Shown here piece by piece: positions 1 to 64,000 of a DNA stretch of 64,000 nucleotides (positions are counted from its first letter, which is position 1; each line of letters opens with the position of its first letter). The notes beneath the pieces are model-generated. The model searched no databases. It saw only the letters and a list, made by a program, of their open reading frames with translations, and was not told the DNA's origin. The stretch is from Massilia atriviolacea (GTDB taxonomy: Bacteria; Pseudomonadota; Gammaproteobacteria; Burkholderiales; Burkholderiaceae_D), in the NCBI RefSeq assembly GCF_003953935.1, contig NZ_RXLQ01000002.1, forward strand, positions 248,001 through 312,000. Direction: 5' to 3'. A program made the translations under genes and the position numbers.

Positions 1-53
1 AGCTGGTGAAATCGGCTGGCGACGACTTCGTCGAAGTCTCCGAGCAGGCTTAA
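1..53 (+). CDS. rpsB: 30S ribosomal protein S2, C-terminal end (partial)
   Basis: Only the last 16 codons are in the window, read from base 3 to a TAA at 51-53, giving a tail that ends DDFVEVSEQA. An acidic tail is usual for S2 of betaproteobacteria. The identification rests mainly on position: rpsB almost always lies directly upstream of tsf. A hairpin and an intrinsic terminator follow the stop. Confidence 0.7.
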   Translation, partial: LVKSAGDDFVEVSEQA

Positions 54-55
54 TT

Positions 56-119
56 GCCTCAGGCGCCCCTGAGGCGCCGCGGAAAACAAAAGGGGTAGCA
101 GCAGCTCCCCCTTTTTTTT
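56..119 (+). terminator. rpsB-tsf intergenic hairpin plus intrinsic terminator/attenuator
   Basis: Two hairpins follow the rpsB stop. The first has an 8-bp stem, GCCTCAGG (56-63) with CCTGAGGC (68-75), around the loop CGCC. The second pairs GGGG(T)AGC (92-99) with GCTCCCC (104-110) around a short loop and is followed by a run of T from 112 to 119, the classic intrinsic terminator form. The rpsB-tsf spacer of enterobacteria also carries an attenuator, so partial readthrough into tsf is the likely role. Confidence 0.75.
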
Positions 120-152
120 AAACAGAATATGTCACAAATTTAGGAGAAACAC

Positions 153-1061
153 ATGGCAGCGATTACAGCAGCGATGGTAGGCGAACTGCGCGCGAAAACC
201 GACGCACCGATGATGGAATGCAAAAAAGCACTGACCGAAGCCGAAGGCGACATGGGCCGTGCCGAAGAAATCCTGCGCGTCAAGCTGGGCACCAAAGCCG
301 GCAAGGCCGCATCGCGCATCACCGCCGAAGGCGTGGTCACGACCTACATCAACGGTAACGTTGGCGCTCTGCTCGAAATCAACAGCGAAACCGACTTCGT
401 TGCCAAGAACGACGAGTTCATGGCACTGGCGAACAACGCCGCCCGCCTGGTCGCCGAACACAACCCGGCCGACGTCGCCGCCCTGCTGGCCCTGCCGCTC
501 GATGGCAAGACCCTGGACGACGTGCGTAGCGCCCTGATCGGTAAAATCGGCGAAAACATGTCGATCCGCCGCTTCCAGCGTTTCGAAACCACAGCCAAGC
601 TGGCTTCCTACCTGCACTCCGGCCGTATCGGCGTGATGGTGGACTTCGACGGCGCCGACGAGCAAGTCGGTAAAGACCTGGCCATGCACATCGCCGCCAT
701 GAAGCCGGTGTCGCTGTCGTCGGACCAGGTGCCTGCCGAACTGATCGAAAAAGAGCGTTCGGTTGCAGCCCTGAAAGCACAGGAAGATGCGGACAAAGCC
801 GTTGCCGAAGGCAAGCCGGTGCAGTCGCCGGAGATCCTGGCCAAGCGCCTGGAAGGTTCGATCCAGAAGTACCTGAAAGAAGTGTCGCTGCTGAACCAGG
901 CGTTCGTGAAGAACGACAAGCAGTCGATCGAACAGATGCTGAAAGAAAAGAACACCACCGTGAAAGCGTTCACGATGTATGTTGTTGGTGAAGGCATCGA
1001 GAAAAAGCAGGACGATTTCGCTGCAGAGGTTGCGGCGCAAATGGCTGCGAACAAGCAGTAA
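153..1061 (+). CDS. tsf: Elongation factor Ts
   Basis: EF-Ts is the guanine-nucleotide exchange factor that regenerates EF-Tu-GTP from EF-Tu-GDP in the cytoplasm. The 302-aa product has the usual bacterial length. The N-terminal UBA-like domain (about residues 4-55) carries [14 protein letters not shown], and the conserved core motif SETDFVAKN follows near residue 80. The start is ATG 153, with AGGAG at 142-146. It lies between the rpsB attenuator and its own strong terminator at 1071, consistent with an rpsB-tsf transcription unit. Confidence 0.98.
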
Positions 1062-1070
1062 GTGTGAAAG

Positions 1071-1093
1071 CGGGCCGGAAGGCCCGTTTTTTT
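1071..1093 (+). terminator. tsf intrinsic terminator
   Basis: A perfect 6-bp stem, CGGGCC (1071-1076) and GGCCCG (1081-1086), encloses a GGAA tetraloop and is followed at once by seven T residues (1087-1093). Confidence 0.9.
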
Positions 1094-1099
1094 AATCTG

Positions 1100-1117
1100 C
1101 GCACATGAAAATGTGCG
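1100..1117 (+). promoter_or_regulatory. GNRA-loop hairpin in the pyrH leader
   Basis: CGCACAT (1100-1106) and ATGTGCG (1111-1117) form a perfect 7-bp stem closed by a GAAA tetraloop, 46 bases upstream of the pyrH start. No T-run follows directly, so it is not an ordinary terminator. Its role is unknown. Confidence 0.45.
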
Positions 1118-1163
1118 TATGGCAAGACCGAATACAAACCGTCATTTTTTGGAGCCCACCCCC

Positions 1164-1880
1164 ATGTCGAAACCAGCCTACAAACGCGTACTCCTGAAAT
1201 TGTCTGGCGAAGCACTGATGGGCGATGATCCTTACGGCATCAACCGCGCCACCATCGAGCGCATGGTCGCCGATGTCGCGGAAGTAGCGAACCTGGGCGT
1301 GGAACTGGCAGTCGTCATCGGCGGTGGCAACATCTTCCGCGGTGTCGCTCCCGGCGCCCAGGGCATGGACCGCGCCACGGCCGATTACATGGGCATGCTG
1401 GCCACCGTGATGAACGCGCTGGCCCTGGCCGACGCCATGCGCCATGTCGGCATCGTCGCCCGCGTCATGTCGGCCATCGCGATCGAGCAGGTGGTCGAGC
1501 CTTACGTGCGTCCGAAAGCGCTGCAGTACCTGGAAGAAGGCAAGGTCGTCGTGTTCGCCGCCGGCACCGGCAATCCTTTCTTCACCACCGATACCGCCGC
1601 CGCCCTGCGCGGCTCGGAAATCAGCGCCGAAATCGTGCTCAAGGCCACCAAGGTCGACGGCGTCTACACCGCCGACCCGAAAAAGGACCCGAACGCCACC
1701 CGCTACGAGTCGATCACCTTCGACGAAGCCATTTCCAAGCACCTGCAGGTGATGGATGCGACCGCCTTCGCGCTGTGCCGCGACCAGAAACTGCCGATCA
1801 AGGTGTTCTCCATCGTCAAGCCGGGCGCGCTCAAACGCGTGATCATGGGCGAAGACGAAGGTACACTGGTACACGTTTAA
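1164..1880 (+). CDS. pyrH: Uridylate kinase (UMP kinase)
   Basis: PyrH phosphorylates UMP to UDP with ATP in pyrimidine nucleotide synthesis. It is a hexameric bacterial enzyme of the amino-acid-kinase fold. The 238-aa product opens with [14 protein letters not shown] (phosphate-binding Lys and Gly residues) and carries [27 protein letters not shown] and [19 protein letters not shown], all hallmarks of bacterial UMPK. ATG 1164 is preferred over the in-frame ATG at 1113: it has GGAG at 1151-1154 and gives the usual N-terminus, whereas the upstream start falls inside the leader hairpin. It is the first gene after the tsf terminator and is followed 27 bases later by frr. Confidence 0.97.
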
Positions 1881-1907
1881 TATCATTCAGAGCTACAGGA
1901 GAGCAGC

Positions 1908-2468
1908 ATGACTATCGCTGACGTCAAGAAAAACGCGCAAGAGCGCATGAACAAGTCGATCGACACCCTCAAGGCCGACCTGGCCAAGGTCCGCACCGGC
2001 CGCGCCCACACCGGCATCCTCGATCACATCATGGTCGAGTACTACGGTTCGCCCACCGCGCTGACCCAGGTCGCCAACGTGACCCTGGTCGACGCCCGCA
2101 CCATCGGCGTGCAGCCGTTCGAAAAGAAGATGCTGAGCACGATCGAAAAAGCCATCCGCGATTCCGACCTGGGCCTCAATCCCTCGTCGCAGGGCGAGAT
2201 GATCCGCGTGCCGACCCCGCCGCTGACCGAAGAACGCCGCAAGGAAATGGTCAAGCTGGTCAAGGGCGAGGCGGAAGACGCCAAGATCGCGATCCGCAAC
2301 ATCCGCCGCGATGCCAACGAATCGCTGAAAAAGCTGGTCAAGGACAAGGCCTGCTCGGAAGACGACGAGCGTCGCGCATCCGACGAAATCCAGAAACTGA
2401 CCGACAAGTTCGTCATCGATGTCGATAAACTGGTTGCTGAAAAAGAAAAAGAAGTCCTGACAGTGTAG
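1908..2468 (+). CDS. frr: Ribosome recycling factor
   Basis: RRF works with EF-G to split post-termination ribosomes. The 186-aa length is typical. The long three-helix bundle is seen in [20 protein letters not shown] at the N-terminus and in a highly charged C-terminal helix. The conserved [10 protein letters not shown] segment contains the arginine known to be needed for activity in E. coli. ATG 1908 is preceded by AGGAG (1898-1902). The pyrH-frr pairing is widespread. Confidence 0.97.
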
Positions 2469-2480
2469 AGTGCAGAGGCC

Positions 2481-2538
2481 CGCTCAGGGGGAGCGTCAAG
2501 GCAGGGTCTGCCCACACGGAGGCGGACCCGGCGTCCGC
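2481..2538 (+). other. Cluster of three short hairpins between frr and uppS
   Basis: The 103-base spacer holds three consecutive stem-loops: CGCTC/GAGCG (2481-2495, loop AGGGG), GGCAG/CTGCC (2500-2512, loop GGT) and GCGGAC/GTCCGC (2522-2538, loop CCGGC). None is followed by a T-run. They could affect mRNA processing or the ratio of frr to downstream genes; this is inference. Confidence 0.4.
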
Positions 2539-2571
2539 TTCCCATGCATTTGTTCTAGATAGTCTGGATTT

Positions 2572-3324
2572 ATGATCTATAAAAGTTCGACGACAGCAGT
2601 TCCCGAAGTGGCCCGCGTGCCGCGCCACGTTGCGATCATCATGGATGGCAACGGCCGCTGGGCCACCAAGCGTTTCCTTCCCCGCGTGGCCGGCCACGTC
2701 AAGGGCGTCGAAGCCGTGCGCGGCTGTGTCGAGGCCTGCATCCAGCGCGGCATCGAGTACCTGACCCTGTTCGCGTTTTCGTCCGAAAACTGGCGCCGCC
2801 CGGAAGAAGAAGTCTCGCTGCTGATGCGCCTGTTCGTCACCGCGCTCGAACGCGAAGTGGCGAAGATGCACGCAAACAATATCCGCCTGAAAGTGGTGGG
2901 CGATCTGTCGCGTTTCGATGCCAAGCTGCAAGAGATGATCGCCGCCGCCGAGCGCCGCACCGCCAACAACACGCGCCTGACGGTCACCATCTGCGCCAAC
3001 TACGGCGGACGCTGGGATATCATGCAGGCCACCGGCAAGATGGTCGCGGCCAATCCCGGCATCAGCACTTTTTCCGAAGAGCAGCTTGCCGAACACCTGG
3101 CCATGGCCTATGCGCCCGAGCCCGACCTGTTCATCCGCACCGGCGGGGAAGAGCGCATTTCCAACTTCCTGCTGTGGCAGCTGGCCTATTCCGAGCTGTA
3201 CTTCACCGATACCTACTGGCCCGATTTTTCGATCGAGTCCCTGGACGCGGCCATCGCATCCTATCAACACCGCGAGCGCCGTTTCGGGCGCACCGGCGAC
3301 CAACTGGCTGAAAAGAAAAGCTGA
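2572..3324 (+). CDS. uppS: Isoprenyl transferase (undecaprenyl diphosphate synthase)
   Basis: This cis-prenyltransferase condenses eight isopentenyl diphosphates onto farnesyl diphosphate to make the C55 carrier lipid for peptidoglycan and O-antigen. The 250-aa product has the signature [10 protein letters not shown] near residue 23, with its catalytic Asp, the motif FAFSSENW, and the C-terminal signature [15 protein letters not shown] followed by SELYF. The stop overlaps the start of cdsA by one base (TGATG), suggesting translational coupling. No strong ribosome site is visible just upstream of ATG 2572. Confidence 0.97.
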
Positions 3325-4157
3325 TGCTAATTACCCGGATCATCACCGCTGTCGTCCTGCTTGTCGTCCTGCTGGCGGTGCTGTTCGGCGGGTATTACCC
3401 GGCCTTCGCCGCGGTCGTGCTGGTCTTCCTCACGGCCGCCGTCACCGAAAGCTTCCAGCTGTTCAAGTCCTCGCGCAAGCAGGCCTTGCTGGTGGCCCTG
3501 TTCTGGAGCGCGGCCTTCGCCTATGCCTTCCTGTACAAGGACAACAGCGCCGTAAAATTCTGGTTCGGCCTGTCGACCCTGCTTTGGCTGTTCCGTTTCG
3601 TGCCGGCCCTGAAAACCGGCCTGCCGCCGCCCGAAGGCGGACGCAACACCATGCTGGCGACCATGTACGCGATTTCCATCGTGGCCTGCTTTGCCGCCAT
3701 CGTCCTGTTCTTCAAGCATTCCGCCGTCTACCTGCTGTCGGTCATGGCCCTGGTCTGGATCGCCGACATCGGCGCCTACTTCTCCGGCAAGGCCTTCGGC
3801 AAGCGCAAGCTGGCGCCGTCGATTTCGCCGGGCAAGTCGTGGGAAGGCGCGATCGGCGGCGGCATTGCCGTGCTGGTCCTGGCCAGCCTGTCGATCCTGT
3901 TCGGCGGCCCGCTGCTGGCCGATACCTTCGCCGTCAAGCTGCAGGCCAGGCTGGGCTGGGGCGGGGCGCTGGCGGTGCTGGTGGTGCTGGTGGCCGCCAG
4001 CGTGGTGGGCGACCTGGTCGAATCGCAGCTCAAGCGCCGCGCCGGGGTGAAAGACAGCAGCAATCTGCTGCCGGGCCATGGCGGCGTGCTCGACCGCATC
4101 GATGCGCTGGTGCCGGTCCTGCCGCTGGCGGCCCTGATCCACACCGGGATGCTTTGA
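3324..4157 (+). CDS. cdsA: Phosphatidate cytidylyltransferase
   Basis: CdsA makes CDP-diacylglycerol from phosphatidate and CTP in the inner membrane, the entry point to all phospholipids. The 277-aa protein is hydrophobic, with about seven to eight membrane segments starting at the N-terminus. Near residues 235-262 it carries the family signature: SQLKRR, then [12 protein letters not shown], then LDRIDA, holding the metal-binding Asp residues. It is coupled to uppS by a 1-base overlap and followed by dxr after 22 bases. Confidence 0.96.
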
Positions 4158-4179
4158 ACGACGTTTGAAAGACCATTTT

Positions 4180-5361
4180 ATGCAACGCATTACCATTCTA
4201 GGCGCGACCGGTTCGATCGGCGTGTCCACCCTGGACGTGCTTGCACGCCACCCTGAAAAATACCAGGTGTATGCGCTCAGCGCGCATGCCAGGGTGGACG
4301 AACTGGCCGCGCAGTGCGCGCAATTCCGTCCGGCCCGCGCCGTGGTCGGCACTGCGGAAGCCGCCGCCCGCCTCAGCGCCTTGCTGCGCGAACGCGGCCT
4401 GGCGACGCAGGTCGAACACGGCGAAGCGGCGCTGTGCTCGATCGCCGCCAGCGCCGATACCGATACCGTCATGGCCGCCATCGTCGGCGCCGCCGGCCTG
4501 GCGCCCACCCTGGCCGCAGCCCGTGCCGGCAAGAAAATTCTTCTCGCCAACAAGGAAGCGCTGGTCATGTCCGGCCAGCTGTTCATGGATGCGGTGCACG
4601 AGCACGGCGCCACCTTGTTGCCGATCGACAGCGAGCACAATGCGATTTTCCAGTCGCTGCCGCAGTCCTACGCGCGCTCGCCGGATGCGGCCGGCGTCGC
4701 CAGGATCCTGCTGACCGCTTCCGGCGGCCCGTTCCTGAAGCGCGCGGTCGAGACGCTCGAACACGTCACCCCCGAGGAAGCCTGCAAGCATCCGAACTGG
4801 TCCATGGGACGCAAGATTTCGGTCGACTCGGCCACCATGATGAACAAGGGCCTGGAAGTGATCGAGGCGCACTGGCTGTTCGGCGCGCCCGCCTCCCTGA
4901 TCGAGGTGGTGATCCATCCGCAAAGCGTGATCCACTCGATGGTGTCCTACGTGGACGGCTCGGTGATCGCCGAACTGGGCAACCCCGACATGCGCACCCC
5001 GATCGCCAATGCGCTCGCTTTTCCCGAGCGCATAGAATCCGGCGTGGCCCAGCTCGACCTGACCAGCATCGGCACCCTGCAGTTCTACCAGCCGGATGTT
5101 GCGCGCTTCCCCTGCCTGGCGCTGGCCTTCGAGTCGCTCGAGGCCGGCGGCACCGCGCCGGCCCTGCTCAACGCCGCCAACGAAGTGGCGGTGCAGGCCT
5201 TCCTCGAGCGCCGCATCGGTTTCCGCGACATCGACCGCGTGATCGCGCGCGTCATGCACGAGAACGAACACCACGCCGCCACCAGCATCGGCGCCGTGAT
5301 GGAGTGCGACGCCCGCGCGCGCGCCGCCGCCCAGGCCATCGTCGCAAGCCTCGCCAGATGA
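4180..5361 (+). CDS. dxr: 1-deoxy-D-xylulose 5-phosphate reductoisomerase
   Basis: Dxr rearranges and reduces DXP to 2-C-methyl-D-erythritol 4-phosphate with NADPH, the committed step of the MEP isoprenoid route and the fosmidomycin target. The 393-aa product shows the Rossmann motif [37 protein letters not shown] with metal-binding residues, and [27 protein letters not shown] split over the substrate loop. ATG 4180 is chosen over an in-frame TTG at 4165 because it begins directly at the conserved [11 protein letters not shown]. The last four bases overlap the rseP start (ATGA). Confidence 0.97.
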
Positions 5362-6752
5362 CACTGCTTACCACCATCCTGGCGTTCCTGTGTTCGCTGG
5401 GACCGCTGATCATTTTCCACGAACTGGGCCACTACACGGTGGCGCGCCTGTGCGGCGTGAAGGTGCTGCGCTTTTCGCTCGGCTTCGGCAAGGTGATCTG
5501 GTCGCGCCGTTTCGGCGCCGACCAGACCGAGTGGGTTATTTCGATGCTGCCGCTGGGCGGCTATGTGCGCATGCTGGACGACCGCGATCCGGACACGCGC
5601 GCCAGCACCGACGCCGAGCGCGCGCGCGAATACACCCGCAAGAACGTCTGGCAGCGCATCGCCATCGTCGCCGCCGGTCCCATCGCCAACTTCCTGCTGG
5701 CGATTGCCGTCTTTGGCGGCCTGTACATGGTTGGCATGGATGAGGTCGGCACCCGCGTGCGCAGCATGGACGCCGCCACGCCCGCCTACCAGGCCGGCCT
5801 GCGCGGGGGCGACCGCGTCGTCGCCGTCAACGGCGAGCCGGTCGCCACCTACGCCGAGCTGCGCTGGGAAACCCTGAAAGCCGTGCTCGACAAGGGCGGC
5901 CTGCGTCTCGACGTGGTCCAGCCCGGCGGCGCGCGCTACAACGCCACCTTGCCGCCGGCCGCGCTGGCCGGCAAGAATGTCGAAGGCGACCTGCTCGGCG
6001 AACTCGGCATGCCGATGTACCTCACGCCCGTGTCGATCGGCAAGATTCCCGATCCTGCCGGCCCGGCCGGACGGGCCGGGATGCTGCCGGGCGACCGCGT
6101 CGTCAGCATCGACGGCAAGCCGGTGCCCGACGGTTCGGTGCTGATGAAGCTGGTCGGCCAGTCGTGCGGACGCACGCTCGCATTCGTGGTCGAACGCGCC
6201 GGCCGCAGCCTGACCCTGATGGTCACGCCGGAACTGAACAAAGCGACGAATGTCTCGCGCATCAATGCCCAGGTCATGTCGACCCCGGAAATGGTGAAGG
6301 TCACACTAGGCCTTGTCGACGCGGCCGTCGCCGGCGCCAGGACCACCTGGCAGCAAAGCGTGATGAGCCTGAAAATGATCGGCAAGATGCTGACGGGGCA
6401 GGTATCGCTGACCAATCTGACCGGCGTCGTGACGATTGCCGACTACGCCGGCAAGACCGCGCGCACCGGCCCGGTTGAATTCCTGACCTTTATCGCCGTC
6501 GTCAGCGTCAGTCTTGGGGTGATGAATCTGTTACCAATTCCGGTTCTGGACGGTGGGCTTTTGCTGTATTATTCGCTGGAAGTTTTGACCGGGCGCCCTC
6601 TGCCGGACCGGATCGTCGAGTTGGCGCAGCGCGCCGGCGTCGTGTTGTTGGTGATGCTGATGGCCCTGGCGCTCTTCAACGACGTGATGCGCCTGACACA
6701 AGCCGCGCCCACGCCTCCCGCGAATACCTATGTACGTTGTCCAAACGATTGA
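5358..6752 (+). CDS. rseP: RIP zinc metalloprotease RseP (site-2 protease)
   Basis: RseP cleaves membrane-embedded anti-sigma factors such as RseA, and signal peptide remnants, inside the inner membrane. The 464-aa protein has the zinc motif HELGH near residue 19 in the first membrane helix. Two PDZ segments lie between about residues 110 and 330 ([13 protein letters not shown] and [13 protein letters not shown]). The second active-site motif is [11 protein letters not shown] near residue 390, whose Asp is the third zinc ligand. ATG 5358 overlaps the dxr stop by four bases. The order dxr-rseP-bamA-skp is conserved. Confidence 0.97.
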
Positions 6753-6768
6753 CCATTGAATAACCCCA

Positions 6769-9102
6769 ATGAAATTAAATTCTGAACGTTTTGCCTTGCC
6801 TTTCTTTCGTCGCAGCTTAATCGGCGCTGCCGTCCTGGCGATGTGCGCCGGACAAGCCCTCGCAGTGAATCCGTTCGTGGTCAAGGATATCCGGGTCGAG
6901 GGCATCCAGCGTACCGAAGCCGGCACCGTGTTCAGCTACCTGCCGGTGCGCGTCGGCGAAACGTTCAACGATGAGAAGAGCATCGCCGCCATCAAGGCGC
7001 TGTACGCGACCGGCTTCTTCAAGGACGTGCGCCTGGAAGAAGAAAAGGGCGTGCTGGTGGTGCTGGTCGAAGAACGGCCGGCGATCGCCACCGTCGACTT
7101 CACCGGCACCAAGGAATTCGAAAAGGATGTGCTGGTCAAGGCGCTCAAGGAAATCGGCGTCGGCGAAACCAAGATTTTCGACAAGGCCTCGGTCGACCGC
7201 GCCGAGCAGGAGCTCAAGCGCCAGTACTTGTCGCACGGCCTGTACGGCGTCAAGATCACCACCACCGTCACCCCGATCGAACGCAATCGCGTCACCGTCA
7301 TGTTCAACGTGGACGAAGGCGAGGTCGCGCGCATCAAGCAGATCAGCATCGTCGGCAACAAGACCTTCTCGGACAAGGAATTGCGCGAAGTGCTGCAGCT
7401 GGGCACCTCCGGCTGGTTCACCTGGTACACCAAGGCCGACCAGTATTCCAAGACCAAGCTGACCGGCGACATCGAATCGATCAAGTCCTTCTACCTGAAC
7501 CGCGGCTACCTCGAAGCGAACGTCGAATCGACCCAGGTCTCGATCACGCCCGACAAAAAAGACATCTACCTGACGATCAACATCACCGAAGGCGAGAAGT
7601 ACACCGTCTCCGGCATCAAGCTCGAAGGCGAAATGTTCGGGCGCGAAGACGAGCTCAAGGAACTGGTGCGCCTGCGCGTCGGCCAGACCTATTCGGGCGA
7701 CCTGCTCACCGCCAGTAACAAGCTCATTTCGGACCGCATGGGCACCTTCGGCTACGCGTTTGCCAACGTCAACGCCAATCCGGAAATCGACCGCGAAAAA
7801 CGCCAGGTGGCGTTCACCTTCTTCGTCGACCCGGGCAAGCGCGCCTACGTGCGCCGCATGAACATCGCCGGCAACACCACCACGCGCGACGAAGTCATCC
7901 GCCGCGAATTCCGCCAGTTCGAAGGCTCCTGGTACGACGGCAACAAGATCAAGATGTCGCGCGACCGCGTCGACCGCCTCGGCTACTTCAAGGACGTGAC
8001 CATCGACACGCCGGAAGCGCAGGGCACCTCGGACCAGGTCGACGTCAACCTGACCGTCACCGAAAAACCGACCGGCAACTTCCTGATCGGCGGCTCGTTC
8101 TCGCAGGCGGAAAAGTTCACCTTCACGGCGTCGATCCAGCAGGCCAACTTTGCCGGCAGCGGCAACACGGTCGGCATGGAGCTCAACACCAGCGACTACA
8201 GCCGCACCATCGCCTTCTCGCACACCAATCCGTACTTTACCGAAGACGGCGTGTCGCAGCAGTTCGAACTGTACCTGCGCACCCTGAACCCGCCGGCGCT
8301 GAACCAGGGCACCTACAAGGTCAAGCAGACGGGCGGGCGGGTCAGCTACGGCGTGCCGTTCTCCGAAACCGATACCGTCTACTTCGGGGTCGGCCTGGAA
8401 CGCACCACCATCGAAACCGACATCACCAGCCCGACCCGCTACCAGGACTACGTGCGCCAGGTGACCGGCATCGAGAGCGGCATCGGCAGCGCCACCACCA
8501 ACGCCCTGCCGTTCACCGCGGCCTGGCAGCGCGACAGCCGCGACAGCGCGATCACGCCGTCGGCCGGCCGCTACCAGCGCTTCAATCTCGAACTCGACCT
8601 GGTCGGCGACACCAAGTACTACCGCGCCATCTACAACCAGGAATGGTACCGTCCGCTGACCAACAAGATCACGCTGGCGCTGCGCGGCGAGTTCGACTAC
8701 GGCCAGGGCATCAAGGGCAGCCCGTACCCGGTCTTCAAGAATTTCTACGGCGGCGGCATCGGTTCCGTGCGCGGCTACCTGAGCTCCTCGCTCGGCGTGG
8801 TCGACCGCAACGGCGATGCGGTCGGCGGCGCCAAGCGCATCATCGGCAATGCCGAGCTGCAGATGCCGTTCCCGGGCAGCGGCACCGACCGCAGCCTGCG
8901 CTGGTTCGGCTTTGCCGACGCCGGCCAGGTCTACAGCGAAGACCAGAAAATGCGCCTGAACGAACTGCGCTACTCGGCCGGCCTGGGCGTGAGCTGGATT
9001 TCGCCGGTCGGTCCGCTCAAGTTGAGTTATGCTAAGCCTTTGAACGCGAAACCTGGCGATCGCCTGGAACGCTTCCAGTTCCAGATGGGTACCGGTTTCT
9101 GA
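6769..9102 (+). CDS. bamA: Outer membrane protein assembly factor BamA
   Basis: BamA is the central Omp85 subunit of the BAM complex that folds beta-barrel proteins into the outer membrane. The 777-aa precursor has a signal peptide ending GQALA near residue 32, then five POTRA repeats (about residues 33-430; the first begins VVKDIRVEGIQRTEAGTVFSYL) and a 16-strand barrel. The barrel carries GGGIGSVRGY, the conserved VRGY loop 6 motif, and the chain ends with an aromatic C-terminal residue (FQMGTGF). It lies 16 bases after rseP and just before skp, its periplasmic chaperone partner. Confidence 0.98.
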   Translation: MKLNSERFALPFFRRSLIGAAVLAMCAGQALAVNPFVVKDIRVEGIQRTEAGTVFSYLPVRVGETFNDEKSIAAIKALYATGFFKDVRLEEEKGVLVVLVEERPAIATVDFTGTKEFEKDVLVKALKEIGVGETKIFDKASVDRAEQELKRQYLSHGLYGVKITTTVTPIERNRVTVMFNVDEGEVARIKQISIVGNKTFSDKELREVLQLGTSGWFTWYTKADQYSKTKLTGDIESIKSFYLNRGYLEANVESTQVSITPDKKDIYLTINITEGEKYTVSGIKLEGEMFGREDELKELVRLRVGQTYSGDLLTASNKLISDRMGTFGYAFANVNANPEIDREKRQVAFTFFVDPGKRAYVRRMNIAGNTTTRDEVIRREFRQFEGSWYDGNKIKMSRDRVDRLGYFKDVTIDTPEAQGTSDQVDVNLTVTEKPTGNFLIGGSFSQAEKFTFTASIQQANFAGSGNTVGMELNTSDYSRTIAFSHTNPYFTEDGVSQQFELYLRTLNPPALNQGTYKVKQTGGRVSYGVPFSETDTVYFGVGLERTTIETDITSPTRYQDYVRQVTGIESGIGSATTNALPFTAAWQRDSRDSAITPSAGRYQRFNLELDLVGDTKYYRAIYNQEWYRPLTNKITLALRGEFDYGQGIKGSPYPVFKNFYGGGIGSVRGYLSSSLGVVDRNGDAVGGAKRIIGNAELQMPFPGSGTDRSLRWFGFADAGQVYSEDQKMRLNELRYSAGLGVSWISPVGPLKLSYAKPLNAKPGDRLERFQFQMGTGF

Positions 9103-9143
9103 TCGCATCACGCGACCGTTTCCATTTTAGATTGCGGAGAACT

Positions 9144-9659
9144 ATGTTGAACACTGTGACTGCCTCCTGGCCCAAGCATCTTGCCCTGCTGGCTTTGTGC
9201 GCGTGCTCGCTGGCCCAGGCGCAAACCGCGCCGAGCAGGATTGGCTACGTTTTCACCGAACGCCTGATGACCGAGTCCAAGCTGGCCAAGGCCGCCGACG
9301 CCAAGATCGAAGCCGAGTTTTCCAAGCGCCAGAAGGCGATCCAGGACACGATGACGCGCTTCAAGTCGATGGAAGCGAAGTTCGATACCGACGCGCCAAC
9401 CCTGGCCGAAACCGAACGCACCCGGCGTGCGCGCGAACTGCTCGACCTCGAAAAAGACTTGCAGCGCACCCAGCGCGAGTTCCGCGAAGACCTGATCCAG
9501 CGCAAGAGCGAAGAGCGCGCCAATATCGCGCAAAAGGCCTACAAGCTGATCGAGCAGATCGCCGAGCAGGAAAAGCTCGACATCGTGCTGCAGGAATCGG
9601 CCTGGACCAGCCCGCGCATCGACATCACGGACAAGATCCTGAAACAGCTCGATAAATAA
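9144..9659 (+). CDS. skp: Periplasmic chaperone Skp/OmpH
   Basis: Skp trimers hold unfolded outer-membrane proteins in the periplasm for BAM. The 171-aa precursor has a signal peptide ending SLAQA near residue 26. It is followed by the short beta segment RIGYVFTERLMTES and a long charged coiled-coil region (about residues 45-145), rich in Lys, Glu and Arg, the tentacles of the family. ATG 9144 has GGAGA just upstream and is preferred over an in-frame TTG at 9132. The position between bamA and lpxD is standard. Confidence 0.92.
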   Translation: MLNTVTASWPKHLALLALCACSLAQAQTAPSRIGYVFTERLMTESKLAKAADAKIEAEFSKRQKAIQDTMTRFKSMEAKFDTDAPTLAETERTRRARELLDLEKDLQRTQREFREDLIQRKSEERANIAQKAYKLIEQIAEQEKLDIVLQESAWTSPRIDITDKILKQLDK

Positions 9660-9691
9660 ATCCATAACAAATCACGAATAGGAATCAAAAG

Positions 9692-10741
9692 ATGGGCACT
9701 CGACTAGGTGAATTGGTCGAACGCTTGGGAGGACAGCTGGTTGGCGACCCGAATACCGAGGTATCCGGGGTCGCGCCATTGGCTGACGCAGGCGTTTCGC
9801 ACATCAGTTATCTGAGCAACAGCAAACTGCGGGCCCAGGCCGCGCAGAGCGGCGCGGCGGCCCTGATCGTCTCCAGCGCCGACGACGAATTCGTCGGCGC
9901 CAGCTACCCTGGCGCGCGCATCGTCGTCAAGAATCCGCACGTCTACTTCGCCTACGCCGCCCAGTACTTCGCCGCGCTCGATCCGGTCGTGGCGCCGGCC
10001 GGCATCGACCCCACCGCCAGCGTGCATCCGAGCGCCCAGGTCGACCCGAGCGCGCATATCGGCCCGCAGGTGACGATCGAAGCGGGCGCCGTCATCGGCG
10101 CCAACGCCGTCATCGACGCCGGCAGCTTCGTCGGGCGCGACGCCGTCATCGGCGAGGGCACGCACCTGTTCGCCAACGCCACCTTCCATGCGCGCTGCCA
10201 GATCGGCAAGCGCGGCATCATCCACTCGGGCGCCGTGATCGGCACCGACGGATTCGGCTTCGCCAACGAAGGCGGCGTGTACATCAAGATTCCGCAGACC
10301 GGGCGCGTGATGATCGGCGACGACGTCGACATCGGCGCCAACACCACGGTCGACCGCGGCGCCATGGCCGACACCATCATCGAAGACGGCGTCAAGCTCG
10401 ACAACCTGATCCAGATCGGCCACAACTGCCACATCGGCGCGCACACCGCGATGGCCGGCTGCGTCGGCGTGGCCGGCAGCGCCACCATCGGCAAATACTG
10501 CACCTTCGGCGGCGCGGCCATGGTCTCGGGCCACATCACCATCGTCGACAAGGTGTACGTCACCGCCGGCAGCCTGGTGGCCAACTCGATCAAGGAAGCG
10601 GGCCAGTACACCGGCTTCTACCCGATCGCCAAGAACGGCGACTGGGAAAAGAACGCCGTCCTGCTGCGCAACCTGACGTCGATGCGCGAAAAGATCCGCG
10701 CGCTCGAAAAAGCCGTCAAGGCACTCACAGAACAAAAATAG
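9692..10741 (+). CDS. lpxD: UDP-3-O-(3-hydroxyacyl)glucosamine N-acyltransferase
   Basis: LpxD adds the N-linked 3-hydroxyacyl chain to the lipid A precursor, the third step of the pathway. The 349-aa product has an N-terminal uridine-binding domain (about residues 1-100), then a left-handed beta-helix made of hexapeptide repeats (about 108-310) and a C-terminal helix. The catalytic histidine lies in [22 protein letters not shown] lies 10 bases before ATG 9692. fabZ follows after 7 bases. Confidence 0.97.
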
Positions 10742-10748
10742 AAGACAT

Positions 10749-11249
10749 ATGACCATTACCGACAACAAAGGCGTACCCGGCAAGACCCTCGACATTTGCC
10801 AGATCAAGGAATACCTGCCGCACCGCTATCCGATGCTGCTGGTGGACCGGGTGCTGGACTGGGAAGCGCACAAGTCGATCAGCGCGATCAAGAACGTCAC
10901 CGCCAACGAAGAATTCTTCAACGGCCATTTCCCGCACAAGCCGGTCATGCCGGGCGTGCTGATGATCGAAGCGATGGCGCAGACCGCGGCGATCCTGTCG
11001 TTCATGTCGATCGGCGTCAAGCCGGACGAAAATTCGGTGGTCTACTTCGTCGGCATCGACAATGCGCGCTTCAAGCGCCCGGTCGGTCCCGGCGACCAGC
11101 TGCGCATGGACATCGAGATCATCCGCTGCTCGCGCGGCATCTGGAAGTACAAGGCGGTCGGCAGCGTCGACGGCGCGGTCGCCCTCGAAGCGGAACTGAT
11201 GTGCACCATCCGCAGCGCGGTCGACGCGAGCCAGCCGATGGGGAACTGA
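10749..11249 (+). CDS. fabZ: 3-hydroxyacyl-ACP dehydratase FabZ
   Basis: FabZ dehydrates 3-hydroxyacyl-ACP in fatty-acid synthesis and competes with LpxA/LpxD for the same hydroxyacyl-ACP pool, which explains its place among the lpx genes. The 166-aa hot-dog-fold protein carries [12 protein letters not shown], the catalytic His in [14 protein letters not shown] and the catalytic Glu in MIEAMAQ. It is about 15-20 residues longer at the N-terminus than many homologues, with no better start seen. The stop is one base before the lpxA start. Confidence 0.97.
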
Positions 11250-11250
11250 C

Positions 11251-12039
11251 ATGGCCACGATCCATCCCAGCGCCATCGTCGACCCGGGCGCGCAGCTCGA
11301 TTCCAGCGTCGACGTCGGCGCCTTTTCGATCATCGGCCCGCACGTGTCGATCGGCGCCGGCACGGTGGTCGGTCCGCACGTGGTCATCGAAGGCCATACC
11401 ACGATCGGCAAGGACAACAGGTTCTTCCAGTTTTCCTCGATCGGCGCGCCGCCGCAAGACAAGAAGTGGAACGGCGAACCGACCCGCCTCGAGGTGGGCG
11501 ACCGCAACACGGTGCGCGAATTCTGCACCTTCAACACCGGCACCGTGCAGGATGAGGGCGTGACGCGCCTGGGCAACGACAACTGGATATCGGCCTACTG
11601 CCACCTGGCGCACGACTGCCAGGTCGGCAGCAACACGATTTTCTCGAACAACGCCCAATTGGCCGGGCACGTGGAAGTGGGCGACTGGGCGATCCTGTCC
11701 GGCTTCGCCGGCGTGCACCAGTTCTGCAAGATCGGCGCGCATGCCTTCATCGGCATGTACACCAGCCTTACGCAAGACGTGCCGCCGTTCGTACTGGTCT
11801 CGGGCAATCCGGCCAGCGCCCACGGCGTCAACATCGAAGGCATGAAACGGCGCGGCTTCACCCGCCCGCAGATCGACGGCGTGCGCGCGGCCTACAAGCT
11901 GATCTACCGCTCCGGCATGACGCTCGAAGAAGCCAAGGCGGCCCTGGTCGACCAGCAGCACGCCTCGCCCGACGCCGCGCTGGACATCGGCGCCATGCTC
12001 GCTTTCCTGGGGACTGCGTCCCGTGGCATTGTCCGCTGA
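11251..12039 (+). CDS. lpxA: Acyl-ACP--UDP-N-acetylglucosamine O-acyltransferase
   Basis: LpxA performs the first acylation of lipid A synthesis. The 262-aa product is built of hexapeptide repeats from residue 2 (IHPSAIVDPGAQLDSSVDVG) to about residue 185. The catalytic histidine lies in CHLAHDCQVG near residue 127, and the C-terminal helical domain carries GVNIEGMKRRGF. It overlaps the lpxB start by 17 bases. Confidence 0.97.
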   Translation: MATIHPSAIVDPGAQLDSSVDVGAFSIIGPHVSIGAGTVVGPHVVIEGHTTIGKDNRFFQFSSIGAPPQDKKWNGEPTRLEVGDRNTVREFCTFNTGTVQDEGVTRLGNDNWISAYCHLAHDCQVGSNTIFSNNAQLAGHVEVGDWAILSGFAGVHQFCKIGAHAFIGMYTSLTQDVPPFVLVSGNPASAHGVNIEGMKRRGFTRPQIDGVRAAYKLIYRSGMTLEEAKAALVDQQHASPDAALDIGAMLAFLGTASRGIVR

Positions 12040-13198
12040 TTCGACCAAGGGCGCGTCGATAGCCCTGGTGGCGGGCGAGGTATCGGGCGACATGCTCGCC
12101 GCGCGCCTGCTGGCCGGCCTGCGTCCGCATCTTCCCGACGCGCGCTTTCACGGCATCGGCGGCCCGCGCATGATGGAGCAGGGCTTGGTGTCCAACATCG
12201 AGATGGACCGCCTGACCGTGCGCGGCCTGTTCGAGATCATTCCCCGCTACCGCGAGATCAAGGGCATCCAGAACGCCCTGCGCGACCGCCTGCTGGCGGA
12301 GCGTCCGGACGTCTTCATCGGCGCCGACTACCCGGGCTTCAACCTCGGGCTCGAACTGCAGCTGAAACAAGCCGGGATTCCGACCGTGCACTTCGTCAGT
12401 CCGCAGATCTGGGCCTGGCGCGGCGGGCGCATCAAGAAAATCATCAAGGCCGTCTCGCACATGCTGGTGATCTTCCCGTTCGAGGAAGAGATCTACCGCA
12501 AGGCCGGCGTGCCGTGCACCTACATCGGCCATCCGCTGGCCGAAGTCATTCCGATGCAGCCCGACGTGGCGGCCGCGCGCACGGCGCTCGGCATCGCGCC
12601 CGATGCGCGCGTGATCGCGCTCATGCCCGGCAGCCGCATGGGCGAACTCAAATACCTGGCCGAGCCCTTTGTGGGCGCGGTCAAGCTGCTGGCCGCGCGC
12701 GACCCGGACCTGCGTTTCGTGGCGCCGATGGCGGGTGAGCGCCAGCGTCAGTATTTTACGGAACTGATCGCCAAAGCCGGCCTGCAGTCGGTGCGCATCG
12801 ACCTGCTGGACGGGCGCTCGCACGAGGCGATTGCGGCCGCCGACGCGGTGCTGGTGGCGTCCGGCACGGCCACGCTGGAAGTGGCGCTGTTCAAGAAGCC
12901 GATGGTAATCGCCTACAAAGTCATGCGCGCTTCCTACGAGATCATGCGCCACATGGGTTACCAGCCGTGGATCGGCCTGCCGAACATCCTGTCGCGCGAA
13001 TTCGTGGTGCCCGAAATCCTGCAGCACGACGTCACGCCGCACAAGCTGGCCGACGCCCTGTGGGAACAACTTAACAACGTGGCCAACCGCAAACTGCTGG
13101 TGCAGCGCTTTACCGACATGCACCACAGCCTGCTGCGCAACAGCGCGCAGGAAAGCGCGGCCGCCGTCCTGCGCGTCATCGCCGCATCCAGAACATGA
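12023..13198 (+). CDS. lpxB: Lipid-A-disaccharide synthase
   Basis: LpxB is a GT19 glycosyltransferase that joins UDP-diacylglucosamine and lipid X into the tetraacyl disaccharide at the inner membrane face. The 391-aa product has the N-terminal motif [17 protein letters not shown], the core [15 protein letters not shown] and the C-terminal nucleotide-sugar motif [11 protein letters not shown]. The GTG at 12023 lies inside lpxA. A TTG at 12029 is also possible, so the exact start is uncertain. rnhB overlaps the stop by four bases. Confidence 0.95.
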
Positions 13199-13881
13199 GA
13201 ACCAAAAAAGTCAACTTTTATCCGGGCTTGAAAAAGAACGCCTACCCGTTTACGGCGGACGATATCGTCTGCGGCGTCGACGAAGCGGGCCGCGGCCCGC
13301 TGGCCGGCCCGGTGTTCGCCGCCGCCGTGATCCTGCATCCGGACCGCCCCATCGAGGGCCTGCGCGACTCCAAGAAGCTGACCGCCGACAAGCGCGAAGC
13401 GCTGGCCCCGCAAATCAAGGAAAGCGCGCTGGCCTGGGCCATCGCCGAATGCTCGCACGAGGAAATCGACAGCATCAACATCCTGCAGGCGACCATGCTG
13501 GCCATGCGGCGCGCGGTGGAAGCATTGTCGACCATCCCGACGATTGCCCTGATCGACGGCAACCGCAGCCCGGTGATGCAGATCCGCTGCCATCCGATCA
13601 TCGAAGGCGACGACAAGGTGCACGCCATTTCGGCCGCCTCGATCCTGGCCAAGACCGCGCGCGACGCCGCGCTGGTGGCGCTGCACGAACTGTATCCGCA
13701 GTACGGCTTCGACCAGCACAAGGGCTACGGCACCGCGCTGCACCTGGAGCGCCTGCGCGAGCACGGCGCCTGTCCGGTGCACCGGCGCTCGTTCGCGCCC
13801 GTGCGCGCGACCTTGCCGGTGGCGCTGGCCAACACCATCGTCGGCATGGACATGTCGTTCGACTTCGGCGAGGCCGCATGA
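13195..13881 (+). CDS. rnhB: Ribonuclease HII
   Basis: RNase HII removes RNA from RNA-DNA hybrids and excises misincorporated ribonucleotides. The 228-aa protein carries the N-terminal catalytic signature [15 protein letters not shown] (Asp, Glu, GRG), then [18 protein letters not shown] and [19 protein letters not shown], with further active-site acidic residues, and HKGYGT. The ATG overlaps the lpxB stop (ATGA), and its own stop overlaps the next start in the same way. lpxA-lpxB-rnhB is the usual order. Confidence 0.97.
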
Positions 13882-14666
13882 AAACCATCACCTCGCGCGA
13901 CAACCCGCTCTACAAAGACCTGAAACACCTCGCCGGCAGCTCGCAGGCGCGGCGCAAGGCCGGCCAGACGCTGCTCGACGGCGTGCACCTGTGCCAGTCG
14001 TATCTCGCGCTGCGCGGCGTGCCGCTGCACTGCATCGTCTCCGAAGGCGCGCTGGCCAATCCGGAAGTGGCCGACATCGTCATGCAGTGCGAGACGGCGC
14101 ATGCCTACGTCACGGCCATGCCGGACGCGCTGTACAACGCCCTGAGCCAGGTCGAACACGGCGTCGGCCTGATGTTCCTGATCGCCACCCCGGTGCTGGC
14201 CGCGCCGGGCGTGCTCACCGCCTCGGCGGTCCTGCTCGACAACCTGCAAGACCCGGGCAATGTCGGCTCGATCCTGCGCAGCGCGGCGGCGGCCGGCATC
14301 ACCCAGGTTTACTGCAGCGGCGGCACCGCCTTCTGCTGGTCGCCCAAGGTGCTGCGCGCGGCCATGGGCGCGCACTTCGTGGTCGACATCCACGAAAACG
14401 TCGACCTGGCCGCCCTGGTGAGAGCCTCCGCGATTCCGGTGCTGGCCACCAGCGGCTACGCCGAACAGCGCCTGTACGAGGTCGACCTGGCGCGCCCGGT
14501 GGCCTGGCTGCTCGGGCACGAAGGGCAGGGCGTGGCGCACGATCTGCTGGCGTTGGCAACTCATCAAGTCGTCATTCCGCACATGGGCCAGATCGAGTCG
14601 CTCAACGTGGCCGCGTGCGCAGCTGTCTGTTTTTTTGAACAGTTGAGGCAGATTCAATCAAAGTAA
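13878..14666 (+). CDS. SpoU/TrmH-family RNA methyltransferase (RlmB-like)
   Basis: This is an SPOUT-class, SAM-dependent 2'-O-ribose methyltransferase. The 262-aa product has an N-terminal substrate-binding domain (about residues 1-100, beginning [15 protein letters not shown]). The knotted catalytic domain has all three motifs: [23 protein letters not shown] and [21 protein letters not shown] 13878 overlaps the rnhB stop by four bases. It probably modifies 23S rRNA, but the exact nucleotide cannot be read from sequence, so no gene symbol is given. It closes the envelope operon. Confidence 0.9.
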
Positions 14667-14742
14667 GGCGAAACAGTTTCTTGACAGCATAGACGACGCT
14701 GCATTCCGGGGGTAATGTCAATACTCGGACTTCAGCGGAGGT

Positions 14743-15945
14743 ATGATGGACATCGCCCACTTGCACTTTCTGGTCGCCGACGGCGACGCAGCGCAGCGCC
14801 AGACCCTGATCGACATGCTCGGCCGCCTGGGCGCCACCCGCATCAGCGTGGCGGGCGACGGCGAGGCCGCGCTGCGCCAGATCGAAGCGCCGGCCGGACC
14901 GGCTATCGACATCGCCGTGATCGACCTGGCCCTGTCCGGGCGCGACGGACTCGAACTGATACGCGACATCACCGTGCTCAATGCCGGCACGCGCGCCATC
15001 GTCACCGGCGCCTGCCACGCCAGCCTGCTGTTTTCGGTCGAAAGCCTGGCGCTCGCGTACGGGCTGGACCTGCTGGGGACCATCCACACGCCGCTCACCG
15101 GCGCCCACCTCGAAGCGGTGCTGTCGCACTACACGCCGCCGGCAGCGTCCGTGCACGAGCGGCGCGCGCTGCCGCGTTTCAGCTTCGCGCAAGTGGGCGT
15201 GGGCCTGCAGGCGCGCCAGTTCGAGCCATTTTTCCAGCCCAAGATCGAACTGGCCAGCGGCGAAGTGAAAGGGCTGGAAGTGTTCGCGCGCTGGATGCAT
15301 CCGGAGCACGGGGTGCTGGGACCGGCCACCTTCATCGACGCGCTGGAACAGAACCAGCGCATCGACTTTCTCGACTGGACCATGATCGAACGCGCGGCCG
15401 AGCATTGCCGCGCCTTCCAGGACAAGGCGCTGCCGGCGGCGATGTCGCTGAACCTGTCGGCCGACACCATCGGGCACCCGGATTTTCTGCGCCAGGTGAA
15501 AACCTGCACCGACCGGCATGGCGTGGCGCCGTCTCTGCTCACCTTCGAACTGCCCGAATCGGCGGTGCTGACCAACGATCCGAGCTTCCTGGAGCGCCTG
15601 CTGCGCCTGCGCATGATGGGTTACGGGCTGGCGGTGGACGACTACGGCACCGGGCGCTCGAACGTGCAGCAGCTGGCGCGCGTGCCGTTTTCGGAACTGA
15701 AGATCGACCGCAGCTTCGTCGACGGCGCCTCGCGCAAACGCTCGCTGGCGACGGTGCTCAGTTCCTGCCTGGGCCTGGCGCGCAGCCTTGACCGGACATC
15801 GTGCGCTGTGGGCGTGGAGACGCGCCAGGACTGGGACTTCTTGCAGGGGCTGGGCTGCACGTATGCGCAGGGCCACCATATCGCCAGGCCGATGGAGGCG
15901 GCGCGTTTTCCGGAGTGGCTGGCCGATTGGCGGCAGTTCTTCTGA
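14743..15945 (+). CDS. Response-regulator-like protein with EAL cyclic-di-GMP phosphodiesterase domain
   Basis: The 400-aa protein joins a receiver domain (about residues 5-125) to an EAL domain (about 150-395) that should hydrolyse c-di-GMP to pGpG. The receiver keeps the acidic pocket (D13, D15), the phosphoacceptor D61 and T88, but the usual Lys before Pro is Thr (T116-P117). The EAL domain has EVF instead of EAL at E179, then LNLS, ELPES, DDYGTG, LKIDRSF, GVET and AQG, so most metal and catalytic residues are kept. GGAGG ends at 14741, so the second ATG (14746) is the better-spaced start. No partner kinase lies nearby. Confidence 0.9.
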   Translation: MMDIAHLHFLVADGDAAQRQTLIDMLGRLGATRISVAGDGEAALRQIEAPAGPAIDIAVIDLALSGRDGLELIRDITVLNAGTRAIVTGACHASLLFSVESLALAYGLDLLGTIHTPLTGAHLEAVLSHYTPPAASVHERRALPRFSFAQVGVGLQARQFEPFFQPKIELASGEVKGLEVFARWMHPEHGVLGPATFIDALEQNQRIDFLDWTMIERAAEHCRAFQDKALPAAMSLNLSADTIGHPDFLRQVKTCTDRHGVAPSLLTFELPESAVLTNDPSFLERLLRLRMMGYGLAVDDYGTGRSNVQQLARVPFSELKIDRSFVDGASRKRSLATVLSSCLGLARSLDRTSCAVGVETRQDWDFLQGLGCTYAQGHHIARPMEAARFPEWLADWRQFF

Positions 15946-15966
15946 TGCGGTGGCTTGCCCGCGCTC

Positions 15967-17016
15967 TTATGCTGCCACCGACTTCATATCGATGACAAAG
16001 CGGTAGCGCACGTCGCTCTTGACGACGCGTTCGAACGCCTCGTTGATCGCCTTGATATCGATCAGCTCAATGTCCGCCGTGATATTGTGCTTGCCGCAGA
16101 AATCGAGCATTTCCTGGGTTTCCTTGATCGAGCCGATCATCGAGCCGGCCAGGGTGCGGCGCGCGCCGATCAGGTTAAAGGCGTTGACCGGCGGCGTGGC
16201 GGCGTCGGGCACGCCCACCAGGGTCATGGCACCGTCGATTTTCAGCAGGCGGATGTAGTCGTTCCAGTCGATGGCCGCGCCTACCGTATTGATGATCAGG
16301 TCGAACTGGCCGGCCAGCTTCTTGAAGGTCTCTTTTTCGCTGGTCGCGTAATAGCTGGCCGCGCCGAAGCGCAGGCCATCTTCCTGCTTCGACAGCGACT
16401 GGCTCAGCACCGTCACCTCGGCGCCCATCGCGTGCGCGATCTTGACGCCCATGTGGCCCAAGCCACCCAGGCCGATGATGGCGACTTTCTTGCCGGGACC
16501 GGCCTTCCAGTGATTCAGCGGCGAATACAGGGTGATGCCGGCGCACAGCAGCGGCGCGGCTTTGTCCAGCGGCAGGTTGTCCGGGATCGACAGCACGTAG
16601 CCTTCCTTGACCACGATGTGGTCGGAATAGCCGCCGAAGGTGGGCGTCACGCCGTCTGCCTCGACGCTGTTGTAGGTCTGGACCAGCCCCGGCATGTACT
16701 GCTCCAGGTCGACGTGGCGGGTGCCGCAGGTGGTGCAGGAATCGACGAAACAGCCGACGCCGACATGGTCGCCCACCTTGAATCTGGTGACGCCGGCGCC
16801 GACGGCGGTGACCACGCCGGCGATCTCATGGCCGGGCACCATGGGAAAGGTCGCGCCGCCCCATTCGTCGCGCGCCTGGTGGATATCCGAATGGCATACG
16901 CCGCAGAATTTGATGTCGATCGCCACATCGTCGGCGCGCGGGGCGCGGCGTTCGAAAGAGAAGGGGACCAGTTGTTCTTTGGCGGCCAATGCCGCGTAGC
17001 CTCGTGCGAGTGTCAT
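15967..17016 (-). CDS. Zinc-type NAD(P)-dependent alcohol dehydrogenase, YahK/CAD-like
   Basis: This medium-chain dehydrogenase probably reduces aldehydes or oxidises alcohols. The 349-aa product has the catalytic zinc site (CGVCHSD and GHEIAGVV with Cys, His, Glu) and the NAD(P)-binding motif GLGGLGHMG near residue 180. In the structural-zinc loop the usual four Cys are reduced: DSCTTC is kept, but the third position is Arg and the fourth is Met ([11 protein letters not shown]). ATG 17016 is chosen over an in-frame ATG at 17070 because AGGAT lies eight bases upstream and the protein then starts at the family N-terminus. It is divergent from the next gene. Confidence 0.9.
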
Positions 17017-17161
17017 GGTGATGATCCTGTGTGAGTGAGATGAGCGATGGCTGTCCTGCTGCACGAACAATATACGCGCTGTCGGGCGTTTCGACAGGAC
17101 TGCACGCTGCGCTGGCGGCAGCGTCGTTACAATTGGTGACTTCCTGGGCTTGGCGATTCCA

Positions 17162-17183
17162 TATACTCATCGATTTCAGGGAG
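17162..17183 (+). promoter_or_regulatory. Likely -10 element and ribosome site of the NTF2-like gene
   Basis: TATACT at 17162-17167 matches five of six bases of the sigma-70 -10 consensus; no convincing -35 is seen at the right distance. AGGGAG at 17178-17183 lies nine bases before ATG 17193. A start just after this -10 would exclude the further upstream in-frame codons. Confidence 0.4.
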
Positions 17184-17192
17184 ATCCACACG

Positions 17193-17756
17193 ATGAAATG
17201 CCTTCCGGCCGCCAGCGGCCTTGCCCTTGCCCTTGCCCATGCCCTTGCCCTTGCCATGTTCCTGTCCAGCGCACCGCCCGCGCACGCCGAGGCGCCCGCC
17301 GAGAGCCGGCGCCAGATCGAAAAGATCGTCGAGCAGTTCCGGGTGGCGATCGTCAACAAGGACAAGGACAGCTTCATGAAGCTGTTCCTGCGCGAGGACA
17401 TCACCTGGGCGTCCGCCTACGACGACGCGAGCCTGGACCGTATCATGGCGAAGCGCACCGACAAGTCGCTGCCGCGTCCAAAAAAGAGCTTCAGCTCATC
17501 GCCGCGCAAATTCATCGAAGGCATCGCCAAGGCCGCCGAACCGCTCGAAGAAACCTTCGAAAACGTGCGCATCGACGCCGACGAGGACGTGGCGCAGGTC
17601 TGGGTCGACTACAGCTTCAAAGCGGGCAACTACCGCGAGAACTGGGGCAAGGAAGCCTGGCACATGGTGCGCACCGACGACGGCTGGAAGATCGCGTCGG
17701 TGAGCTGGTCGATGAAGCTCAATCCCGATCCACCGCCGAAGGCCGCTGCCAGATAA
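17193..17756 (+). CDS. Secreted NTF2-like (SnoaL/DUF4440-type) protein
   Basis: The 187-aa precursor has a signal peptide ending PPAHA near residue 32, so it should be periplasmic or secreted. The mature part (about residues 40-175) reads like the NTF2-like cone fold: an N-terminal helix (QIEKIVEQFRVAIVNKDKDSF), then strands including AQVWVDYSF and the closing WHMVRTDDGWKIASVSWS. Members act as enzymes or binding proteins, so no substrate can be named. The signal peptide is encoded by an imperfect CCTTGC hexanucleotide repeat. It is divergent from the dehydrogenase and convergent with the membrane protein that follows. Confidence 0.75.
   Translation: MKCLPAASGLALALAHALALAMFLSSAPPAHAEAPAESRRQIEKIVEQFRVAIVNKDKDSFMKLFLREDITWASAYDDASLDRIMAKRTDKSLPRPKKSFSSSPRKFIEGIAKAAEPLEETFENVRIDADEDVAQVWVDYSFKAGNYRENWGKEAWHMVRTDDGWKIASVSWSMKLNPDPPPKAAAR
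17219..17256 (+). repeat. Hexanucleotide repeat (CCTTGC) in a signal-peptide coding region
   Basis: Units of CCTTGC follow each other, interrupted once by CCATGC, and encode the alternating Leu-Ala stretch ALALAHALALA of the signal peptide core. Changes in unit number would keep the frame and only alter the length of the hydrophobic core. Confidence 0.8.
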
Positions 17757-17776
17757 GCATGCATGCCTGGCTTGCG

Positions 17777-17802
17777 CCGGCAGGGCCTAGCGCCTGCGCC
17801 GG
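17777..17802. terminator. Possible stem-loop at a convergent gene junction
   Basis: CCGG-CAGG (17777-17784) can pair with CCTG-CG-CCGG (17793-17802), with a two-base bulge. It covers the 3' end of the minus-strand membrane protein, near the end of the NTF2-like gene. No T-run follows in either direction, so termination is only a possibility. Confidence 0.3.
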
Positions 17803-18179
17803 CGGGTATTGAGCGTATGCGCAAGCCACAGGAGCGCGGCCGGCCACAGCACGACAAGAATGCAGACGAGCAGACCACCGATCACCCCCAGCTTGTCGAT
17901 CTCGATCTCCAGCATGGCGATGCCGGCCAATGCGACCGCATTGACCAGCACCAGCAGCACCGAGAAAAACAGGCGGTTGCCCTTTCCGGCGACGGCAAGG
18001 TAGATGCCTGGAATGATGGGCGCGCACCCCCACAGATAGAAACGGGGGCCGAACAGCACATGACCGAAGAAGACGGTGACCAGGGCGAACACCATCAGAT
18101 TGACGTGGACGTACCACGGGAGATGGAAAGGCCGGGGGCTGGAAAGGGCCGGGCCGCTGCCCGGCTGTTCGCTTGTCAT
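17787..18179 (-). CDS. Small four-helix membrane protein of unknown function
   Basis: The 130-aa product has four predicted membrane segments (around VHVNLMVFALVTVFF, YLWGCAPIIPGIYLAV, LFFSVLLVLVNAVAL and VIGGLLVCILVVLW) and ends in a run of five Arg. I do not recognise the family. ATG 18179 is chosen; a GTG at 18188 in the same frame is equally placed, as neither has a strong ribosome site. It starts 12 bases after the stop of the giant helicase gene and is probably cotranscribed with it and ppsR. Confidence 0.65.
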   Translation of the reverse strand: MTSEQPGSGPALSSPRPFHLPWYVHVNLMVFALVTVFFGHVLFGPRFYLWGCAPIIPGIYLAVAGKGNRLFFSVLLVLVNAVALAGIAMLEIEIDKLGVIGGLLVCILVVLWPAALLWLAHTLNTRRRRR

Positions 18180-18191
18180 CCCGCTCACGGC

Positions 18192-21100
18192 CTACAGCGA
18201 GCGCGCATGGTCGGACAGCACCAGCACCGGCCCGTTTGCCACCAGCACCATCTCGCGCACCATCAGGTTCAGGCGCATCTGCACGGCGTCGCGCAGCGGT
18301 CCCTGGATCGGCTTGAAGCCGAACATCTTCAGCACGCCCTTGACGATTTCTTCCTGGCTGGCGCCGAAGTGGCGTTCCACCACCTGGACGATGGCCACCT
18401 CGATCTCTTTCGGCGGCAGCATGTCGGCGCGGCGCAGGCCCTCCGACTCGACGAAGGTGCGGTCGCGCGGCGTCACCGGGCTGCCCGGCTTCCACACAAA
18501 GCCGTTTAGGCGCGCTACCAGGCCCTGGGCCACGGCCGCGTCGACCGCACGCTCGGTGGCCGCCGCCATGCGCGGGCCGACCCGCTGCAAGCCCCAGGTC
18601 GTGCGCAGGCGGACCACGATTTCGTCCAGGTGCACCGGTCCTTCGATGTAGACGATCTGTTCGACCAGGTCGACCAGCACCTCCAGCGGCGCGTCGTGCA
18701 GTTCGTAGTCGCCCGCCGGCTTGACCAAGGTCGCTTCGACGTAGCGGTTGCGCCGCTGCGGCGCTTCCTCGACCGGGTTGATCGCCACGTCGGTGACGAT
18801 CTCGCGTTCGATGCGCACGCCTTGCGGCGCTGGCAGCTGGTGTTGCTTCTTGCTTTCTTCGGCGCGCAGGTCGAGCGTCTTGCGCGCTTCGTTGATGGCG
18901 GCGATGGTGCGCGCCAGCTGCTCCTGCGGACGCTGGAACCAGTCGGTGCTCCAGATCCGGTGGATGATCCAGCCGTGATCTTCCAGCACCGCCTGGCGCA
19001 GGCGGTCGCGGTCGCGCGCGGAACTCGAGGAGTGATACGCCGCGCCGTCGCATTCGATCCCCAGCAGGTAGCGCCCCGGACGGTCCGGGTCGGGAATCGC
19101 CAGGTCGATGAAGAAGCCGGCGATGCCGACCTGCGGATGGACGTCGAAGCCGCGTTCGGCCAGCGCGTTCGCCACCTCGACTTCGAACAGGCTGTCGTAA
19201 TCGCGCCGGCTGCGCAGCGCCATGCCGAGCTGCCCGGTGCGCGCGTAGCGCAGGAACAGCTTGAAGGCCTGCACGCCCTTGCCCTTGCCGCGTTCGAGGT
19301 CGATGTCGTCGTCGGTGATCGAGGCGAACACCTCGCAGCGGCGCTTGGCGCGGCTGATCAGCACATTCAGGCGCCGCTCGCCGCCGTCCGCGCTCAGCGG
19401 ACCGAAACGCATGTTAACGGCGCCGTCGGCGTTGCGCCCGTAGCCGACCGAAATGAGGATCACATCGCGCTCGTCGCCCTGCACGTTTTCGAGGTTCTTG
19501 ATGAAAAACGGCTCGCTCGGATGCGACTGGAAAAAGCCCTCGGCGCGCTGGTCGGCGCGGCGCAGGACCTCCAGCTGGTCTTCGATGGCCTTGCGCTGCG
19601 CTACCGAGAAGCAGGCCACGCCCAGCGAATGCTGGGGCGACAGCTGCGCGTGGCGCATGATGGCGTCGGCCACCGCTTTTGCTTCGGGCACGTTGGTGCC
19701 GGTGTTGCCGCTGTCGAAAACGCCGTCCGCCACGTGCGTGAACGACAGGCCCATGCCCGCTTCCTGCGTGTAGGGACTGGGCACGATGAACAGCTTGTTC
19801 TCGTAGAACTGGCTGTTCGACACCGCGATCAGCGACTGGTGGCGGCTGCGGTAGTGCCAGCGCAGCATGCGTTGCGGCAGGCCGCGCGCGGTGAACAGGC
19901 CGAGGATGCTCTCGATGTCGGAGACCTGCGCTTCGCCGCCGTCGGTTTCTTCTTCGGTGGCGTTGTCGTCGGTGAGCTTGGCGAAGAAGCGGGTCGGCGG
20001 CAACTGGCGTTCGTCGCCCACCACCACCACCTGGCGGCAGCGCGCGATGGCGCCGAGCGCGTCGACCGGCTGGATCTGGCTCGCCTCGTCCATCACCAGC
20101 AAGTCGAAGGTGAGCTGGCCGGGCGGCAGGAACTGCGCCACCGACAAGGGGCTCATCATCAGCACCGGCTTGATCGCCTGGATCGCCGGCGCCGCCTTGA
20201 GCATCAACTGGCGGATCGGCATGTGGCCGCGCCGGCGCGCCATTTCGCCACGCAGCACGCCGAGCGGGCCGATGGCGCCGCCGCCCTGCGGAATGCGCTG
20301 GAAGTGGGCGCGCGCCACTTCGATGCCGGCGGCGGCGATACGCTGGCGGTCCAGGTCCACGAACTGGCGCACCTCGCTGTCGTGCACTTGGCCGTCGAAA
20401 CTGGCCAGGGCCGGTTCGGCGCGCACCTGCGAGGCGTACAGCGCCTCGAAATAACTCATGTTGAACGACGCCGGCGCCGCGGCGGCCGTCAGGCGCCCGC
20501 TTTCCATCTCGTCGACGAAGCGCGCCATGCCCATTAAACGGGCAACGCCGCTGCGCTCGCGCCAGGTGACCCAGCGCGACAACTGCTCGGCGTGCGCGAT
20601 CCATTCGCCGAAGCGCACCAGCAGGTCGGCAATCGGCACCTGCGCCGCGCTGTCGGTGCCGAACAGCGACTGGGCGTCGGCGCACAGGGTTTCGAACAGG
20701 GCCACCAGTTCATTGTTCCAGGCGATGTAGCCTTGCTCCAGCGCGTACGCGCGCTGCAAGGGCAGGGCGCGGTCGTCGTGCCGGGCCACCATGGCCGGCA
20801 GCGCGGGATTGGCGTTGATCCATTGCGCCGCCCCGATCAGGAAGTGCCAGTCCGAGGCCGCGCCTTGCCAGTGCGCCCCAAAAGCCTGTTCGCCCAGCAC
20901 GCGCGCGCCGTCGATGCTGGCGGCGATGCGCTGCGCCGTGATCAGCGCGTCCAGCACCGGCAGCAGGTCCGACAGGCGCGCCGGCCGGAACGCCAGCGCG
21001 CTGCGCACCGTGCCCAGGGCGCTGTCGATGGCGGCGACAAAGGTGCCCACCTCCGCCAGGTTGGCGTGTTCCACCGTCAGGATGTCGGGGAACATGTGGC

Positions 21101-23843
21101 GGATCGCCGCGCCGCAGTCGTTCCAGCAGTCGCGCAGCAGGGTCAGGGTGTTGTCGAGCGAGCGCTGGACGTGGTCCACGCGCACGCCCAGGGCAGGACG
21201 GTCGGCCACGCTGGCGGCGATCAGGCGCGGCTCCGGGCCCATGCCGCGCAGGGTGCGCATCCATGCCACCAGGGCGCGCAGCGGCACCGGCGAGGAGCGC
21301 TCGGCGCGCCAGTCGGCGCCGAAGGCGGTGCGTCCCAGCTGCTCGTTCTCGCGCAGGAAGCGCATGGTTTTCTGGGCCGCCGACAGACGGTCCAGGATGT
21401 CGATCTGGGCGGGCAGCTCGATGTCGGGATTGCGCAGCACCGACTTGATCAGGCCACTGGCGCGGCGCCAGTCGTCGCGCAGGAAGCGCAGCATGCTGTT
21501 GCCGTGGATCGCCAGCACCTGGCGCACCCCGGCCAGGTCGAGGTTCCAGGCTTCGTCGAGGACCTTGTCGTTTAGGTAGTTGCGGGCTTCGTGCAGCGAG
21601 GCCACCGCCTCGGCCAGGTCGGCGGCCTGCTCGATGCCGTGGTCCCACACGCTGGCCGACAGCACCTCGGCGCTGACGTCCGGCGCGCAGGCGATGCGCT
21701 GGCCCAGCACCAGGGCCTTGCCGATGTCGGACAGGGTGCCGGTGCGGGCGGCCGCGCCCAGGTGCTGGCGCAGGCGTTCGGTGTCCTGCAGGAGCGTCGG
21801 CAGCTGCGCCGCCAGCCGCGCCAGGCGGCCGAAGGCCTCGTCGCTCATCCCGGCCGGCAGGGGCCGCAGCGCGTGGCGCGCCGGCTTTAGGTCGAGGCGC
21901 CAGGCGTCGGGCGAGATTTTCCCTTCCAAAAAGCCGACCAGCTGCGCGTACTGCGCGCCCTGTTCCACCAGGTTGGTCATCTCTTCGCGCTGGCTAATCC
22001 ATACCGGCGAGGCCAGGGCCTGGCGCGACAGGCGCGGCGCGTTGGCGACGCGGTGCGCCATGTCGGCGATGCGGGCAAAGTCGTCGCAGCTGTCGGGCGG
22101 CCCCATGTCCATCGCGGCGGCGAGGGCGGTCTGGCTGGCCGCCAGTTCCGACAGGCCGCTGCTGGCGCGCGCGATGCGCTGCGACAGGCGCTCCATCTCG
22201 GTGGGCGAAATATTCGTCATGCGCACTCCGCGCCACGGGTGCTGCGAGGGCAGGCCCATCTCGCCCAGGCGCAGCGCCAGTTCGCTCACCAGCTGGTAGC
22301 GCTGCGCGCGTTCGTCGGGCGTCCAGGTGTCCGGATGGTCGAAGGGGGCATCGAGCGGGGCGACGCGCTGGCGCTGCAGTTCGGCGATGTGGCCGATCAC
22401 CTGGTACGGCGTCAGGCGCGCCACCGGGTGCTCGGCGTGCATGCGGTCCGCATGGCCGTTGAGGGTGTCGCGCGCCAGTTGCAGGCGGGCGTTGAGGGTG
22501 GGCGGCAGGTCGCCGCGCGGCGCGCCCAGGTCGGCGGTGCGGCGCAGTTCTTCCAGCAGCACGCGCTTGTTGGCCTTGTTGCTGTGCAGTTCGAGGCAGG
22601 CGTCGCCCACGCCGGCGTGGTCGAGGCGGCGCTTGACCACGTCCAGCGCGGCCATTTTTTCGGCCACGAACAGCACGCTCTTGCCGTCGGCGACGGCCGA
22701 GGCGATGATGTTGGCGATGGTCTGCGACTTGCCGGTGCCGGGCGGGCCCTGGATCACCAGGTTGCGCCCGCTGCGCACATCGTGCACGGCCAGCGCCTGC
22801 GAGCTGTCGCAGTCGACGATGTGCAGCAGGTCGGCGGGCGGGATGACGGCGTCGATCGGGGTGCCGTCGGGGATCATGGGCGCGCCGCCGGCAAAGCCGT
22901 CCGACAGCAGGCCGCGCATCAGCGGCTGGCCGAGCAGGCCTTGCTGCACCGGCCAGACCGAGGGGTCGAGGTCGCGGTACATCAGGAATTTGGCGAACGA
23001 GAAGAAGCCGAGCACCACGTCGTCGGCGATCACCTTCCAGTTTTCCTTGGACGCGATGGCGTGCGACACGGCGCTGATGTAGGCGGCCGGATTGAAGTCG
23101 TCGCCTCCTTCGAAGGCGGGCAGGGTGATGCCGTGCACGCGCGAGAGGAAGGCTTCGAGCGAGAGGTTGGCCGACAGTTCTTCCTGGCGCCAGCGCAGCT
23201 TGAACTGCTCGGCCGCGTTGCCGCGCTGGAGGCTGACCGGGATCAGGACCAGCGGCGCGTAGCGGATATTCCTGGCGTTGGCCGGGTCGATCCATTTCAG
23301 GGTGCCGAGCGTGAGGTACAGGATGTTCACGCCCTGTTCTTCTTCCAGGGTGCGGGCGTCGTTGCACAGGTCGAGCAGGCGCTTTTGCAGCCCCTTGGAA
23401 GTGAGCTTGGTCTGCAGCTTGGTGTCGTTATGGCGCAGCATGACGCCGTGTTCGTCGACGGCGTCGTCGGGCTGGGCCAGTTCGTCGAGCGTGCCGGCGT
23501 CTTCGGCCACCTGGGCCGCCGTGGCCTGGTAGGCCGCGCTGTGGCCGGGCAAGAAGGTGAGCGAGCGGTTTTCCGTGACCAGCATGCGGAAGATGTCGCC
23601 GGCGCGCTCGTCGATCACGTCGATGATGCGGGTCGACTTGGCCGAACGCGGAATGTTCAGCAGCCGGTTGCGCGCCGACAGGTCGAGCAGCTCCATGCGC
23701 GCGCGTTCGAGCTTGTCGTGCGCGCTCAGGTTGCCGTCGAGGAACTCGGAGATTTTTTCCGGCGCGGCCTCCGGCGCAGGTGCAGCCGCGCTCCCGGCGC
23801 TGTATTTGGCCAGGTCGATCTTCTTGCTTTCAGCTTCACTCAT
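18192..23843 (-). CDS. Giant DUF4011 / superfamily 1 helicase / REase-like / DUF3320 protein
   Basis: The 1883-aa protein has an N-terminal DUF4011 region (about residues 40-330: ERARMELLDLSARNRLLNI). The AAA_11/AAA_12-type SF1 helicase has Walker A GPPGTGKSQT near residue 365 and Walker B VMDEASQ near 1250, with later motifs WHYRSRH, NVQGDERDVI and NVLISRAKRR. A Vsr/DUF559-like endonuclease segment follows near 1540-1640 (FIDLAIPD, LGIECDGAAYHSS), then a C-terminal DUF3320-like region (about 1720-1880). As I recall, this arrangement was reported as a single-gene antiphage protein (Hhe: HEPN, helicase, Vsr endonuclease). Only three bases separate it from the ppsR stop. Defence is inferred from family, not shown here. 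Confidence 0.9.
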   Translation of the reverse strand: MSEAESKKIDLAKYSAGSAAAPAPEAAPEKISEFLDGNLSAHDKLERARMELLDLSARNRLLNIPRSAKSTRIIDVIDERAGDIFRMLVTENRSLTFLPGHSAAYQATAAQVAEDAGTLDELAQPDDAVDEHGVMLRHNDTKLQTKLTSKGLQKRLLDLCNDARTLEEEQGVNILYLTLGTLKWIDPANARNIRYAPLVLIPVSLQRGNAAEQFKLRWRQEELSANLSLEAFLSRVHGITLPAFEGGDDFNPAAYISAVSHAIASKENWKVIADDVVLGFFSFAKFLMYRDLDPSVWPVQQGLLGQPLMRGLLSDGFAGGAPMIPDGTPIDAVIPPADLLHIVDCDSSQALAVHDVRSGRNLVIQGPPGTGKSQTIANIIASAVADGKSVLFVAEKMAALDVVKRRLDHAGVGDACLELHSNKANKRVLLEELRRTADLGAPRGDLPPTLNARLQLARDTLNGHADRMHAEHPVARLTPYQVIGHIAELQRQRVAPLDAPFDHPDTWTPDERAQRYQLVSELALRLGEMGLPSQHPWRGVRMTNISPTEMERLSQRIARASSGLSELAASQTALAAAMDMGPPDSCDDFARIADMAHRVANAPRLSRQALASPVWISQREEMTNLVEQGAQYAQLVGFLEGKISPDAWRLDLKPARHALRPLPAGMSDEAFGRLARLAAQLPTLLQDTERLRQHLGAAARTGTLSDIGKALVLGQRIACAPDVSAEVLSASVWDHGIEQAADLAEAVASLHEARNYLNDKVLDEAWNLDLAGVRQVLAIHGNSMLRFLRDDWRRASGLIKSVLRNPDIELPAQIDILDRLSAAQKTMRFLRENEQLGRTAFGADWRAERSSPVPLRALVAWMRTLRGMGPEPRLIAASVADRPALGVRVDHVQRSLDNTLTLLRDCWNDCGAAIRHMFPDILTVEHANLAEVGTFVAAIDSALGTVRSALAFRPARLSDLLPVLDALITAQRIAASIDGARVLGEQAFGAHWQGAASDWHFLIGAAQWINANPALPAMVARHDDRALPLQRAYALEQGYIAWNNELVALFETLCADAQSLFGTDSAAQVPIADLLVRFGEWIAHAEQLSRWVTWRERSGVARLMGMARFVDEMESGRLTAAAAPASFNMSYFEALYASQVRAEPALASFDGQVHDSEVRQFVDLDRQRIAAAGIEVARAHFQRIPQGGGAIGPLGVLRGEMARRRGHMPIRQLMLKAAPAIQAIKPVLMMSPLSVAQFLPPGQLTFDLLVMDEASQIQPVDALGAIARCRQVVVVGDERQLPPTRFFAKLTDDNATEEETDGGEAQVSDIESILGLFTARGLPQRMLRWHYRSRHQSLIAVSNSQFYENKLFIVPSPYTQEAGMGLSFTHVADGVFDSGNTGTNVPEAKAVADAIMRHAQLSPQHSLGVACFSVAQRKAIEDQLEVLRRADQRAEGFFQSHPSEPFFIKNLENVQGDERDVILISVGYGRNADGAVNMRFGPLSADGGERRLNVLISRAKRRCEVFASITDDDIDLERGKGKGVQAFKLFLRYARTGQLGMALRSRRDYDSLFEVEVANALAERGFDVHPQVGIAGFFIDLAIPDPDRPGRYLLGIECDGAAYHSSSSARDRDRLRQAVLEDHGWIIHRIWSTDWFQRPQEQLARTIAAINEARKTLDLRAEESKKQHQLPAPQGVRIEREIVTDVAINPVEEAPQRRNRYVEATLVKPAGDYELHDAPLEVLVDLVEQIVYIEGPVHLDEIVVRLRTTWGLQRVGPRMAAATERAVDAAVAQGLVARLNGFVWKPGSPVTPRDRTFVESEGLRRADMLPPKEIEVAIVQVVERHFGASQEEIVKGVLKMFGFKPIQGPLRDAVQMRLNLMVREMVLVANGPVLVLSDHARSL

Positions 23844-23846
23844 GAA

Positions 23847-24695
23847 TTAATACTCGCGCCGATCCGGTTTGATTTCCTGCAAAATGGTGGTGGCGATTTC
23901 CTCGATGGACTTGGTGGTCGACGACAGCCAGCGGATGCCTTCGCGCTTCATCATCAGCTCGGCCTCGTTGACTTCGTAGCGGCAATTCTCGATCGAGGCG
24001 TACTTGCTGCCGGCGCGCCGCTCATGGCGGATTTCCGACAGGCGCTCGGGCGTGATCGACAGCCCGAAGATCTTGTCGCGGAACGGCGGCAGCGAGGAGG
24101 GCAGCTTGCCGCGCTCGAAGTCGTCCGGAATCAGCGGATAGTTGGCCGCCTTGATGCCGTACTGCATCGCGAGGTACAGGCTGGTCGGCGTCTTGCCCGA
24201 GCGCGATACGCCGACCAGGATCACGTCGGCCGCCGACAGGTTCTTGTGCGACTGGCCATCGTCGTGCGCCAGCGAAAAATTGATCGCCTCGATGCGGTTC
24301 TTGTACTCCTGGCTGTCGACAATATTGTGCGAGCGCCCGATGGTGTGGGTCGACTTGACGCCCAACTCTTGTTCCAGCGGTGCAACAAAAGTCTGGATCA
24401 AGTCCATGTGCATGCCGCGCGACTGGCGGATGACGTTCGACAGGTCGGGCTTGACCAGGGTGGAGAACACGATCGGACGCTGGCCGTCGGTGGTGAGCGC
24501 CTCGTTGATCTTGCGCGCCGCGTCGTAGGCCTTGTCGAGCGTATCGATGAAGGGCAAGCGCACCTGGCGAAAGCGCATTTCGAACTGGGTGAGGACGGCG
24601 TGGCCGAAGGTCTCTGCCGTAATGCCTGTGCCGTCGGAAACGAAAAACACCGTGCGGGCGGAGGTGGGCAGGGGTGGGCGTGGTTCTGTGGTCAT
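23847..24695 (-). CDS. ppsR: PEP synthase regulatory protein (bifunctional kinase/pyrophosphorylase)
   Basis: This DUF299-family enzyme inactivates PEP synthase by ADP-dependent phosphorylation of a Thr next to the catalytic His, and reactivates it by Pi-dependent phosphorolysis. The 282-aa product starts with [20 protein letters not shown] and carries the P-loop [15 protein letters not shown] near residue 160. ATG 24695 gives the standard N-terminus; the reading frame is open further upstream, without family similarity. It is divergent from its target gene ppsA, with a shared 179-base control region. Confidence 0.95.
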
Positions 24696-24874
24696 ATTTG
24701 TCGTGTCGGCTTCCTGTGCTGCCAATGTTTCAAGTTGTGCGCTGTAAATTCGCGGCGCAGGCTGTAAAATGCTCTGCAACGCATCAATTGTGCGGCACGG
24801 CCCCAAGAATAACAAGAAAACATAGTCAGTCCCGCCCTGCGAACAGATTTCTACTATCAGTAAGGGTGTTTGTT

Positions 24875-27307
24875 ATGACCAACTTGTCTACCGCAGCATT
24901 GAAGGAACCGGATCGCACCGGAGTGTACGTCGCATCGTTCGACCAATTGCGCATGACGGATGTGGAATCCGTCGGCGGCAAGAACGCCTCGCTGGGCGAA
25001 ATGATCAGCCAACTGGCCGGCGCCGGCGTGCGCGTGCCGGGCGGCTTTGCCACCACGGCCGACGCCTTCCGCGACTTCCTGGCGCATGGCATCGACGGCG
25101 GACCGTCGCTGGGCGAGCGCATCGCGACCCGCCTCGAAGGCCTGAACATCGACGACGTGCGCTCGCTCGCCGCCGCCGGCGCCGAGATCCGCAAATGGAT
25201 CGTCGAAACGCCGTTCCAGGCCCGCCTGGAAGAAGAAATCCGCACTTTCTATGCACGCCTGGTGGCCGATTCGGAAGTCGAAATGTCGTTCGCCGTGCGT
25301 TCCTCGGCTACCGCCGAAGACTTGCCGGATGCGTCCTTCGCCGGCCAGCAGGAGAGCTTCCTGAACGTGGTCGGCATCGACAACGTGCTCGAAGCGATGA
25401 AGCACGTGTTCGCGTCGCTGTACAACGACCGCGCCATTTCCTACCGCGTGCACAAGGGCTTCACGCACGCCGAAGTGGCCCTGTCGGCCGGCGTGCAGCG
25501 CATGGTGCGTTCCGACCTGGGCGCGGCCGGCGTGATGTTTACCATCGATACCGAGTCCGGCTTCAAGGACGTGGTGTTCGTCACCTCCAGCTACGGCCTG
25601 GGCGAGACGGTGGTGCAGGGCGCGGTCAATCCCGACGAATTCTATGTGCATAAACCGATGCTGGAGCAGGGCAAGTCGCCCGTCATCCGCCGCAATATCG
25701 GCTCCAAGCTGCTGAAGATGGAATTTACCAGCGAGGCCAAGGCCGGCCGCTCGGTCAAGACCGTCGACGTGCCGATCGAAATGCGCAACCGCTATTCGCT
25801 TAACGATGCCGAAGTGGTGGAACTGGCCAAGTACGCCGTCATCATCGAAAACCACTACGGCCGTCCGATGGACATCGAGTGGGGCAAGGATGGCCGCGAC
25901 GGCAAGCTGTACATCCTGCAGGCGCGTCCCGAGACCGTCAAATCGCAGCAGAAGTCGACCGACGCCCAGCAGCGATTCAAGCTCAAGGGCAGCGGCACGG
26001 TGCTGGCGCAAGGCCGCGCCATCGGCCAGAAGATCGGCGCGGGCCGCGTGCGTGTGATTCACGATCCGTCCGAAATGGAACGCGTGCAGCCGGGCGACGT
26101 GCTGGTGGCCGACATGACCGATCCTAACTGGGAACCGGTGATGAAGCGCGCTTCCGCCATCGTCACCAACCGCGGCGGGCGTACCTGCCACGCGGCGATC
26201 ATCGCGCGCGAACTGGGCGTGCCGGCCGTCGTCGGCTGCGGCGACGCCACCGAAACGCTGAAAGACGGCATGCTGGTGACCGTGTCCTGCGCCGAAGGCG
26301 ACGAGGGCATGATCTACGACGGCCTGCTGGAAACGGAAGTGTCCGAAGTGGCGCGCGGCGCACTGCCGCCGATCGCCACCAAGATCATGATGAACGTCGG
26401 GAACCCGCAGCTGGCCTTCGACTTCCAGTCGATCCCGAACGGCGGCGTCGGCCTGGCGCGCCTGGAATTCATCATCAATAACAATATCGGCGTGCACCCG
26501 AAGGCGATCCTCGAGTATCCGAACATCGACGCGGACCTGAAAAAAGCGGTGGAGTCGGTCGCGCGCGGCCACGCTTCGCCGAAGGCCTTCTACGTCGACA
26601 AGCTGGCCGAAGGGATTGCGACGATTGCCGCCGCGTTCTGGCCGAAGCCGGTCATCGTGCGCCTGTCCGACTTCAAGTCGAACGAGTACAAGAAGCTGAT
26701 CGGCGGTTCGCGCTACGAGCCGGACGAAGAAAACCCGATGCTGGGCTTCCGGGGCGCCGCGCGCTACCTGTCGCCGGACTTCGCCGAGTCCTTCGAGATG
26801 GAATGCGCCGCCATGAAGCGCGTGCGCAACGACATGGGCCTGACCAACGTCGAGATCATGGTGCCGTTCGTGCGCACCCTCGGCCAGGCCGAGAAAGTCG
26901 TCAACCTGCTGGCCCGGAATGGCTTGAAGCGCGGCGAAAACGGCCTGCGCCTGATCATGATGTGCGAAGTGCCGTCGAATGCGATCCTGGCCAAGGAGTT
27001 CCTGGAGCACTTCGACGGCTTCTCGATCGGATCCAACGACCTGACCCAGCTGACCCTGGGCCTGGACCGCGATTCGGGCATGGCGCTGCTGGCGGCCGAC
27101 TTCGACGAGCGCGATCCGGCGGTCAAGGCGCTGCTGTCGCTGGCGATCAAGGCCTGCCGCGACCAGGGCAAGTACATCGGCATCTGCGGCCAGGGGCCGT
27201 CGGACCATCCGGATTTCGCGGCATGGCTGATGGGCCAGGGCATCGAGTCGATGTCCCTCAATCCCGATTCGGTGATCGATACCTGGCAGAAGCTGGCCGC
27301 GCTGTAA
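24875..27307 (+). CDS. ppsA: Phosphoenolpyruvate synthase
   Basis: PpsA converts pyruvate, ATP and water to PEP, AMP and phosphate for gluconeogenesis. The 810-aa product has the N-terminal ATP-grasp domain ([32 protein letters not shown] split around residue 135), the swivelling phosphohistidine domain with [14 protein letters not shown] near residue 430, and the C-terminal PEP-binding barrel ([20 protein letters not shown] with the catalytic Cys). The Thr before Cys-His is the expected PpsR target. AAGGG lies eight bases before ATG 24875, supporting this start over upstream in-frame codons. Confidence 0.97.
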
Positions 27308-27345
27308 TCCATCGCCATCCGGCGCACGCGCCGGCTTGGCCATCG

Positions 27346-27382
27346 AACCCGTCGTTTCCCTTGGTTGCGGAAGCGGCGGGTT
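27346..27382. terminator. Possible stem-loop between convergent ppsA and tetR-type gene
   Basis: AACCCG (27346-27351) pairs with CGGGTT (27377-27382) around a long loop and is followed on the + side by TTGTCGTTT. An additional CCGGCG/CGCCGG hairpin lies just upstream (27319-27334). Both are weak terminator candidates. Confidence 0.3.
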
Positions 27383-27389
27383 TGTCGTT

Positions 27390-28022
27390 TCAGCCCTGCG
27401 CCATTCGGTCCAGCCAGGCGCAGAACATGTCGGCCATGGCGTCGGCATAGGCGGCGATGTCGGCCGCCGTGCGCGGACTTTCCGAAAAGTCCTTGCCGAC
27501 GCTGCTCAGGGTGGCGACGATCAGTTCGCAGGCCAGGGTGCGGCTCGCAGCCGCCGCATCGGGTAATACTTCCTGCATGAAGTCCTGGAAAATCCTTTTC
27601 CCTTCGGCGTGCGCCGCCCGCGCTTCCGGTGCGTCGCGGTAGAGCGGCGCGGCGTCGCCGAGCGCCACCCGCATGCCCGCTTCCTCGCACTCCGACGCGA
27701 TGAAGGCATGCACCAGTGCGCGCAGGCGTGCCAAGGCCGGCGTTTGCCGTTCTTCCAGGATGGTGCGCAGCATGTCCGTGGTCTGGCGCCATTCGTCGCT
27801 TTGCAGGCGGAACAGGATGGCCGCCTTGTTCGGAAAATACTGATACACCGAGCCGATGCTCACCCCCGCCCGCTGCGCCACCCGCGCCGTGGTAAAGCGC
27901 TGGGCGCCTTCCTGCGCCAAAACCTGAATAGCCGCTTCCAGGATGGCGGAAACGAGTTCCGCCGAACGGGCCTGCTTGGGCGCCTTGCGCGAGGAGATCT
28001 GCGGAATCGGACGTTTGCTCAT
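27390..28022 (-). CDS. TetR/AcrR-family transcriptional regulator
   Basis: The 210-aa protein has an N-terminal TetR helix-turn-helix (about residues 20-65): AILEAAIQVLAQEGAQRFTT, ARVAQRAGVSIGSVYQYFPNK. A helical ligand-binding domain follows. ATG 28022 is preferred over ATG 28067: a TATAAT for this strand lies at 28068-28073, so transcription would begin close to or past the upstream ATG. It is divergent from an O-methyltransferase, which is therefore its likely target. Confidence 0.9.
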   Translation of the reverse strand: MSKRPIPQISSRKAPKQARSAELVSAILEAAIQVLAQEGAQRFTTARVAQRAGVSIGSVYQYFPNKAAILFRLQSDEWRQTTDMLRTILEERQTPALARLRALVHAFIASECEEAGMRVALGDAAPLYRDAPEARAAHAEGKRIFQDFMQEVLPDAAAASRTLACELIVATLSSVGKDFSESPRTAADIAAYADAMADMFCAWLDRMAQG

Positions 28023-28067
28023 GGCAGCTTCGGAAAATGCGAATAGGGAATGTGACGAATTCCTCAT

Positions 28068-28092
28068 ATTATAACAACACGACGAATCAGTC
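28068..28092 (-). promoter_or_regulatory. tetR-type promoter -10 with overlapping inverted repeat
   Basis: On the minus strand TATAAT lies at 28073-28068. Just upstream, in the -35 zone, is the inverted repeat CGAC-N6-GTCG (28080-28093 on the + strand), and GACGAAT occurs twice (28054-28060, 28081-28087). The layout fits an autoregulated TetR operator, but this is inference. Confidence 0.45.
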
Positions 28093-28127
28093 GCATTTAA
28101 CCCGACGCCGACCGCGTCCCCATTCGG

Positions 28128-28814
28128 ATGAGCCTATTCATGACCAATACGCTGAGCAATACCTTGACCACCGCGCCGCTGCCGGCCCTGCTCGATCGCC
28201 TGTTCGCGCAGGCCGCAGCCACCACCAGTCCGGCCCTGGCGAGCATGCCGCGCGAAGAGCGCGAGCGCCTCATGCTGAGCAAGACCGGCTACCTGGAGTT
28301 CTACAGCCGCCTGAAGGACCTGTGGCTGCCGGTCTCGCGCGATACCGGCACGCTGCTCTACATGCTGGCGCGCAGCACGCGTGCCCGCGCCATCGTCGAA
28401 TTCGGCACCTCCTTCGGCATCTCGACCCTGCACCTGGCCGCCGCCCTGCGCGACAACGGCGGCGGGCGCCTGGTCACCAGCGAGTTCGAACCATCGAAGG
28501 TCGCCAGGGCGCGCGAGCACCTGCGCGAAGCCGGCTTGCTCGACCTGGTGGAGGTGCGCGAGGGCGATGCGCTCCAGACCCTGGCCGCCGGCCTGCCGGA
28601 ATCGGTCGACCTGCTGCTGCTCGACGGCGCCAAGGCCCTGTACCCCGAGGTGCTGGCGCTGCTGGAGGCGCGCCTGCGGCCCGGCGCGCTGGTGGTGGCC
28701 GACAATGCCGACCACAGCCCGGAATACATGGCCTACGTGCGCGCACCGGCCAACGGTTATTTGTCGATTCCGTTCGCGGGCGACGTGGAACTGTCGATGC
28801 GGCTGGGCGGCTGA
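28128..28814 (+). CDS. Class I SAM-dependent O-methyltransferase
   Basis: The 228-aa product looks like the catechol/caffeoyl-CoA O-methyltransferase group. It has the SAM motif I VEFGTSFGISTLHLA near residue 88, followed by TSEFEPSKVARAREHL and the motif LLLLDGAKALYPEVL near residue 165. The substrate is unknown. A second in-frame ATG at 28140 is an equal start candidate; no good ribosome site distinguishes them. Divergent orientation from the TetR gene suggests induction by that regulator's ligand. Confidence 0.88.
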   Translation: MSLFMTNTLSNTLTTAPLPALLDRLFAQAAATTSPALASMPREERERLMLSKTGYLEFYSRLKDLWLPVSRDTGTLLYMLARSTRARAIVEFGTSFGISTLHLAAALRDNGGGRLVTSEFEPSKVARAREHLREAGLLDLVEVREGDALQTLAAGLPESVDLLLLDGAKALYPEVLALLEARLRPGALVVADNADHSPEYMAYVRAPANGYLSIPFAGDVELSMRLGG

Positions 28815-28835
28815 TGGCCACTGGCGATTCTATAG

Positions 28836-28863
28836 TTGACACTTCGCCAGAACGCGCTAGACT
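28836..28863 (+). promoter_or_regulatory. Sigma-70-like promoter upstream of nfeD
   Basis: TTGACA (28836-28841) is a perfect -35 match, followed after 16 bases by TAGACT (28858-28863), four of six to the -10 consensus. It lies just after the O-methyltransferase stop and points towards nfeD. Confidence 0.55.
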
Positions 28864-28938
28864 AGGCGCATTCAAAGTCAATCCAACAAAACCATTATAA
28901 AAACCGACTTTCCAAGCCATTCGCACCCTCGTCGTCCA

Positions 28939-28966
28939 TCCCGGGCCACGGGGGTTTTTGCTTTTT
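28939..28966 (+). terminator. Weak terminator-like hairpin in the nfeD leader
   Basis: TCCCG (28939-28943) can pair with CGGGG (28949-28953), with one wobble, and is followed by GTTTTTGCTTTTT. It could end the O-methyltransferase transcript or attenuate the one from the promoter at 28836. Confidence 0.35.
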
Positions 28967-28984
28967 ACAAACTGGAGAAACCTC

Positions 28985-29407
28985 ATGGCTGACTGGACGT
29001 GGTGGCTGGCGCTGGCTGGCGCGCTGGTAATTTTCGAGCTCTTTACGGGCACCTTCTATCTCCTGATGATCGCCATCGGGCTGGCCTGCGGCGCCCTCGT
29101 GGCGCTGGGCGGCTTCGGCATGCCGGCCCAGATCCTGGCCGCCGCCGTGGTCGGCGCCATCGCCACCGGCCTGCTGCACCGCAGCCGCTTCGGCGCGCCC
29201 GCGCGCCACGACACCGCGCGCGATCCGAACGTGAACATGGACATCGGCCAGAGCGTCAACGTCGCCACCTGGACCGACGGCAAGGCGCGCGTGATGTACC
29301 GTGGCGCGCCCTGGGACGTGGAACTCGGCCCAGGCGCACTGGCCGAAGCGGGCAGTTTCAGGATCGTGGAAGTGCAGGGCAGTCGCCTGATCGTCGCCAA
29401 CAACTAA
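28985..29407 (+). CDS. NfeD-family membrane protein
   Basis: The 140-aa protein has three membrane segments in the first 75 residues (WWLALAGALVIFELF, YLLMIAIGLACGALVAL, QILAAAVVGAIATGLL). A C-terminal OB-fold domain follows (about 85-140, DIGQSVNVATWTDGKARVMYRGAPWDVEL). NfeD proteins work with SPFH/stomatin proteins in membrane domain organisation or membrane proteolysis, and the SPFH gene lies directly downstream. GGAG at 28973-28976 supports ATG 28985. Confidence 0.9.
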   Translation: MADWTWWLALAGALVIFELFTGTFYLLMIAIGLACGALVALGGFGMPAQILAAAVVGAIATGLLHRSRFGAPARHDTARDPNVNMDIGQSVNVATWTDGKARVMYRGAPWDVELGPGALAEAGSFRIVEVQGSRLIVANN

Positions 29408-29410
29408 TGA

Positions 29411-29450
29411 ACAACAACTAACAACAACTAACAACAACTAACAACAACTG
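29411..29450 (+). repeat. 10-bp tandem repeat between nfeD and the SPFH gene
   Basis: Four consecutive copies of ACAACAACTA fill nearly the whole spacer; the last copy ends in G. The sequence CAACAACTAA also forms the end of the nfeD coding region, so the array seems to have grown from the stop-codon region of nfeD. Confidence 0.95.
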
Positions 29451-29464
29451 AAAAGGGGCAGGCT

Positions 29465-30382
29465 ATGGAAGGTTTCGGAATAACCACGCTGATTATTCTG
29501 GCGGTGGTGGTGGTATTTGTCTTCAAGGCCGTCAACGTGGTGCCGCAGCAGCACGCCTGGGTGGTCGAACGCCTGGGCAAGTACCACAAGACGCTGGTGC
29601 CGGGCCTGAGCATCGTGGCGCCGTTCATCGACCGCATCGCCTACAAGCACATACTCAAGGAGATCCCGCTGGACGTGCCGCCGCAGGTCTGCATCACGCG
29701 TGACAACACGCAGCTGCAGGTGGACGGCATCCTGTATTTCCAGATCACCGATCCGATGCGCGCCTCGTACGGCTCGTCGAACTACCTGTCGGCCATCACC
29801 CAGCTGGCGCAGACCACCTTGCGTTCGGTGATCGGCAAGATGGAGCTCGACAAGACCTTCGAAGAGCGCGATCACATCAACGTCACCATCGTCAACGCGA
29901 TCGACGAGTCGGCCGCCAACTGGGGCGTGAAAGTGCTGCGCTACGAAATCAAGGACTTGACGCCGCCGCAGGAAATCCTGCACGCGATGCAGGCGCAGAT
30001 CACCGCCGAACGCGAAAAGCGCGCCCTGATCGCCGCCTCGGAAGGGCGCAAGCAGGAGCAGATCAACATCGCCACCGGCGAGCGCGAAGCGGCGATTGCC
30101 CGTTCCGAAGGCGAGAAGCAGGCCTCGATCAACCGCGCCGAAGGGCAGGCCAAGGCGATCGTGGCGCTGGCCGAGGCGAACGCCGACGCGCTGCGCCAGA
30201 TCGGCGCCGCCATCCGCGAACCGGGCGGGCAGGATGCGGTCAACCTGAAGGTGGCCGAGCAGTACGTGGATGCCTTCTCGGAGCTGGCCAGGACCAACAA
30301 CTCGATCATCGTGCCGGCCAACCTGGGCGAGATGAGCGGCTTGATCGCCAGCGCCATGCACATCGTGAAAACCCAGAAGTAA
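29465..30382 (+). CDS. SPFH/band 7 (stomatin/QmcA-like) membrane protein
   Basis: The 305-aa protein has one N-terminal membrane helix (TTLIILAVVVVFVF). The SPFH domain (about residues 25-190) carries the typical VERLGKY and the conserved region with IGKMELDKTFEERDHIN. A long Ala/Glu/Lys coiled coil (about 190-265) follows. Such proteins form large membrane rings that organise microdomains and influence proteases. The pairing with NfeD is conserved in bacteria. GGGG-CAGG precedes ATG 29465. Confidence 0.93.
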   Translation: MEGFGITTLIILAVVVVFVFKAVNVVPQQHAWVVERLGKYHKTLVPGLSIVAPFIDRIAYKHILKEIPLDVPPQVCITRDNTQLQVDGILYFQITDPMRASYGSSNYLSAITQLAQTTLRSVIGKMELDKTFEERDHINVTIVNAIDESAANWGVKVLRYEIKDLTPPQEILHAMQAQITAEREKRALIAASEGRKQEQINIATGEREAAIARSEGEKQASINRAEGQAKAIVALAEANADALRQIGAAIREPGGQDAVNLKVAEQYVDAFSELARTNNSIIVPANLGEMSGLIASAMHIVKTQK

Positions 30383-30391
30383 GGAGCGGCC

Positions 30392-31189
30392 ATGCGCACG
30401 ATCGTCATCACCGGCAGTTCGGACGGCATCGGCGCCGAGATGGCGCGCCAGCTGGCGGCGCGCGGCGGCGCCGAGGTGGCGCTGGTGCTGGCCGCCCGCA
30501 ACGGCGCCATGCTCGATGCGGTGGCGGGGCAGTGCCAGTCGCTCGGCGCGCACACGCTGACAGTGCCGACCGACGTGTCGGTGCAGGCCGAGTGCATCGC
30601 CCTGGTCGACGCCGCCGTGGCGCGCTTCGGCCGCATCGACGCCCTGATCAACAACGCCGGGCGTTCGGCGCACGCGCTGTTCGAGGACGTGCGGGACCTG
30701 GGCTGGTACGAAGACCTGATGCGGGTCAACCTGTGGGGCAGCGTCTGGTGCACGCACGCGGCGCTGGCGCACCTGAAGGCCGCGCGCGGGAGCATCGTGG
30801 CGGTGTCGTCGCTGGCGGGACTGGTCGGCGTGCCGGGGCGCACCGCCTACGCGGCCACCAAGTTCGCCATGGCGGGTTTTTTCGAAGCCTTGCGCGCCGA
30901 ATTAAAGGGCGCGGGGGTGAGCGTGACGACCGCCTATCCGGGCGTGGTGGCCACGCAGATCCGCCATCACGGCTACAACGCGGCCGGGCAGCAGCTGGGC
31001 AAGAGCCTGCTCAAGGAAGAGGGCGCGATGAGCGTGGAAGAATGCGCGCGCCTGATCATCGACGGCATGGAAGGGCGCAGGCGCGACGTCGTCATGACCG
31101 CCAAAGGCAAGGCCGGGCGCTTCCTCAAGCTGGTTGCGCCCGGACTGGTCGAAGACATGGCGCTGGCCGCCGTCAAGCAAGACGGCTAA
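30392..31189 (+). CDS. Short-chain dehydrogenase/reductase (SDR)
   Basis: The 265-aa product is a classical SDR. It has the NAD(P)-binding glycine motif TGSSDGIG at residues 6-13, the NNAG motif (INNAGRSAH), the catalytic Ser in VSSLAGLVG and the catalytic pair in YAATK. The C-terminal region (about 200-260) is rather basic and might contact membrane lipid. AAGGAG at 30381-30386 supports ATG 30392. It follows the SPFH gene by nine bases and may be cotranscribed. The substrate is unknown. Confidence 0.92.
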   Translation: MRTIVITGSSDGIGAEMARQLAARGGAEVALVLAARNGAMLDAVAGQCQSLGAHTLTVPTDVSVQAECIALVDAAVARFGRIDALINNAGRSAHALFEDVRDLGWYEDLMRVNLWGSVWCTHAALAHLKAARGSIVAVSSLAGLVGVPGRTAYAATKFAMAGFFEALRAELKGAGVSVTTAYPGVVATQIRHHGYNAAGQQLGKSLLKEEGAMSVEECARLIIDGMEGRRRDVVMTAKGKAGRFLKLVAPGLVEDMALAAVKQDG

Positions 31190-31227
31190 GGGCACGCGCT
31201 TATCGGCAGGCGCTTATCGGCAAGAGA

Positions 31228-31845
31228 TTAGCGGCAGGCGCGCGCGATGCGCCGCTCGGCGTCGGCCAGCTCGGCATCGCGTTGCTGGTCGGAGATGAAG
31301 TTGCGGTTGCCCTTGCTGTCGGTGGTGTACGCGGGGCGTCCCTCCTTCATGACGGCCTGTCGCTTGCGCTCGTTGTCGCATTCGATGGCCTTGTTCTTGG
31401 CGCGGATCTTGGCATTGTCGGCCTCCACTTTGTCGGAGGCCAGCTGTCGCTCCTTTTCTTTCTTCGAGGCGGCGTCCGTCGCGGCGCCGGGCGCGGACGC
31501 GGGCTTGGCCTGCGCCGGCACGCCCGGCTGGACCGGGGCCGGCAGCGGCGCCGGCGCGGGCGGCGGCATCGGTGCGCTTGCCTTGCGGCCCGGGTCCCAG
31601 TTGGCGCCCGGACGGCCGTCGGGGTAGCGTTCCCGCTCCTTTTCTTCCAGCTTTTGTTGCTTGACCAGCGCATTGCGTTCGGCCAGGGTCGGCATTTTTT
31701 TCGCGTAGGCGCTGGCCGGCGGCGGGCACGGCGCGTTCTGGTAGACCGGGTGGCCGTTGGCGCCCTTGCATTTGTTCAGGGTCGCGTGGGCGCCGGTGCA
31801 CAGGCTGGCGAGGAGGAGCGCGAGATAAAGTGGACGTGTTTGCAT
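31228..31845 (-). CDS. Secreted DUF4124-containing protein, copy 1
   Basis: The 205-aa precursor has a signal peptide ending TGAHA near residue 21. A DUF4124-like segment follows (NKCKGANGHPVYQNAPCP, with a Cys pair), then a Pro/Ala linker (about residues 85-120) and a charged helical C-terminus ending ERRIARACR. The function of the domain is unknown; it is abundant in betaproteobacteria. The C-terminal half resembles that of the protein at 35301-35819, so the two are paralogues. It is convergent with the SDR gene. Confidence 0.8.
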   Translation of the reverse strand: MQTRPLYLALLLASLCTGAHATLNKCKGANGHPVYQNAPCPPPASAYAKKMPTLAERNALVKQQKLEEKERERYPDGRPGANWDPGRKASAPMPPPAPAPLPAPVQPGVPAQAKPASAPGAATDAASKKEKERQLASDKVEADNAKIRAKNKAIECDNERKRQAVMKEGRPAYTTDSKGNRNFISDQQRDAELADAERRIARACR

Positions 31846-32022
31846 GCTGGTGGACAGACTCTGATGAAGTGGGAAGGGCGGACGCGTGGCGCCGCAGGGA
31901 TTCTGGCAGTTATATTTACATTATGCAAGCAAGCTTGCCGATTTGTTCAGGCCGCAGCCCTGCTTAAGCATCGCCAAAGACGCGGCGGGTATAAAGGATC
32001 ACCACTGACAGAGGAGGCTGGG

Positions 32023-32691
32023 ATGAAAAAACTGCTGCGCGAGAACAAGGGCTGGCTGGTGTTCCTGTTGTTATTCGGACTGTTCCGCACCGCGGTGGCC
32101 GACTGGAATCCGATTCCGTCGGGCTCGATGCGCCCGAACCTGCTCGAAGGCGACGTCGTCTTCGTCAACCGCCTCGCCTACAACGTCAAGATTCCCCTGA
32201 CCGACGTGGTGCTGGCGCGCCTGGGCGAGCCGCAGCGCGGCGATGTGGTGACGTTTTCCTCGCCCACGGACGGCACGCGCCTGATCAAGCGCCTGGTCGC
32301 GCTGCCGGGCGACATCGTCGAAATGCGCGACGAGCAACTGATCATCAACGGCCGGGCGGCCAGCTACGCCGCCGCCGGCAGCGCGCTCGAAGCGCTCGGC
32401 GACGGCAGCCGCGTCGCCGCCCAGAACGTCGAGGAAACCTTTGCCGGCCACCGCCGCCGCATCCAGGTGATTCCGCAACTGGTGGCGCCGCGCAGCTTCG
32501 GGCCGGTGACGGTGCCCGAGGACCAGTTCATGATGCTCGGCGACAATCGCGACCGCAGCGCCGATTCGCGCATGGTCGGCATGGTGCCGCGCCACCTGCT
32601 GATCGGGCGTGCCGAGCGCATCCTGGCCTCGGCCGATATCGACGGCAACTGGATGCCGCGCACCGAACGCTTCGGGATGAAGATGCCGTAA
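32023..32691 (+). CDS. Signal peptidase I (S26 family)
   Basis: This inner-membrane serine protease removes signal peptides. The 222-aa protein has one N-terminal membrane helix (about residues 10-26). The catalytic Ser lies in IPSGSM (S35), the catalytic Lys in LIKRLVALPGD (K89) and the later motif is [18 protein letters not shown] at 32011-32017 gives a strong ribosome site for ATG 32023. It is shorter than E. coli LepB (one membrane helix rather than two) and is not next to lepA or rnc, so it may be an additional, specialised signal peptidase. Confidence 0.92.
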   Translation: MKKLLRENKGWLVFLLLFGLFRTAVADWNPIPSGSMRPNLLEGDVVFVNRLAYNVKIPLTDVVLARLGEPQRGDVVTFSSPTDGTRLIKRLVALPGDIVEMRDEQLIINGRAASYAAAGSALEALGDGSRVAAQNVEETFAGHRRRIQVIPQLVAPRSFGPVTVPEDQFMMLGDNRDRSADSRMVGMVPRHLLIGRAERILASADIDGNWMPRTERFGMKMP

Positions 32692-32795
32692 GCTGCGGCC
32701 GTTCTGGCTCGCCGGTAACTTTTCACGAATGCCGGTAAAATTGCGCCCTCGGTTGGCCGCATGGTGCGCTGCCGTTTCATATAAGGCATTACCGC

Positions 32796-33992
32796 ATGCA
32801 GCGTTTGTTAACAGTGATCCTGGCCTGTATCGGCATGGTCGGCGCCCTCGCCATCGATACCTACCTGCCGTCCATCCCGGCCATCGGGCGCGAATTCGGC
32901 GTCGGCCCGCTGGCGGTGCAGCAGACGCTGAGCGTGTTCCTGTTCACCTTCGCCTTCATGATGCTGTTCTACGGCACCCTGTCGGACTCGTTCGGGCGCC
33001 GTCCCGTGATCCTGATCGCGCTCGCGCTCTACACGCTGGCCTCGCTGGGCGCCGTGTTCGCGCCCAGCTTCGGGGTGCTGCTGGCCTGCCGCGCGCTGCA
33101 GGGCCTGGCGGCCGGCGCCGGCTCGGTGATCGGGCAGGCGATTGTGCAGGACCGCTTTTCCCACGACCAGGCTCATGCACAACGCATCATGTCGCACATC
33201 ATGATGGTGTTCGGGCTGGCTCCGGCCATCGCGCCGGTGCTGGGCGGCTACCTGCACGTGCATTTCGGCTGGCGCTCGACCTTCCTGTTCCTGGCCATCT
33301 TCGGCGCCTTGATGATCCTGCTGGTGTACCGCGGCTTGCCGGAAAGCTTGCCCAGGGAGCAGCGCCATGCCTTCCACGGCGTGGCGATCGCGAAGAACTA
33401 CCTGAAGGTGCTGCGCGATCCGCAATTCCTGCTGCTGTCGCTGTCGGTGGGGCTGGCGTTCAGCGGCTTGTCGCTGTACATCGGTTCGGCGGCCAATTTT
33501 GTCATGGATATCCTGCACCTGCCCGAAACCGCCTTTGCCTGGCTGTTCATTCCGATGATCGGCGGGATGGTGGTCGGTTCGGCCTGGGGCGGCAAGGCGG
33601 CCTCGCGCATTGCGCCGGGTACGATGATGTGGCTGGGCTTCGGCATCATGGCGGCCGGCAGCGCGATCAGCATCGGCTACAACCTGCTGTTCGTGGCGGC
33701 CGTGCCGTGGGCGGTGCTGCCGCTGGCGGTCTACACCTTCGGCCTGGCGGTGGCGATGCCGGCGATCCAGGTCGGGGCGCTGGCGCTGTTTCCGGACAAT
33801 CGCGGACTGGCCTCGTCGATGATGGCCTTCATCCAGATGATGGTGTTCGCGCTGATGTCGGGCATGATGGCCCCGCTGCTGTTCGGCAGCGCGCTGAAGC
33901 TGGCCTGGGGCGTGGGCGGATCGCTGGCGGTGAGCTTCCTGTGCTGGCGCCTGAGCCGGATGCTGGCGCCGCCGGCGGAGAAGCTGGCCTGA
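32796..33992 (+). CDS. Bcr/CflA-family multidrug efflux MFS transporter
   Basis: The 398-aa protein has about twelve membrane helices and the drug:H+ antiporter signatures: DTYLPSIP in helix 1, GTLSDSFGRRP (motif A) between helices 2 and 3, and RALQGLAAGAG (motif B) in helix 4. Helix 5 carries APAIAPVLGGYL, matching motif C. Substrates of the family include bicyclomycin, chloramphenicol and sulfonamides; the substrate here is unknown. AAGG lies nine bases before ATG 32796. Confidence 0.93.
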   Translation: MQRLLTVILACIGMVGALAIDTYLPSIPAIGREFGVGPLAVQQTLSVFLFTFAFMMLFYGTLSDSFGRRPVILIALALYTLASLGAVFAPSFGVLLACRALQGLAAGAGSVIGQAIVQDRFSHDQAHAQRIMSHIMMVFGLAPAIAPVLGGYLHVHFGWRSTFLFLAIFGALMILLVYRGLPESLPREQRHAFHGVAIAKNYLKVLRDPQFLLLSLSVGLAFSGLSLYIGSAANFVMDILHLPETAFAWLFIPMIGGMVVGSAWGGKAASRIAPGTMMWLGFGIMAAGSAISIGYNLLFVAAVPWAVLPLAVYTFGLAVAMPAIQVGALALFPDNRGLASSMMAFIQMMVFALMSGMMAPLLFGSALKLAWGVGGSLAVSFLCWRLSRMLAPPAEKLA

Positions 33993-34016
33993 GCCCGGCC
34001 TCGGGCCAGGCTGAAC

Positions 34017-34466
34017 TTAGCGGCTGTGCGTCTTCATCGCCGCGGCAACCTCGCGCTTGCCGTCGCGTTCTTTCTCGGTGGCGCGCTTGTCGTGCTGCTT
34101 CTTGCCCTTGGCAAGGCCGATCTCGCACTTCACCCGTCCCCCCTTGTAGTGCAGGTTGAGCGGCACCAGGGTGTAGCCGGAGCGCTCAACCTTGCCGATC
34201 AGCTTGTCGACCTCGGCGCGGTGCAGCAGCAGCTTGCGCGTGCGCACCGCCTCCGGGTGGGTGAATGAGGAGGCGGTCGCCAGCGCGCTGATGTGCGCGC
34301 CGAACAGGAACAGCTCGTCCCCGCGCACGACCACGTACGCCTCCTTGATCTGGACGCGCGAATCGCGAATCGCCTTGACTTCCCATCCTTCGAGCACGAT
34401 GCCGGCTTCGTACCGGTCCTCGATGAAGTAGTCGTGAAATGCTTTTTTATTGTCAACAATACTCAT
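34017..34466 (-). CDS. smpB: SsrA-binding protein SmpB
   Basis: SmpB binds tmRNA and delivers it to stalled ribosomes for trans-translation. The 149-aa protein has the usual length, starts [20 protein letters not shown], and carries [10 protein letters not shown] and [17 protein letters not shown]. It ends in the basic tail ([19 protein letters not shown]) that enters the decoding centre. ssrA itself was not found in the window. It is divergent from ratA, as is common in proteobacteria. Confidence 0.97.
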
Positions 34467-34539
34467 GAAATGGCTAAAATGCGCGGTTCGGTTAAACTAC
34501 TGATGCAACATACCCAACATCATAGCAAACGGTTGATTA

Positions 34540-34971
34540 ATGGCAGTAGTACACAAAACAGTATTTTTGGCTTACAGCGCCGAACAGATGTTCGACCTGG
34601 TGGCCAAAGTGGAAGATTATCCCAAATTCCTGCCCTGGTGCGGCGGCGTGAAGCTGATCGAGCGGACCGACGACACCCTGGTGGCCAGCCTGGCGATCCA
34701 CTTCCACGGGGTGAAGCAGAGCTTCACGACCCGCAATATCAACACCCGGCCGACCCAGATGAAAATGAAACTGGTGGACGGCCCGTTCAAGTGCATGGAC
34801 GGCACCTGGACCTTCAAGGCGCTGCGTGCCGATGCCTGCAAGGTCGAATTCGACCTGCACTATGAATTTTCCAGCATGATACTCGAACAATTGATCGGGC
34901 CCGTGTTCGGCGTGATTGCCAACAGCATGGTCGACTCGTTCTGCAAGCGCGCCGAGACGGTGTATGGCTGA
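34540..34971 (+). CDS. ratA: RatA-like ubiquinone-binding START-domain protein
   Basis: The 143-aa protein belongs to the Coq10/RatA group of polyketide-cyclase/START-like proteins. Typical motifs are AEQMFDLVAKVEDYPKFLPWC, FHGVKQSFTTRN and VDGPFKCMDGTWTF. In E. coli the homologue has been described as a ribosome association toxin and as a ubiquinone-binding protein; the second role is the family-wide one. It forms the conserved smpB/ratA/rnfH arrangement. Confidence 0.92.
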   Translation: MAVVHKTVFLAYSAEQMFDLVAKVEDYPKFLPWCGGVKLIERTDDTLVASLAIHFHGVKQSFTTRNINTRPTQMKMKLVDGPFKCMDGTWTFKALRADACKVEFDLHYEFSSMILEQLIGPVFGVIANSMVDSFCKRAETVYG

Positions 34972-35281
34972 TCCGCTACCTCCCGCCGCGGGCGGGAAAC
35001 TGACGGTCCAGGTCTGCTACGCGACCGCCGGGCGCGCGTACCTGCGCGAGCTGACGGTGGAGCAGGGCTGCACGATCGAACAGGCGATCCGCCTGAGCGG
35101 CGTGCTGGACGCCATCCCCGGCATCGACCTGGCGGTCCAGCCGGTGGGTTTGTACGGCAAAAAAAAACCGCTGGAGACAGTCTTGCGCGCGCGCGACCGG
35201 ATTGAAATCTACCGGCCGCTGGTGGCCGACCCGAAAGAGTCGCGCCGCAAGCGGGCGGAGAAAAAGGCGCAGCCGCTGTGA
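34964..35281 (+). CDS. RnfH-family (UPF0125) protein
   Basis: The 105-aa product has the ubiquitin-like fold typical of RnfH: VQVCYATAGRAYLRELTVEQGCTI split over the first strands, then IEQAIRLSG, VGLYGKKKPLETVLRARDRIEIYRPL. It ends in a basic tail. The cellular role is not settled. ATG 34964 overlaps the end of ratA by eight bases, consistent with translational coupling; an in-frame ATG at 34916 would lie inside ratA and add unrelated residues. Confidence 0.92.
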   Translation: MADPLPPAAGGKLTVQVCYATAGRAYLRELTVEQGCTIEQAIRLSGVLDAIPGIDLAVQPVGLYGKKKPLETVLRARDRIEIYRPLVADPKESRRKRAEKKAQPL

Positions 35282-35300
35282 GCGGGAGCGCCCGTGCGGC

Positions 35301-35819
35301 TTATTTGCAGGCCTCGGCGATGGTTTTGTTGGCGCGTGCAATCTCGGCGGCGCGCTGGGCGTCTTCCATGACCGAGCGTTCGCCGTTCTTGTCGGTGGTG
35401 GTGATGCGCGTGCCCTGTTCAAGACTGCGCTTGTAGGCGCGCGCACCTTCGCAGGCGGCCTTGCTGTTGGCCTTGGCGGCATTCGCGGCGCTGGCTTTCT
35501 TGTCCGCCTCTTCCTTGGCCTTGGCGCGCTTGCGGTAGTCGGCTTCGCGGTCGGCCAGGCTCGGCGGCGTTTTGTCGTCGGCCCCGGCCGCGACGGGCGC
35601 GCTTTCCGATGGCGCAGGCGCCGCGTCGCGCGCCGCCGTGCCGCCCGGCTGCTTGAGGATGTTCTTGGCAGGGATGCCCGGTGGCGGCGGACGGTCCGAG
35701 AATTGCTTGGTGCCATTGGCGTCGACCCACACATATTGCGCGTAGGACACGGATGCGAACAGCATCAGCGCGCCCCCGGCCAGCAGCTGCAGTGTTCGCT
35801 TTCCGATAAGGTTGACCAT
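35301..35819 (-). CDS. Secreted DUF4124-containing protein, copy 2
   Basis: The 172-aa precursor has a signal peptide ending VSYA near residue 27. The DUF4124 motif (QYVWVDANGTKQFSDRPPPPG), an Ala/Pro linker, a charged coiled segment and a C-terminal helix ending KTIAEACK follow. GGAAAG six bases upstream supports ATG 35819 over an in-frame ATG at 35843. It is a paralogue of the protein at 31228-31845: both share a TTD-K/S-G-R segment followed by a long helix and a single Cys at the end. It is divergent from guaB. Confidence 0.8.
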   Translation of the reverse strand: MVNLIGKRTLQLLAGGALMLFASVSYAQYVWVDANGTKQFSDRPPPPGIPAKNILKQPGGTAARDAAPAPSESAPVAAGADDKTPPSLADREADYRKRAKAKEEADKKASAANAAKANSKAACEGARAYKRSLEQGTRITTTDKNGERSVMEDAQRAAEIARANKTIAEACK

Positions 35820-35939
35820 TTGAATCTTTCCATTAGTAATCAATCCCCGATTTCACCGTGATTTGCCCGTCGTGTCAACGAACTTGGCGGATTTGCGGGC
35901 ATTTTGAGGGCTTGATGAGACGGCGCACAGGAACTTCTG

Positions 35940-35945
35940 TATAAT
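35940..35945 (+). promoter_or_regulatory. -10 element of guaB
   Basis: A perfect TATAAT lies 28 bases before ATG 35973. No good -35 is found at 16-18 bases, so the promoter may rely on an activator or on the TG directly before the -10. Confidence 0.5.
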
Positions 35946-35963
35946 TCACTTTTGCGCCAATAG

Positions 35964-37433
<1,470 letters not shown>

Positions 37434-37445
37434 TCATCACCCCTG

Positions 37446-37496
37446 GCCCGGCGCCGTTGGCGCTGGGCAGGGTGGGGCGGCCGTCCGGCGGCCGCT
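37446..37496 (+). other. Two hairpins in the guaB-guaA spacer
   Basis: GCCCGGCGCC (37446-37455) pairs with GGCGCTGGGC (37459-37468), with one wobble, around a GTT loop. GCGGCCG (37478-37484) pairs with CGGCCGC (37489-37495). There is no T-run, so an mRNA-stability or processing role is more likely than termination. Confidence 0.4.
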
Positions 37497-37542
37497 CCAC
37501 GCCTCGTTAGCACGCACCCAGTCATCCATCTGAAACGCCTCC

Positions 37543-39153
37543 ATGCACTCTAAAATCCTCATTCTCGATTTCGGTTCCCAAGTCACCCAGCTGATCGCGC
37601 GCCGCGTACGCGATGCCGGCGTGTTCTCCGAAGTATTCCCGTACGACGTCAGCGACGAATTCGTGCGCAACTACGGCGCCGCCGGCGTGATCCTGTCGGG
37701 CAGCCACAGTTCCACCCTGGAAGGCGACGCCCCGCGCGCGCCGCAGGCCGTGTTCGAACTGGGCGTGCCTGTGCTGGGCATCTGCTACGGCATGCAAACC
37801 ATGGCGGCCCAGCTGGGCGGCAAGGTCGAAAACGGCCTGGTGCGCGAATTCGGCTACGCCGAAGTGCGCGCGCGCAGCCATACGGCGCTGCTGAACGGCA
37901 TCAACGACTTCGTCACCGACGAAGGGCACGGCATGCTCAAGGTCTGGATGAGCCACGGCGACAAGGTGCTCGACATGCCGCCCGGCTTCAAGCTGATGGG
38001 CGACACCCCGAGCTGCCCGATCGCCGCCATGGCCGACGAGGAGCGCCGTTTTTATGGCGTGCAGTTCCATCCGGAAGTGACGCACACGGCGCAGGGCAAG
38101 GCCATGCTGGGCCGCTTCGTGCACGAGATCTGCGGCTGCAAGTCGGAGTGGAACATGCCCGACTACATCAGCGAAGCGGTCGCCAAGATCCGCGAGCAGG
38201 TCGGCAGCGACGATGTCATCCTCGGCCTGTCGGGCGGGGTCGATTCGAGCGTGGCGGCGGCCCTGATCCACCGCGCCATCGGCGACCAGCTCACCTGCGT
38301 ATTCGTCGACCACGGCCTGCTGCGCCTGAACGAAGGCAAGATGGTGATGGACATGTTCGCCAAGAACCTGGGCGTGAAGGTGCTGCGCATCGATGCCGAA
38401 GGCCAGTTCCTCGGCCACCTGGCCGGCGTGACCGATCCGGAAGCCAAGCGCAAGATCATCGGCCGCGAATTCGTCGAAGTGTTCCAGGTCGAAGCCGGCA
38501 AGCTGAAGAACGCCAAGTGGCTGGCCCAGGGCACGATCTATCCGGACGTGATCGAAAGCGCCGGCAAGGGCAAGAAAGGGCAGACCATCAAGAGCCACCA
38601 CAACGTGGGCGGCCTGCCGGAAACCCTGAACCTCAAGCTGCTCGAACCGCTGCGCGAACTGTTCAAGGATGAAGTCCGCAAGCTCGGCGTTGCATTGGGC
38701 TTGCCGCACGATATGGTGTACCGCCATCCATTCCCGGGTCCGGGCCTGGGCGTGCGTATCCTGGGCGAAGTGAAGAAGGAGTTCGCCGACCTGCTGCGCC
38801 AGGCCGACGCGATCTTCATCGAAGAACTGCGCAACACGCCATGCGACCTGCCGGCGCTGGAAAGCATCGACGCCGGCGCCGCGCCGACCAACTGGTACGA
38901 AGCGACCAGCCAGGCGTTTGCGGTGTTCCTGCCGGTCAAATCGGTCGGCGTGATGGGCGATGGCCGCACCTACGAATACGTGGTGGCGCTGCGCGCGGTG
39001 CAAACGCTGGACTTCATGACGGCGCAATGGGCGCACTTGCCGCACAGCCTGCTGGGCAAGGTGTCGAACCGCATCATCAACGAGGTGCGCGGGATTAACC
39101 GGGTGGTGTACGATATTTCCGGCAAGCCACCGGCGACGATCGAGTGGGAATGA
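37543..39153 (+). CDS. guaA: GMP synthase (glutamine-hydrolysing)
   Basis: GuaA aminates XMP to GMP using glutamine and ATP. The 536-aa protein has the class I glutamine amidotransferase domain with catalytic Cys in LGICYGMQ (C81) and the His-Glu pair in [10 protein letters not shown]. The ATP pyrophosphatase P-loop LSGGVDSS lies near residue 227. The C-terminal dimerisation domain ends PPATIEWE, the family's usual last residues. Together with guaB it forms the GMP branch unit. Confidence 0.98.
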
Positions 39154-39200
39154 TACGAACGATGGCATGAGCTGGAAGGCGCATGCATTTGCAGTAAGCA

Positions 39201-39226
39201 AGCCCCTGAGTTCAGGGGCTTTTTTT
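39201..39226 (+). terminator. guaA intrinsic terminator
   Basis: AGCCCCTGA (39201-39209) and TCAGGGGCT (39212-39220) are perfect inverse repeats, followed by six more T residues (39221-39226). This isolates guaA from the peptide synthetase genes. Confidence 0.92.
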
Positions 39227-39906
39227 CGTCCGTACTGCGTAGCGATAAGATAAATTTCCTGAGTTTAATCGATGCTGCACATTATAAAGAAAATGCTGCT
39301 TAATAATCGGCAAATAAAATTTTCTATCGAATATTAATTTCATTTAATCATTATTATGCATATAGAATAATTTAAAAAATAAAATGACAAATCTTAATAA
39401 TTGATTTACTGTTCTGGCTGAGCGAACTGATAGCTATACCGCCTTGGCATAAAAATATTTACGCTTGTCAATGCATCTGCATAGGATATGAGTTTATGTC
39501 GTGCCTTATACAATATCGAACATCGGGACTTTTCCTTCGTTTCCGTACGCCTCCTTCCTTGGCCAGTCATGCGTGCAGGCGCTAGGTAATCGCCTCGCGC
39601 ATGCAGCTTCCACAGCGTGCGCCTCGTGGGCAAAGACACGCCAGCACGCCACCGTAGCAGTGGCCGCGCTCATGACACCGCCATTTAATTAATAAAAATA
39701 AAAATCATACCATTGCGGGAAATGACTTCGGTAATACCACCGAGGTCGCCGTGGGATATTGCCCGGATAATCGCTTCGCACACCTGCCTTGATTATCGGC
39801 GACCACTTATCCGATATGAATGGTGCCGTACTCAGCCTTGCCCAAGTTAATAAGTTCATTGAAAGGCGGATAACTTTCTGCCCAGCATCAACTTCGGAGG
39901 AATGGA
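39227..39906 (+). promoter_or_regulatory. AT-rich gene-free leader upstream of the NRPS genes
   Basis: This stretch has no convincing gene. Bases 39241-39420 are markedly AT-rich against the GC-rich surroundings. A promoter candidate is TTGTCA (39465-39470), 16 bases, TATGAG (39487-39492). A 9-bp hairpin with one wobble lies at 39724-39747 (GACTTCGGT/ACCGAGGTC, loop AATACC). CGGATAA occurs at 39764-39770 and 39867-39873, and inverted (TTATCCG) at 39807-39813, with a related ATTATCGG at 39792-39799. GGAGG (39896-39900) is the ribosome site of the first synthetase. The NRPS promoter and operator most likely lie here, but none is proven. Confidence 0.5.
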
Positions 39907-42900
39907 ATGGAACGGATGAGTGGAGACAAGCAGACCGGCGATCGAGCAGCCATGTCGGCCGTACGGTTGTCGATCGCACAGGAAGCAGTCTGGTCCGACC
40001 TGGCGCATCTGGCCGATCGCGGTTCGCGCAGCGGCGGATGGGTTTGTCCGCTAACGCGGCCATGCGATCCGTCGGACGTGCGCGCCGTGCTCCAGCGCCT
40101 CGTCGACGCCCACGATGCCTTGCGCATGGTGCTGATCGGCAACAATCCCATTCCGCATATGCTGTCCACCGCCGAAGCGCCACTGCGCATTGTCGATCTG
40201 TCGGACCAGGCCGACAGCGCGCAACGCGCGGCGCACTATATAGAAGAGGCGAGGAATGCGCCGTTCGCCCTGGACGGCAGCCTGCTCTGGGAGTTGCTGC
40301 TGGTCAGGTCCAGCGCGCAGGACGGCACGTGGATGTTGCGCTGCCATCCGCTGGTCTGCGACAGCGCCGCCCAGCGCCTGCTGTATCGCGCCCTGTTCGA
40401 CGGCGGCGCGCTCCCGGCAGCGGACGCGTTTCCCTTGCTCGAGCAGTTGCGCGCGGACGACGCCTATCTGGCCTCGGCCGCGTGCGCGCGCGACCAGGCC
40501 TTCTGGCAAGACCGCTTTCCCGGACCGCCTGCTCCGCTGTTCGCGCCCAATGCCCGCGCGCCCAATGCCCGCGCGCCCAATGCCCGCGCGCCCGACGCCA
40601 GCGCGGCAAGCACGGTGTCGTGGCATATCGCGCCGGCGCTGCGTGCCCGGCTCGAAGCGCGCGCAGGCGAGCATGCCTGCACCTTGACCGATGTCGTCTT
40701 GACGGCCCTCGCAACGTGCCTCGACCGCCTGCAGGCGGGCGACGGCGCGATCGTCGTTGGCCTGGAACGGCAGCAGCGGCGCGCGTTCGGCCGCTTCTCG
40801 ACGGTCGTTCCGGTGCACGTCCGCCTGCGCTACGACGCTACCTTCGCCCACAACATGCGGCGTGTTGCCGACGACCTGGAGCAGTGCGCGGCGCATGCGC
40901 GCTACCCGCTGTCCCGTCTCGCCTGGCGCGCAGCGGCGGCGCAGCGCCTGGTCGACGTGCTCCTGCGCGTGGATGCCGACGCGTCCGCGCCTGCCCATGA
41001 CGGCCCGGCGTCTTTCGGTCAGGGCCTGGAACATGCCGCGCTGGCCGTCATGGTCCAGGGCGGGGCGGAGGACACCCGGCTCGATTTTCACTGGAACAGG
41101 CAGCTACTGGACTTCCCGTATGTGACGGCGCTGCAAGGCGCGCTTGCCGCCGCGATCGAGGCGGTGGCCGCCGGCGCCCCGTCGCCATTGTCCGCACTGC
41201 CGCTGCAGGGCGCGGCGCAACGCCAGCGCGTGCTCGCCGGCTTTAACGCCACCGCGCGCGACTATCCGCAGGACGTCTGCGTCCACCAGCTGGTCGAACG
41301 CCAGGCGCATGGCGCGCCCGATGCCATCGCCATCGAGTCCGGCGCCGGCGCCTTGCGCTACGGGGAGCTCAACGCGCGCGCCAACCGGCTGGCGCATCAC
41401 CTGCGCACCCTGGGAGTGGGGCCGGAAGCGACCGTCGCCCTGTACCTGGAGCGCGGCGCCGAGATGGTCGTCGCCATGCTCGCCGTGCTCAAGGCCGGCG
41501 GCGCCTATGTGCCGCTGGACCCGGCTTATCCGCCAGCGCGCATCGCCTGGATGCTTGCCGACAGCGGCGCGGCGGTATTGCTGACCCAGTCGCGCCTGAT
41601 GGACGGCATCGCGCCGGCTGCCGCAATGGCCGTCCTGGCACTCGACGCGGAAGCGCCGCCGTGGCGGGAACAGCCCTGCGCCGACCCGGAACGCGCCGCG
41701 AACGGCCTGGCTGCATCGCACCTGGCTTACGTCATCTATACGTCCGGCTCCAGCGGGCAGCCGAAAGGCGTGATGGTCGAACACCGCAACCTGGCCAATC
41801 TGATCGGCTGGCACTGCGAGAGCTTTCCGCTTGCCCCGGGCGAACGCGCCTCCAGCACGGCCGGCATCGCCTTCGACGCCTGTACCTGGGAAGTCTGGCC
41901 GCCATTGTGCATGGGCGCCGTGCTGGCGCTGGCGCCGGCCGATGCGGCGGGCGACCCGCTTGCCTTGCTGGACTGGTGGCACCGGCAGGAGCTGCACACC
42001 AGCTTCCTGGTCACCGCGCTGGCCGATATCGCCGTCAAGCGCGATGCGCGCGCCGCCAGGACGCTGCGCACCTTGCTGGTGGGCGGCGACCGCCTGGCCA
42101 GGGCGCCCGCCGCCGATCTTGACTTCGAACTGGTCAACAACTACGGACCGACCGAGACCACCGTGGTCGCCACGTCGGGGCGCATTCGCTCCGGCGACCC
42201 GGTCGTCCACATCGGCCGTCCGATTGCCAACACCAGCATCTATCTGCTCGACCGCCACGGCCAGCCGGTTCCGGTGGGGATTGCCGGCGACATGTACATC
42301 GGCGGCGCCGGCGTGGCGCGCGGCTACCTGAACCAGCCGCACCTGACCCGGGAGCGCTTTTTGGCCGACCCGTTCGCGGGCGTGCCCGGTGCGCGGATGT
42401 ACCGGAGCGGCGACCTGGCGCGCTGGCTGGACGACGGCAACATCGAATTTTTGGGACGTAACGACCACCAGGTCAAGATCCGGGGCGTGCGCATCGAACT
42501 TGGCGAAATCGAAGCGCAGCTGGCCTGCCAGCCCGGGGTGCGCGAAGCGGTGGTGCTGGCGCGCGACGATATCCCCGGCGCTGCGCGCCTGGTCGCGTAT
42601 TTCACCGGCACGGCCGACGCGCGCGCGCTGCGCACTGCGCTGGCGCGCACCCTGCCGGCCAGCATGGTTCCCGCCGCATGCGTGCCGCTCGACGCGCTCC
42701 CGCTCACCCCCAACGGAAAAATCGACCGCGCGCAGCTGCCGGCTCCCGCCGCCAGCGCCTTTGCCCAGCGCCCGTACGCGGCGCCGCAAGGGCCGCTGGA
42801 ACAGGCGCTGGCCGCCATCTGGTCCGACCTGCTGCAATGCGGCCCGGTGGGACGCGACGACCATTTCTTCGAGCTCGGCGGCCACTCGCTGCTGGCGGTC

Positions 42901-45900
42901 GAGCTGATGGAGCGCCTGCGCCGCGCCTCGCTCGCCGCCGATATCCGCACCTTGTTCGCCCAGCCGACCATCGCCGACCTGGCGCTGGCGGTACAAGATG
43001 CGCAAGGGCGATGCGCCGGCGCCGCGAATACCCCCGCCGTGCTCCCCTTGATCGGGCTCGACGCCGAACAGATCGCCAGGATCGCTGCGGCCGTTCCCGG
43101 CGGCGCGGCGAACATCCAGGATGTCTACCCGCTGGCGCCGCTGCAGGAAGGGATCCTGTTCCACCACCTGATGCAGGGCGAAGGCGATCCCTATCTGCTG
43201 CTTGCCGCATGGTCCTTCGACACGCGCGGGCGCATGGATGGTTTCGTGCAGGCGCTGCAGCAGGTCATCGCCCGCCACGACGCGCTGCGCACCGCCGTCC
43301 TGTGGGAAGGCTTGCCGGAACCGGTGCAGGTGGTCTGGCGCAGCGCGCCGCTCGCGCTGCGGGAACTCGCGTTTGCGCAGGGCGGCTCGGCAGCCGCGCT
43401 GGCCGCCCACACCGACCCGCGCCGCATGCGCCTCGACCTGCGCCAGGCGCCGCTGATGCGCGCGTTTGCCGCCTTCGACGCCGAGCGCCAGTGCTGGCTG
43501 CTGCATCTCCTGTTGCATCACATGGTGGTCGATCACGCAACGCTGGCCCTGCTGCTGCGCGAGGCGGCCGCCATCCTCGGCGGCGGCGCGCATGCCTTGC
43601 CGCCGCCTGAGCCGTTCCGCGCCTTCGTCGCGCGTGCGCGCCAGGCGGGCAGGGCGGACGCGCACGAAGCCTTTTACCGCGCCATGCTGGGCGATGTCGA
43701 CGAGCCGACCACGCCGTTCGGACTGGCCGATGTGCGCGGCGACGGCAGCACCATTCGCGAGGCCGAACGCCTGCTCGGCGCGCGCCTGTCGCAACGCCTG
43801 CGCGAGCAGGCCAGGGCGCTGGGCGTCAGCCCGGCCAGCCTGTTTCATTGCGCCTGGGCGCAGGTGCTGGCGCGCGCCACGGGACGCGATGACATCGTCT
43901 TCGGTACGGTCCTGTACGGGCGCATGCAGGAAGGGGCCAGCGCCGAGCGCGCCATGGGCCTGTTCGTCAATACGCTGCCGCTGCGCATCCGCCTGGGCGA
44001 GATCAGCGTCGTGGAAAGCGTGCGCGAGACCCACGCGGCCCTGGCCCGCCTGGTCATGCACGAAGATGCCTCGCTCGCCCTGGCCCAGCGCTGCAGCGCG
44101 CTGCCGGCCGGCACGCCCTTGTTCTCGTCGCTGCTGAACTACCGCCACGGCGCCGGGCTCGATACTGTCCGCTGGGGCGAGGGCATTGCCATGGCGCCGG
44201 TGCAGGAGCTGAGCAACTACCCTTTCAGCTTGCGCGTCGACGACCTGGAACACGATTTCCGGCTCAGTACCCTGATCGCGCTGCCGGTGCCGGCGGACCG
44301 GATCTGCGACTACATGCATACGGCGCTCGAACGGATCGCCGACGCGCTGGAACACGCACCGCACACGCCGGCATCGCGCATCGACGTGATGAACGCCGCC
44401 CAGCGCCATGAAGTGCTGCGCAGCTGGAACGACACCCGGCGCGAGTTCGGCGCCGCCTTCGTCCACGAACTGGTCGAGCAGCGCGCGGCGCAATCGCCGG
44501 CGGCGATCGCCCTGGAGGCGGAGGGGGAAACGCTTAGCTACCGCGACCTGAACCAGCGCGCCAACCGCCTGGCCCACTACCTCGTTCGTCTCGGCGTGCG
44601 GCCCGACACGCGCGTGGCGCTGGCGCTGGAGCGCGGCGTGGCGCTGGTGGTCGGCATGCTCGCCACGCTCAAGGCCGGCGGCGCCTACGTGCCGCTCGAC
44701 CCGCATTATCCCTCCGAGCGCCTCGCTTTCATGCTCGACGACTGCCGGCCGAAGGTGGTGCTCACCCAGGCATCGGTGCAGGAACGGCTGCCGGCCTGCC
44801 GCGCCCTGATGACGGCCACGGTGCTCGAACTCGATGCGGCGCCGGCGCCGTGGGCCGACGCCGGCGCGGCCGATCCCGGGCGCGCCGCGAGCGGCCTGGC
44901 GCCATCGCACCTGGCGTATGTGATCTACACCTCCGGCTCGACCGGCAAGCCGAAAGGGGTCATGGTCGAACAGCGCAACCTGGCGAACCTGGTCGGCTGG
45001 CATACCGACAGTTTTCCGCTGGCCGCCGGCGAGCGGGCCTCGAGCACTGCGGGGATTGCCTTCGACGCCTGCACCTGGGAAGTCTGGCCGCCCCTGTGCA
45101 TGGGCGCCGTGCTGACCCTGGCGCCGCCCGGCGCCGCCGCCGATCCGGTCGCGCTGCTCGACTGGTGGGAGCGGCAGGACCTGCACAACAGCTTCCTGGT
45201 CACTGCGCTGGCCGACGTGGCCTTGCTGCGCGAGCGCAAGGGCAACGCGCGCCTGAGAACCCTGCTGATCGGCGGCGACCGACTGCGCAAGGCGCCCGCC
45301 GCCGCTCTGCCCTTCGAGGTCGTCAACAACTACGGCCCGACCGAAACGACCGTGGTGGCCACCTCGGGACGCCTGCTTGCCGGGGACCCGGTGGTCCACA
45401 TCGGCCGTCCGATCGCCAACACCAGCATCTACCTGCTCGACCGGCATGGACGGCCGGTGCCGCCGGGGGTGGCCGGCGAGATGTACATCGGCGGCGCCAG
45501 CGTGGCGCGTGGCTACCTGAACCAGCCGACGCTGACCGAGGAACGCTTCCTGGCCGACCCGTTCGCGGACACGCCCGATGCGCGCATGTACCGGACCGGC
45601 GACATGGCGCGCTGGCTCGACGGCGGCGCCATCGAATTTTTGGGCCGTAACGATCACCAGGTCAAGATGCGCGGCCTGCGCATCGAACTGGGCGAGATCG
45701 AAACGCACCTCGGCCGCCACGACGGGGTGCGCGAAGCGGTGGTGCTGGCGCGTGAAGACAGCCCCGGCGAGCAGCGCCTGGTGGCCTACCTGGTCGGCGA
45801 GGTCGACACCCAGGCCGTGCGCGACGCGCTGGCGCGCCAGTTGCCCATGTATATGGTGCCGGCCGCCTATGTGCTGCTGGCAGCCATGCCGCTCACCCCC

Positions 45901-48900
45901 AACGGAAAACTGGACCGCAAGGCGCTGCCCGCGCCGGACGGCTCGGCGTACGCCCAGCGTGACTACGAGGCGCCGCAAGGGCCCACCGAAAGCGCGCTGG
46001 CCGCGATCTGGGCCGAACTGCTCCAGCGCGACCGCGTCGGGCGCCACGATCACTTCTTCGAACTGGGCGGCCACTCGCTGCTGGCCGTGCAGCTGATGGA
46101 ACGGATGCGCCGCCAGCACCTGGCGGCCGACATCCGCACCCTGTTCGCGCAGCCGACGCTGGCCGCGCTGGCGCGTGCGGTCGACGCCGCCGGCCATGCG
46201 GGCGCCGCCGCCGCGGTACCTGCGAATGCCATCCCGGACGGCTGCGCCGCGATCACGCCCGCCATGCTGCCCCTGGTGAGGCTGGACGCCGGCCAGATCG
46301 AGCGCATCGCCCGCATGGTACCGGGTGGAATGGCGAATATCCAGGACATCTACCCGCTTGCGCCGCTGCAGGAAGGCATCCTGTTCCACCACCTGCTGCA
46401 GACCGAGGGCGACCCCTATCTGTCGTCGGCGACCATGGCGTTCGACTCGCGCGCGCGCATGGACGGTTTCGTGGCGGCGCTCGGCCAGGTCATCGAGCGT
46501 CACGATGTGCTGCGTACCGCCGTGCTATGGGAAGGGCTGGACGAACCGGTACAGGTGGTGTGGCGCCGCGCGCAGTTCACGGTCGACATGCCGGCCCTGG
46601 GGCCGGGCGACACCGCCGCGCAACTGCGCGCCGTGGCCGATCCGCTGCATTTCCGCCTCGACGTGCGCCAGGCGCCGCTGCTGCACGGCTTTGCCGCCTT
46701 CGACCAGGCATCGCAAAGCTGGCTGCTGCAACTGCTGATGCATCACATGATCCTCGATCACACCACCCTCGACATCATGTTCCAGGAAATGGGGCTGATC
46801 CAGGCCGGGCGCGCCGATGCGTTGCCCGAACCGGTCCCGTTCCGCGATTTCGTGGCCGAGGCGCGCCGCGAGGGCAGGGCGCGCGACCACGAAGCGTTCT
46901 TCCGCCAGATGCTGGGCGACGTCGACGAGCCGACCGCGCCGTTCGGCCTGACCGACATCAAGGGCGACGGCGGCAACATCGCGGAGGTGCGCGCGCGCGT
47001 GCCAGCGGCCCTGGCGCAGCGCCTGCGGCGCCAGGCCAGGGCGGCCGGCGTGAGCGCGGCCAGCCTGTTTCACTGGGCCTGGGCCCAGGTGCTGGCCAAG
47101 ACCACGGGACGCGACGAGGCCGTGTTCGGCACGGTGCTGTTCGGCCGCATGCAGGGCGGCGCCGGCGCCGACCGCGCCATGGGCCTGTTCATCAATACGC
47201 TGCCCCTGCGCGTCATGCTGGGCGAGGTGAGCGTGCACGATGGCGTGCGCCGCACTCACGCACTGCTGGCCGGCTTGATGGAGCACGAGCACGCGCCCCT
47301 GGCCCTGGCCCAGCGCTGCAGCGCGCTGCCCAATAGCGTGCCGCTGTTTACCGCCTTGCTCAATTACCGCCATAGCGCCAACGAACGGATCGACCGCAAC
47401 GACGATTCCGGCTGGCGCAGCGGCATCGACATGCTGTCGGCGCACGAGCGCACCAACTATCCGTTCGGCCTGTCGGTGGACGACCTGGGCCAGGACTTCG
47501 ACCTGAGCGTGCAGATCGCGCACCCGGTCGACCCTGCCCGCATCTGCCGCTACCTCCAGCGCGCGCTCGAAGGCATGGTCGAGGCCCTCGAACAGGCGCC
47601 CCGGACGCCGGCGTGGCGCATCGCCATCGCCGATCCGGATGAGCGCCGCCAAACCCCCGGCCAAACCCCCGGCCAAGCGCCGCCGCCCGCCGAAGAGCAT
47701 TGCATCGACCGCCTGTTCGAGCGCCAGGCCGCGCGCACGCCGCATGCCGTGGCGGTGACGTACGAGGACCGGGAACTGAGCTATGCAGCCCTGAACGAGC
47801 GGGCCAACCGCCTGGCGCATCATCTGCGCAGCCTGGGAGCGGGCCCGGAGCAGCGCATCGCCATCTGCATGCAGCGCGGCCTGGACATGGTGGTCGCCAT
47901 TCTCGCCGTGCTCAAGGCCGGCGCCGCCTACGTGCCGATGGACCCGGCCTATCCGGCCGAGCGGCTGGCCTACATGCTCCACGACAGCGCGCCGCTGCTG
48001 ATGCTGAGCGACGCCGGCGCCCCGGTTCCGGACGGGGTCAGCGTGCTCGCCATCGACGGCGAGGCGCAGCCGTGGCAGTCGCTTTCCCCGCACAACCCGG
48101 AGCACACGGGCGCCACGCCGCGCAGCCTGGCCTACGTCATCTACACCTCCGGCTCCACCGGCCAGCCCAAGGGCGTGATGGTCGAACATGGCAACGTCGC
48201 GCGCCTGTTCGGCGCCACCCGCCCGTGGTTCGGCTTCGGCCCGTCCGACGTGTGGACCCTGTTTCACTCCTTCGCTTTCGATTTTTCGGTGTGGGAGCTG
48301 TGGGGCGCGCTGCTGCACGGCGGCCGGCTGGTGGTCGTTCCCCATGCGACCACGCGCAATCCGCAAGCCTTCTACGCCTTGCTGTGCGAACGCGGCGTCA
48401 CGGTTCTCAACCAGACCCCGAGCGCCTTCCTGCAGCTGATCGACCAGCAGGGAGCGCAGCCGCACCGCCTGCGCCACGTCATCTTCGGCGGCGAAGCGCT
48501 GGAGGTGGCAAGCCTGGCGCGCTGGTTCGCGCGCAGCGATGCCGGCGCCACGCAGCTGGTCAATATGTACGGCATCACCGAAACCACGGTCCACGTGACG
48601 TACCGGCCAATCGTGGCGGCCGACCTGGCCGGCCGGCGCGAGGCCAGCCCGATCGGACACGCCATCCCCGACCTGCAACTGTATCTGCTCGACGCCCACG
48701 GCGAGCCGGTGATCGACGGCGTGCCCGGCGAGATGTACGTCGGCGGCGCCGGGGTGGCCCGCGGCTACCTCAATCGCCCCGACCTGACCGAGCAGCGTTT
48801 CGTGGCCGATCCTTTCGGCGGCGCGCCCGGCGCGCGCCTGTACAAGACCGGCGACATGGGCCGCCGCCTGCCCGACGGCGCGATCGAATTCCTGGGCCGC

Positions 48901-51900
48901 AACGACCAGCAAGTGAAAATCCGGGGCTTTCGCATCGAGCTGGGCGAAATCGAAGCGCAGCTCGGGCGCCTGCCCGGCGTGCGCGAGGCGGTGGTGCTGG
49001 CAAGGGACGATGGGCGCGGCGACAAGCGCCTGGTCGCCTACATGGTCGCCACAGGCGCAGGGTTCGACGCGGGCGCGCTGCATCGCGCGCTGGCCGGGGT
49101 CCTGCCCGAGCACATGGTGCCGGCGGCGTACGTACCGCTCGCGTCCCTGCCGCTCACGCCCAACGGCAAGCTCGATCGCAAGGCCTTGCCGGCACCGCAG
49201 GGAGCGGCGTTCGCGCACAGCGAGTACGCCGCGCCGCAAGGGCCGGTCGAGGGCGCGCTCGCCGACCTGTGGTCCGAACTGCTGCAGGTCGAACGGGTGG
49301 GGCGCAACGACCACTTTTTCGAACTGGGCGGGCACTCGCTGCTGGCCGTGCAGATGACGTCGCGCCTGCGCCAGCGCCTCGGCCTGGAGGTTGCGCTGGC
49401 CGCGCTGTTCGCCAAACCGGTGCTGCGCTCCTTCGCCATGCTGGTGAGCGCATCGGCCGCCAGCACCTTGCCGGCCATCGTGCCCGGCCAGCACCCTGCC
49501 AGCGCGCCGCTGTCGTTTGCGCAGCAGCGCCTGTGGTTCATCGCGCAGATGAGCGAGCGCGCCGCTGCCGCCTACCACATGCTGCGCGGGCTGCGCCTGC
49601 GCGGCCCGCTCGACACGGCTGCCTTGCAGGCCGCGCTCGACGCCATCGTCAGGCGCCATGACGTGCTGCGCACGCGCGTCGGCATGGTCGACGGCCACCC
49701 GGTGCAGGACATTGCGCCCGCTGGCGCCTTCACGCTGGTCTGCCACGACCTGCGCGACGCCGGGCAAGCCGGTGACGAAGCGATCGGACGCTGGAGCCGG
49801 CACGAGGCGCAGGCGCCGTTCGACCTGGCCCATGGCGCCCCGATCCGGGGCCGCCTGCTGCGGCTGGGGGAACACGACCACTGCCTGCTGCTGACCATGC
49901 ACCACATGGTCGCCGACGGCTGGTCGATGGGCGTGCTGGCCGCCGAATTGGGTGCGCTGTATCGCGGCGACGAGCTGCCGCCACTGTCGCTGCAGTATGC
50001 CGACTACGCGTTCTGGCAGCGCCAGTGGCTGGGCGGGGCGGTGCAACGCATCCAGCTGGCCTATTGGCAGCAGCAACTGGCCGGTGCGCCAGGCCTCGTC
50101 ACCCTGCCGGCAGACCGCCCACGCCCCGCCGTACAGGACTATGCGGGCCGCAACGTGCCGGTACGGATCGAGCCCGATCTGGCCGGCGCCCTTAGAGCCT
50201 TGTCGCACAAGCACGGCACCACCATGTTCATGACCCTGCTGGCGGCATGGGGCGCCCTGTGCGCCCGCCTGGCGGGGCAGGACGAGGTGGTGATCGGCTC
50301 ACCGGTTGCCAATCGCGGCCGCCTCGAACTGGAACCGCTGATCGGCTTTTTCGCCAACACCCTGGCACTGCGCCTGGACCTGAGCGGCGGCCCGAGCGTG
50401 GGCGCCTTGCTGGCCCAGGCGCGCGAGTGCGTCCTGCAGGGGCAGAGTCACCAGGACGTGCCGTTCGAACAGGTGGTCGACGCCGTCAAGCCGCAGCGCA
50501 CCTTGTCGCACAGCCCGATCTTCCAGCTGATGTTCGCGTGGCAGAACACGCCGCAGGCGGCAGCGTCCTTCGATGGCGTGCGGACGAAGGAAATCGTCCT
50601 CGAGCACCCGAGCGCCACGGTCGACCTGTCGCTCGAGCTGGAAGAGTGCGACGGCGCCATCGTCGGTGCGATGACGTTTGCCAGCGCGCTGTTCGAGCGC
50701 GACACCATCGAGCGGCACCTGGGCTGTTTCAGGCTGCTGCTGGCCGGGATGGTCAAGGACGATACCTGCGCCATCGATCGCATCGACATCCTGTCGGACG
50801 CCGAGCGCGCGCAGGTACTGCGCGGCTGGAACCGCACCCGGCGCGACTATCGCCAGGACCTGTGCATCCACCAGTTCATCGAGGCGCAGGCGCAGGCAAC
50901 GCCGCATGCCGTTGCCCTCGAATTCGGCGACAGCCGCCTGAGCTACCGTGAGCTGAACGAGCGCGCCAACCGGCTTGCGCATTACCTGCGCACGCGCGGC
51001 GCCGGCCCCGGGCAGCGCGTCGCCCTGTGCCTGGAACGCAGCCTGGAGATGGTCGTCGCCATCCTGGCGGTGCTCAAGGCCGGCGCCGCCTACGTGCCGC
51101 TCGACCCCTCGTATCCGCCCGAGCGCCTGGCCTTCATGGCGGCCGACAGCGCACCGGTGCTGCTGCTGACCCAGGACGGCATCGACCTGCCCGGCGCGCT
51201 GGCGGCAGTGCGGCTCGATGGCCCCGAACGGCCATGGCAATCGATGCCGGCGACCGACCTGGCCCCGGCACAACTGGGCCTGACGCCCGCGCACCTGGCC
51301 TACGTGATCTACACCTCCGGTTCCACCGGCCAGCCCAAGGGCGTCATGAACGAGCATGCCGGGGTGGTCAACCGGCTGCTGTGGATGCAGGAGGCCTACC
51401 GCATCGACGCGACGGACGCGGTGCTGCAAAAAACGCCGTTCAGCTTCGACGTGTCGGTGTGGGAGTTTTTCTGGCCGCTGATGCGCGGCGCGCGCCTGGT
51501 GCTGGCCCGTCCCGGCGGCCACAAGGACCCGGCCTACCTGGCCGGCATCATCGAACGCCACGCCATCACCACCGCGCACTTCGTGCCGTCGATGCTGCAG
51601 GCGTTTGTCGACAGCGGCGCCGCCGAAGGCTGCGCGCGGCTGCGGCGCGTCATGTGCAGCGGCGAAGCGCTGCCCGGCGCCCTGGCGCGGCGCTTCGTGC
51701 AATGCCTGCCGCAAACCGAGCTGCATAATCTGTACGGCCCGACCGAGGCGGCGGTCGACGTCACCGCTTGGCACTGCACGGGCAGCGACCTGCCCGACAA
51801 CATTCCCCTGGGCCGGCCGATCGCCAACACCACGATCTACCTGCTCGACCGCCATGGCGCGCCGGTGCCGGCCGGGGTGGCGGGCGAAATCCATATCGGC

Positions 51901-52662
51901 GGCGTGCAGGTCGCGCGCGGCTACCTGCACCGCGACGAACTGAGCGCCCAGCGCTTCGTGCCCGACCCGTTCGCCGCCAGGCCCGGCGCGCGCATGTACA
52001 GGACCGGCGACCTGGGACGCTGGCTGGCCGACGGCACGGTGCAATTCCTGGGCCGTAACGACCATCAGGTCAAGATCCGCGGCCAGCGCATCGAACCGGG
52101 CGAAATCGAAGCGCATCTCGCGCGCCAGGACGGCGTGCGCGAAGCGGTGGTGCTGGCACGCGAAGACAGCCCCGGCGACAAGCGCCTGGTGGCCTACGTC
52201 GCCGGCGCAGCCGATCCGCAAGCGCTGCGCGCGGCGCTGGCGCGCGAACTGCCCGACTACATGGTGCCGGCGGCCTGCGTCGTGCTCGACGCCTTGCCCC
52301 TGAGCGCGAACGGCAAGCTCGATCGCAAGGCGCTGCCTGCGCCGCAAGGCGCGGCCTATGCGCAACGCGCCTACGCCGCGCCCAAGGGCGAAACCGAAGC
52401 GGCGCTGGCGCGGGTCTGGGCCGATCTGTTGCGGCTGGAACGGGTAGGGCGGCACGACCACTTCTTCGATGCCGGCGGCCACTCCCTGCTGGTGATGCAA
52501 CTGATCGCCCGCGTCCGGCAAGAATGGGATATCGACCTGCCGCTGATGGATGTTTTTGCCAACCCGACCCTGTGCGCGCTCGCCAGCGTCATCCTCGATT
52601 ACGAGTTGCGGGCGTTCGACGCCGAGGAACTCGCATGTGTGATCTCTCAACATAAGGCTTGA
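39907..52662 (+). CDS. Nonribosomal peptide synthetase 1, four modules (predicted Leu-Leu-Thr-Ser)
   Basis: The 4251-aa enzyme reads C-A-T, C-A-T, C-A-T, C-A-T. C1 (about residues 15-430) is starter-like with an altered active site, C146-H147-P-L-V-C-D152-S153. A1 (pocket from D657, DAWFLGNVV) and A2 (from D1720, DAWFLGNVV) give the Leu code. A3 (D2792, DFWNIGMVH) gives Thr and A4 (D3848, DVWHMSLVD) gives Ser. Carrier serines are S994, S2057, S3144 and S4193. C2 (H1086; second motif H1204) and C3 (H2161; H2279) carry the dual epimerisation/condensation motif HHL-x4-GD and HHxxxDH; C4 (H3332) is an ordinary HHMVADG domain. So D-Leu, D-Leu, L-Thr, L-Ser is predicted, probably N-acylated. No thioesterase is present; the chain passes to the next gene. 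ATG 39907 has GGAGG six bases upstream. Confidence 0.95.
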   Translation: MERMSGDKQTGDRAAMSAVRLSIAQEAVWSDLAHLADRGSRSGGWVCPLTRPCDPSDVRAVLQRLVDAHDALRMVLIGNNPIPHMLSTAEAPLRIVDLSDQADSAQRAAHYIEEARNAPFALDGSLLWELLLVRSSAQDGTWMLRCHPLVCDSAAQRLLYRALFDGGALPAADAFPLLEQLRADDAYLASAACARDQAFWQDRFPGPPAPLFAPNARAPNARAPNARAPDASAASTVSWHIAPALRARLEARAGEHACTLTDVVLTALATCLDRLQAGDGAIVVGLERQQRRAFGRFSTVVPVHVRLRYDATFAHNMRRVADDLEQCAAHARYPLSRLAWRAAAAQRLVDVLLRVDADASAPAHDGPASFGQGLEHAALAVMVQGGAEDTRLDFHWNRQLLDFPYVTALQGALAAAIEAVAAGAPSPLSALPLQGAAQRQRVLAGFNATARDYPQDVCVHQLVERQAHGAPDAIAIESGAGALRYGELNARANRLAHHLRTLGVGPEATVALYLERGAEMVVAMLAVLKAGGAYVPLDPAYPPARIAWMLADSGAAVLLTQSRLMDGIAPAAAMAVLALDAEAPPWREQPCADPERAANGLAASHLAYVIYTSGSSGQPKGVMVEHRNLANLIGWHCESFPLAPGERASSTAGIAFDACTWEVWPPLCMGAVLALAPADAAGDPLALLDWWHRQELHTSFLVTALADIAVKRDARAARTLRTLLVGGDRLARAPAADLDFELVNNYGPTETTVVATSGRIRSGDPVVHIGRPIANTSIYLLDRHGQPVPVGIAGDMYIGGAGVARGYLNQPHLTRERFLADPFAGVPGARMYRSGDLARWLDDGNIEFLGRNDHQVKIRGVRIELGEIEAQLACQPGVREAVVLARDDIPGAARLVAYFTGTADARALRTALARTLPASMVPAACVPLDALPLTPNGKIDRAQLPAPAASAFAQRPYAAPQGPLEQALAAIWSDLLQCGPVGRDDHFFELGGHSLLAVELMERLRRASLAADIRTLFAQPTIADLALAVQDAQGRCAGAANTPAVLPLIGLDAEQIARIAAAVPGGAANIQDVYPLAPLQEGILFHHLMQGEGDPYLLLAAWSFDTRGRMDGFVQALQQVIARHDALRTAVLWEGLPEPVQVVWRSAPLALRELAFAQGGSAAALAAHTDPRRMRLDLRQAPLMRAFAAFDAERQCWLLHLLLHHMVVDHATLALLLREAAAILGGGAHALPPPEPFRAFVARARQAGRADAHEAFYRAMLGDVDEPTTPFGLADVRGDGSTIREAERLLGARLSQRLREQARALGVSPASLFHCAWAQVLARATGRDDIVFGTVLYGRMQEGASAERAMGLFVNTLPLRIRLGEISVVESVRETHAALARLVMHEDASLALAQRCSALPAGTPLFSSLLNYRHGAGLDTVRWGEGIAMAPVQELSNYPFSLRVDDLEHDFRLSTLIALPVPADRICDYMHTALERIADALEHAPHTPASRIDVMNAAQRHEVLRSWNDTRREFGAAFVHELVEQRAAQSPAAIALEAEGETLSYRDLNQRANRLAHYLVRLGVRPDTRVALALERGVALVVGMLATLKAGGAYVPLDPHYPSERLAFMLDDCRPKVVLTQASVQERLPACRALMTATVLELDAAPAPWADAGAADPGRAASGLAPSHLAYVIYTSGSTGKPKGVMVEQRNLANLVGWHTDSFPLAAGERASSTAGIAFDACTWEVWPPLCMGAVLTLAPPGAAADPVALLDWWERQDLHNSFLVTALADVALLRERKGNARLRTLLIGGDRLRKAPAAALPFEVVNNYGPTETTVVATSGRLLAGDPVVHIGRPIANTSIYLLDRHGRPVPPGVAGEMYIGGASVARGYLNQPTLTEERFLADPFADTPDARMYRTGDMARWLDGGAIEFLGRNDHQVKMRGLRIELGEIETHLGRHDGVREAVVLAREDSPGEQRLVAYLVGEVDTQAVRDALARQLPMYMVPAAYVLLAAMPLTPNGKLDRKALPAPDGSAYAQRDYEAPQGPTESALAAIWAELLQRDRVGRHDHFFELGGHSLLAVQLMERMRRQHLAADIRTLFAQPTLAALARAVDAAGHAGAAAAVPANAIPDGCAAITPAMLPLVRLDAGQIERIARMVPGGMANIQDIYPLAPLQEGILFHHLLQTEGDPYLSSATMAFDSRARMDGFVAALGQVIERHDVLRTAVLWEGLDEPVQVVWRRAQFTVDMPALGPGDTAAQLRAVADPLHFRLDVRQAPLLHGFAAFDQASQSWLLQLLMHHMILDHTTLDIMFQEMGLIQAGRADALPEPVPFRDFVAEARREGRARDHEAFFRQMLGDVDEPTAPFGLTDIKGDGGNIAEVRARVPAALAQRLRRQARAAGVSAASLFHWAWAQVLAKTTGRDEAVFGTVLFGRMQGGAGADRAMGLFINTLPLRVMLGEVSVHDGVRRTHALLAGLMEHEHAPLALAQRCSALPNSVPLFTALLNYRHSANERIDRNDDSGWRSGIDMLSAHERTNYPFGLSVDDLGQDFDLSVQIAHPVDPARICRYLQRALEGMVEALEQAPRTPAWRIAIADPDERRQTPGQTPGQAPPPAEEHCIDRLFERQAARTPHAVAVTYEDRELSYAALNERANRLAHHLRSLGAGPEQRIAICMQRGLDMVVAILAVLKAGAAYVPMDPAYPAERLAYMLHDSAPLLMLSDAGAPVPDGVSVLAIDGEAQPWQSLSPHNPEHTGATPRSLAYVIYTSGSTGQPKGVMVEHGNVARLFGATRPWFGFGPSDVWTLFHSFAFDFSVWELWGALLHGGRLVVVPHATTRNPQAFYALLCERGVTVLNQTPSAFLQLIDQQGAQPHRLRHVIFGGEALEVASLARWFARSDAGATQLVNMYGITETTVHVTYRPIVAADLAGRREASPIGHAIPDLQLYLLDAHGEPVIDGVPGEMYVGGAGVARGYLNRPDLTEQRFVADPFGGAPGARLYKTGDMGRRLPDGAIEFLGRNDQQVKIRGFRIELGEIEAQLGRLPGVREAVVLARDDGRGDKRLVAYMVATGAGFDAGALHRALAGVLPEHMVPAAYVPLASLPLTPNGKLDRKALPAPQGAAFAHSEYAAPQGPVEGALADLWSELLQVERVGRNDHFFELGGHSLLAVQMTSRLRQRLGLEVALAALFAKPVLRSFAMLVSASAASTLPAIVPGQHPASAPLSFAQQRLWFIAQMSERAAAAYHMLRGLRLRGPLDTAALQAALDAIVRRHDVLRTRVGMVDGHPVQDIAPAGAFTLVCHDLRDAGQAGDEAIGRWSRHEAQAPFDLAHGAPIRGRLLRLGEHDHCLLLTMHHMVADGWSMGVLAAELGALYRGDELPPLSLQYADYAFWQRQWLGGAVQRIQLAYWQQQLAGAPGLVTLPADRPRPAVQDYAGRNVPVRIEPDLAGALRALSHKHGTTMFMTLLAAWGALCARLAGQDEVVIGSPVANRGRLELEPLIGFFANTLALRLDLSGGPSVGALLAQARECVLQGQSHQDVPFEQVVDAVKPQRTLSHSPIFQLMFAWQNTPQAAASFDGVRTKEIVLEHPSATVDLSLELEECDGAIVGAMTFASALFERDTIERHLGCFRLLLAGMVKDDTCAIDRIDILSDAERAQVLRGWNRTRRDYRQDLCIHQFIEAQAQATPHAVALEFGDSRLSYRELNERANRLAHYLRTRGAGPGQRVALCLERSLEMVVAILAVLKAGAAYVPLDPSYPPERLAFMAADSAPVLLLTQDGIDLPGALAAVRLDGPERPWQSMPATDLAPAQLGLTPAHLAYVIYTSGSTGQPKGVMNEHAGVVNRLLWMQEAYRIDATDAVLQKTPFSFDVSVWEFFWPLMRGARLVLARPGGHKDPAYLAGIIERHAITTAHFVPSMLQAFVDSGAAEGCARLRRVMCSGEALPGALARRFVQCLPQTELHNLYGPTEAAVDVTAWHCTGSDLPDNIPLGRPIANTTIYLLDRHGAPVPAGVAGEIHIGGVQVARGYLHRDELSAQRFVPDPFAARPGARMYRTGDLGRWLADGTVQFLGRNDHQVKIRGQRIEPGEIEAHLARQDGVREAVVLAREDSPGDKRLVAYVAGAADPQALRAALARELPDYMVPAACVVLDALPLSANGKLDRKALPAPQGAAYAQRAYAAPKGETEAALARVWADLLRLERVGRHDHFFDAGGHSLLVMQLIARVRQEWDIDLPLMDVFANPTLCALASVILDYELRAFDAEELACVISQHKA
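40543..40602 (+). repeat. 15-bp in-frame tandem repeat inside NRPS 1
   Basis: Three perfect copies of GCGCCCAATGCCCGC (40543-40587) and one decayed copy (to 40602) encode Ala-Pro-Asn-Ala-Arg repeats (residues 213-232). They lie in the linker between the two halves of the first condensation domain. Confidence 0.95.
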
Positions 52663-52668
52663 AAAATG
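52654..52668 (+). promoter_or_regulatory. Coupled stop/start junction of the two NRPS genes
   Basis: AAGG at 52654-52657, inside the last codons of NRPS 1, sits eight bases before ATG 52666. The stop TGA (52660-52662), one AAA codon and the ATG are all in one frame, so translation of the second gene should be coupled to the first. Confidence 0.7.
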
Positions 52669-55600
52669 ACCAACCCATCATTGGAAAACCTGGATCCATC
52701 CGAGAGGGAAGCGCTGCTGGCCCGCGCGCGCGCCGCCAAACTCCAGCGCAAGGGTTCCACCCAGCGCGCCCCGATCGAGGTGCGCGCAACGCCCGGCGGC
52801 GCCTGGCCGCTGTCGTTCGCCCAGCAACGCCTGTGGTTCATCGCCCAGATGGGACAGGACGCGAGCGTGGCTTACCACATTCCGGGGGCCCTGGCGCTCG
52901 ACGGGCAGCTCGACGACGACGCGCTCGACGCCGCGCTGGACCGCATCGTGCAGCGCCACGAAGCGCTGCGCACCGGCTTCGCGCTGGTCGACGGCCGCGC
53001 GCAGCAGTGCATCGCGCCGCACGGACGCTTCGCGCTGGAGCGGCACGACATCAGCGCGGACGACCCGCATGCGCGCCAGGCGGCCATTGCCCACTGGAGC
53101 GCGCACGAAGCGGCCGCCCCGTTCGACCTGGGACGCGCGCCCCTGATCCGCGCCCGCCTGCTGCGCCTCGGCCAGCGCGAGCACATTCTGCTGTTGACCT
53201 TGCACCACATCGTCTCCGACGGCTGGTCGATGGGCGTGCTGATGCGCGAACTGGGCGAGCTGTATCGCGCCTATGCCGACCAAGGCGTGGCGCATTGGGA
53301 GGACCCGCTGCCGCCGCTGCCGGTGCAGTATGCCGACTACACCCTGTGGCAGCGCCAGTGGCTCGATGGCGCCGTGCAGAAGCAGCAACTGGCCTACTGG
53401 CGCGCGCAACTGGCCGGCGCCCCCGAACTGCTGACGCTGCCGACCGACCGGCCGCGTCCCGCAGTGCAGGACTACAGCGGCCGCAGCATCGGCTTCGAGC
53501 TCGATGCGGATCTGAGCGCCGCGCTCAAGGCGCTAGCGCATAAACACGGTAGCACCCTGTATATGACCCTGCTGGCGGCATGGAGCGCCCTGTGCGCGCG
53601 CCTGGCCGGCCAGGACGAGGTGGTCATCGGCTCGCCGGTCGCCAACCGCACCCGGGTCGAGCTGGAACCGCTGATCGGCTTTTTTGTCAATACGCTGTCG
53701 CTGCGCATCGACGTGAGCGCCAATCCGAGCGTGAGCGAGTTGCTGGCCCAGGTGCGCGAAACCGTGCTGCAGGCGCAAAGCCACCAGGATGTGCCGTTCG
53801 AGCAGGTGGTCGAAGCGCTCAATCCGCAGCGCACCCTGGCGCACAGCCCGATCTTTCAATTGATGTTCGCCTGGCAGAACACCCCGCGCGAAGCGCTGGA
53901 GCTTGGCCAGATCGCCTTGCGCGAACTCGAATTCGACCACCACAGCGCCAAGTTCGACCTCGCGCTGGACATGCAGGAGGCGGACGGGCGCATCGTCGGC
54001 CGCCTGGGTTTCGCGACCGCCCTGTTCGAGCGCGCCACCATGGAACGCCATGCCGCCTACCTGAAGGCCCTGCTGGAGGGCATGGTGCGCGACGACAGCC
54101 AGCCGGTGGCGTCGATTCCCATCCTAGGCCAGGCCGAACGGCGCCAGGTGCTGGTCGACTGGAACGCTACCGGGCGCGATTATGGCGACGCCTTTGCCCA
54201 TGAACTGTTCGAGCGGCGGGCCGCGCAGGCGCCGGATGCGATCGCCCTGGAAGCCGATGGCGCTTCGCTCACCTACCAGGCGCTCAACGAGCAGGCCAAC
54301 CAGCTGGCGCACTATCTGGTCTCGCTCGGCGTGCGCCCGGATACGCGCGTGGCGATCGCGCTCGAACGCGGCATGCCGCTGGTGCTGGCCATGCTCGCCA
54401 CCCTGAAGGCCGGCGGCGCCTACGTGCCGCTCGACCCGCACTACCCGTCCGACCGCCTTGCCTTCATGCTCGACGACAGCCGTCCCAAGGTGGTGCTCAC
54501 GCAGGCGTCGCTGCAGGAGCGCCTGCCGGCCTGCCGCGCCCTGATGACGGCTGCCGTGCTGGAACTCGATGCCGCGCACGCGCCGTGGGCAATCCAGCCG
54601 GCCAGCAATCCGAAACGCACCGCCACCGCGCTGGCGCCATCGCATCTGGCGTATGTGATCTACACCTCGGGCTCGACCGGCAAGCCGAAAGGCGTGATGG
54701 TCGAACACCGCAACCTGGCCAACCTGGTCGGCTGGCACGCCGACGCCTTTCCGCTGATGGCGGGCGAACGCGCTTCGAGCACCGCGGGGATCGCCTTCGA
54801 CGCCTGCACCTGGGAAGTCTGGCCGCCGCTGTGCATGGGCGCCGCGCTGGCCCTGGCGCCGGCCGGCGCCAGCGGCGATCCGCTGGCACTGCTGGACTGG
54901 TGGGAACGGCAGCAGCTGCACTGCAGCTTCCTGGTGACGGCGCTTGCCGACATCGCCGTCCAGCGCGAGGCCGGCGCGGCAAAGCCGCTCAGGACCCTGC
55001 TGGTCGGCGGCGACCGCCTGGGCAAGGTACCCGCGGCCGGCCTTGGGTTCGACCTGGTCAACAATTACGGACCGACCGAAGCGACGGTGGTGGCGACGTC
55101 GGGCCGCATCCGTGCCGGCGACGCCGTGGTCCACATCGGCCGTCCGATCGCCAACACCAGCATCTATCTGCTCGATCGGTACGGCCAGCCGGTCCCGGTG
55201 GGCGTGACGGGCGAAATCCACATCGGCGGCGCCAGCGTGGCGCGCGGCTACCTGAACCAGCCGCAGTTGACGCAGGAACGCTTTCTTCCCGACCCGTTTG
55301 CGCAGATCCCGCACGCCCGCATGTACAGGAGCGGCGACCTGGCGCGCTGGCTGGCCGACGGCACCATCGAATTCCTGGGCCGGAACGATCACCAGGTCAA
55401 GATCCGTGGCCTGCGCATCGAACTGGGCGAGATCGAAGCGCATCTGCGCCGCCAGAACGGCGTGCGCGAAGCGCTGGTGCTGGCGCGCGAGGACAGTCCC
55501 GGCGACCGGCGCCTGGTCGCCTACCTGGCCGGCGATGTCGACACCGGCGCCGTGCGCGAAGCGCTGGCGCGCGAACTGCCCGAGTACATGGTGCCCGCCG

Positions 55601-58600
55601 CCTGCGTCGTGCTCGACGCCATGCCGCTCACCGCCAACGGAAAGCTGGACCGCAAGGCGCTGCCCGCCCCGGAAGGCGCGGCCTACGCCCAGCGCTCGTA
55701 CCAGGCGCCGCAAGGGGCCACCGAGACGGCGCTGGCCGCGATCTGGGCCGAGCTGCTGCAGCGCGACCGGGTCGGCCGGCACGACCACTTCTTCGAACTC
55801 GGCGGCCACTCGCTGCTGGCCGTGCAGCTGATGGAACGCATGCGCCGCATGCATCTTGGCGCCGACATCCGCACCCTGTTCGCGCAACCGACGCTGGCCG
55901 CGCTGGCGCAGGCGGTGGAGCAGGCCGCCGGCACCGGCGGCGGCGAAGTGGCCGTGCCGCCGAATGCCATTCCGGCCGGCTGCAACGAGATTACCCCCGC
56001 CATGCTGCCGCTGGTAACGCTGGACCAGCGCCAGATCGCGCGCATCGCCAGCGCCGTGCCGGGCGGGATGCCGGCCATCCAGGATATCTACCCGCTGGCG
56101 CCGCTTCAGGAAGGCATCCTGTTCCACCATCTGCTGCAGGCCGAGGGTGACCCCTACCTGTCGTCGGCCACCCTGGCCTTCGACTCGTGCGCGCGCATGG
56201 AGGGCTTTGTCGCCGCGCTGCAGCAGGTGATCGACCGCCATGACGTGCTGCGCAGCGCCATCCTGTGGGAAGGCTTGAGCGAACCGGTGCAAGTGGTCTG
56301 GCGCCAGGCGCGCTTCGTGGTCGACACCCCGGCACTGCCAGCGGGCGACACGGTCGCCCAACTGTGCGCCCTGGCCGATCCGCGCCACGTGCGCCTGGAC
56401 GTGCGCACGGCGCCGCTGCTGCGCGGCTTCAGCGCCTTCGACGACAGGAGCGGGCGCTGGCTGCTGCAACTGCTGCTGCACCATATGATCCTCGACCACA
56501 CGACCCTGGACGTCATGTTCCAGGAGATCGCGGCGATCCAGGGCGGCCGGGCAGGCGAGCTGCCCGAGCCGGTCCCGTTCCGCAATTTCGTGGCGCAGGC
56601 GCGCCTGGAGGGCAGGGCGCGCGAGCACGAAGCCTTTTTCCGCCAGATGCTGGGCGACGTCGACCAGGCCACCGTGCCCTACGGCCTGGCCGACGTCAAG
56701 GGCGATGGCAGCAAGGTCGAAGAAGTCCAGCGCCGCCTGACGCCGGTGCTGTCGCAGCGCATCCGCCGGCAGGCGCGGGCCGCCGGAGTCAGCGCGGCCA
56801 GCCTGTTTCACTGGGCCTGGGCCAGGGTCGTCGCCCAGGGGAGCGGGCGCGACGACGTCATCTTCGGCACCGTGCTGTTCGGCCGCATGCAGGGCGGCGC
56901 CGGCGCCGACCGCGCCATGGGCCTGTTCATCAATACCCTGCCGCTGCGGGTGCGCCTGGGCGCGGCCAGCGTGCAGGACGAACTGCGCGCCATTCACGAG
57001 ACCCTGCTGCAACTGGTGCGCCACGAGCACGCGCCGCTGTCGCTGGCACAGCGCTGCAGCGCCCTGCCGGCCGGCCAGCCGCTGTTTTCGGCGCTGCTGA
57101 ACTTCCGCCATAGCGCCGGCCGCGACGACCAGGCAGATGGCGGCTGGGACGAAGGCATCGAGGTGCTGTCGGCCCAGGAGCGCACCAATTATCCATTCGG
57201 CCTGTCGGTCGACGACCTGGGGCAGGACTTCCTGCTGACGCTCCAGGTGGCAGCGCCGGTCGAGGCGCGCCAGATCTGCGACGACGTACGGCGCGAACTG
57301 GAAGCGCTGGCCGACGCGCTCGACAAGAACGAGCGCACCCCTGTCGCCGCCGTCAACGGCGCGGCGCCATGGAGCGACGCCGTGCGCAGCTTCGCGCAGC
57401 CATTCTGCATTCACGAACAGTTCGAACAGCAGGTCGAGCGCACGCCGCACGCCATCGCCGTGCGCCATGGCGACGCCGAACTCAGTTACGGCCACCTGAA
57501 CGCGCTGGCCAACCAGCTTGCGCATCACCTGCGCGCGCTCGGCGTGCGGCCGGACGACCGTGTCGCCATCTGCGTGCAGCGCGACCACAGCATGCTGGTC
57601 GCCATCCTGGCCGTGCTCAAGGCCGGCGGCGCGTATGTGCCGCTCGACCCGGCCTATCCGGCCGCGCGCCTGGCGCACATGCTGCACGACAGCGCGCCGA
57701 AGGTGCTCATCACCCACGAAGGCACCCTGCAGGCGGTGGAGCACGCCGTGCCGGTGCTCGACCTCTCGCAAAGCCAGCCTGCCTGGGCGCACAACGCCAC
57801 GAGCAACCCGCGCGCGGACGAGGTCGGGCTGCGGCCGCACCACATGGCCTACATTATCTACACCTCGGGTTCGACCGGCCTGCCGAAGGGCGTGATGGTG
57901 GAACACGCCAACGTCGGGCGCCTGTTTGCCGCCACCGCCGACTGGTTCGGCTTCGGCCCGGACGATGTCTGGACCATGTTCCATTCCTACGCCTTCGACT
58001 TTTCGGTATGGGAGATGTGGGGCGCCCTGCTGCATGGCGGCCGCGTGGTGCTGGTGCCGCAGGCGATCGCGCGCTCGCCGGACGACTTTTACCGGCTGGT
58101 GTGCGAGCAAGGCGTGACGGTCCTGAACCAGACTCCCGGCGCCTTCCGCCGCTTCATCGCCAGCCAGGAGGCGAGCGAGGCAACCCACAGCCTGCGCTAT
58201 GTCGTGTTCGGCGGCGAGGCGCTGCAACCGGCCATGCTCGCGCCGTGGTACGCCCGCAATGGCGAACGCACGCGCCTGGTCAATATGTACGGCATCACCG
58301 AAACGACCGTGCACGTGACCTACCGCGCGCTCACCCCGGCCGATGCGCAGGGCAGCGGCAGCCCGATCGGCATGCCGATTCCCGACCTGGCCGTGCACAT
58401 CCTCGATACGCAGGGCCGCCCGGCGCCGCTCGGCGTGGTCGGCGAAATGCATGTCGGCGGCGCCGGCGTGGCGCGCGGCTACCTGAACCGGCCCGAGCTG
58501 ACCGCCGAACGCTTCATCGACGACCCGTTCCAGCCCGGCGTCGGCAAGCGCCTGTACCGCAGCGGCGACCTTGGCCGGCGCCTGCGCGACGGATCGATCG

Positions 58601-61600
58601 AATTCATGGGCCGTAACGATGCCCAGGTCAAGGTGCGGGGCTTTCGCATCGAGCTGGGCGAAATCGAGGCGCGCCTGCTGCACCTGCCCGCCGTGCGCGA
58701 AGCGGTGGTGCTGGCCATCGACGACGCCCAGGGCGACAAGCGCCTGGCCGCTTACGTCGTCCCGCGCGACGGCGCGGCGCAGGGCGACCCGATGGCGCTG
58801 CGCGCGGCGCTGGCGCAGCTGCTGCCGGACTATATGGTACCGGCCTGCATCGTCTGCCTGGACAGCCTGCCGCTGACCGCGCACGGGAAACTCGACCGCG
58901 CCGCGCTGCCGGCGCCCGACGCAGCGCGCAGCCAGGCCGGCTATACGGCCCCGCGCAACGCCGCCGAAGAATGCATCGCGTCGATCTGGGCCGACGTGCT
59001 GGGGATCGACAAGGTCGGCGTGCACGATAACTTCTTTGCGCTGGGCGGCGACTCGATGCGCACCATTGCCATCGTGTCGAAAGCGCGCGAGCGGGGAATC
59101 GCACTCTCGATCGAGCACATTTTCAGCCACCTGAGCGTGGCCGGTGTCGCCGCCGCACTGGCGCGCGCCCAGCCCGACGCCGCCGCCCTCGCCACCACCC
59201 CCGCCGCCCCCGCCGCCATGGCGCTGTCGCCCGCCGATGCCGCGCTGCTGCCGGGCGACGTCGAAGACGCCTACGAGCTGACCTGCCTGCAACTGGGCAT
59301 GGTCTTCCATAACCAGATGTCGGCCGACGGCAGCGTGTACCACGATGTCTTCAGCCATCACCTGCGCATCGCGGCTTGGCATGCCGGGACGTTTCAACAG
59401 GCGCTCGACGCGGTGGTGGCGCGCCACCCGGTCCTGCGCACCTCGTTCGACCTGCGTACCTACAGCGTCCCCCTGCAACTGGTGCACAGGGATGCGCGCA
59501 TCGTGGCCGACATCAGCGACATCAGCGCCTTCGACGCGGCGCGGCAGGAAAGCCTGATCGGCGACTGGCTGCGCCGGGAGCGCGCTAACGGCTTTGCCCC
59601 GGGCCAGGCGCCGATGCTGCGCATCTTCCTCCATCGACGCGGCGACGACAGCGTCCAGCTCACGCTCAGCTTCCACCATGCGATCCTGGACGGCTGGAGC
59701 GTGGCATCCTTCGTCACCGAACTGTTCCAGGCATATCGAGCCTTGCAGGCGGGCGGGCGCATCGACGCCCCGGCGCTCGCCTGCAGCTTCCGGCAGGCCG
59801 TCGCCGCCGAACAGGCCATCCTCGGCTCGTCCTCCGCCGCTGCGTTCTGGAGCGACTACCTGGCCGGCCACACGGTCGCCAGCCTGCCGCCGCGCGACGC
59901 GGACCAGGATCCCGGCGCGTCGCGCACGGCCGCCGTCACGCTGCCGGAAGGCGTGACGGCGCGGCTGGACGCCCTGGCGCGCGAGCTGCACGTGCCCTTG
60001 CGTACGCTGCTGCTGGCCGCCCACGTGCGCGTCATGGCGCTGTTCTCTGGCGAGAGCGACGTGCTGACAGGGATGGTCTCGCATGCGCGTCCGGCCGAAC
60101 AGGATGGCGACAAGGTGCTCGGCCTGTACCTGAACACGCTGCCCCTGCGCCAGGCGATCGCGCCGGGCAGCTGGAAGGACCTGATCGTGGCCACCTTCAA
60201 GTCGGAACTGGCGGTGATGCCGTACCGCGCCTATCCGTACGCCCGCATCATGCAGGAAAACGGGCGCCGCGCCCTGTTCGACACGGCCTTCAACTTCGTC
60301 AATTTTTACGTCTATGACGGCCTGCGCAATGTGCAGTCGCTCGAGTTCCTGGAAGGCCAGGCGTTCGAGGCCACCAACCACGCGCTGACCTTCAATGCGG
60401 CCCAGGAAGGCGACAGGCTGACCTTGTCGCTGCAACGCGACCCGGCGCGGCTGTCGGCGCGCCAGGGGGCACGCATCGCCGCGGCCTACCAGGCGGCCCT
60501 GGTGACGATGGCGCGCGAGCCGGACGCCGACCATGTGCTGGCCGGCCTGCTCGACGCGGCCGAGCGCGAGCAGGTGCTGCGCGGCTGGAACGACACCGCG
60601 CGCGACTATCGCCTGGACCTGTGCATCCACGAACTGATCGAAGCGCAGGTGCGCAGGTCTCCGCTGGCGGTGGCGCTGGAAGCCGGCGGCACGCGCCTGA
60701 GCTACGCCGCATTGAATCAAGAGGCCAACCGGCTTGCCGCCCATCTGCGCATGCTTGGCGTGGGTCCGGAGCGGCGCGTCGCGCTGTGCCTGGAACGCGG
60801 CGTCGCCATGGTGGTGGGGCTGCTGGCCGTGCTCAAGGCCGGCGGCGCCTATGTGCCGCTCGACCCGGCCTATCCGCCGGAGCGCCTCGCCTTCATGCTC
60901 GACGACTGCGCTCCGCTGGTGCTGCTGACCGACGCCGGCCTGGCGCGCCGCCTCAGCGTCGCGCCGGAGTTGCACGTGCTGCTGCTCGACGCCGTCAATC
61001 CGCCATGGCAGGCGCTCGCGGGCAGCGATGTCGCCGCAGCGGGCCTGAGTCCGGCCAGCCTGGCGTACGTGATCTACACCTCCGGTTCCACCGGCCAGCC
61101 CAAGGGCGTGATGAACGAGCACCTGGGCGTGGTCAACCGCCTGCTGTGGATGCAGGAAGCCTACCGCCTGGATGCGGCCGACGCGGTGCTGCAAAAGACG
61201 CCGTACAGCTTCGACGTGTCGGTATGGGAGTTCTTCTGGCCGCTGATGAGCGGTGCGCGCCTGGTGATGGCACGCCCGGACGGCCACAAAGACCCGGCCT
61301 ACCTGGCCGATGCCATCGAACGGCATGGCATCACCACCGTGCACTTCGTGCCGTCGATGCTGCAGGCCTTCGTCGATAACGGCGCGGCCGCGCGCTGCAC
61401 CGGCCTGACACGGGTCGTGTGCAGCGGCGAAGCCTTGCCCGGCGCACTGGCGCGGCGCATGCGGCAATGCCTGCCGGGCGCGCAGCTGTACAACCTGTAC
61501 GGCCCGACCGAAGCCGCCGTCGACGTCACCGCCTGGCACTGCGCCGGCCCCGATCTGCCCGACAGCATCCCGCTCGGCCGGCCGATCGGCAACACCGCCA

Positions 61601-64000
61601 TTTACCTGCTCGATCGCTACGGCCAGCCGGCGCCGATCGGCGTGCCCGGCGAAATCCACATCGGCGGCGTGCAGGTGGCGCGCGGTTACCAGAACCGCGA
61701 GGAACTCACGCGCGAGCGCTTCGTGCCCGATCCGTTCGCGGGCAAGCCGGGCGCGCGCATGTACAAGACCGGTGACCTGGGCCGCTGGCTGGCCGACGGC
61801 AGCGTCGAATTCCTCGGCCGCAACGATCACCAGGTCAAGATCCGCGGCCTGCGCATCGAACTTGGCGACATCGAAGCGCACCTCGCGCGCCAGGAAGGCG
61901 TGCGCGAAGCCGTGGTGCTGGCACGCGAGGACAGTCCGGGCGACAAGCGCCTGGTCGCCTACCTGGTCGGCCAGGTCGACACGCAGTCCGTGCGCGCCGC
62001 GCTGGCGCGCGAGCTGCCCGAGTACATGGTTCCCGCCGCCTGCGTCGTGCTCGACGCCTTGCCCCTGAGCGCCAACGGCAAGCTCGATCGCAAGGCGCTG
62101 CCGGCGCCGGAAGGCTCGGCGTATGCGCGGCGCACCTGGGAGGCGCCGCAAGGCCCGACCGAAACCGCGCTGGCCGGCATGTGGGCCGCCCTGCTGAAAG
62201 TGGAGCGGGTAGGGCGCAACGATCACTTCTTCGAACTGGGAGGCCACTCGCTGCTGGCCGTGCAGCTGATGGAACGCATGCGCCGCCAGGAGCTGTTTGC
62301 CGACATCCGCACCCTGTTTTCGCAACCGACCCTGGCCGCGCTGGCACAGGCGGTGGACCAGGCCGGGCAAGCGGGCCGGCGCGACGTGGTGGTGCCGCCC
62401 AACGGCATCCCGCCCGGCTGCACCGATATCACGCCGGCCATGCTGCCGCTGGTGGCATTGGACGCCGAACAGATCGCGCGCATCGTCGCCAGCGTCCCCG
62501 GTGGCGCCGCCAACGTGCAGGACATCTATCCGCTCGCGCCGCTGCAGGAAGGCATATTGTTCCATCACCTGCTGCAGAACAAGGGCGATGCCTATCTGCT
62601 GTCGGCCACCCTGTCGTTCGACGCGCGCGAACGGCTCGATGCCTTCACCGGCGCCTTGCAGCAGGTGCTCACGCGGCACGATGCGCTGCGCACCGCGCTG
62701 CTGTGGGAAGGCTTGCCCGAGCCGGTGCAGGTGGTCTGGCGCGAAGCGACGTTCACGGTCGACACACCGGTCCTGCCCGGCGTCGACACGCCGGCCGAGC
62801 TGCGCGCCCACGCCGATCCGCGCCACTTCCGCATCGACCTGCGGCGCGCCCCGCTGATGCACGGCTTTGCGGCCTTCGACGACAAGACCGGCTGCTGGCT
62901 GCTGCAGCTGCTGCTGCACCACGTGGTGACCGACCACACCACGCTCGACGTGCTGTTCGAGGAAATGGCGCTGATCCAGGCCGGACGCGCGCAGGACTTG
63001 CCGCTGCCGGTCCCGTTCCGCAATTTCGTGGCGCAGGCACGCCTGGGCGTGAGCGTGCAGGAACACGAACAATTCTTCCGCCGGATGCTGGGCGACGTCG
63101 ACCAGCCGACCGCGCCCTTCGGCTTGCTGGACATGCAGGGCGACGGCTCCAACGTCGACGAGGCGCGCCTGCCGCTCGACCCGGCGCTGGCCCTGCGCCT
63201 GCGCGAGCATGCGCGCCGCCTTGGCGTGAGCGCCACCAGCCTGTTCCACCTCGCGTGGGCGCAGGTACTGGCGCGCACCAGCGGGCGCGATGACGTCGTC
63301 TTCGGCACCGCGCTGTTCGGCCGCATGCATGGCGGCAGCGGCGCCGACCGCGTCCTGGGCCTGTTCATGAACACGCTGCCGGTGCGCATCCGCCTTGACG
63401 ACACCCCGCTCGAAGCGGCCGTGCGCGATACCCATGAACGCCTGGCGCAACTGCTGCATCACGAACATGCGCCGCTGTCGCTGGCCCAGCGCTGCAGCGG
63501 CATGGCGGCCTCGGTGCCGCTGTTCTCGGCCGGATTCAACTACCGTCACAGCCCGCCGGCCCAGCAGGTATGGGAAGGGATGGAGGTGCTGCACGGCGAG
63601 GAGTTGAGCAACTTCCCGCTGGTGTTGAAGGTGGACGACCATGGCGCGGCGTTTTCGCTCACGGCCAACGCGCAGCGTCCGATCGACCCGATGCGCGTGT
63701 GCCGCTACATGCACACGGCGCTCGACCATCTGGCCGATGCGCTCGACAATGCACCGGCCACCACCAGCTGCCAGCTGGACATCCTGCCCGCCGGGGAGCG
63801 CCGCCAGCTGCTCGACGGCTGGAACGGCGCCATTGTCGCACTCGACGCCGGCCGCTGCATCCATCAACTGTTCGAACAGCACGCGGCCAGTTCGCCCGAC
63901 GCCGCCGCGCTGGTGGTGGACGGCAGCGCGCCGCTCAGCTACGCCGAGCTCAATGCCCGCGCCAACCGGCTCGCGCATCACCTGATCAAGTCGGGCCTGC
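52666..64000 (+). CDS. Nonribosomal peptide synthetase 2, partial (predicted Leu-Thr-Ser-X...)
   Basis: The frame stays open to the window edge (at least 3778 aa). A short charged N-terminal helix (residues 9-30) resembles a docking element. C5 (HHIVSDG, H180) is an ordinary L-to-L type. A5 (D712, DAWFLGNVV) gives Leu; T5 is S1049. C6 has the dual epimerisation motif HHLLQAEGD (H1154) and HHMILDH (H1272). A6 (D1778, DFWNVGMVH) gives Thr; T6 has GGDS (S2130) instead of GGHS. C7 is unlike the others: FHNQMSADG at H2215 and HHAILDG at H2337. A7 (D2850, DVWHVSLVD) gives Ser; T7 is S3195. C8 is again dual (H3300, HHVVTDH at H3418). A8 begins at about residue 3730 and is cut off before its pocket. 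Release domain and remaining modules lie outside the window. Confidence 0.95.
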   Translation, partial: MTNPSLENLDPSEREALLARARAAKLQRKGSTQRAPIEVRATPGGAWPLSFAQQRLWFIAQMGQDASVAYHIPGALALDGQLDDDALDAALDRIVQRHEALRTGFALVDGRAQQCIAPHGRFALERHDISADDPHARQAAIAHWSAHEAAAPFDLGRAPLIRARLLRLGQREHILLLTLHHIVSDGWSMGVLMRELGELYRAYADQGVAHWEDPLPPLPVQYADYTLWQRQWLDGAVQKQQLAYWRAQLAGAPELLTLPTDRPRPAVQDYSGRSIGFELDADLSAALKALAHKHGSTLYMTLLAAWSALCARLAGQDEVVIGSPVANRTRVELEPLIGFFVNTLSLRIDVSANPSVSELLAQVRETVLQAQSHQDVPFEQVVEALNPQRTLAHSPIFQLMFAWQNTPREALELGQIALRELEFDHHSAKFDLALDMQEADGRIVGRLGFATALFERATMERHAAYLKALLEGMVRDDSQPVASIPILGQAERRQVLVDWNATGRDYGDAFAHELFERRAAQAPDAIALEADGASLTYQALNEQANQLAHYLVSLGVRPDTRVAIALERGMPLVLAMLATLKAGGAYVPLDPHYPSDRLAFMLDDSRPKVVLTQASLQERLPACRALMTAAVLELDAAHAPWAIQPASNPKRTATALAPSHLAYVIYTSGSTGKPKGVMVEHRNLANLVGWHADAFPLMAGERASSTAGIAFDACTWEVWPPLCMGAALALAPAGASGDPLALLDWWERQQLHCSFLVTALADIAVQREAGAAKPLRTLLVGGDRLGKVPAAGLGFDLVNNYGPTEATVVATSGRIRAGDAVVHIGRPIANTSIYLLDRYGQPVPVGVTGEIHIGGASVARGYLNQPQLTQERFLPDPFAQIPHARMYRSGDLARWLADGTIEFLGRNDHQVKIRGLRIELGEIEAHLRRQNGVREALVLAREDSPGDRRLVAYLAGDVDTGAVREALARELPEYMVPAACVVLDAMPLTANGKLDRKALPAPEGAAYAQRSYQAPQGATETALAAIWAELLQRDRVGRHDHFFELGGHSLLAVQLMERMRRMHLGADIRTLFAQPTLAALAQAVEQAAGTGGGEVAVPPNAIPAGCNEITPAMLPLVTLDQRQIARIASAVPGGMPAIQDIYPLAPLQEGILFHHLLQAEGDPYLSSATLAFDSCARMEGFVAALQQVIDRHDVLRSAILWEGLSEPVQVVWRQARFVVDTPALPAGDTVAQLCALADPRHVRLDVRTAPLLRGFSAFDDRSGRWLLQLLLHHMILDHTTLDVMFQEIAAIQGGRAGELPEPVPFRNFVAQARLEGRAREHEAFFRQMLGDVDQATVPYGLADVKGDGSKVEEVQRRLTPVLSQRIRRQARAAGVSAASLFHWAWARVVAQGSGRDDVIFGTVLFGRMQGGAGADRAMGLFINTLPLRVRLGAASVQDELRAIHETLLQLVRHEHAPLSLAQRCSALPAGQPLFSALLNFRHSAGRDDQADGGWDEGIEVLSAQERTNYPFGLSVDDLGQDFLLTLQVAAPVEARQICDDVRRELEALADALDKNERTPVAAVNGAAPWSDAVRSFAQPFCIHEQFEQQVERTPHAIAVRHGDAELSYGHLNALANQLAHHLRALGVRPDDRVAICVQRDHSMLVAILAVLKAGGAYVPLDPAYPAARLAHMLHDSAPKVLITHEGTLQAVEHAVPVLDLSQSQPAWAHNATSNPRADEVGLRPHHMAYIIYTSGSTGLPKGVMVEHANVGRLFAATADWFGFGPDDVWTMFHSYAFDFSVWEMWGALLHGGRVVLVPQAIARSPDDFYRLVCEQGVTVLNQTPGAFRRFIASQEASEATHSLRYVVFGGEALQPAMLAPWYARNGERTRLVNMYGITETTVHVTYRALTPADAQGSGSPIGMPIPDLAVHILDTQGRPAPLGVVGEMHVGGAGVARGYLNRPELTAERFIDDPFQPGVGKRLYRSGDLGRRLRDGSIEFMGRNDAQVKVRGFRIELGEIEARLLHLPAVREAVVLAIDDAQGDKRLAAYVVPRDGAAQGDPMALRAALAQLLPDYMVPACIVCLDSLPLTAHGKLDRAALPAPDAARSQAGYTAPRNAAEECIASIWADVLGIDKVGVHDNFFALGGDSMRTIAIVSKARERGIALSIEHIFSHLSVAGVAAALARAQPDAAALATTPAAPAAMALSPADAALLPGDVEDAYELTCLQLGMVFHNQMSADGSVYHDVFSHHLRIAAWHAGTFQQALDAVVARHPVLRTSFDLRTYSVPLQLVHRDARIVADISDISAFDAARQESLIGDWLRRERANGFAPGQAPMLRIFLHRRGDDSVQLTLSFHHAILDGWSVASFVTELFQAYRALQAGGRIDAPALACSFRQAVAAEQAILGSSSAAAFWSDYLAGHTVASLPPRDADQDPGASRTAAVTLPEGVTARLDALARELHVPLRTLLLAAHVRVMALFSGESDVLTGMVSHARPAEQDGDKVLGLYLNTLPLRQAIAPGSWKDLIVATFKSELAVMPYRAYPYARIMQENGRRALFDTAFNFVNFYVYDGLRNVQSLEFLEGQAFEATNHALTFNAAQEGDRLTLSLQRDPARLSARQGARIAAAYQAALVTMAREPDADHVLAGLLDAAEREQVLRGWNDTARDYRLDLCIHELIEAQVRRSPLAVALEAGGTRLSYAALNQEANRLAAHLRMLGVGPERRVALCLERGVAMVVGLLAVLKAGGAYVPLDPAYPPERLAFMLDDCAPLVLLTDAGLARRLSVAPELHVLLLDAVNPPWQALAGSDVAAAGLSPASLAYVIYTSGSTGQPKGVMNEHLGVVNRLLWMQEAYRLDAADAVLQKTPYSFDVSVWEFFWPLMSGARLVMARPDGHKDPAYLADAIERHGITTVHFVPSMLQAFVDNGAAARCTGLTRVVCSGEALPGALARRMRQCLPGAQLYNLYGPTEAAVDVTAWHCAGPDLPDSIPLGRPIGNTAIYLLDRYGQPAPIGVPGEIHIGGVQVARGYQNREELTRERFVPDPFAGKPGARMYKTGDLGRWLADGSVEFLGRNDHQVKIRGLRIELGDIEAHLARQEGVREAVVLAREDSPGDKRLVAYLVGQVDTQSVRAALARELPEYMVPAACVVLDALPLSANGKLDRKALPAPEGSAYARRTWEAPQGPTETALAGMWAALLKVERVGRNDHFFELGGHSLLAVQLMERMRRQELFADIRTLFSQPTLAALAQAVDQAGQAGRRDVVVPPNGIPPGCTDITPAMLPLVALDAEQIARIVASVPGGAANVQDIYPLAPLQEGILFHHLLQNKGDAYLLSATLSFDARERLDAFTGALQQVLTRHDALRTALLWEGLPEPVQVVWREATFTVDTPVLPGVDTPAELRAHADPRHFRIDLRRAPLMHGFAAFDDKTGCWLLQLLLHHVVTDHTTLDVLFEEMALIQAGRAQDLPLPVPFRNFVAQARLGVSVQEHEQFFRRMLGDVDQPTAPFGLLDMQGDGSNVDEARLPLDPALALRLREHARRLGVSATSLFHLAWAQVLARTSGRDDVVFGTALFGRMHGGSGADRVLGLFMNTLPVRIRLDDTPLEAAVRDTHERLAQLLHHEHAPLSLAQRCSGMAASVPLFSAGFNYRHSPPAQQVWEGMEVLHGEELSNFPLVLKVDDHGAAFSLTANAQRPIDPMRVCRYMHTALDHLADALDNAPATTSCQLDILPAGERRQLLDGWNGAIVALDAGRCIHQLFEQHAASSPDAAALVVDGSAPLSYAELNARANRLAHHLIKSGL

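Follow-up and report, generated by a model that had tools for sequence, protein, structure and literature searches.

The 64,000-nucleotide stretch of Massilia atriviolacea DNA analysed here (contig NZ_RXLQ01000002.1, positions 248,001 to 312,000; the window) contains two adjacent forward-strand non-ribosomal peptide synthetase (NRPS) genes, as the original prediction had described, separated by 3 bases (Table 1). The right edge of the window cuts the second gene, which can be followed in the adjoining contig (C12, whose numbering equals window position + 248000). In full, the line comprises ten C-A-T modules, and gene 2 carries two GxSxG motifs of thioesterase type (GWSGG and GHSFG); seven of the ten modules are complete within the window, and modules 8–10, the tandem thioesterase (TE), a beta-hydroxylase gene and an exporter gene all lie to the right of its end. 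The original prediction had closed the peptide with one unspecified residue and looked to the sequence beyond the window; the line does continue there, and that residue becomes three further modules, ten in all. No internal stops are present in the 4251 + 7010 residues (11261) of the two NRPS proteins. Long reverse-strand frames lie opposite the NRPS genes, with the NRPS motifs, and the Pfam domains of gene 1, on the forward strand; codon-score gene calling, having been trained on these same two genes, does not count as independent support for them. Searched against the PDB, a short fragment from the N-terminus of the gene 2 protein found no match.

Table 1. Features of the NRPS locus (window numbering; features past 64000 lie in the adjoining contig)
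Feature	Coordinates	Strand	Remarks
AT-rich intergenic stretch	39157..39906	.	750 bases between guaA and gene 1; GC 0.439 vs 0.707 in gene 1
NRPS gene 1	39907..52662	+	4251 aa; (C1)-A-T, C-A-T, C-A-T, C-A-T; modules 1-4 (Leu, Leu, Thr, Ser)
C1	40075..41361	+	Degenerate starter-type condensation domain; from alignment to Txo1/Txo2, tree and motif
A1	41365..42747	+	DAWFLGNVV (Leu)
C2	43015..44541	+	Dual condensation/epimerisation type (HHMVVDH); predicted D-Leu1
A2	44545..45939	+	DAWFLGNVV (Leu)
C3	46240..47784	+	Dual type (HHMILDH); predicted D-Leu2
A3	47788..49200	+	DFWNIGMVH (Thr)
C4	49444..50946	+	Ordinary type (HHMVADG); predicted L-Thr3
A4	50950..52347	+	DVWHMSLVD (Ser)
NRPS gene 2	52666..64000, continues to 73698 (C12:321698)	+	7010 aa; modules 5-10 and two TE-type motifs
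C5	52801..54276	+	Ordinary type (HHIVSDG); predicted L-Ser4; closest solved C domains Txo2/Txo1
A5	54280..55674	+	DAWFLGNVV (Leu)
C6	55975..57489	+	Dual type (HHMILDH); predicted D-Leu5
A6	57493..58920	+	DFWNVGMVH (Thr)
C7	59182..60705	+	Modifying type (HHAILDG); proposed Thr6 to dehydrobutyrine
A7	60709..62112	+	DVWHVSLVD (Ser)
C8	62416..63942	+	Dual type (HHVVTDH); predicted D-Ser7
A8 (start)	63946..64000	+	DGFIVAGVC, aromatic-like; nearly all right of window (C12:311946-313355)
CmlA-type diiron beta-hydroxylase (P0002)	73695-75287		PF18456; overlaps stop of gene 2
ABC exporter	about 75284-77047		Start by inspection; ABC_membrane and ABC_tran domains; overlaps hydroxylase

Upstream of the NRPS genes are the housekeeping genes smpB, guaB and guaA (by Pfam), and downstream of the exporter are a chitinase gene and a type VI secretion cluster, which (C12:327001-347000; L033) encodes a VgrG-like protein, a DUF2169 protein and two pentapeptide-repeat proteins. 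The intergenic stretch in front of gene 1 is a probable promoter region; a terminator-like repeat can be seen by eye at its guaA end. The same contig carries a second NRPS group (L034-L036, C12:363500-392600) with frames of 1793, 1918, 1014 and 3683 aa and the codes DMIGYGCLF, DAEYIGAIT, DVWHVSLID, DLTKVGHVG, DFWNIGMVH, DVWNIGLIH and DLKNVGSDV; since C12:395012-396220 matches a J. lividum lysine/ornithine N-oxygenase gene at 69%, this is probably a siderophore line. One or two more NRPS lines, cut by contig ends, are present elsewhere in the genome (L038-L040), with the codes DVSSIGSVC (twice), DVWHFSLVD, DAWWLGGTF, DMWDLGMVD and DFWNVGMVH on contig C27, and DMWDLGMVD, DVWHFSLVD and DAWWLGGTF on contig C38.

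We used the hydroxylase as a marker to locate related units. In a family-level draw a close hydroxylase is present in 5 of 392 genomes including the genome analysed here (G000), and any homologue at E <= 1e-60 in 18 of 392; the order-level draw returned the same genome only (1 of 399), the next two homologues being 40% and 38% identical. The four relatives are one of the same genus (G138, 97% identity) and three of a second genus, g40 (G235, G323 and G313, 82%), of which G313 is Pseudoduganella violacea CECT 8897, its match coordinates being identical to those in the genome of named locus L044, and scans of the two genera found close hydroxylases in 2 of 17 and 3 of 74 genomes respectively. 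None of 40 Janthinobacterium genomes contains one, this genus (g6) being recognised by G261, in which the plasmid stretch of J. lividum HAMBI_1919 recurs at 100% and with matching coordinates; three of the 40 (G201, G157 and G237) have homologues of 35-42% identity, all beside unrelated NRPS lines, and were rejected as carriers of the unit. G138 (88.6% and 91.2% protein identity), G235 (66.6% and 71.4%) and G323 have both NRPS genes in full, with four modules in the first and six in the second. The G313 unit is split over contigs; its hydroxylase and exporter are intact, as is most of gene 2, and gene 1 could be read in part (five gene 2 pockets from contig C16, and two gene 1 pockets, Thr and Ser, from L044). 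The pockets read agree across the two genera except for DAWFLGNIL (module 1) and DMENSGAVN (module 9) in g40, and for I/V/L/M substitutions by which the Thr and Ser codes differ among the relatives. Judged by these comparisons, the four genes (two NRPS genes, hydroxylase and exporter) are conserved across the related units.

The surroundings of the unit differ from genome to genome. Of the 31 gene models flanking it (13 left and 18 right, from codon scores, some of them doubtful), none has a match at E <= 1e-5 in the stretches from the four relatives (60 kb in three, and 40 kb without the left flank in G313), a comparison in which the hydroxylase and exporter were matched in all four. The lack of shared flanks in those stretches points to different sites, and does not speak to the extent of transfer. 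A guaA match is present in 16 of the 17 genomes of the genus, and in just one of these 16 loci (with about 1.5 kb examined on each side), that of the genome analysed here, does gene 1 start after guaA; in G138, guaA is about 0.83 Mb from the unit. The four genes are therefore apparently a mobile cassette. Within a plasmid collection no record spans 80% of either query, and a J. lividum plasmid match proved to be a siderophore cluster.

Adenylation pockets were read by profile alignment, after 64 of 610 adenylation hits had been dropped before counts were made. The seven complete pockets in the window read exactly as originally described, each with the A10 lysine, which is present in all ten domains of the full line. 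DAWFLGNVV is a leucine code and DFWN(I/V)GMVH a threonine code. Excerpts of PMC12283262 place DAWFLGNVVK among the commonest codes of the Leu/Ile/Val group and give DVWHMSLVDK as serine. The order Leu-Leu-Thr-Ser-Leu-Thr-Ser proposed for modules 1–7 is thus supported by the pockets, and with those of modules 8–10 (DGFIVAGVC, DMENSGAIN and DAFTVAAIW) the complete reading is Leu-Leu-Thr-Ser-Leu-Thr-Ser-[aromatic-like]-[basic, probably Arg]-[aromatic-like].

Residue 9 is assigned by its neighbours. The A9 domain shares 67% identity with the DVENIGAIN domain of L050, which we take to be a lysobactin-type line, and 62% with the DVENVGAIN domain of a Variovorax line (L090); L102 and L105, both from Variovorax, give Thr-Pro-Pro-x-Asp, Ser and Pro-Asp on what are presumably Pro and Asp codes. 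In the accessible portion of PMC8069584 tripropeptin-like lines are assigned to Variovorax and the related empedopeptin has Arg4. As DVENVGAIN sits at the Arg place of the tripropeptin-like Variovorax line, residue 9 is probably Arg, with Orn possible.

Modules 8 and 10 are harder to read. DASTIAAVC is an aromatic-type code, and it is carried by the nearest domains to A8 (58% and 56%) and by the closest domain to A10 (in L064, 62%, the same domain being 58% identical to A8); a Leu domain follows at 56% for A8, and with domains of other specificity close behind for both, overall identity says little about substrate. The two pockets have a somewhat aromatic look and are not diagnostic of Trp, which is suggested for residue 8 by the janthinocin comparison below. 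PDB neighbours of A8 and A10 are mixed NRPS proteins that do not indicate a substrate, and a literature search with the module 8–10 pockets and neighbouring codes found papers for DAWFLGNVV only. Among the named loci a single A domain, in Vibrio ostreicida (L093, DGFTVAGVC), has a pocket one residue removed from that of module 8.

Condensation domains were classified by motif and in a tree of 590 domains, 59 of 649 hits having been dropped for fewer than 330 aligned letters (including the C1 remnants of g40). The HHxxxDH motif is present in C2, C3, C6, C8 and C10, and a single 156-member clade (support 1.0) contains all 146 HHxxxDH domains of the tree. The dual-type domains downstream of each residue support the D-Leu1, D-Leu2, D-Leu5 and D-Ser7 already predicted, and also a D configuration for residue 9. 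As a calibration, the dual domain of L050 comes after its basic residue, which in lysobactin is D-Arg.

The C7 domain differs in kind. Its PDB matches (E <= 1e-10) are McyA 8jbr (324.2 bits), AmbE 7r9x (209.5 bits) and then PvdL (138.9 bits); of two controls at E <= 1e-20, C5 matches Txo2 at 645.7 bits, with McyA at 113.6 and AmbE at 86.8, and C8 matches McyB at 165 bits and McyA at 108.1, with AmbE not listed. The C domains of McyA and AmbE are dehydrating or modifying. C7 falls in a clade of eight, of which five are the C7 of the cassette, and the upstream residue is Thr in all seven members with a read upstream pocket. These results support the predicted conversion of Thr6 to dehydrobutyrine (Dhb), which is a genetic prediction. 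An HHAILDG C domain is also present in a 4693-aa NRPS frame of Janthinobacterium (L156-L157, G201), where it follows a DAFWLGGTF module, not Thr.

The hydroxylase has a CmlA_N domain (PF18456, 197.4 bits), and its best PDB matches are 8a90 and CmlA (4jo0), with the HxHxDH, GEH and ADS motifs aligned. It resembles the CmlA/FrsH diiron beta-hydroxylases in its combination of CmlA_N with a metallo-beta-lactamase fold and in its conserved metal motifs, including HxHxDH. Elsewhere the genome encodes another CmlA-type hydroxylase (G000:C31:9386-10948, L141), which shares 37% identity with P0002 and whose contig carries an NRPS fragment with the code DATDIGTIY as well. A 43% homologue of P0002 is present in Eleftheria terrae (NZ_CP106952.1).

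The original prediction considered the product unfamiliar, and this is now doubtful, as the ten-residue plan fits the janthinocins, without settling identity with them. Janthinocins A-C are peptide lactones of Janthinobacterium lividum known since 1990, and are given in the available text of PMC4282715 as cyclodecadepsipeptides with dehydro-Trp and dehydro-Abu that vary at position 8 (threo-beta-hydroxy-Trp, beta-keto-Trp or dehydro-Trp) and act against Gram-positive bacteria with a potency greater than that of vancomycin. The line matches them with ten modules (ten residues if each is used once) and the predicted dehydration of Thr6 by a modifying C7. An aromatic-like, not Trp-specific, pocket in module 8 together with a beta-hydroxylase in the cassette, and tandem TE motifs, from which the type of ring is not readable, would be in keeping with a beta-oxidised Trp at position 8 and a lactone. 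This is a likeness in a few features, not in residue sequence, and the excerpted PMC4282715 does not give the end from which position 8 is numbered. A relationship to the janthinocins is likely, and identity probable.

We consider it reasonably probable that this apparently mobile four-gene cassette makes an unlipidated, ten-residue, janthinocin-type peptide lactone. The chain would be H-D-Leu1-D-Leu2-Thr3-Ser4-D-Leu5-Dhb6-D-Ser7-aromatic8 (beta-hydroxylated, probably Trp)-D-Arg9 (or Orn)-aromatic10. Residues 1, 2, 5, 7 and 9 would be epimerised by the dual C domains before condensation, carrier-bound Thr6 dehydrated by C7, and carrier-bound residue 8 hydroxylated by the CmlA-type enzyme; TE1 would close the lactone, TE2 would have an editing role and the ABC protein would export the product, for which antibacterial action may be expected. 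According to the accessible part of PMC3656897, the first TE of a tandem pair macrocyclises lysobactin. Since the metal motifs of the hydroxylase, the exporter and the pockets are intact, the line is likely to be functional.

The cassette could alternatively make a different unlipidated decapeptide lactone that shares features with the janthinocins, for example with Phe or Tyr as residue 8 and with beta-hydroxy-Leu as the hydroxylated residue, and we regard this as the less probable reading, though one of some weight. The aromatic-looking pockets of modules 8 and 10 would accommodate it, as would the absence of close hydroxylases from the sampled Janthinobacterium genomes, among which the producing strain may be missing; the producer genus is a point of difference. 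Janthinocins also contain beta-hydroxy-leucine. FrsH, of the same hydroxylase class, acts on Leu (PMC7794379), and the single hydroxylase of the cassette could do likewise. Against this, the ten residues, position 8, dehydro-Abu and the lactone would all have to be coincidence.

The original prediction of N-acylation is not borne out by C1. In an alignment with Txo1/Txo2, C1 has HPLVCDS at the place of HHIVSDG, i.e. the second His of the expected HHxxxDG, which is catalytic, is replaced by Pro. The C1 domains of G000 and G138 fall within a clade of 20 (support 0.98), the other members of which (18/18) retain HHxxxDG and stand first in lines from Pseudomonas, Serratia and Variovorax, presumably as lipid-loading starters. 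In G235 and G323 some ~160-170 N-terminal residues of C1 are absent, including the motif, leaving a C-terminal remnant of 293-294 residues, and the N-lobe was not found anywhere in their 60 kb stretches. The motif is thus lost in two genomes and the N-lobe in two others. A true lipopeptide, with C1 still acylating Leu1 or the acyl group added otherwise, would be in keeping with the company of C1 in the tree and with the likeness of the rest of the line to lipopeptide synthetases. The line has the dual C/E domains and tandem TE of a cyclic lipopeptide synthetase; a functional starter is the part it apparently lacks, and on the evidence of the C1 motif and N-lobe we set the lipopeptide aside as improbable. 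With C1 dead there would be no acyl donor at the loading of Leu1, and the product of the line is probably an unlipidated peptide lactone; loss of the His argues against acylation, without proving the absence of an acyl chain. That the line is silent or decaying, as the degenerate C1 might suggest, is highly improbable given frames free of stop codons over all 11261 residues, four complete genes with conserved pockets in G138, G235 and G323, and, in G313, an intact hydroxylase and exporter with gene 2 mostly intact.

The machinery is ordinary in kind and well preserved, and is a clear case of a lost starter domain. Whether this is the janthinocin gene cluster itself, reduced to four mobile genes and recording a step from lipopeptide to naked peptide, in which the lipid-loading domain was inactivated in the present genus and deprived of its N-lobe in that of Pseudoduganella violacea, we judge to be evenly poised. 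If so, it provides genes for a family active against Gram-positive bacteria, with production and self-protection testable in sequenced hosts that include a culture-collection strain, and a natural series of lipid loss from intact starter to dead starter to starter without N-lobe. In the passages on janthinocin that were consulted no genes are described; PMC5583390, in excerpt, names janthinocin among peptides from genome-guided strategies, with neither genes nor detail, and an assignment of the cluster may already have been made if work of that kind has been done.

Other known systems resemble the line in part. Empedopeptin, as far as its excerpted description goes, is ruled out by its different residues, and the available text of an activated-sludge NRPS study (PMC10681181) contains nothing on this line. 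The teixobactin synthetases Txo1/Txo2 (PDB 6oyf and 6p1j) are the closest solved relatives of the ordinary C5 and make a different peptide, which is not known to contain dehydrobutyrine. The orfamide/viscosin-type synthetases of Pseudomonas share the starter-type C1, the use of dual C/E domains instead of separate E domains and, from partial descriptions, a tandem TE, but those in the C1 clade keep HHxxxDG intact and specify other residues, whereas C1 here is dead or without its N-lobe. Lysobactin is likewise an unlipidated peptide lactone, of eleven residues in a different order, and its synthetase (LybA/LybB) is similar in its tandem TE (as partially described), in the dual C domain that follows its basic residue (in L050) and in the DVENIGAIN domain to which A9 is closest.
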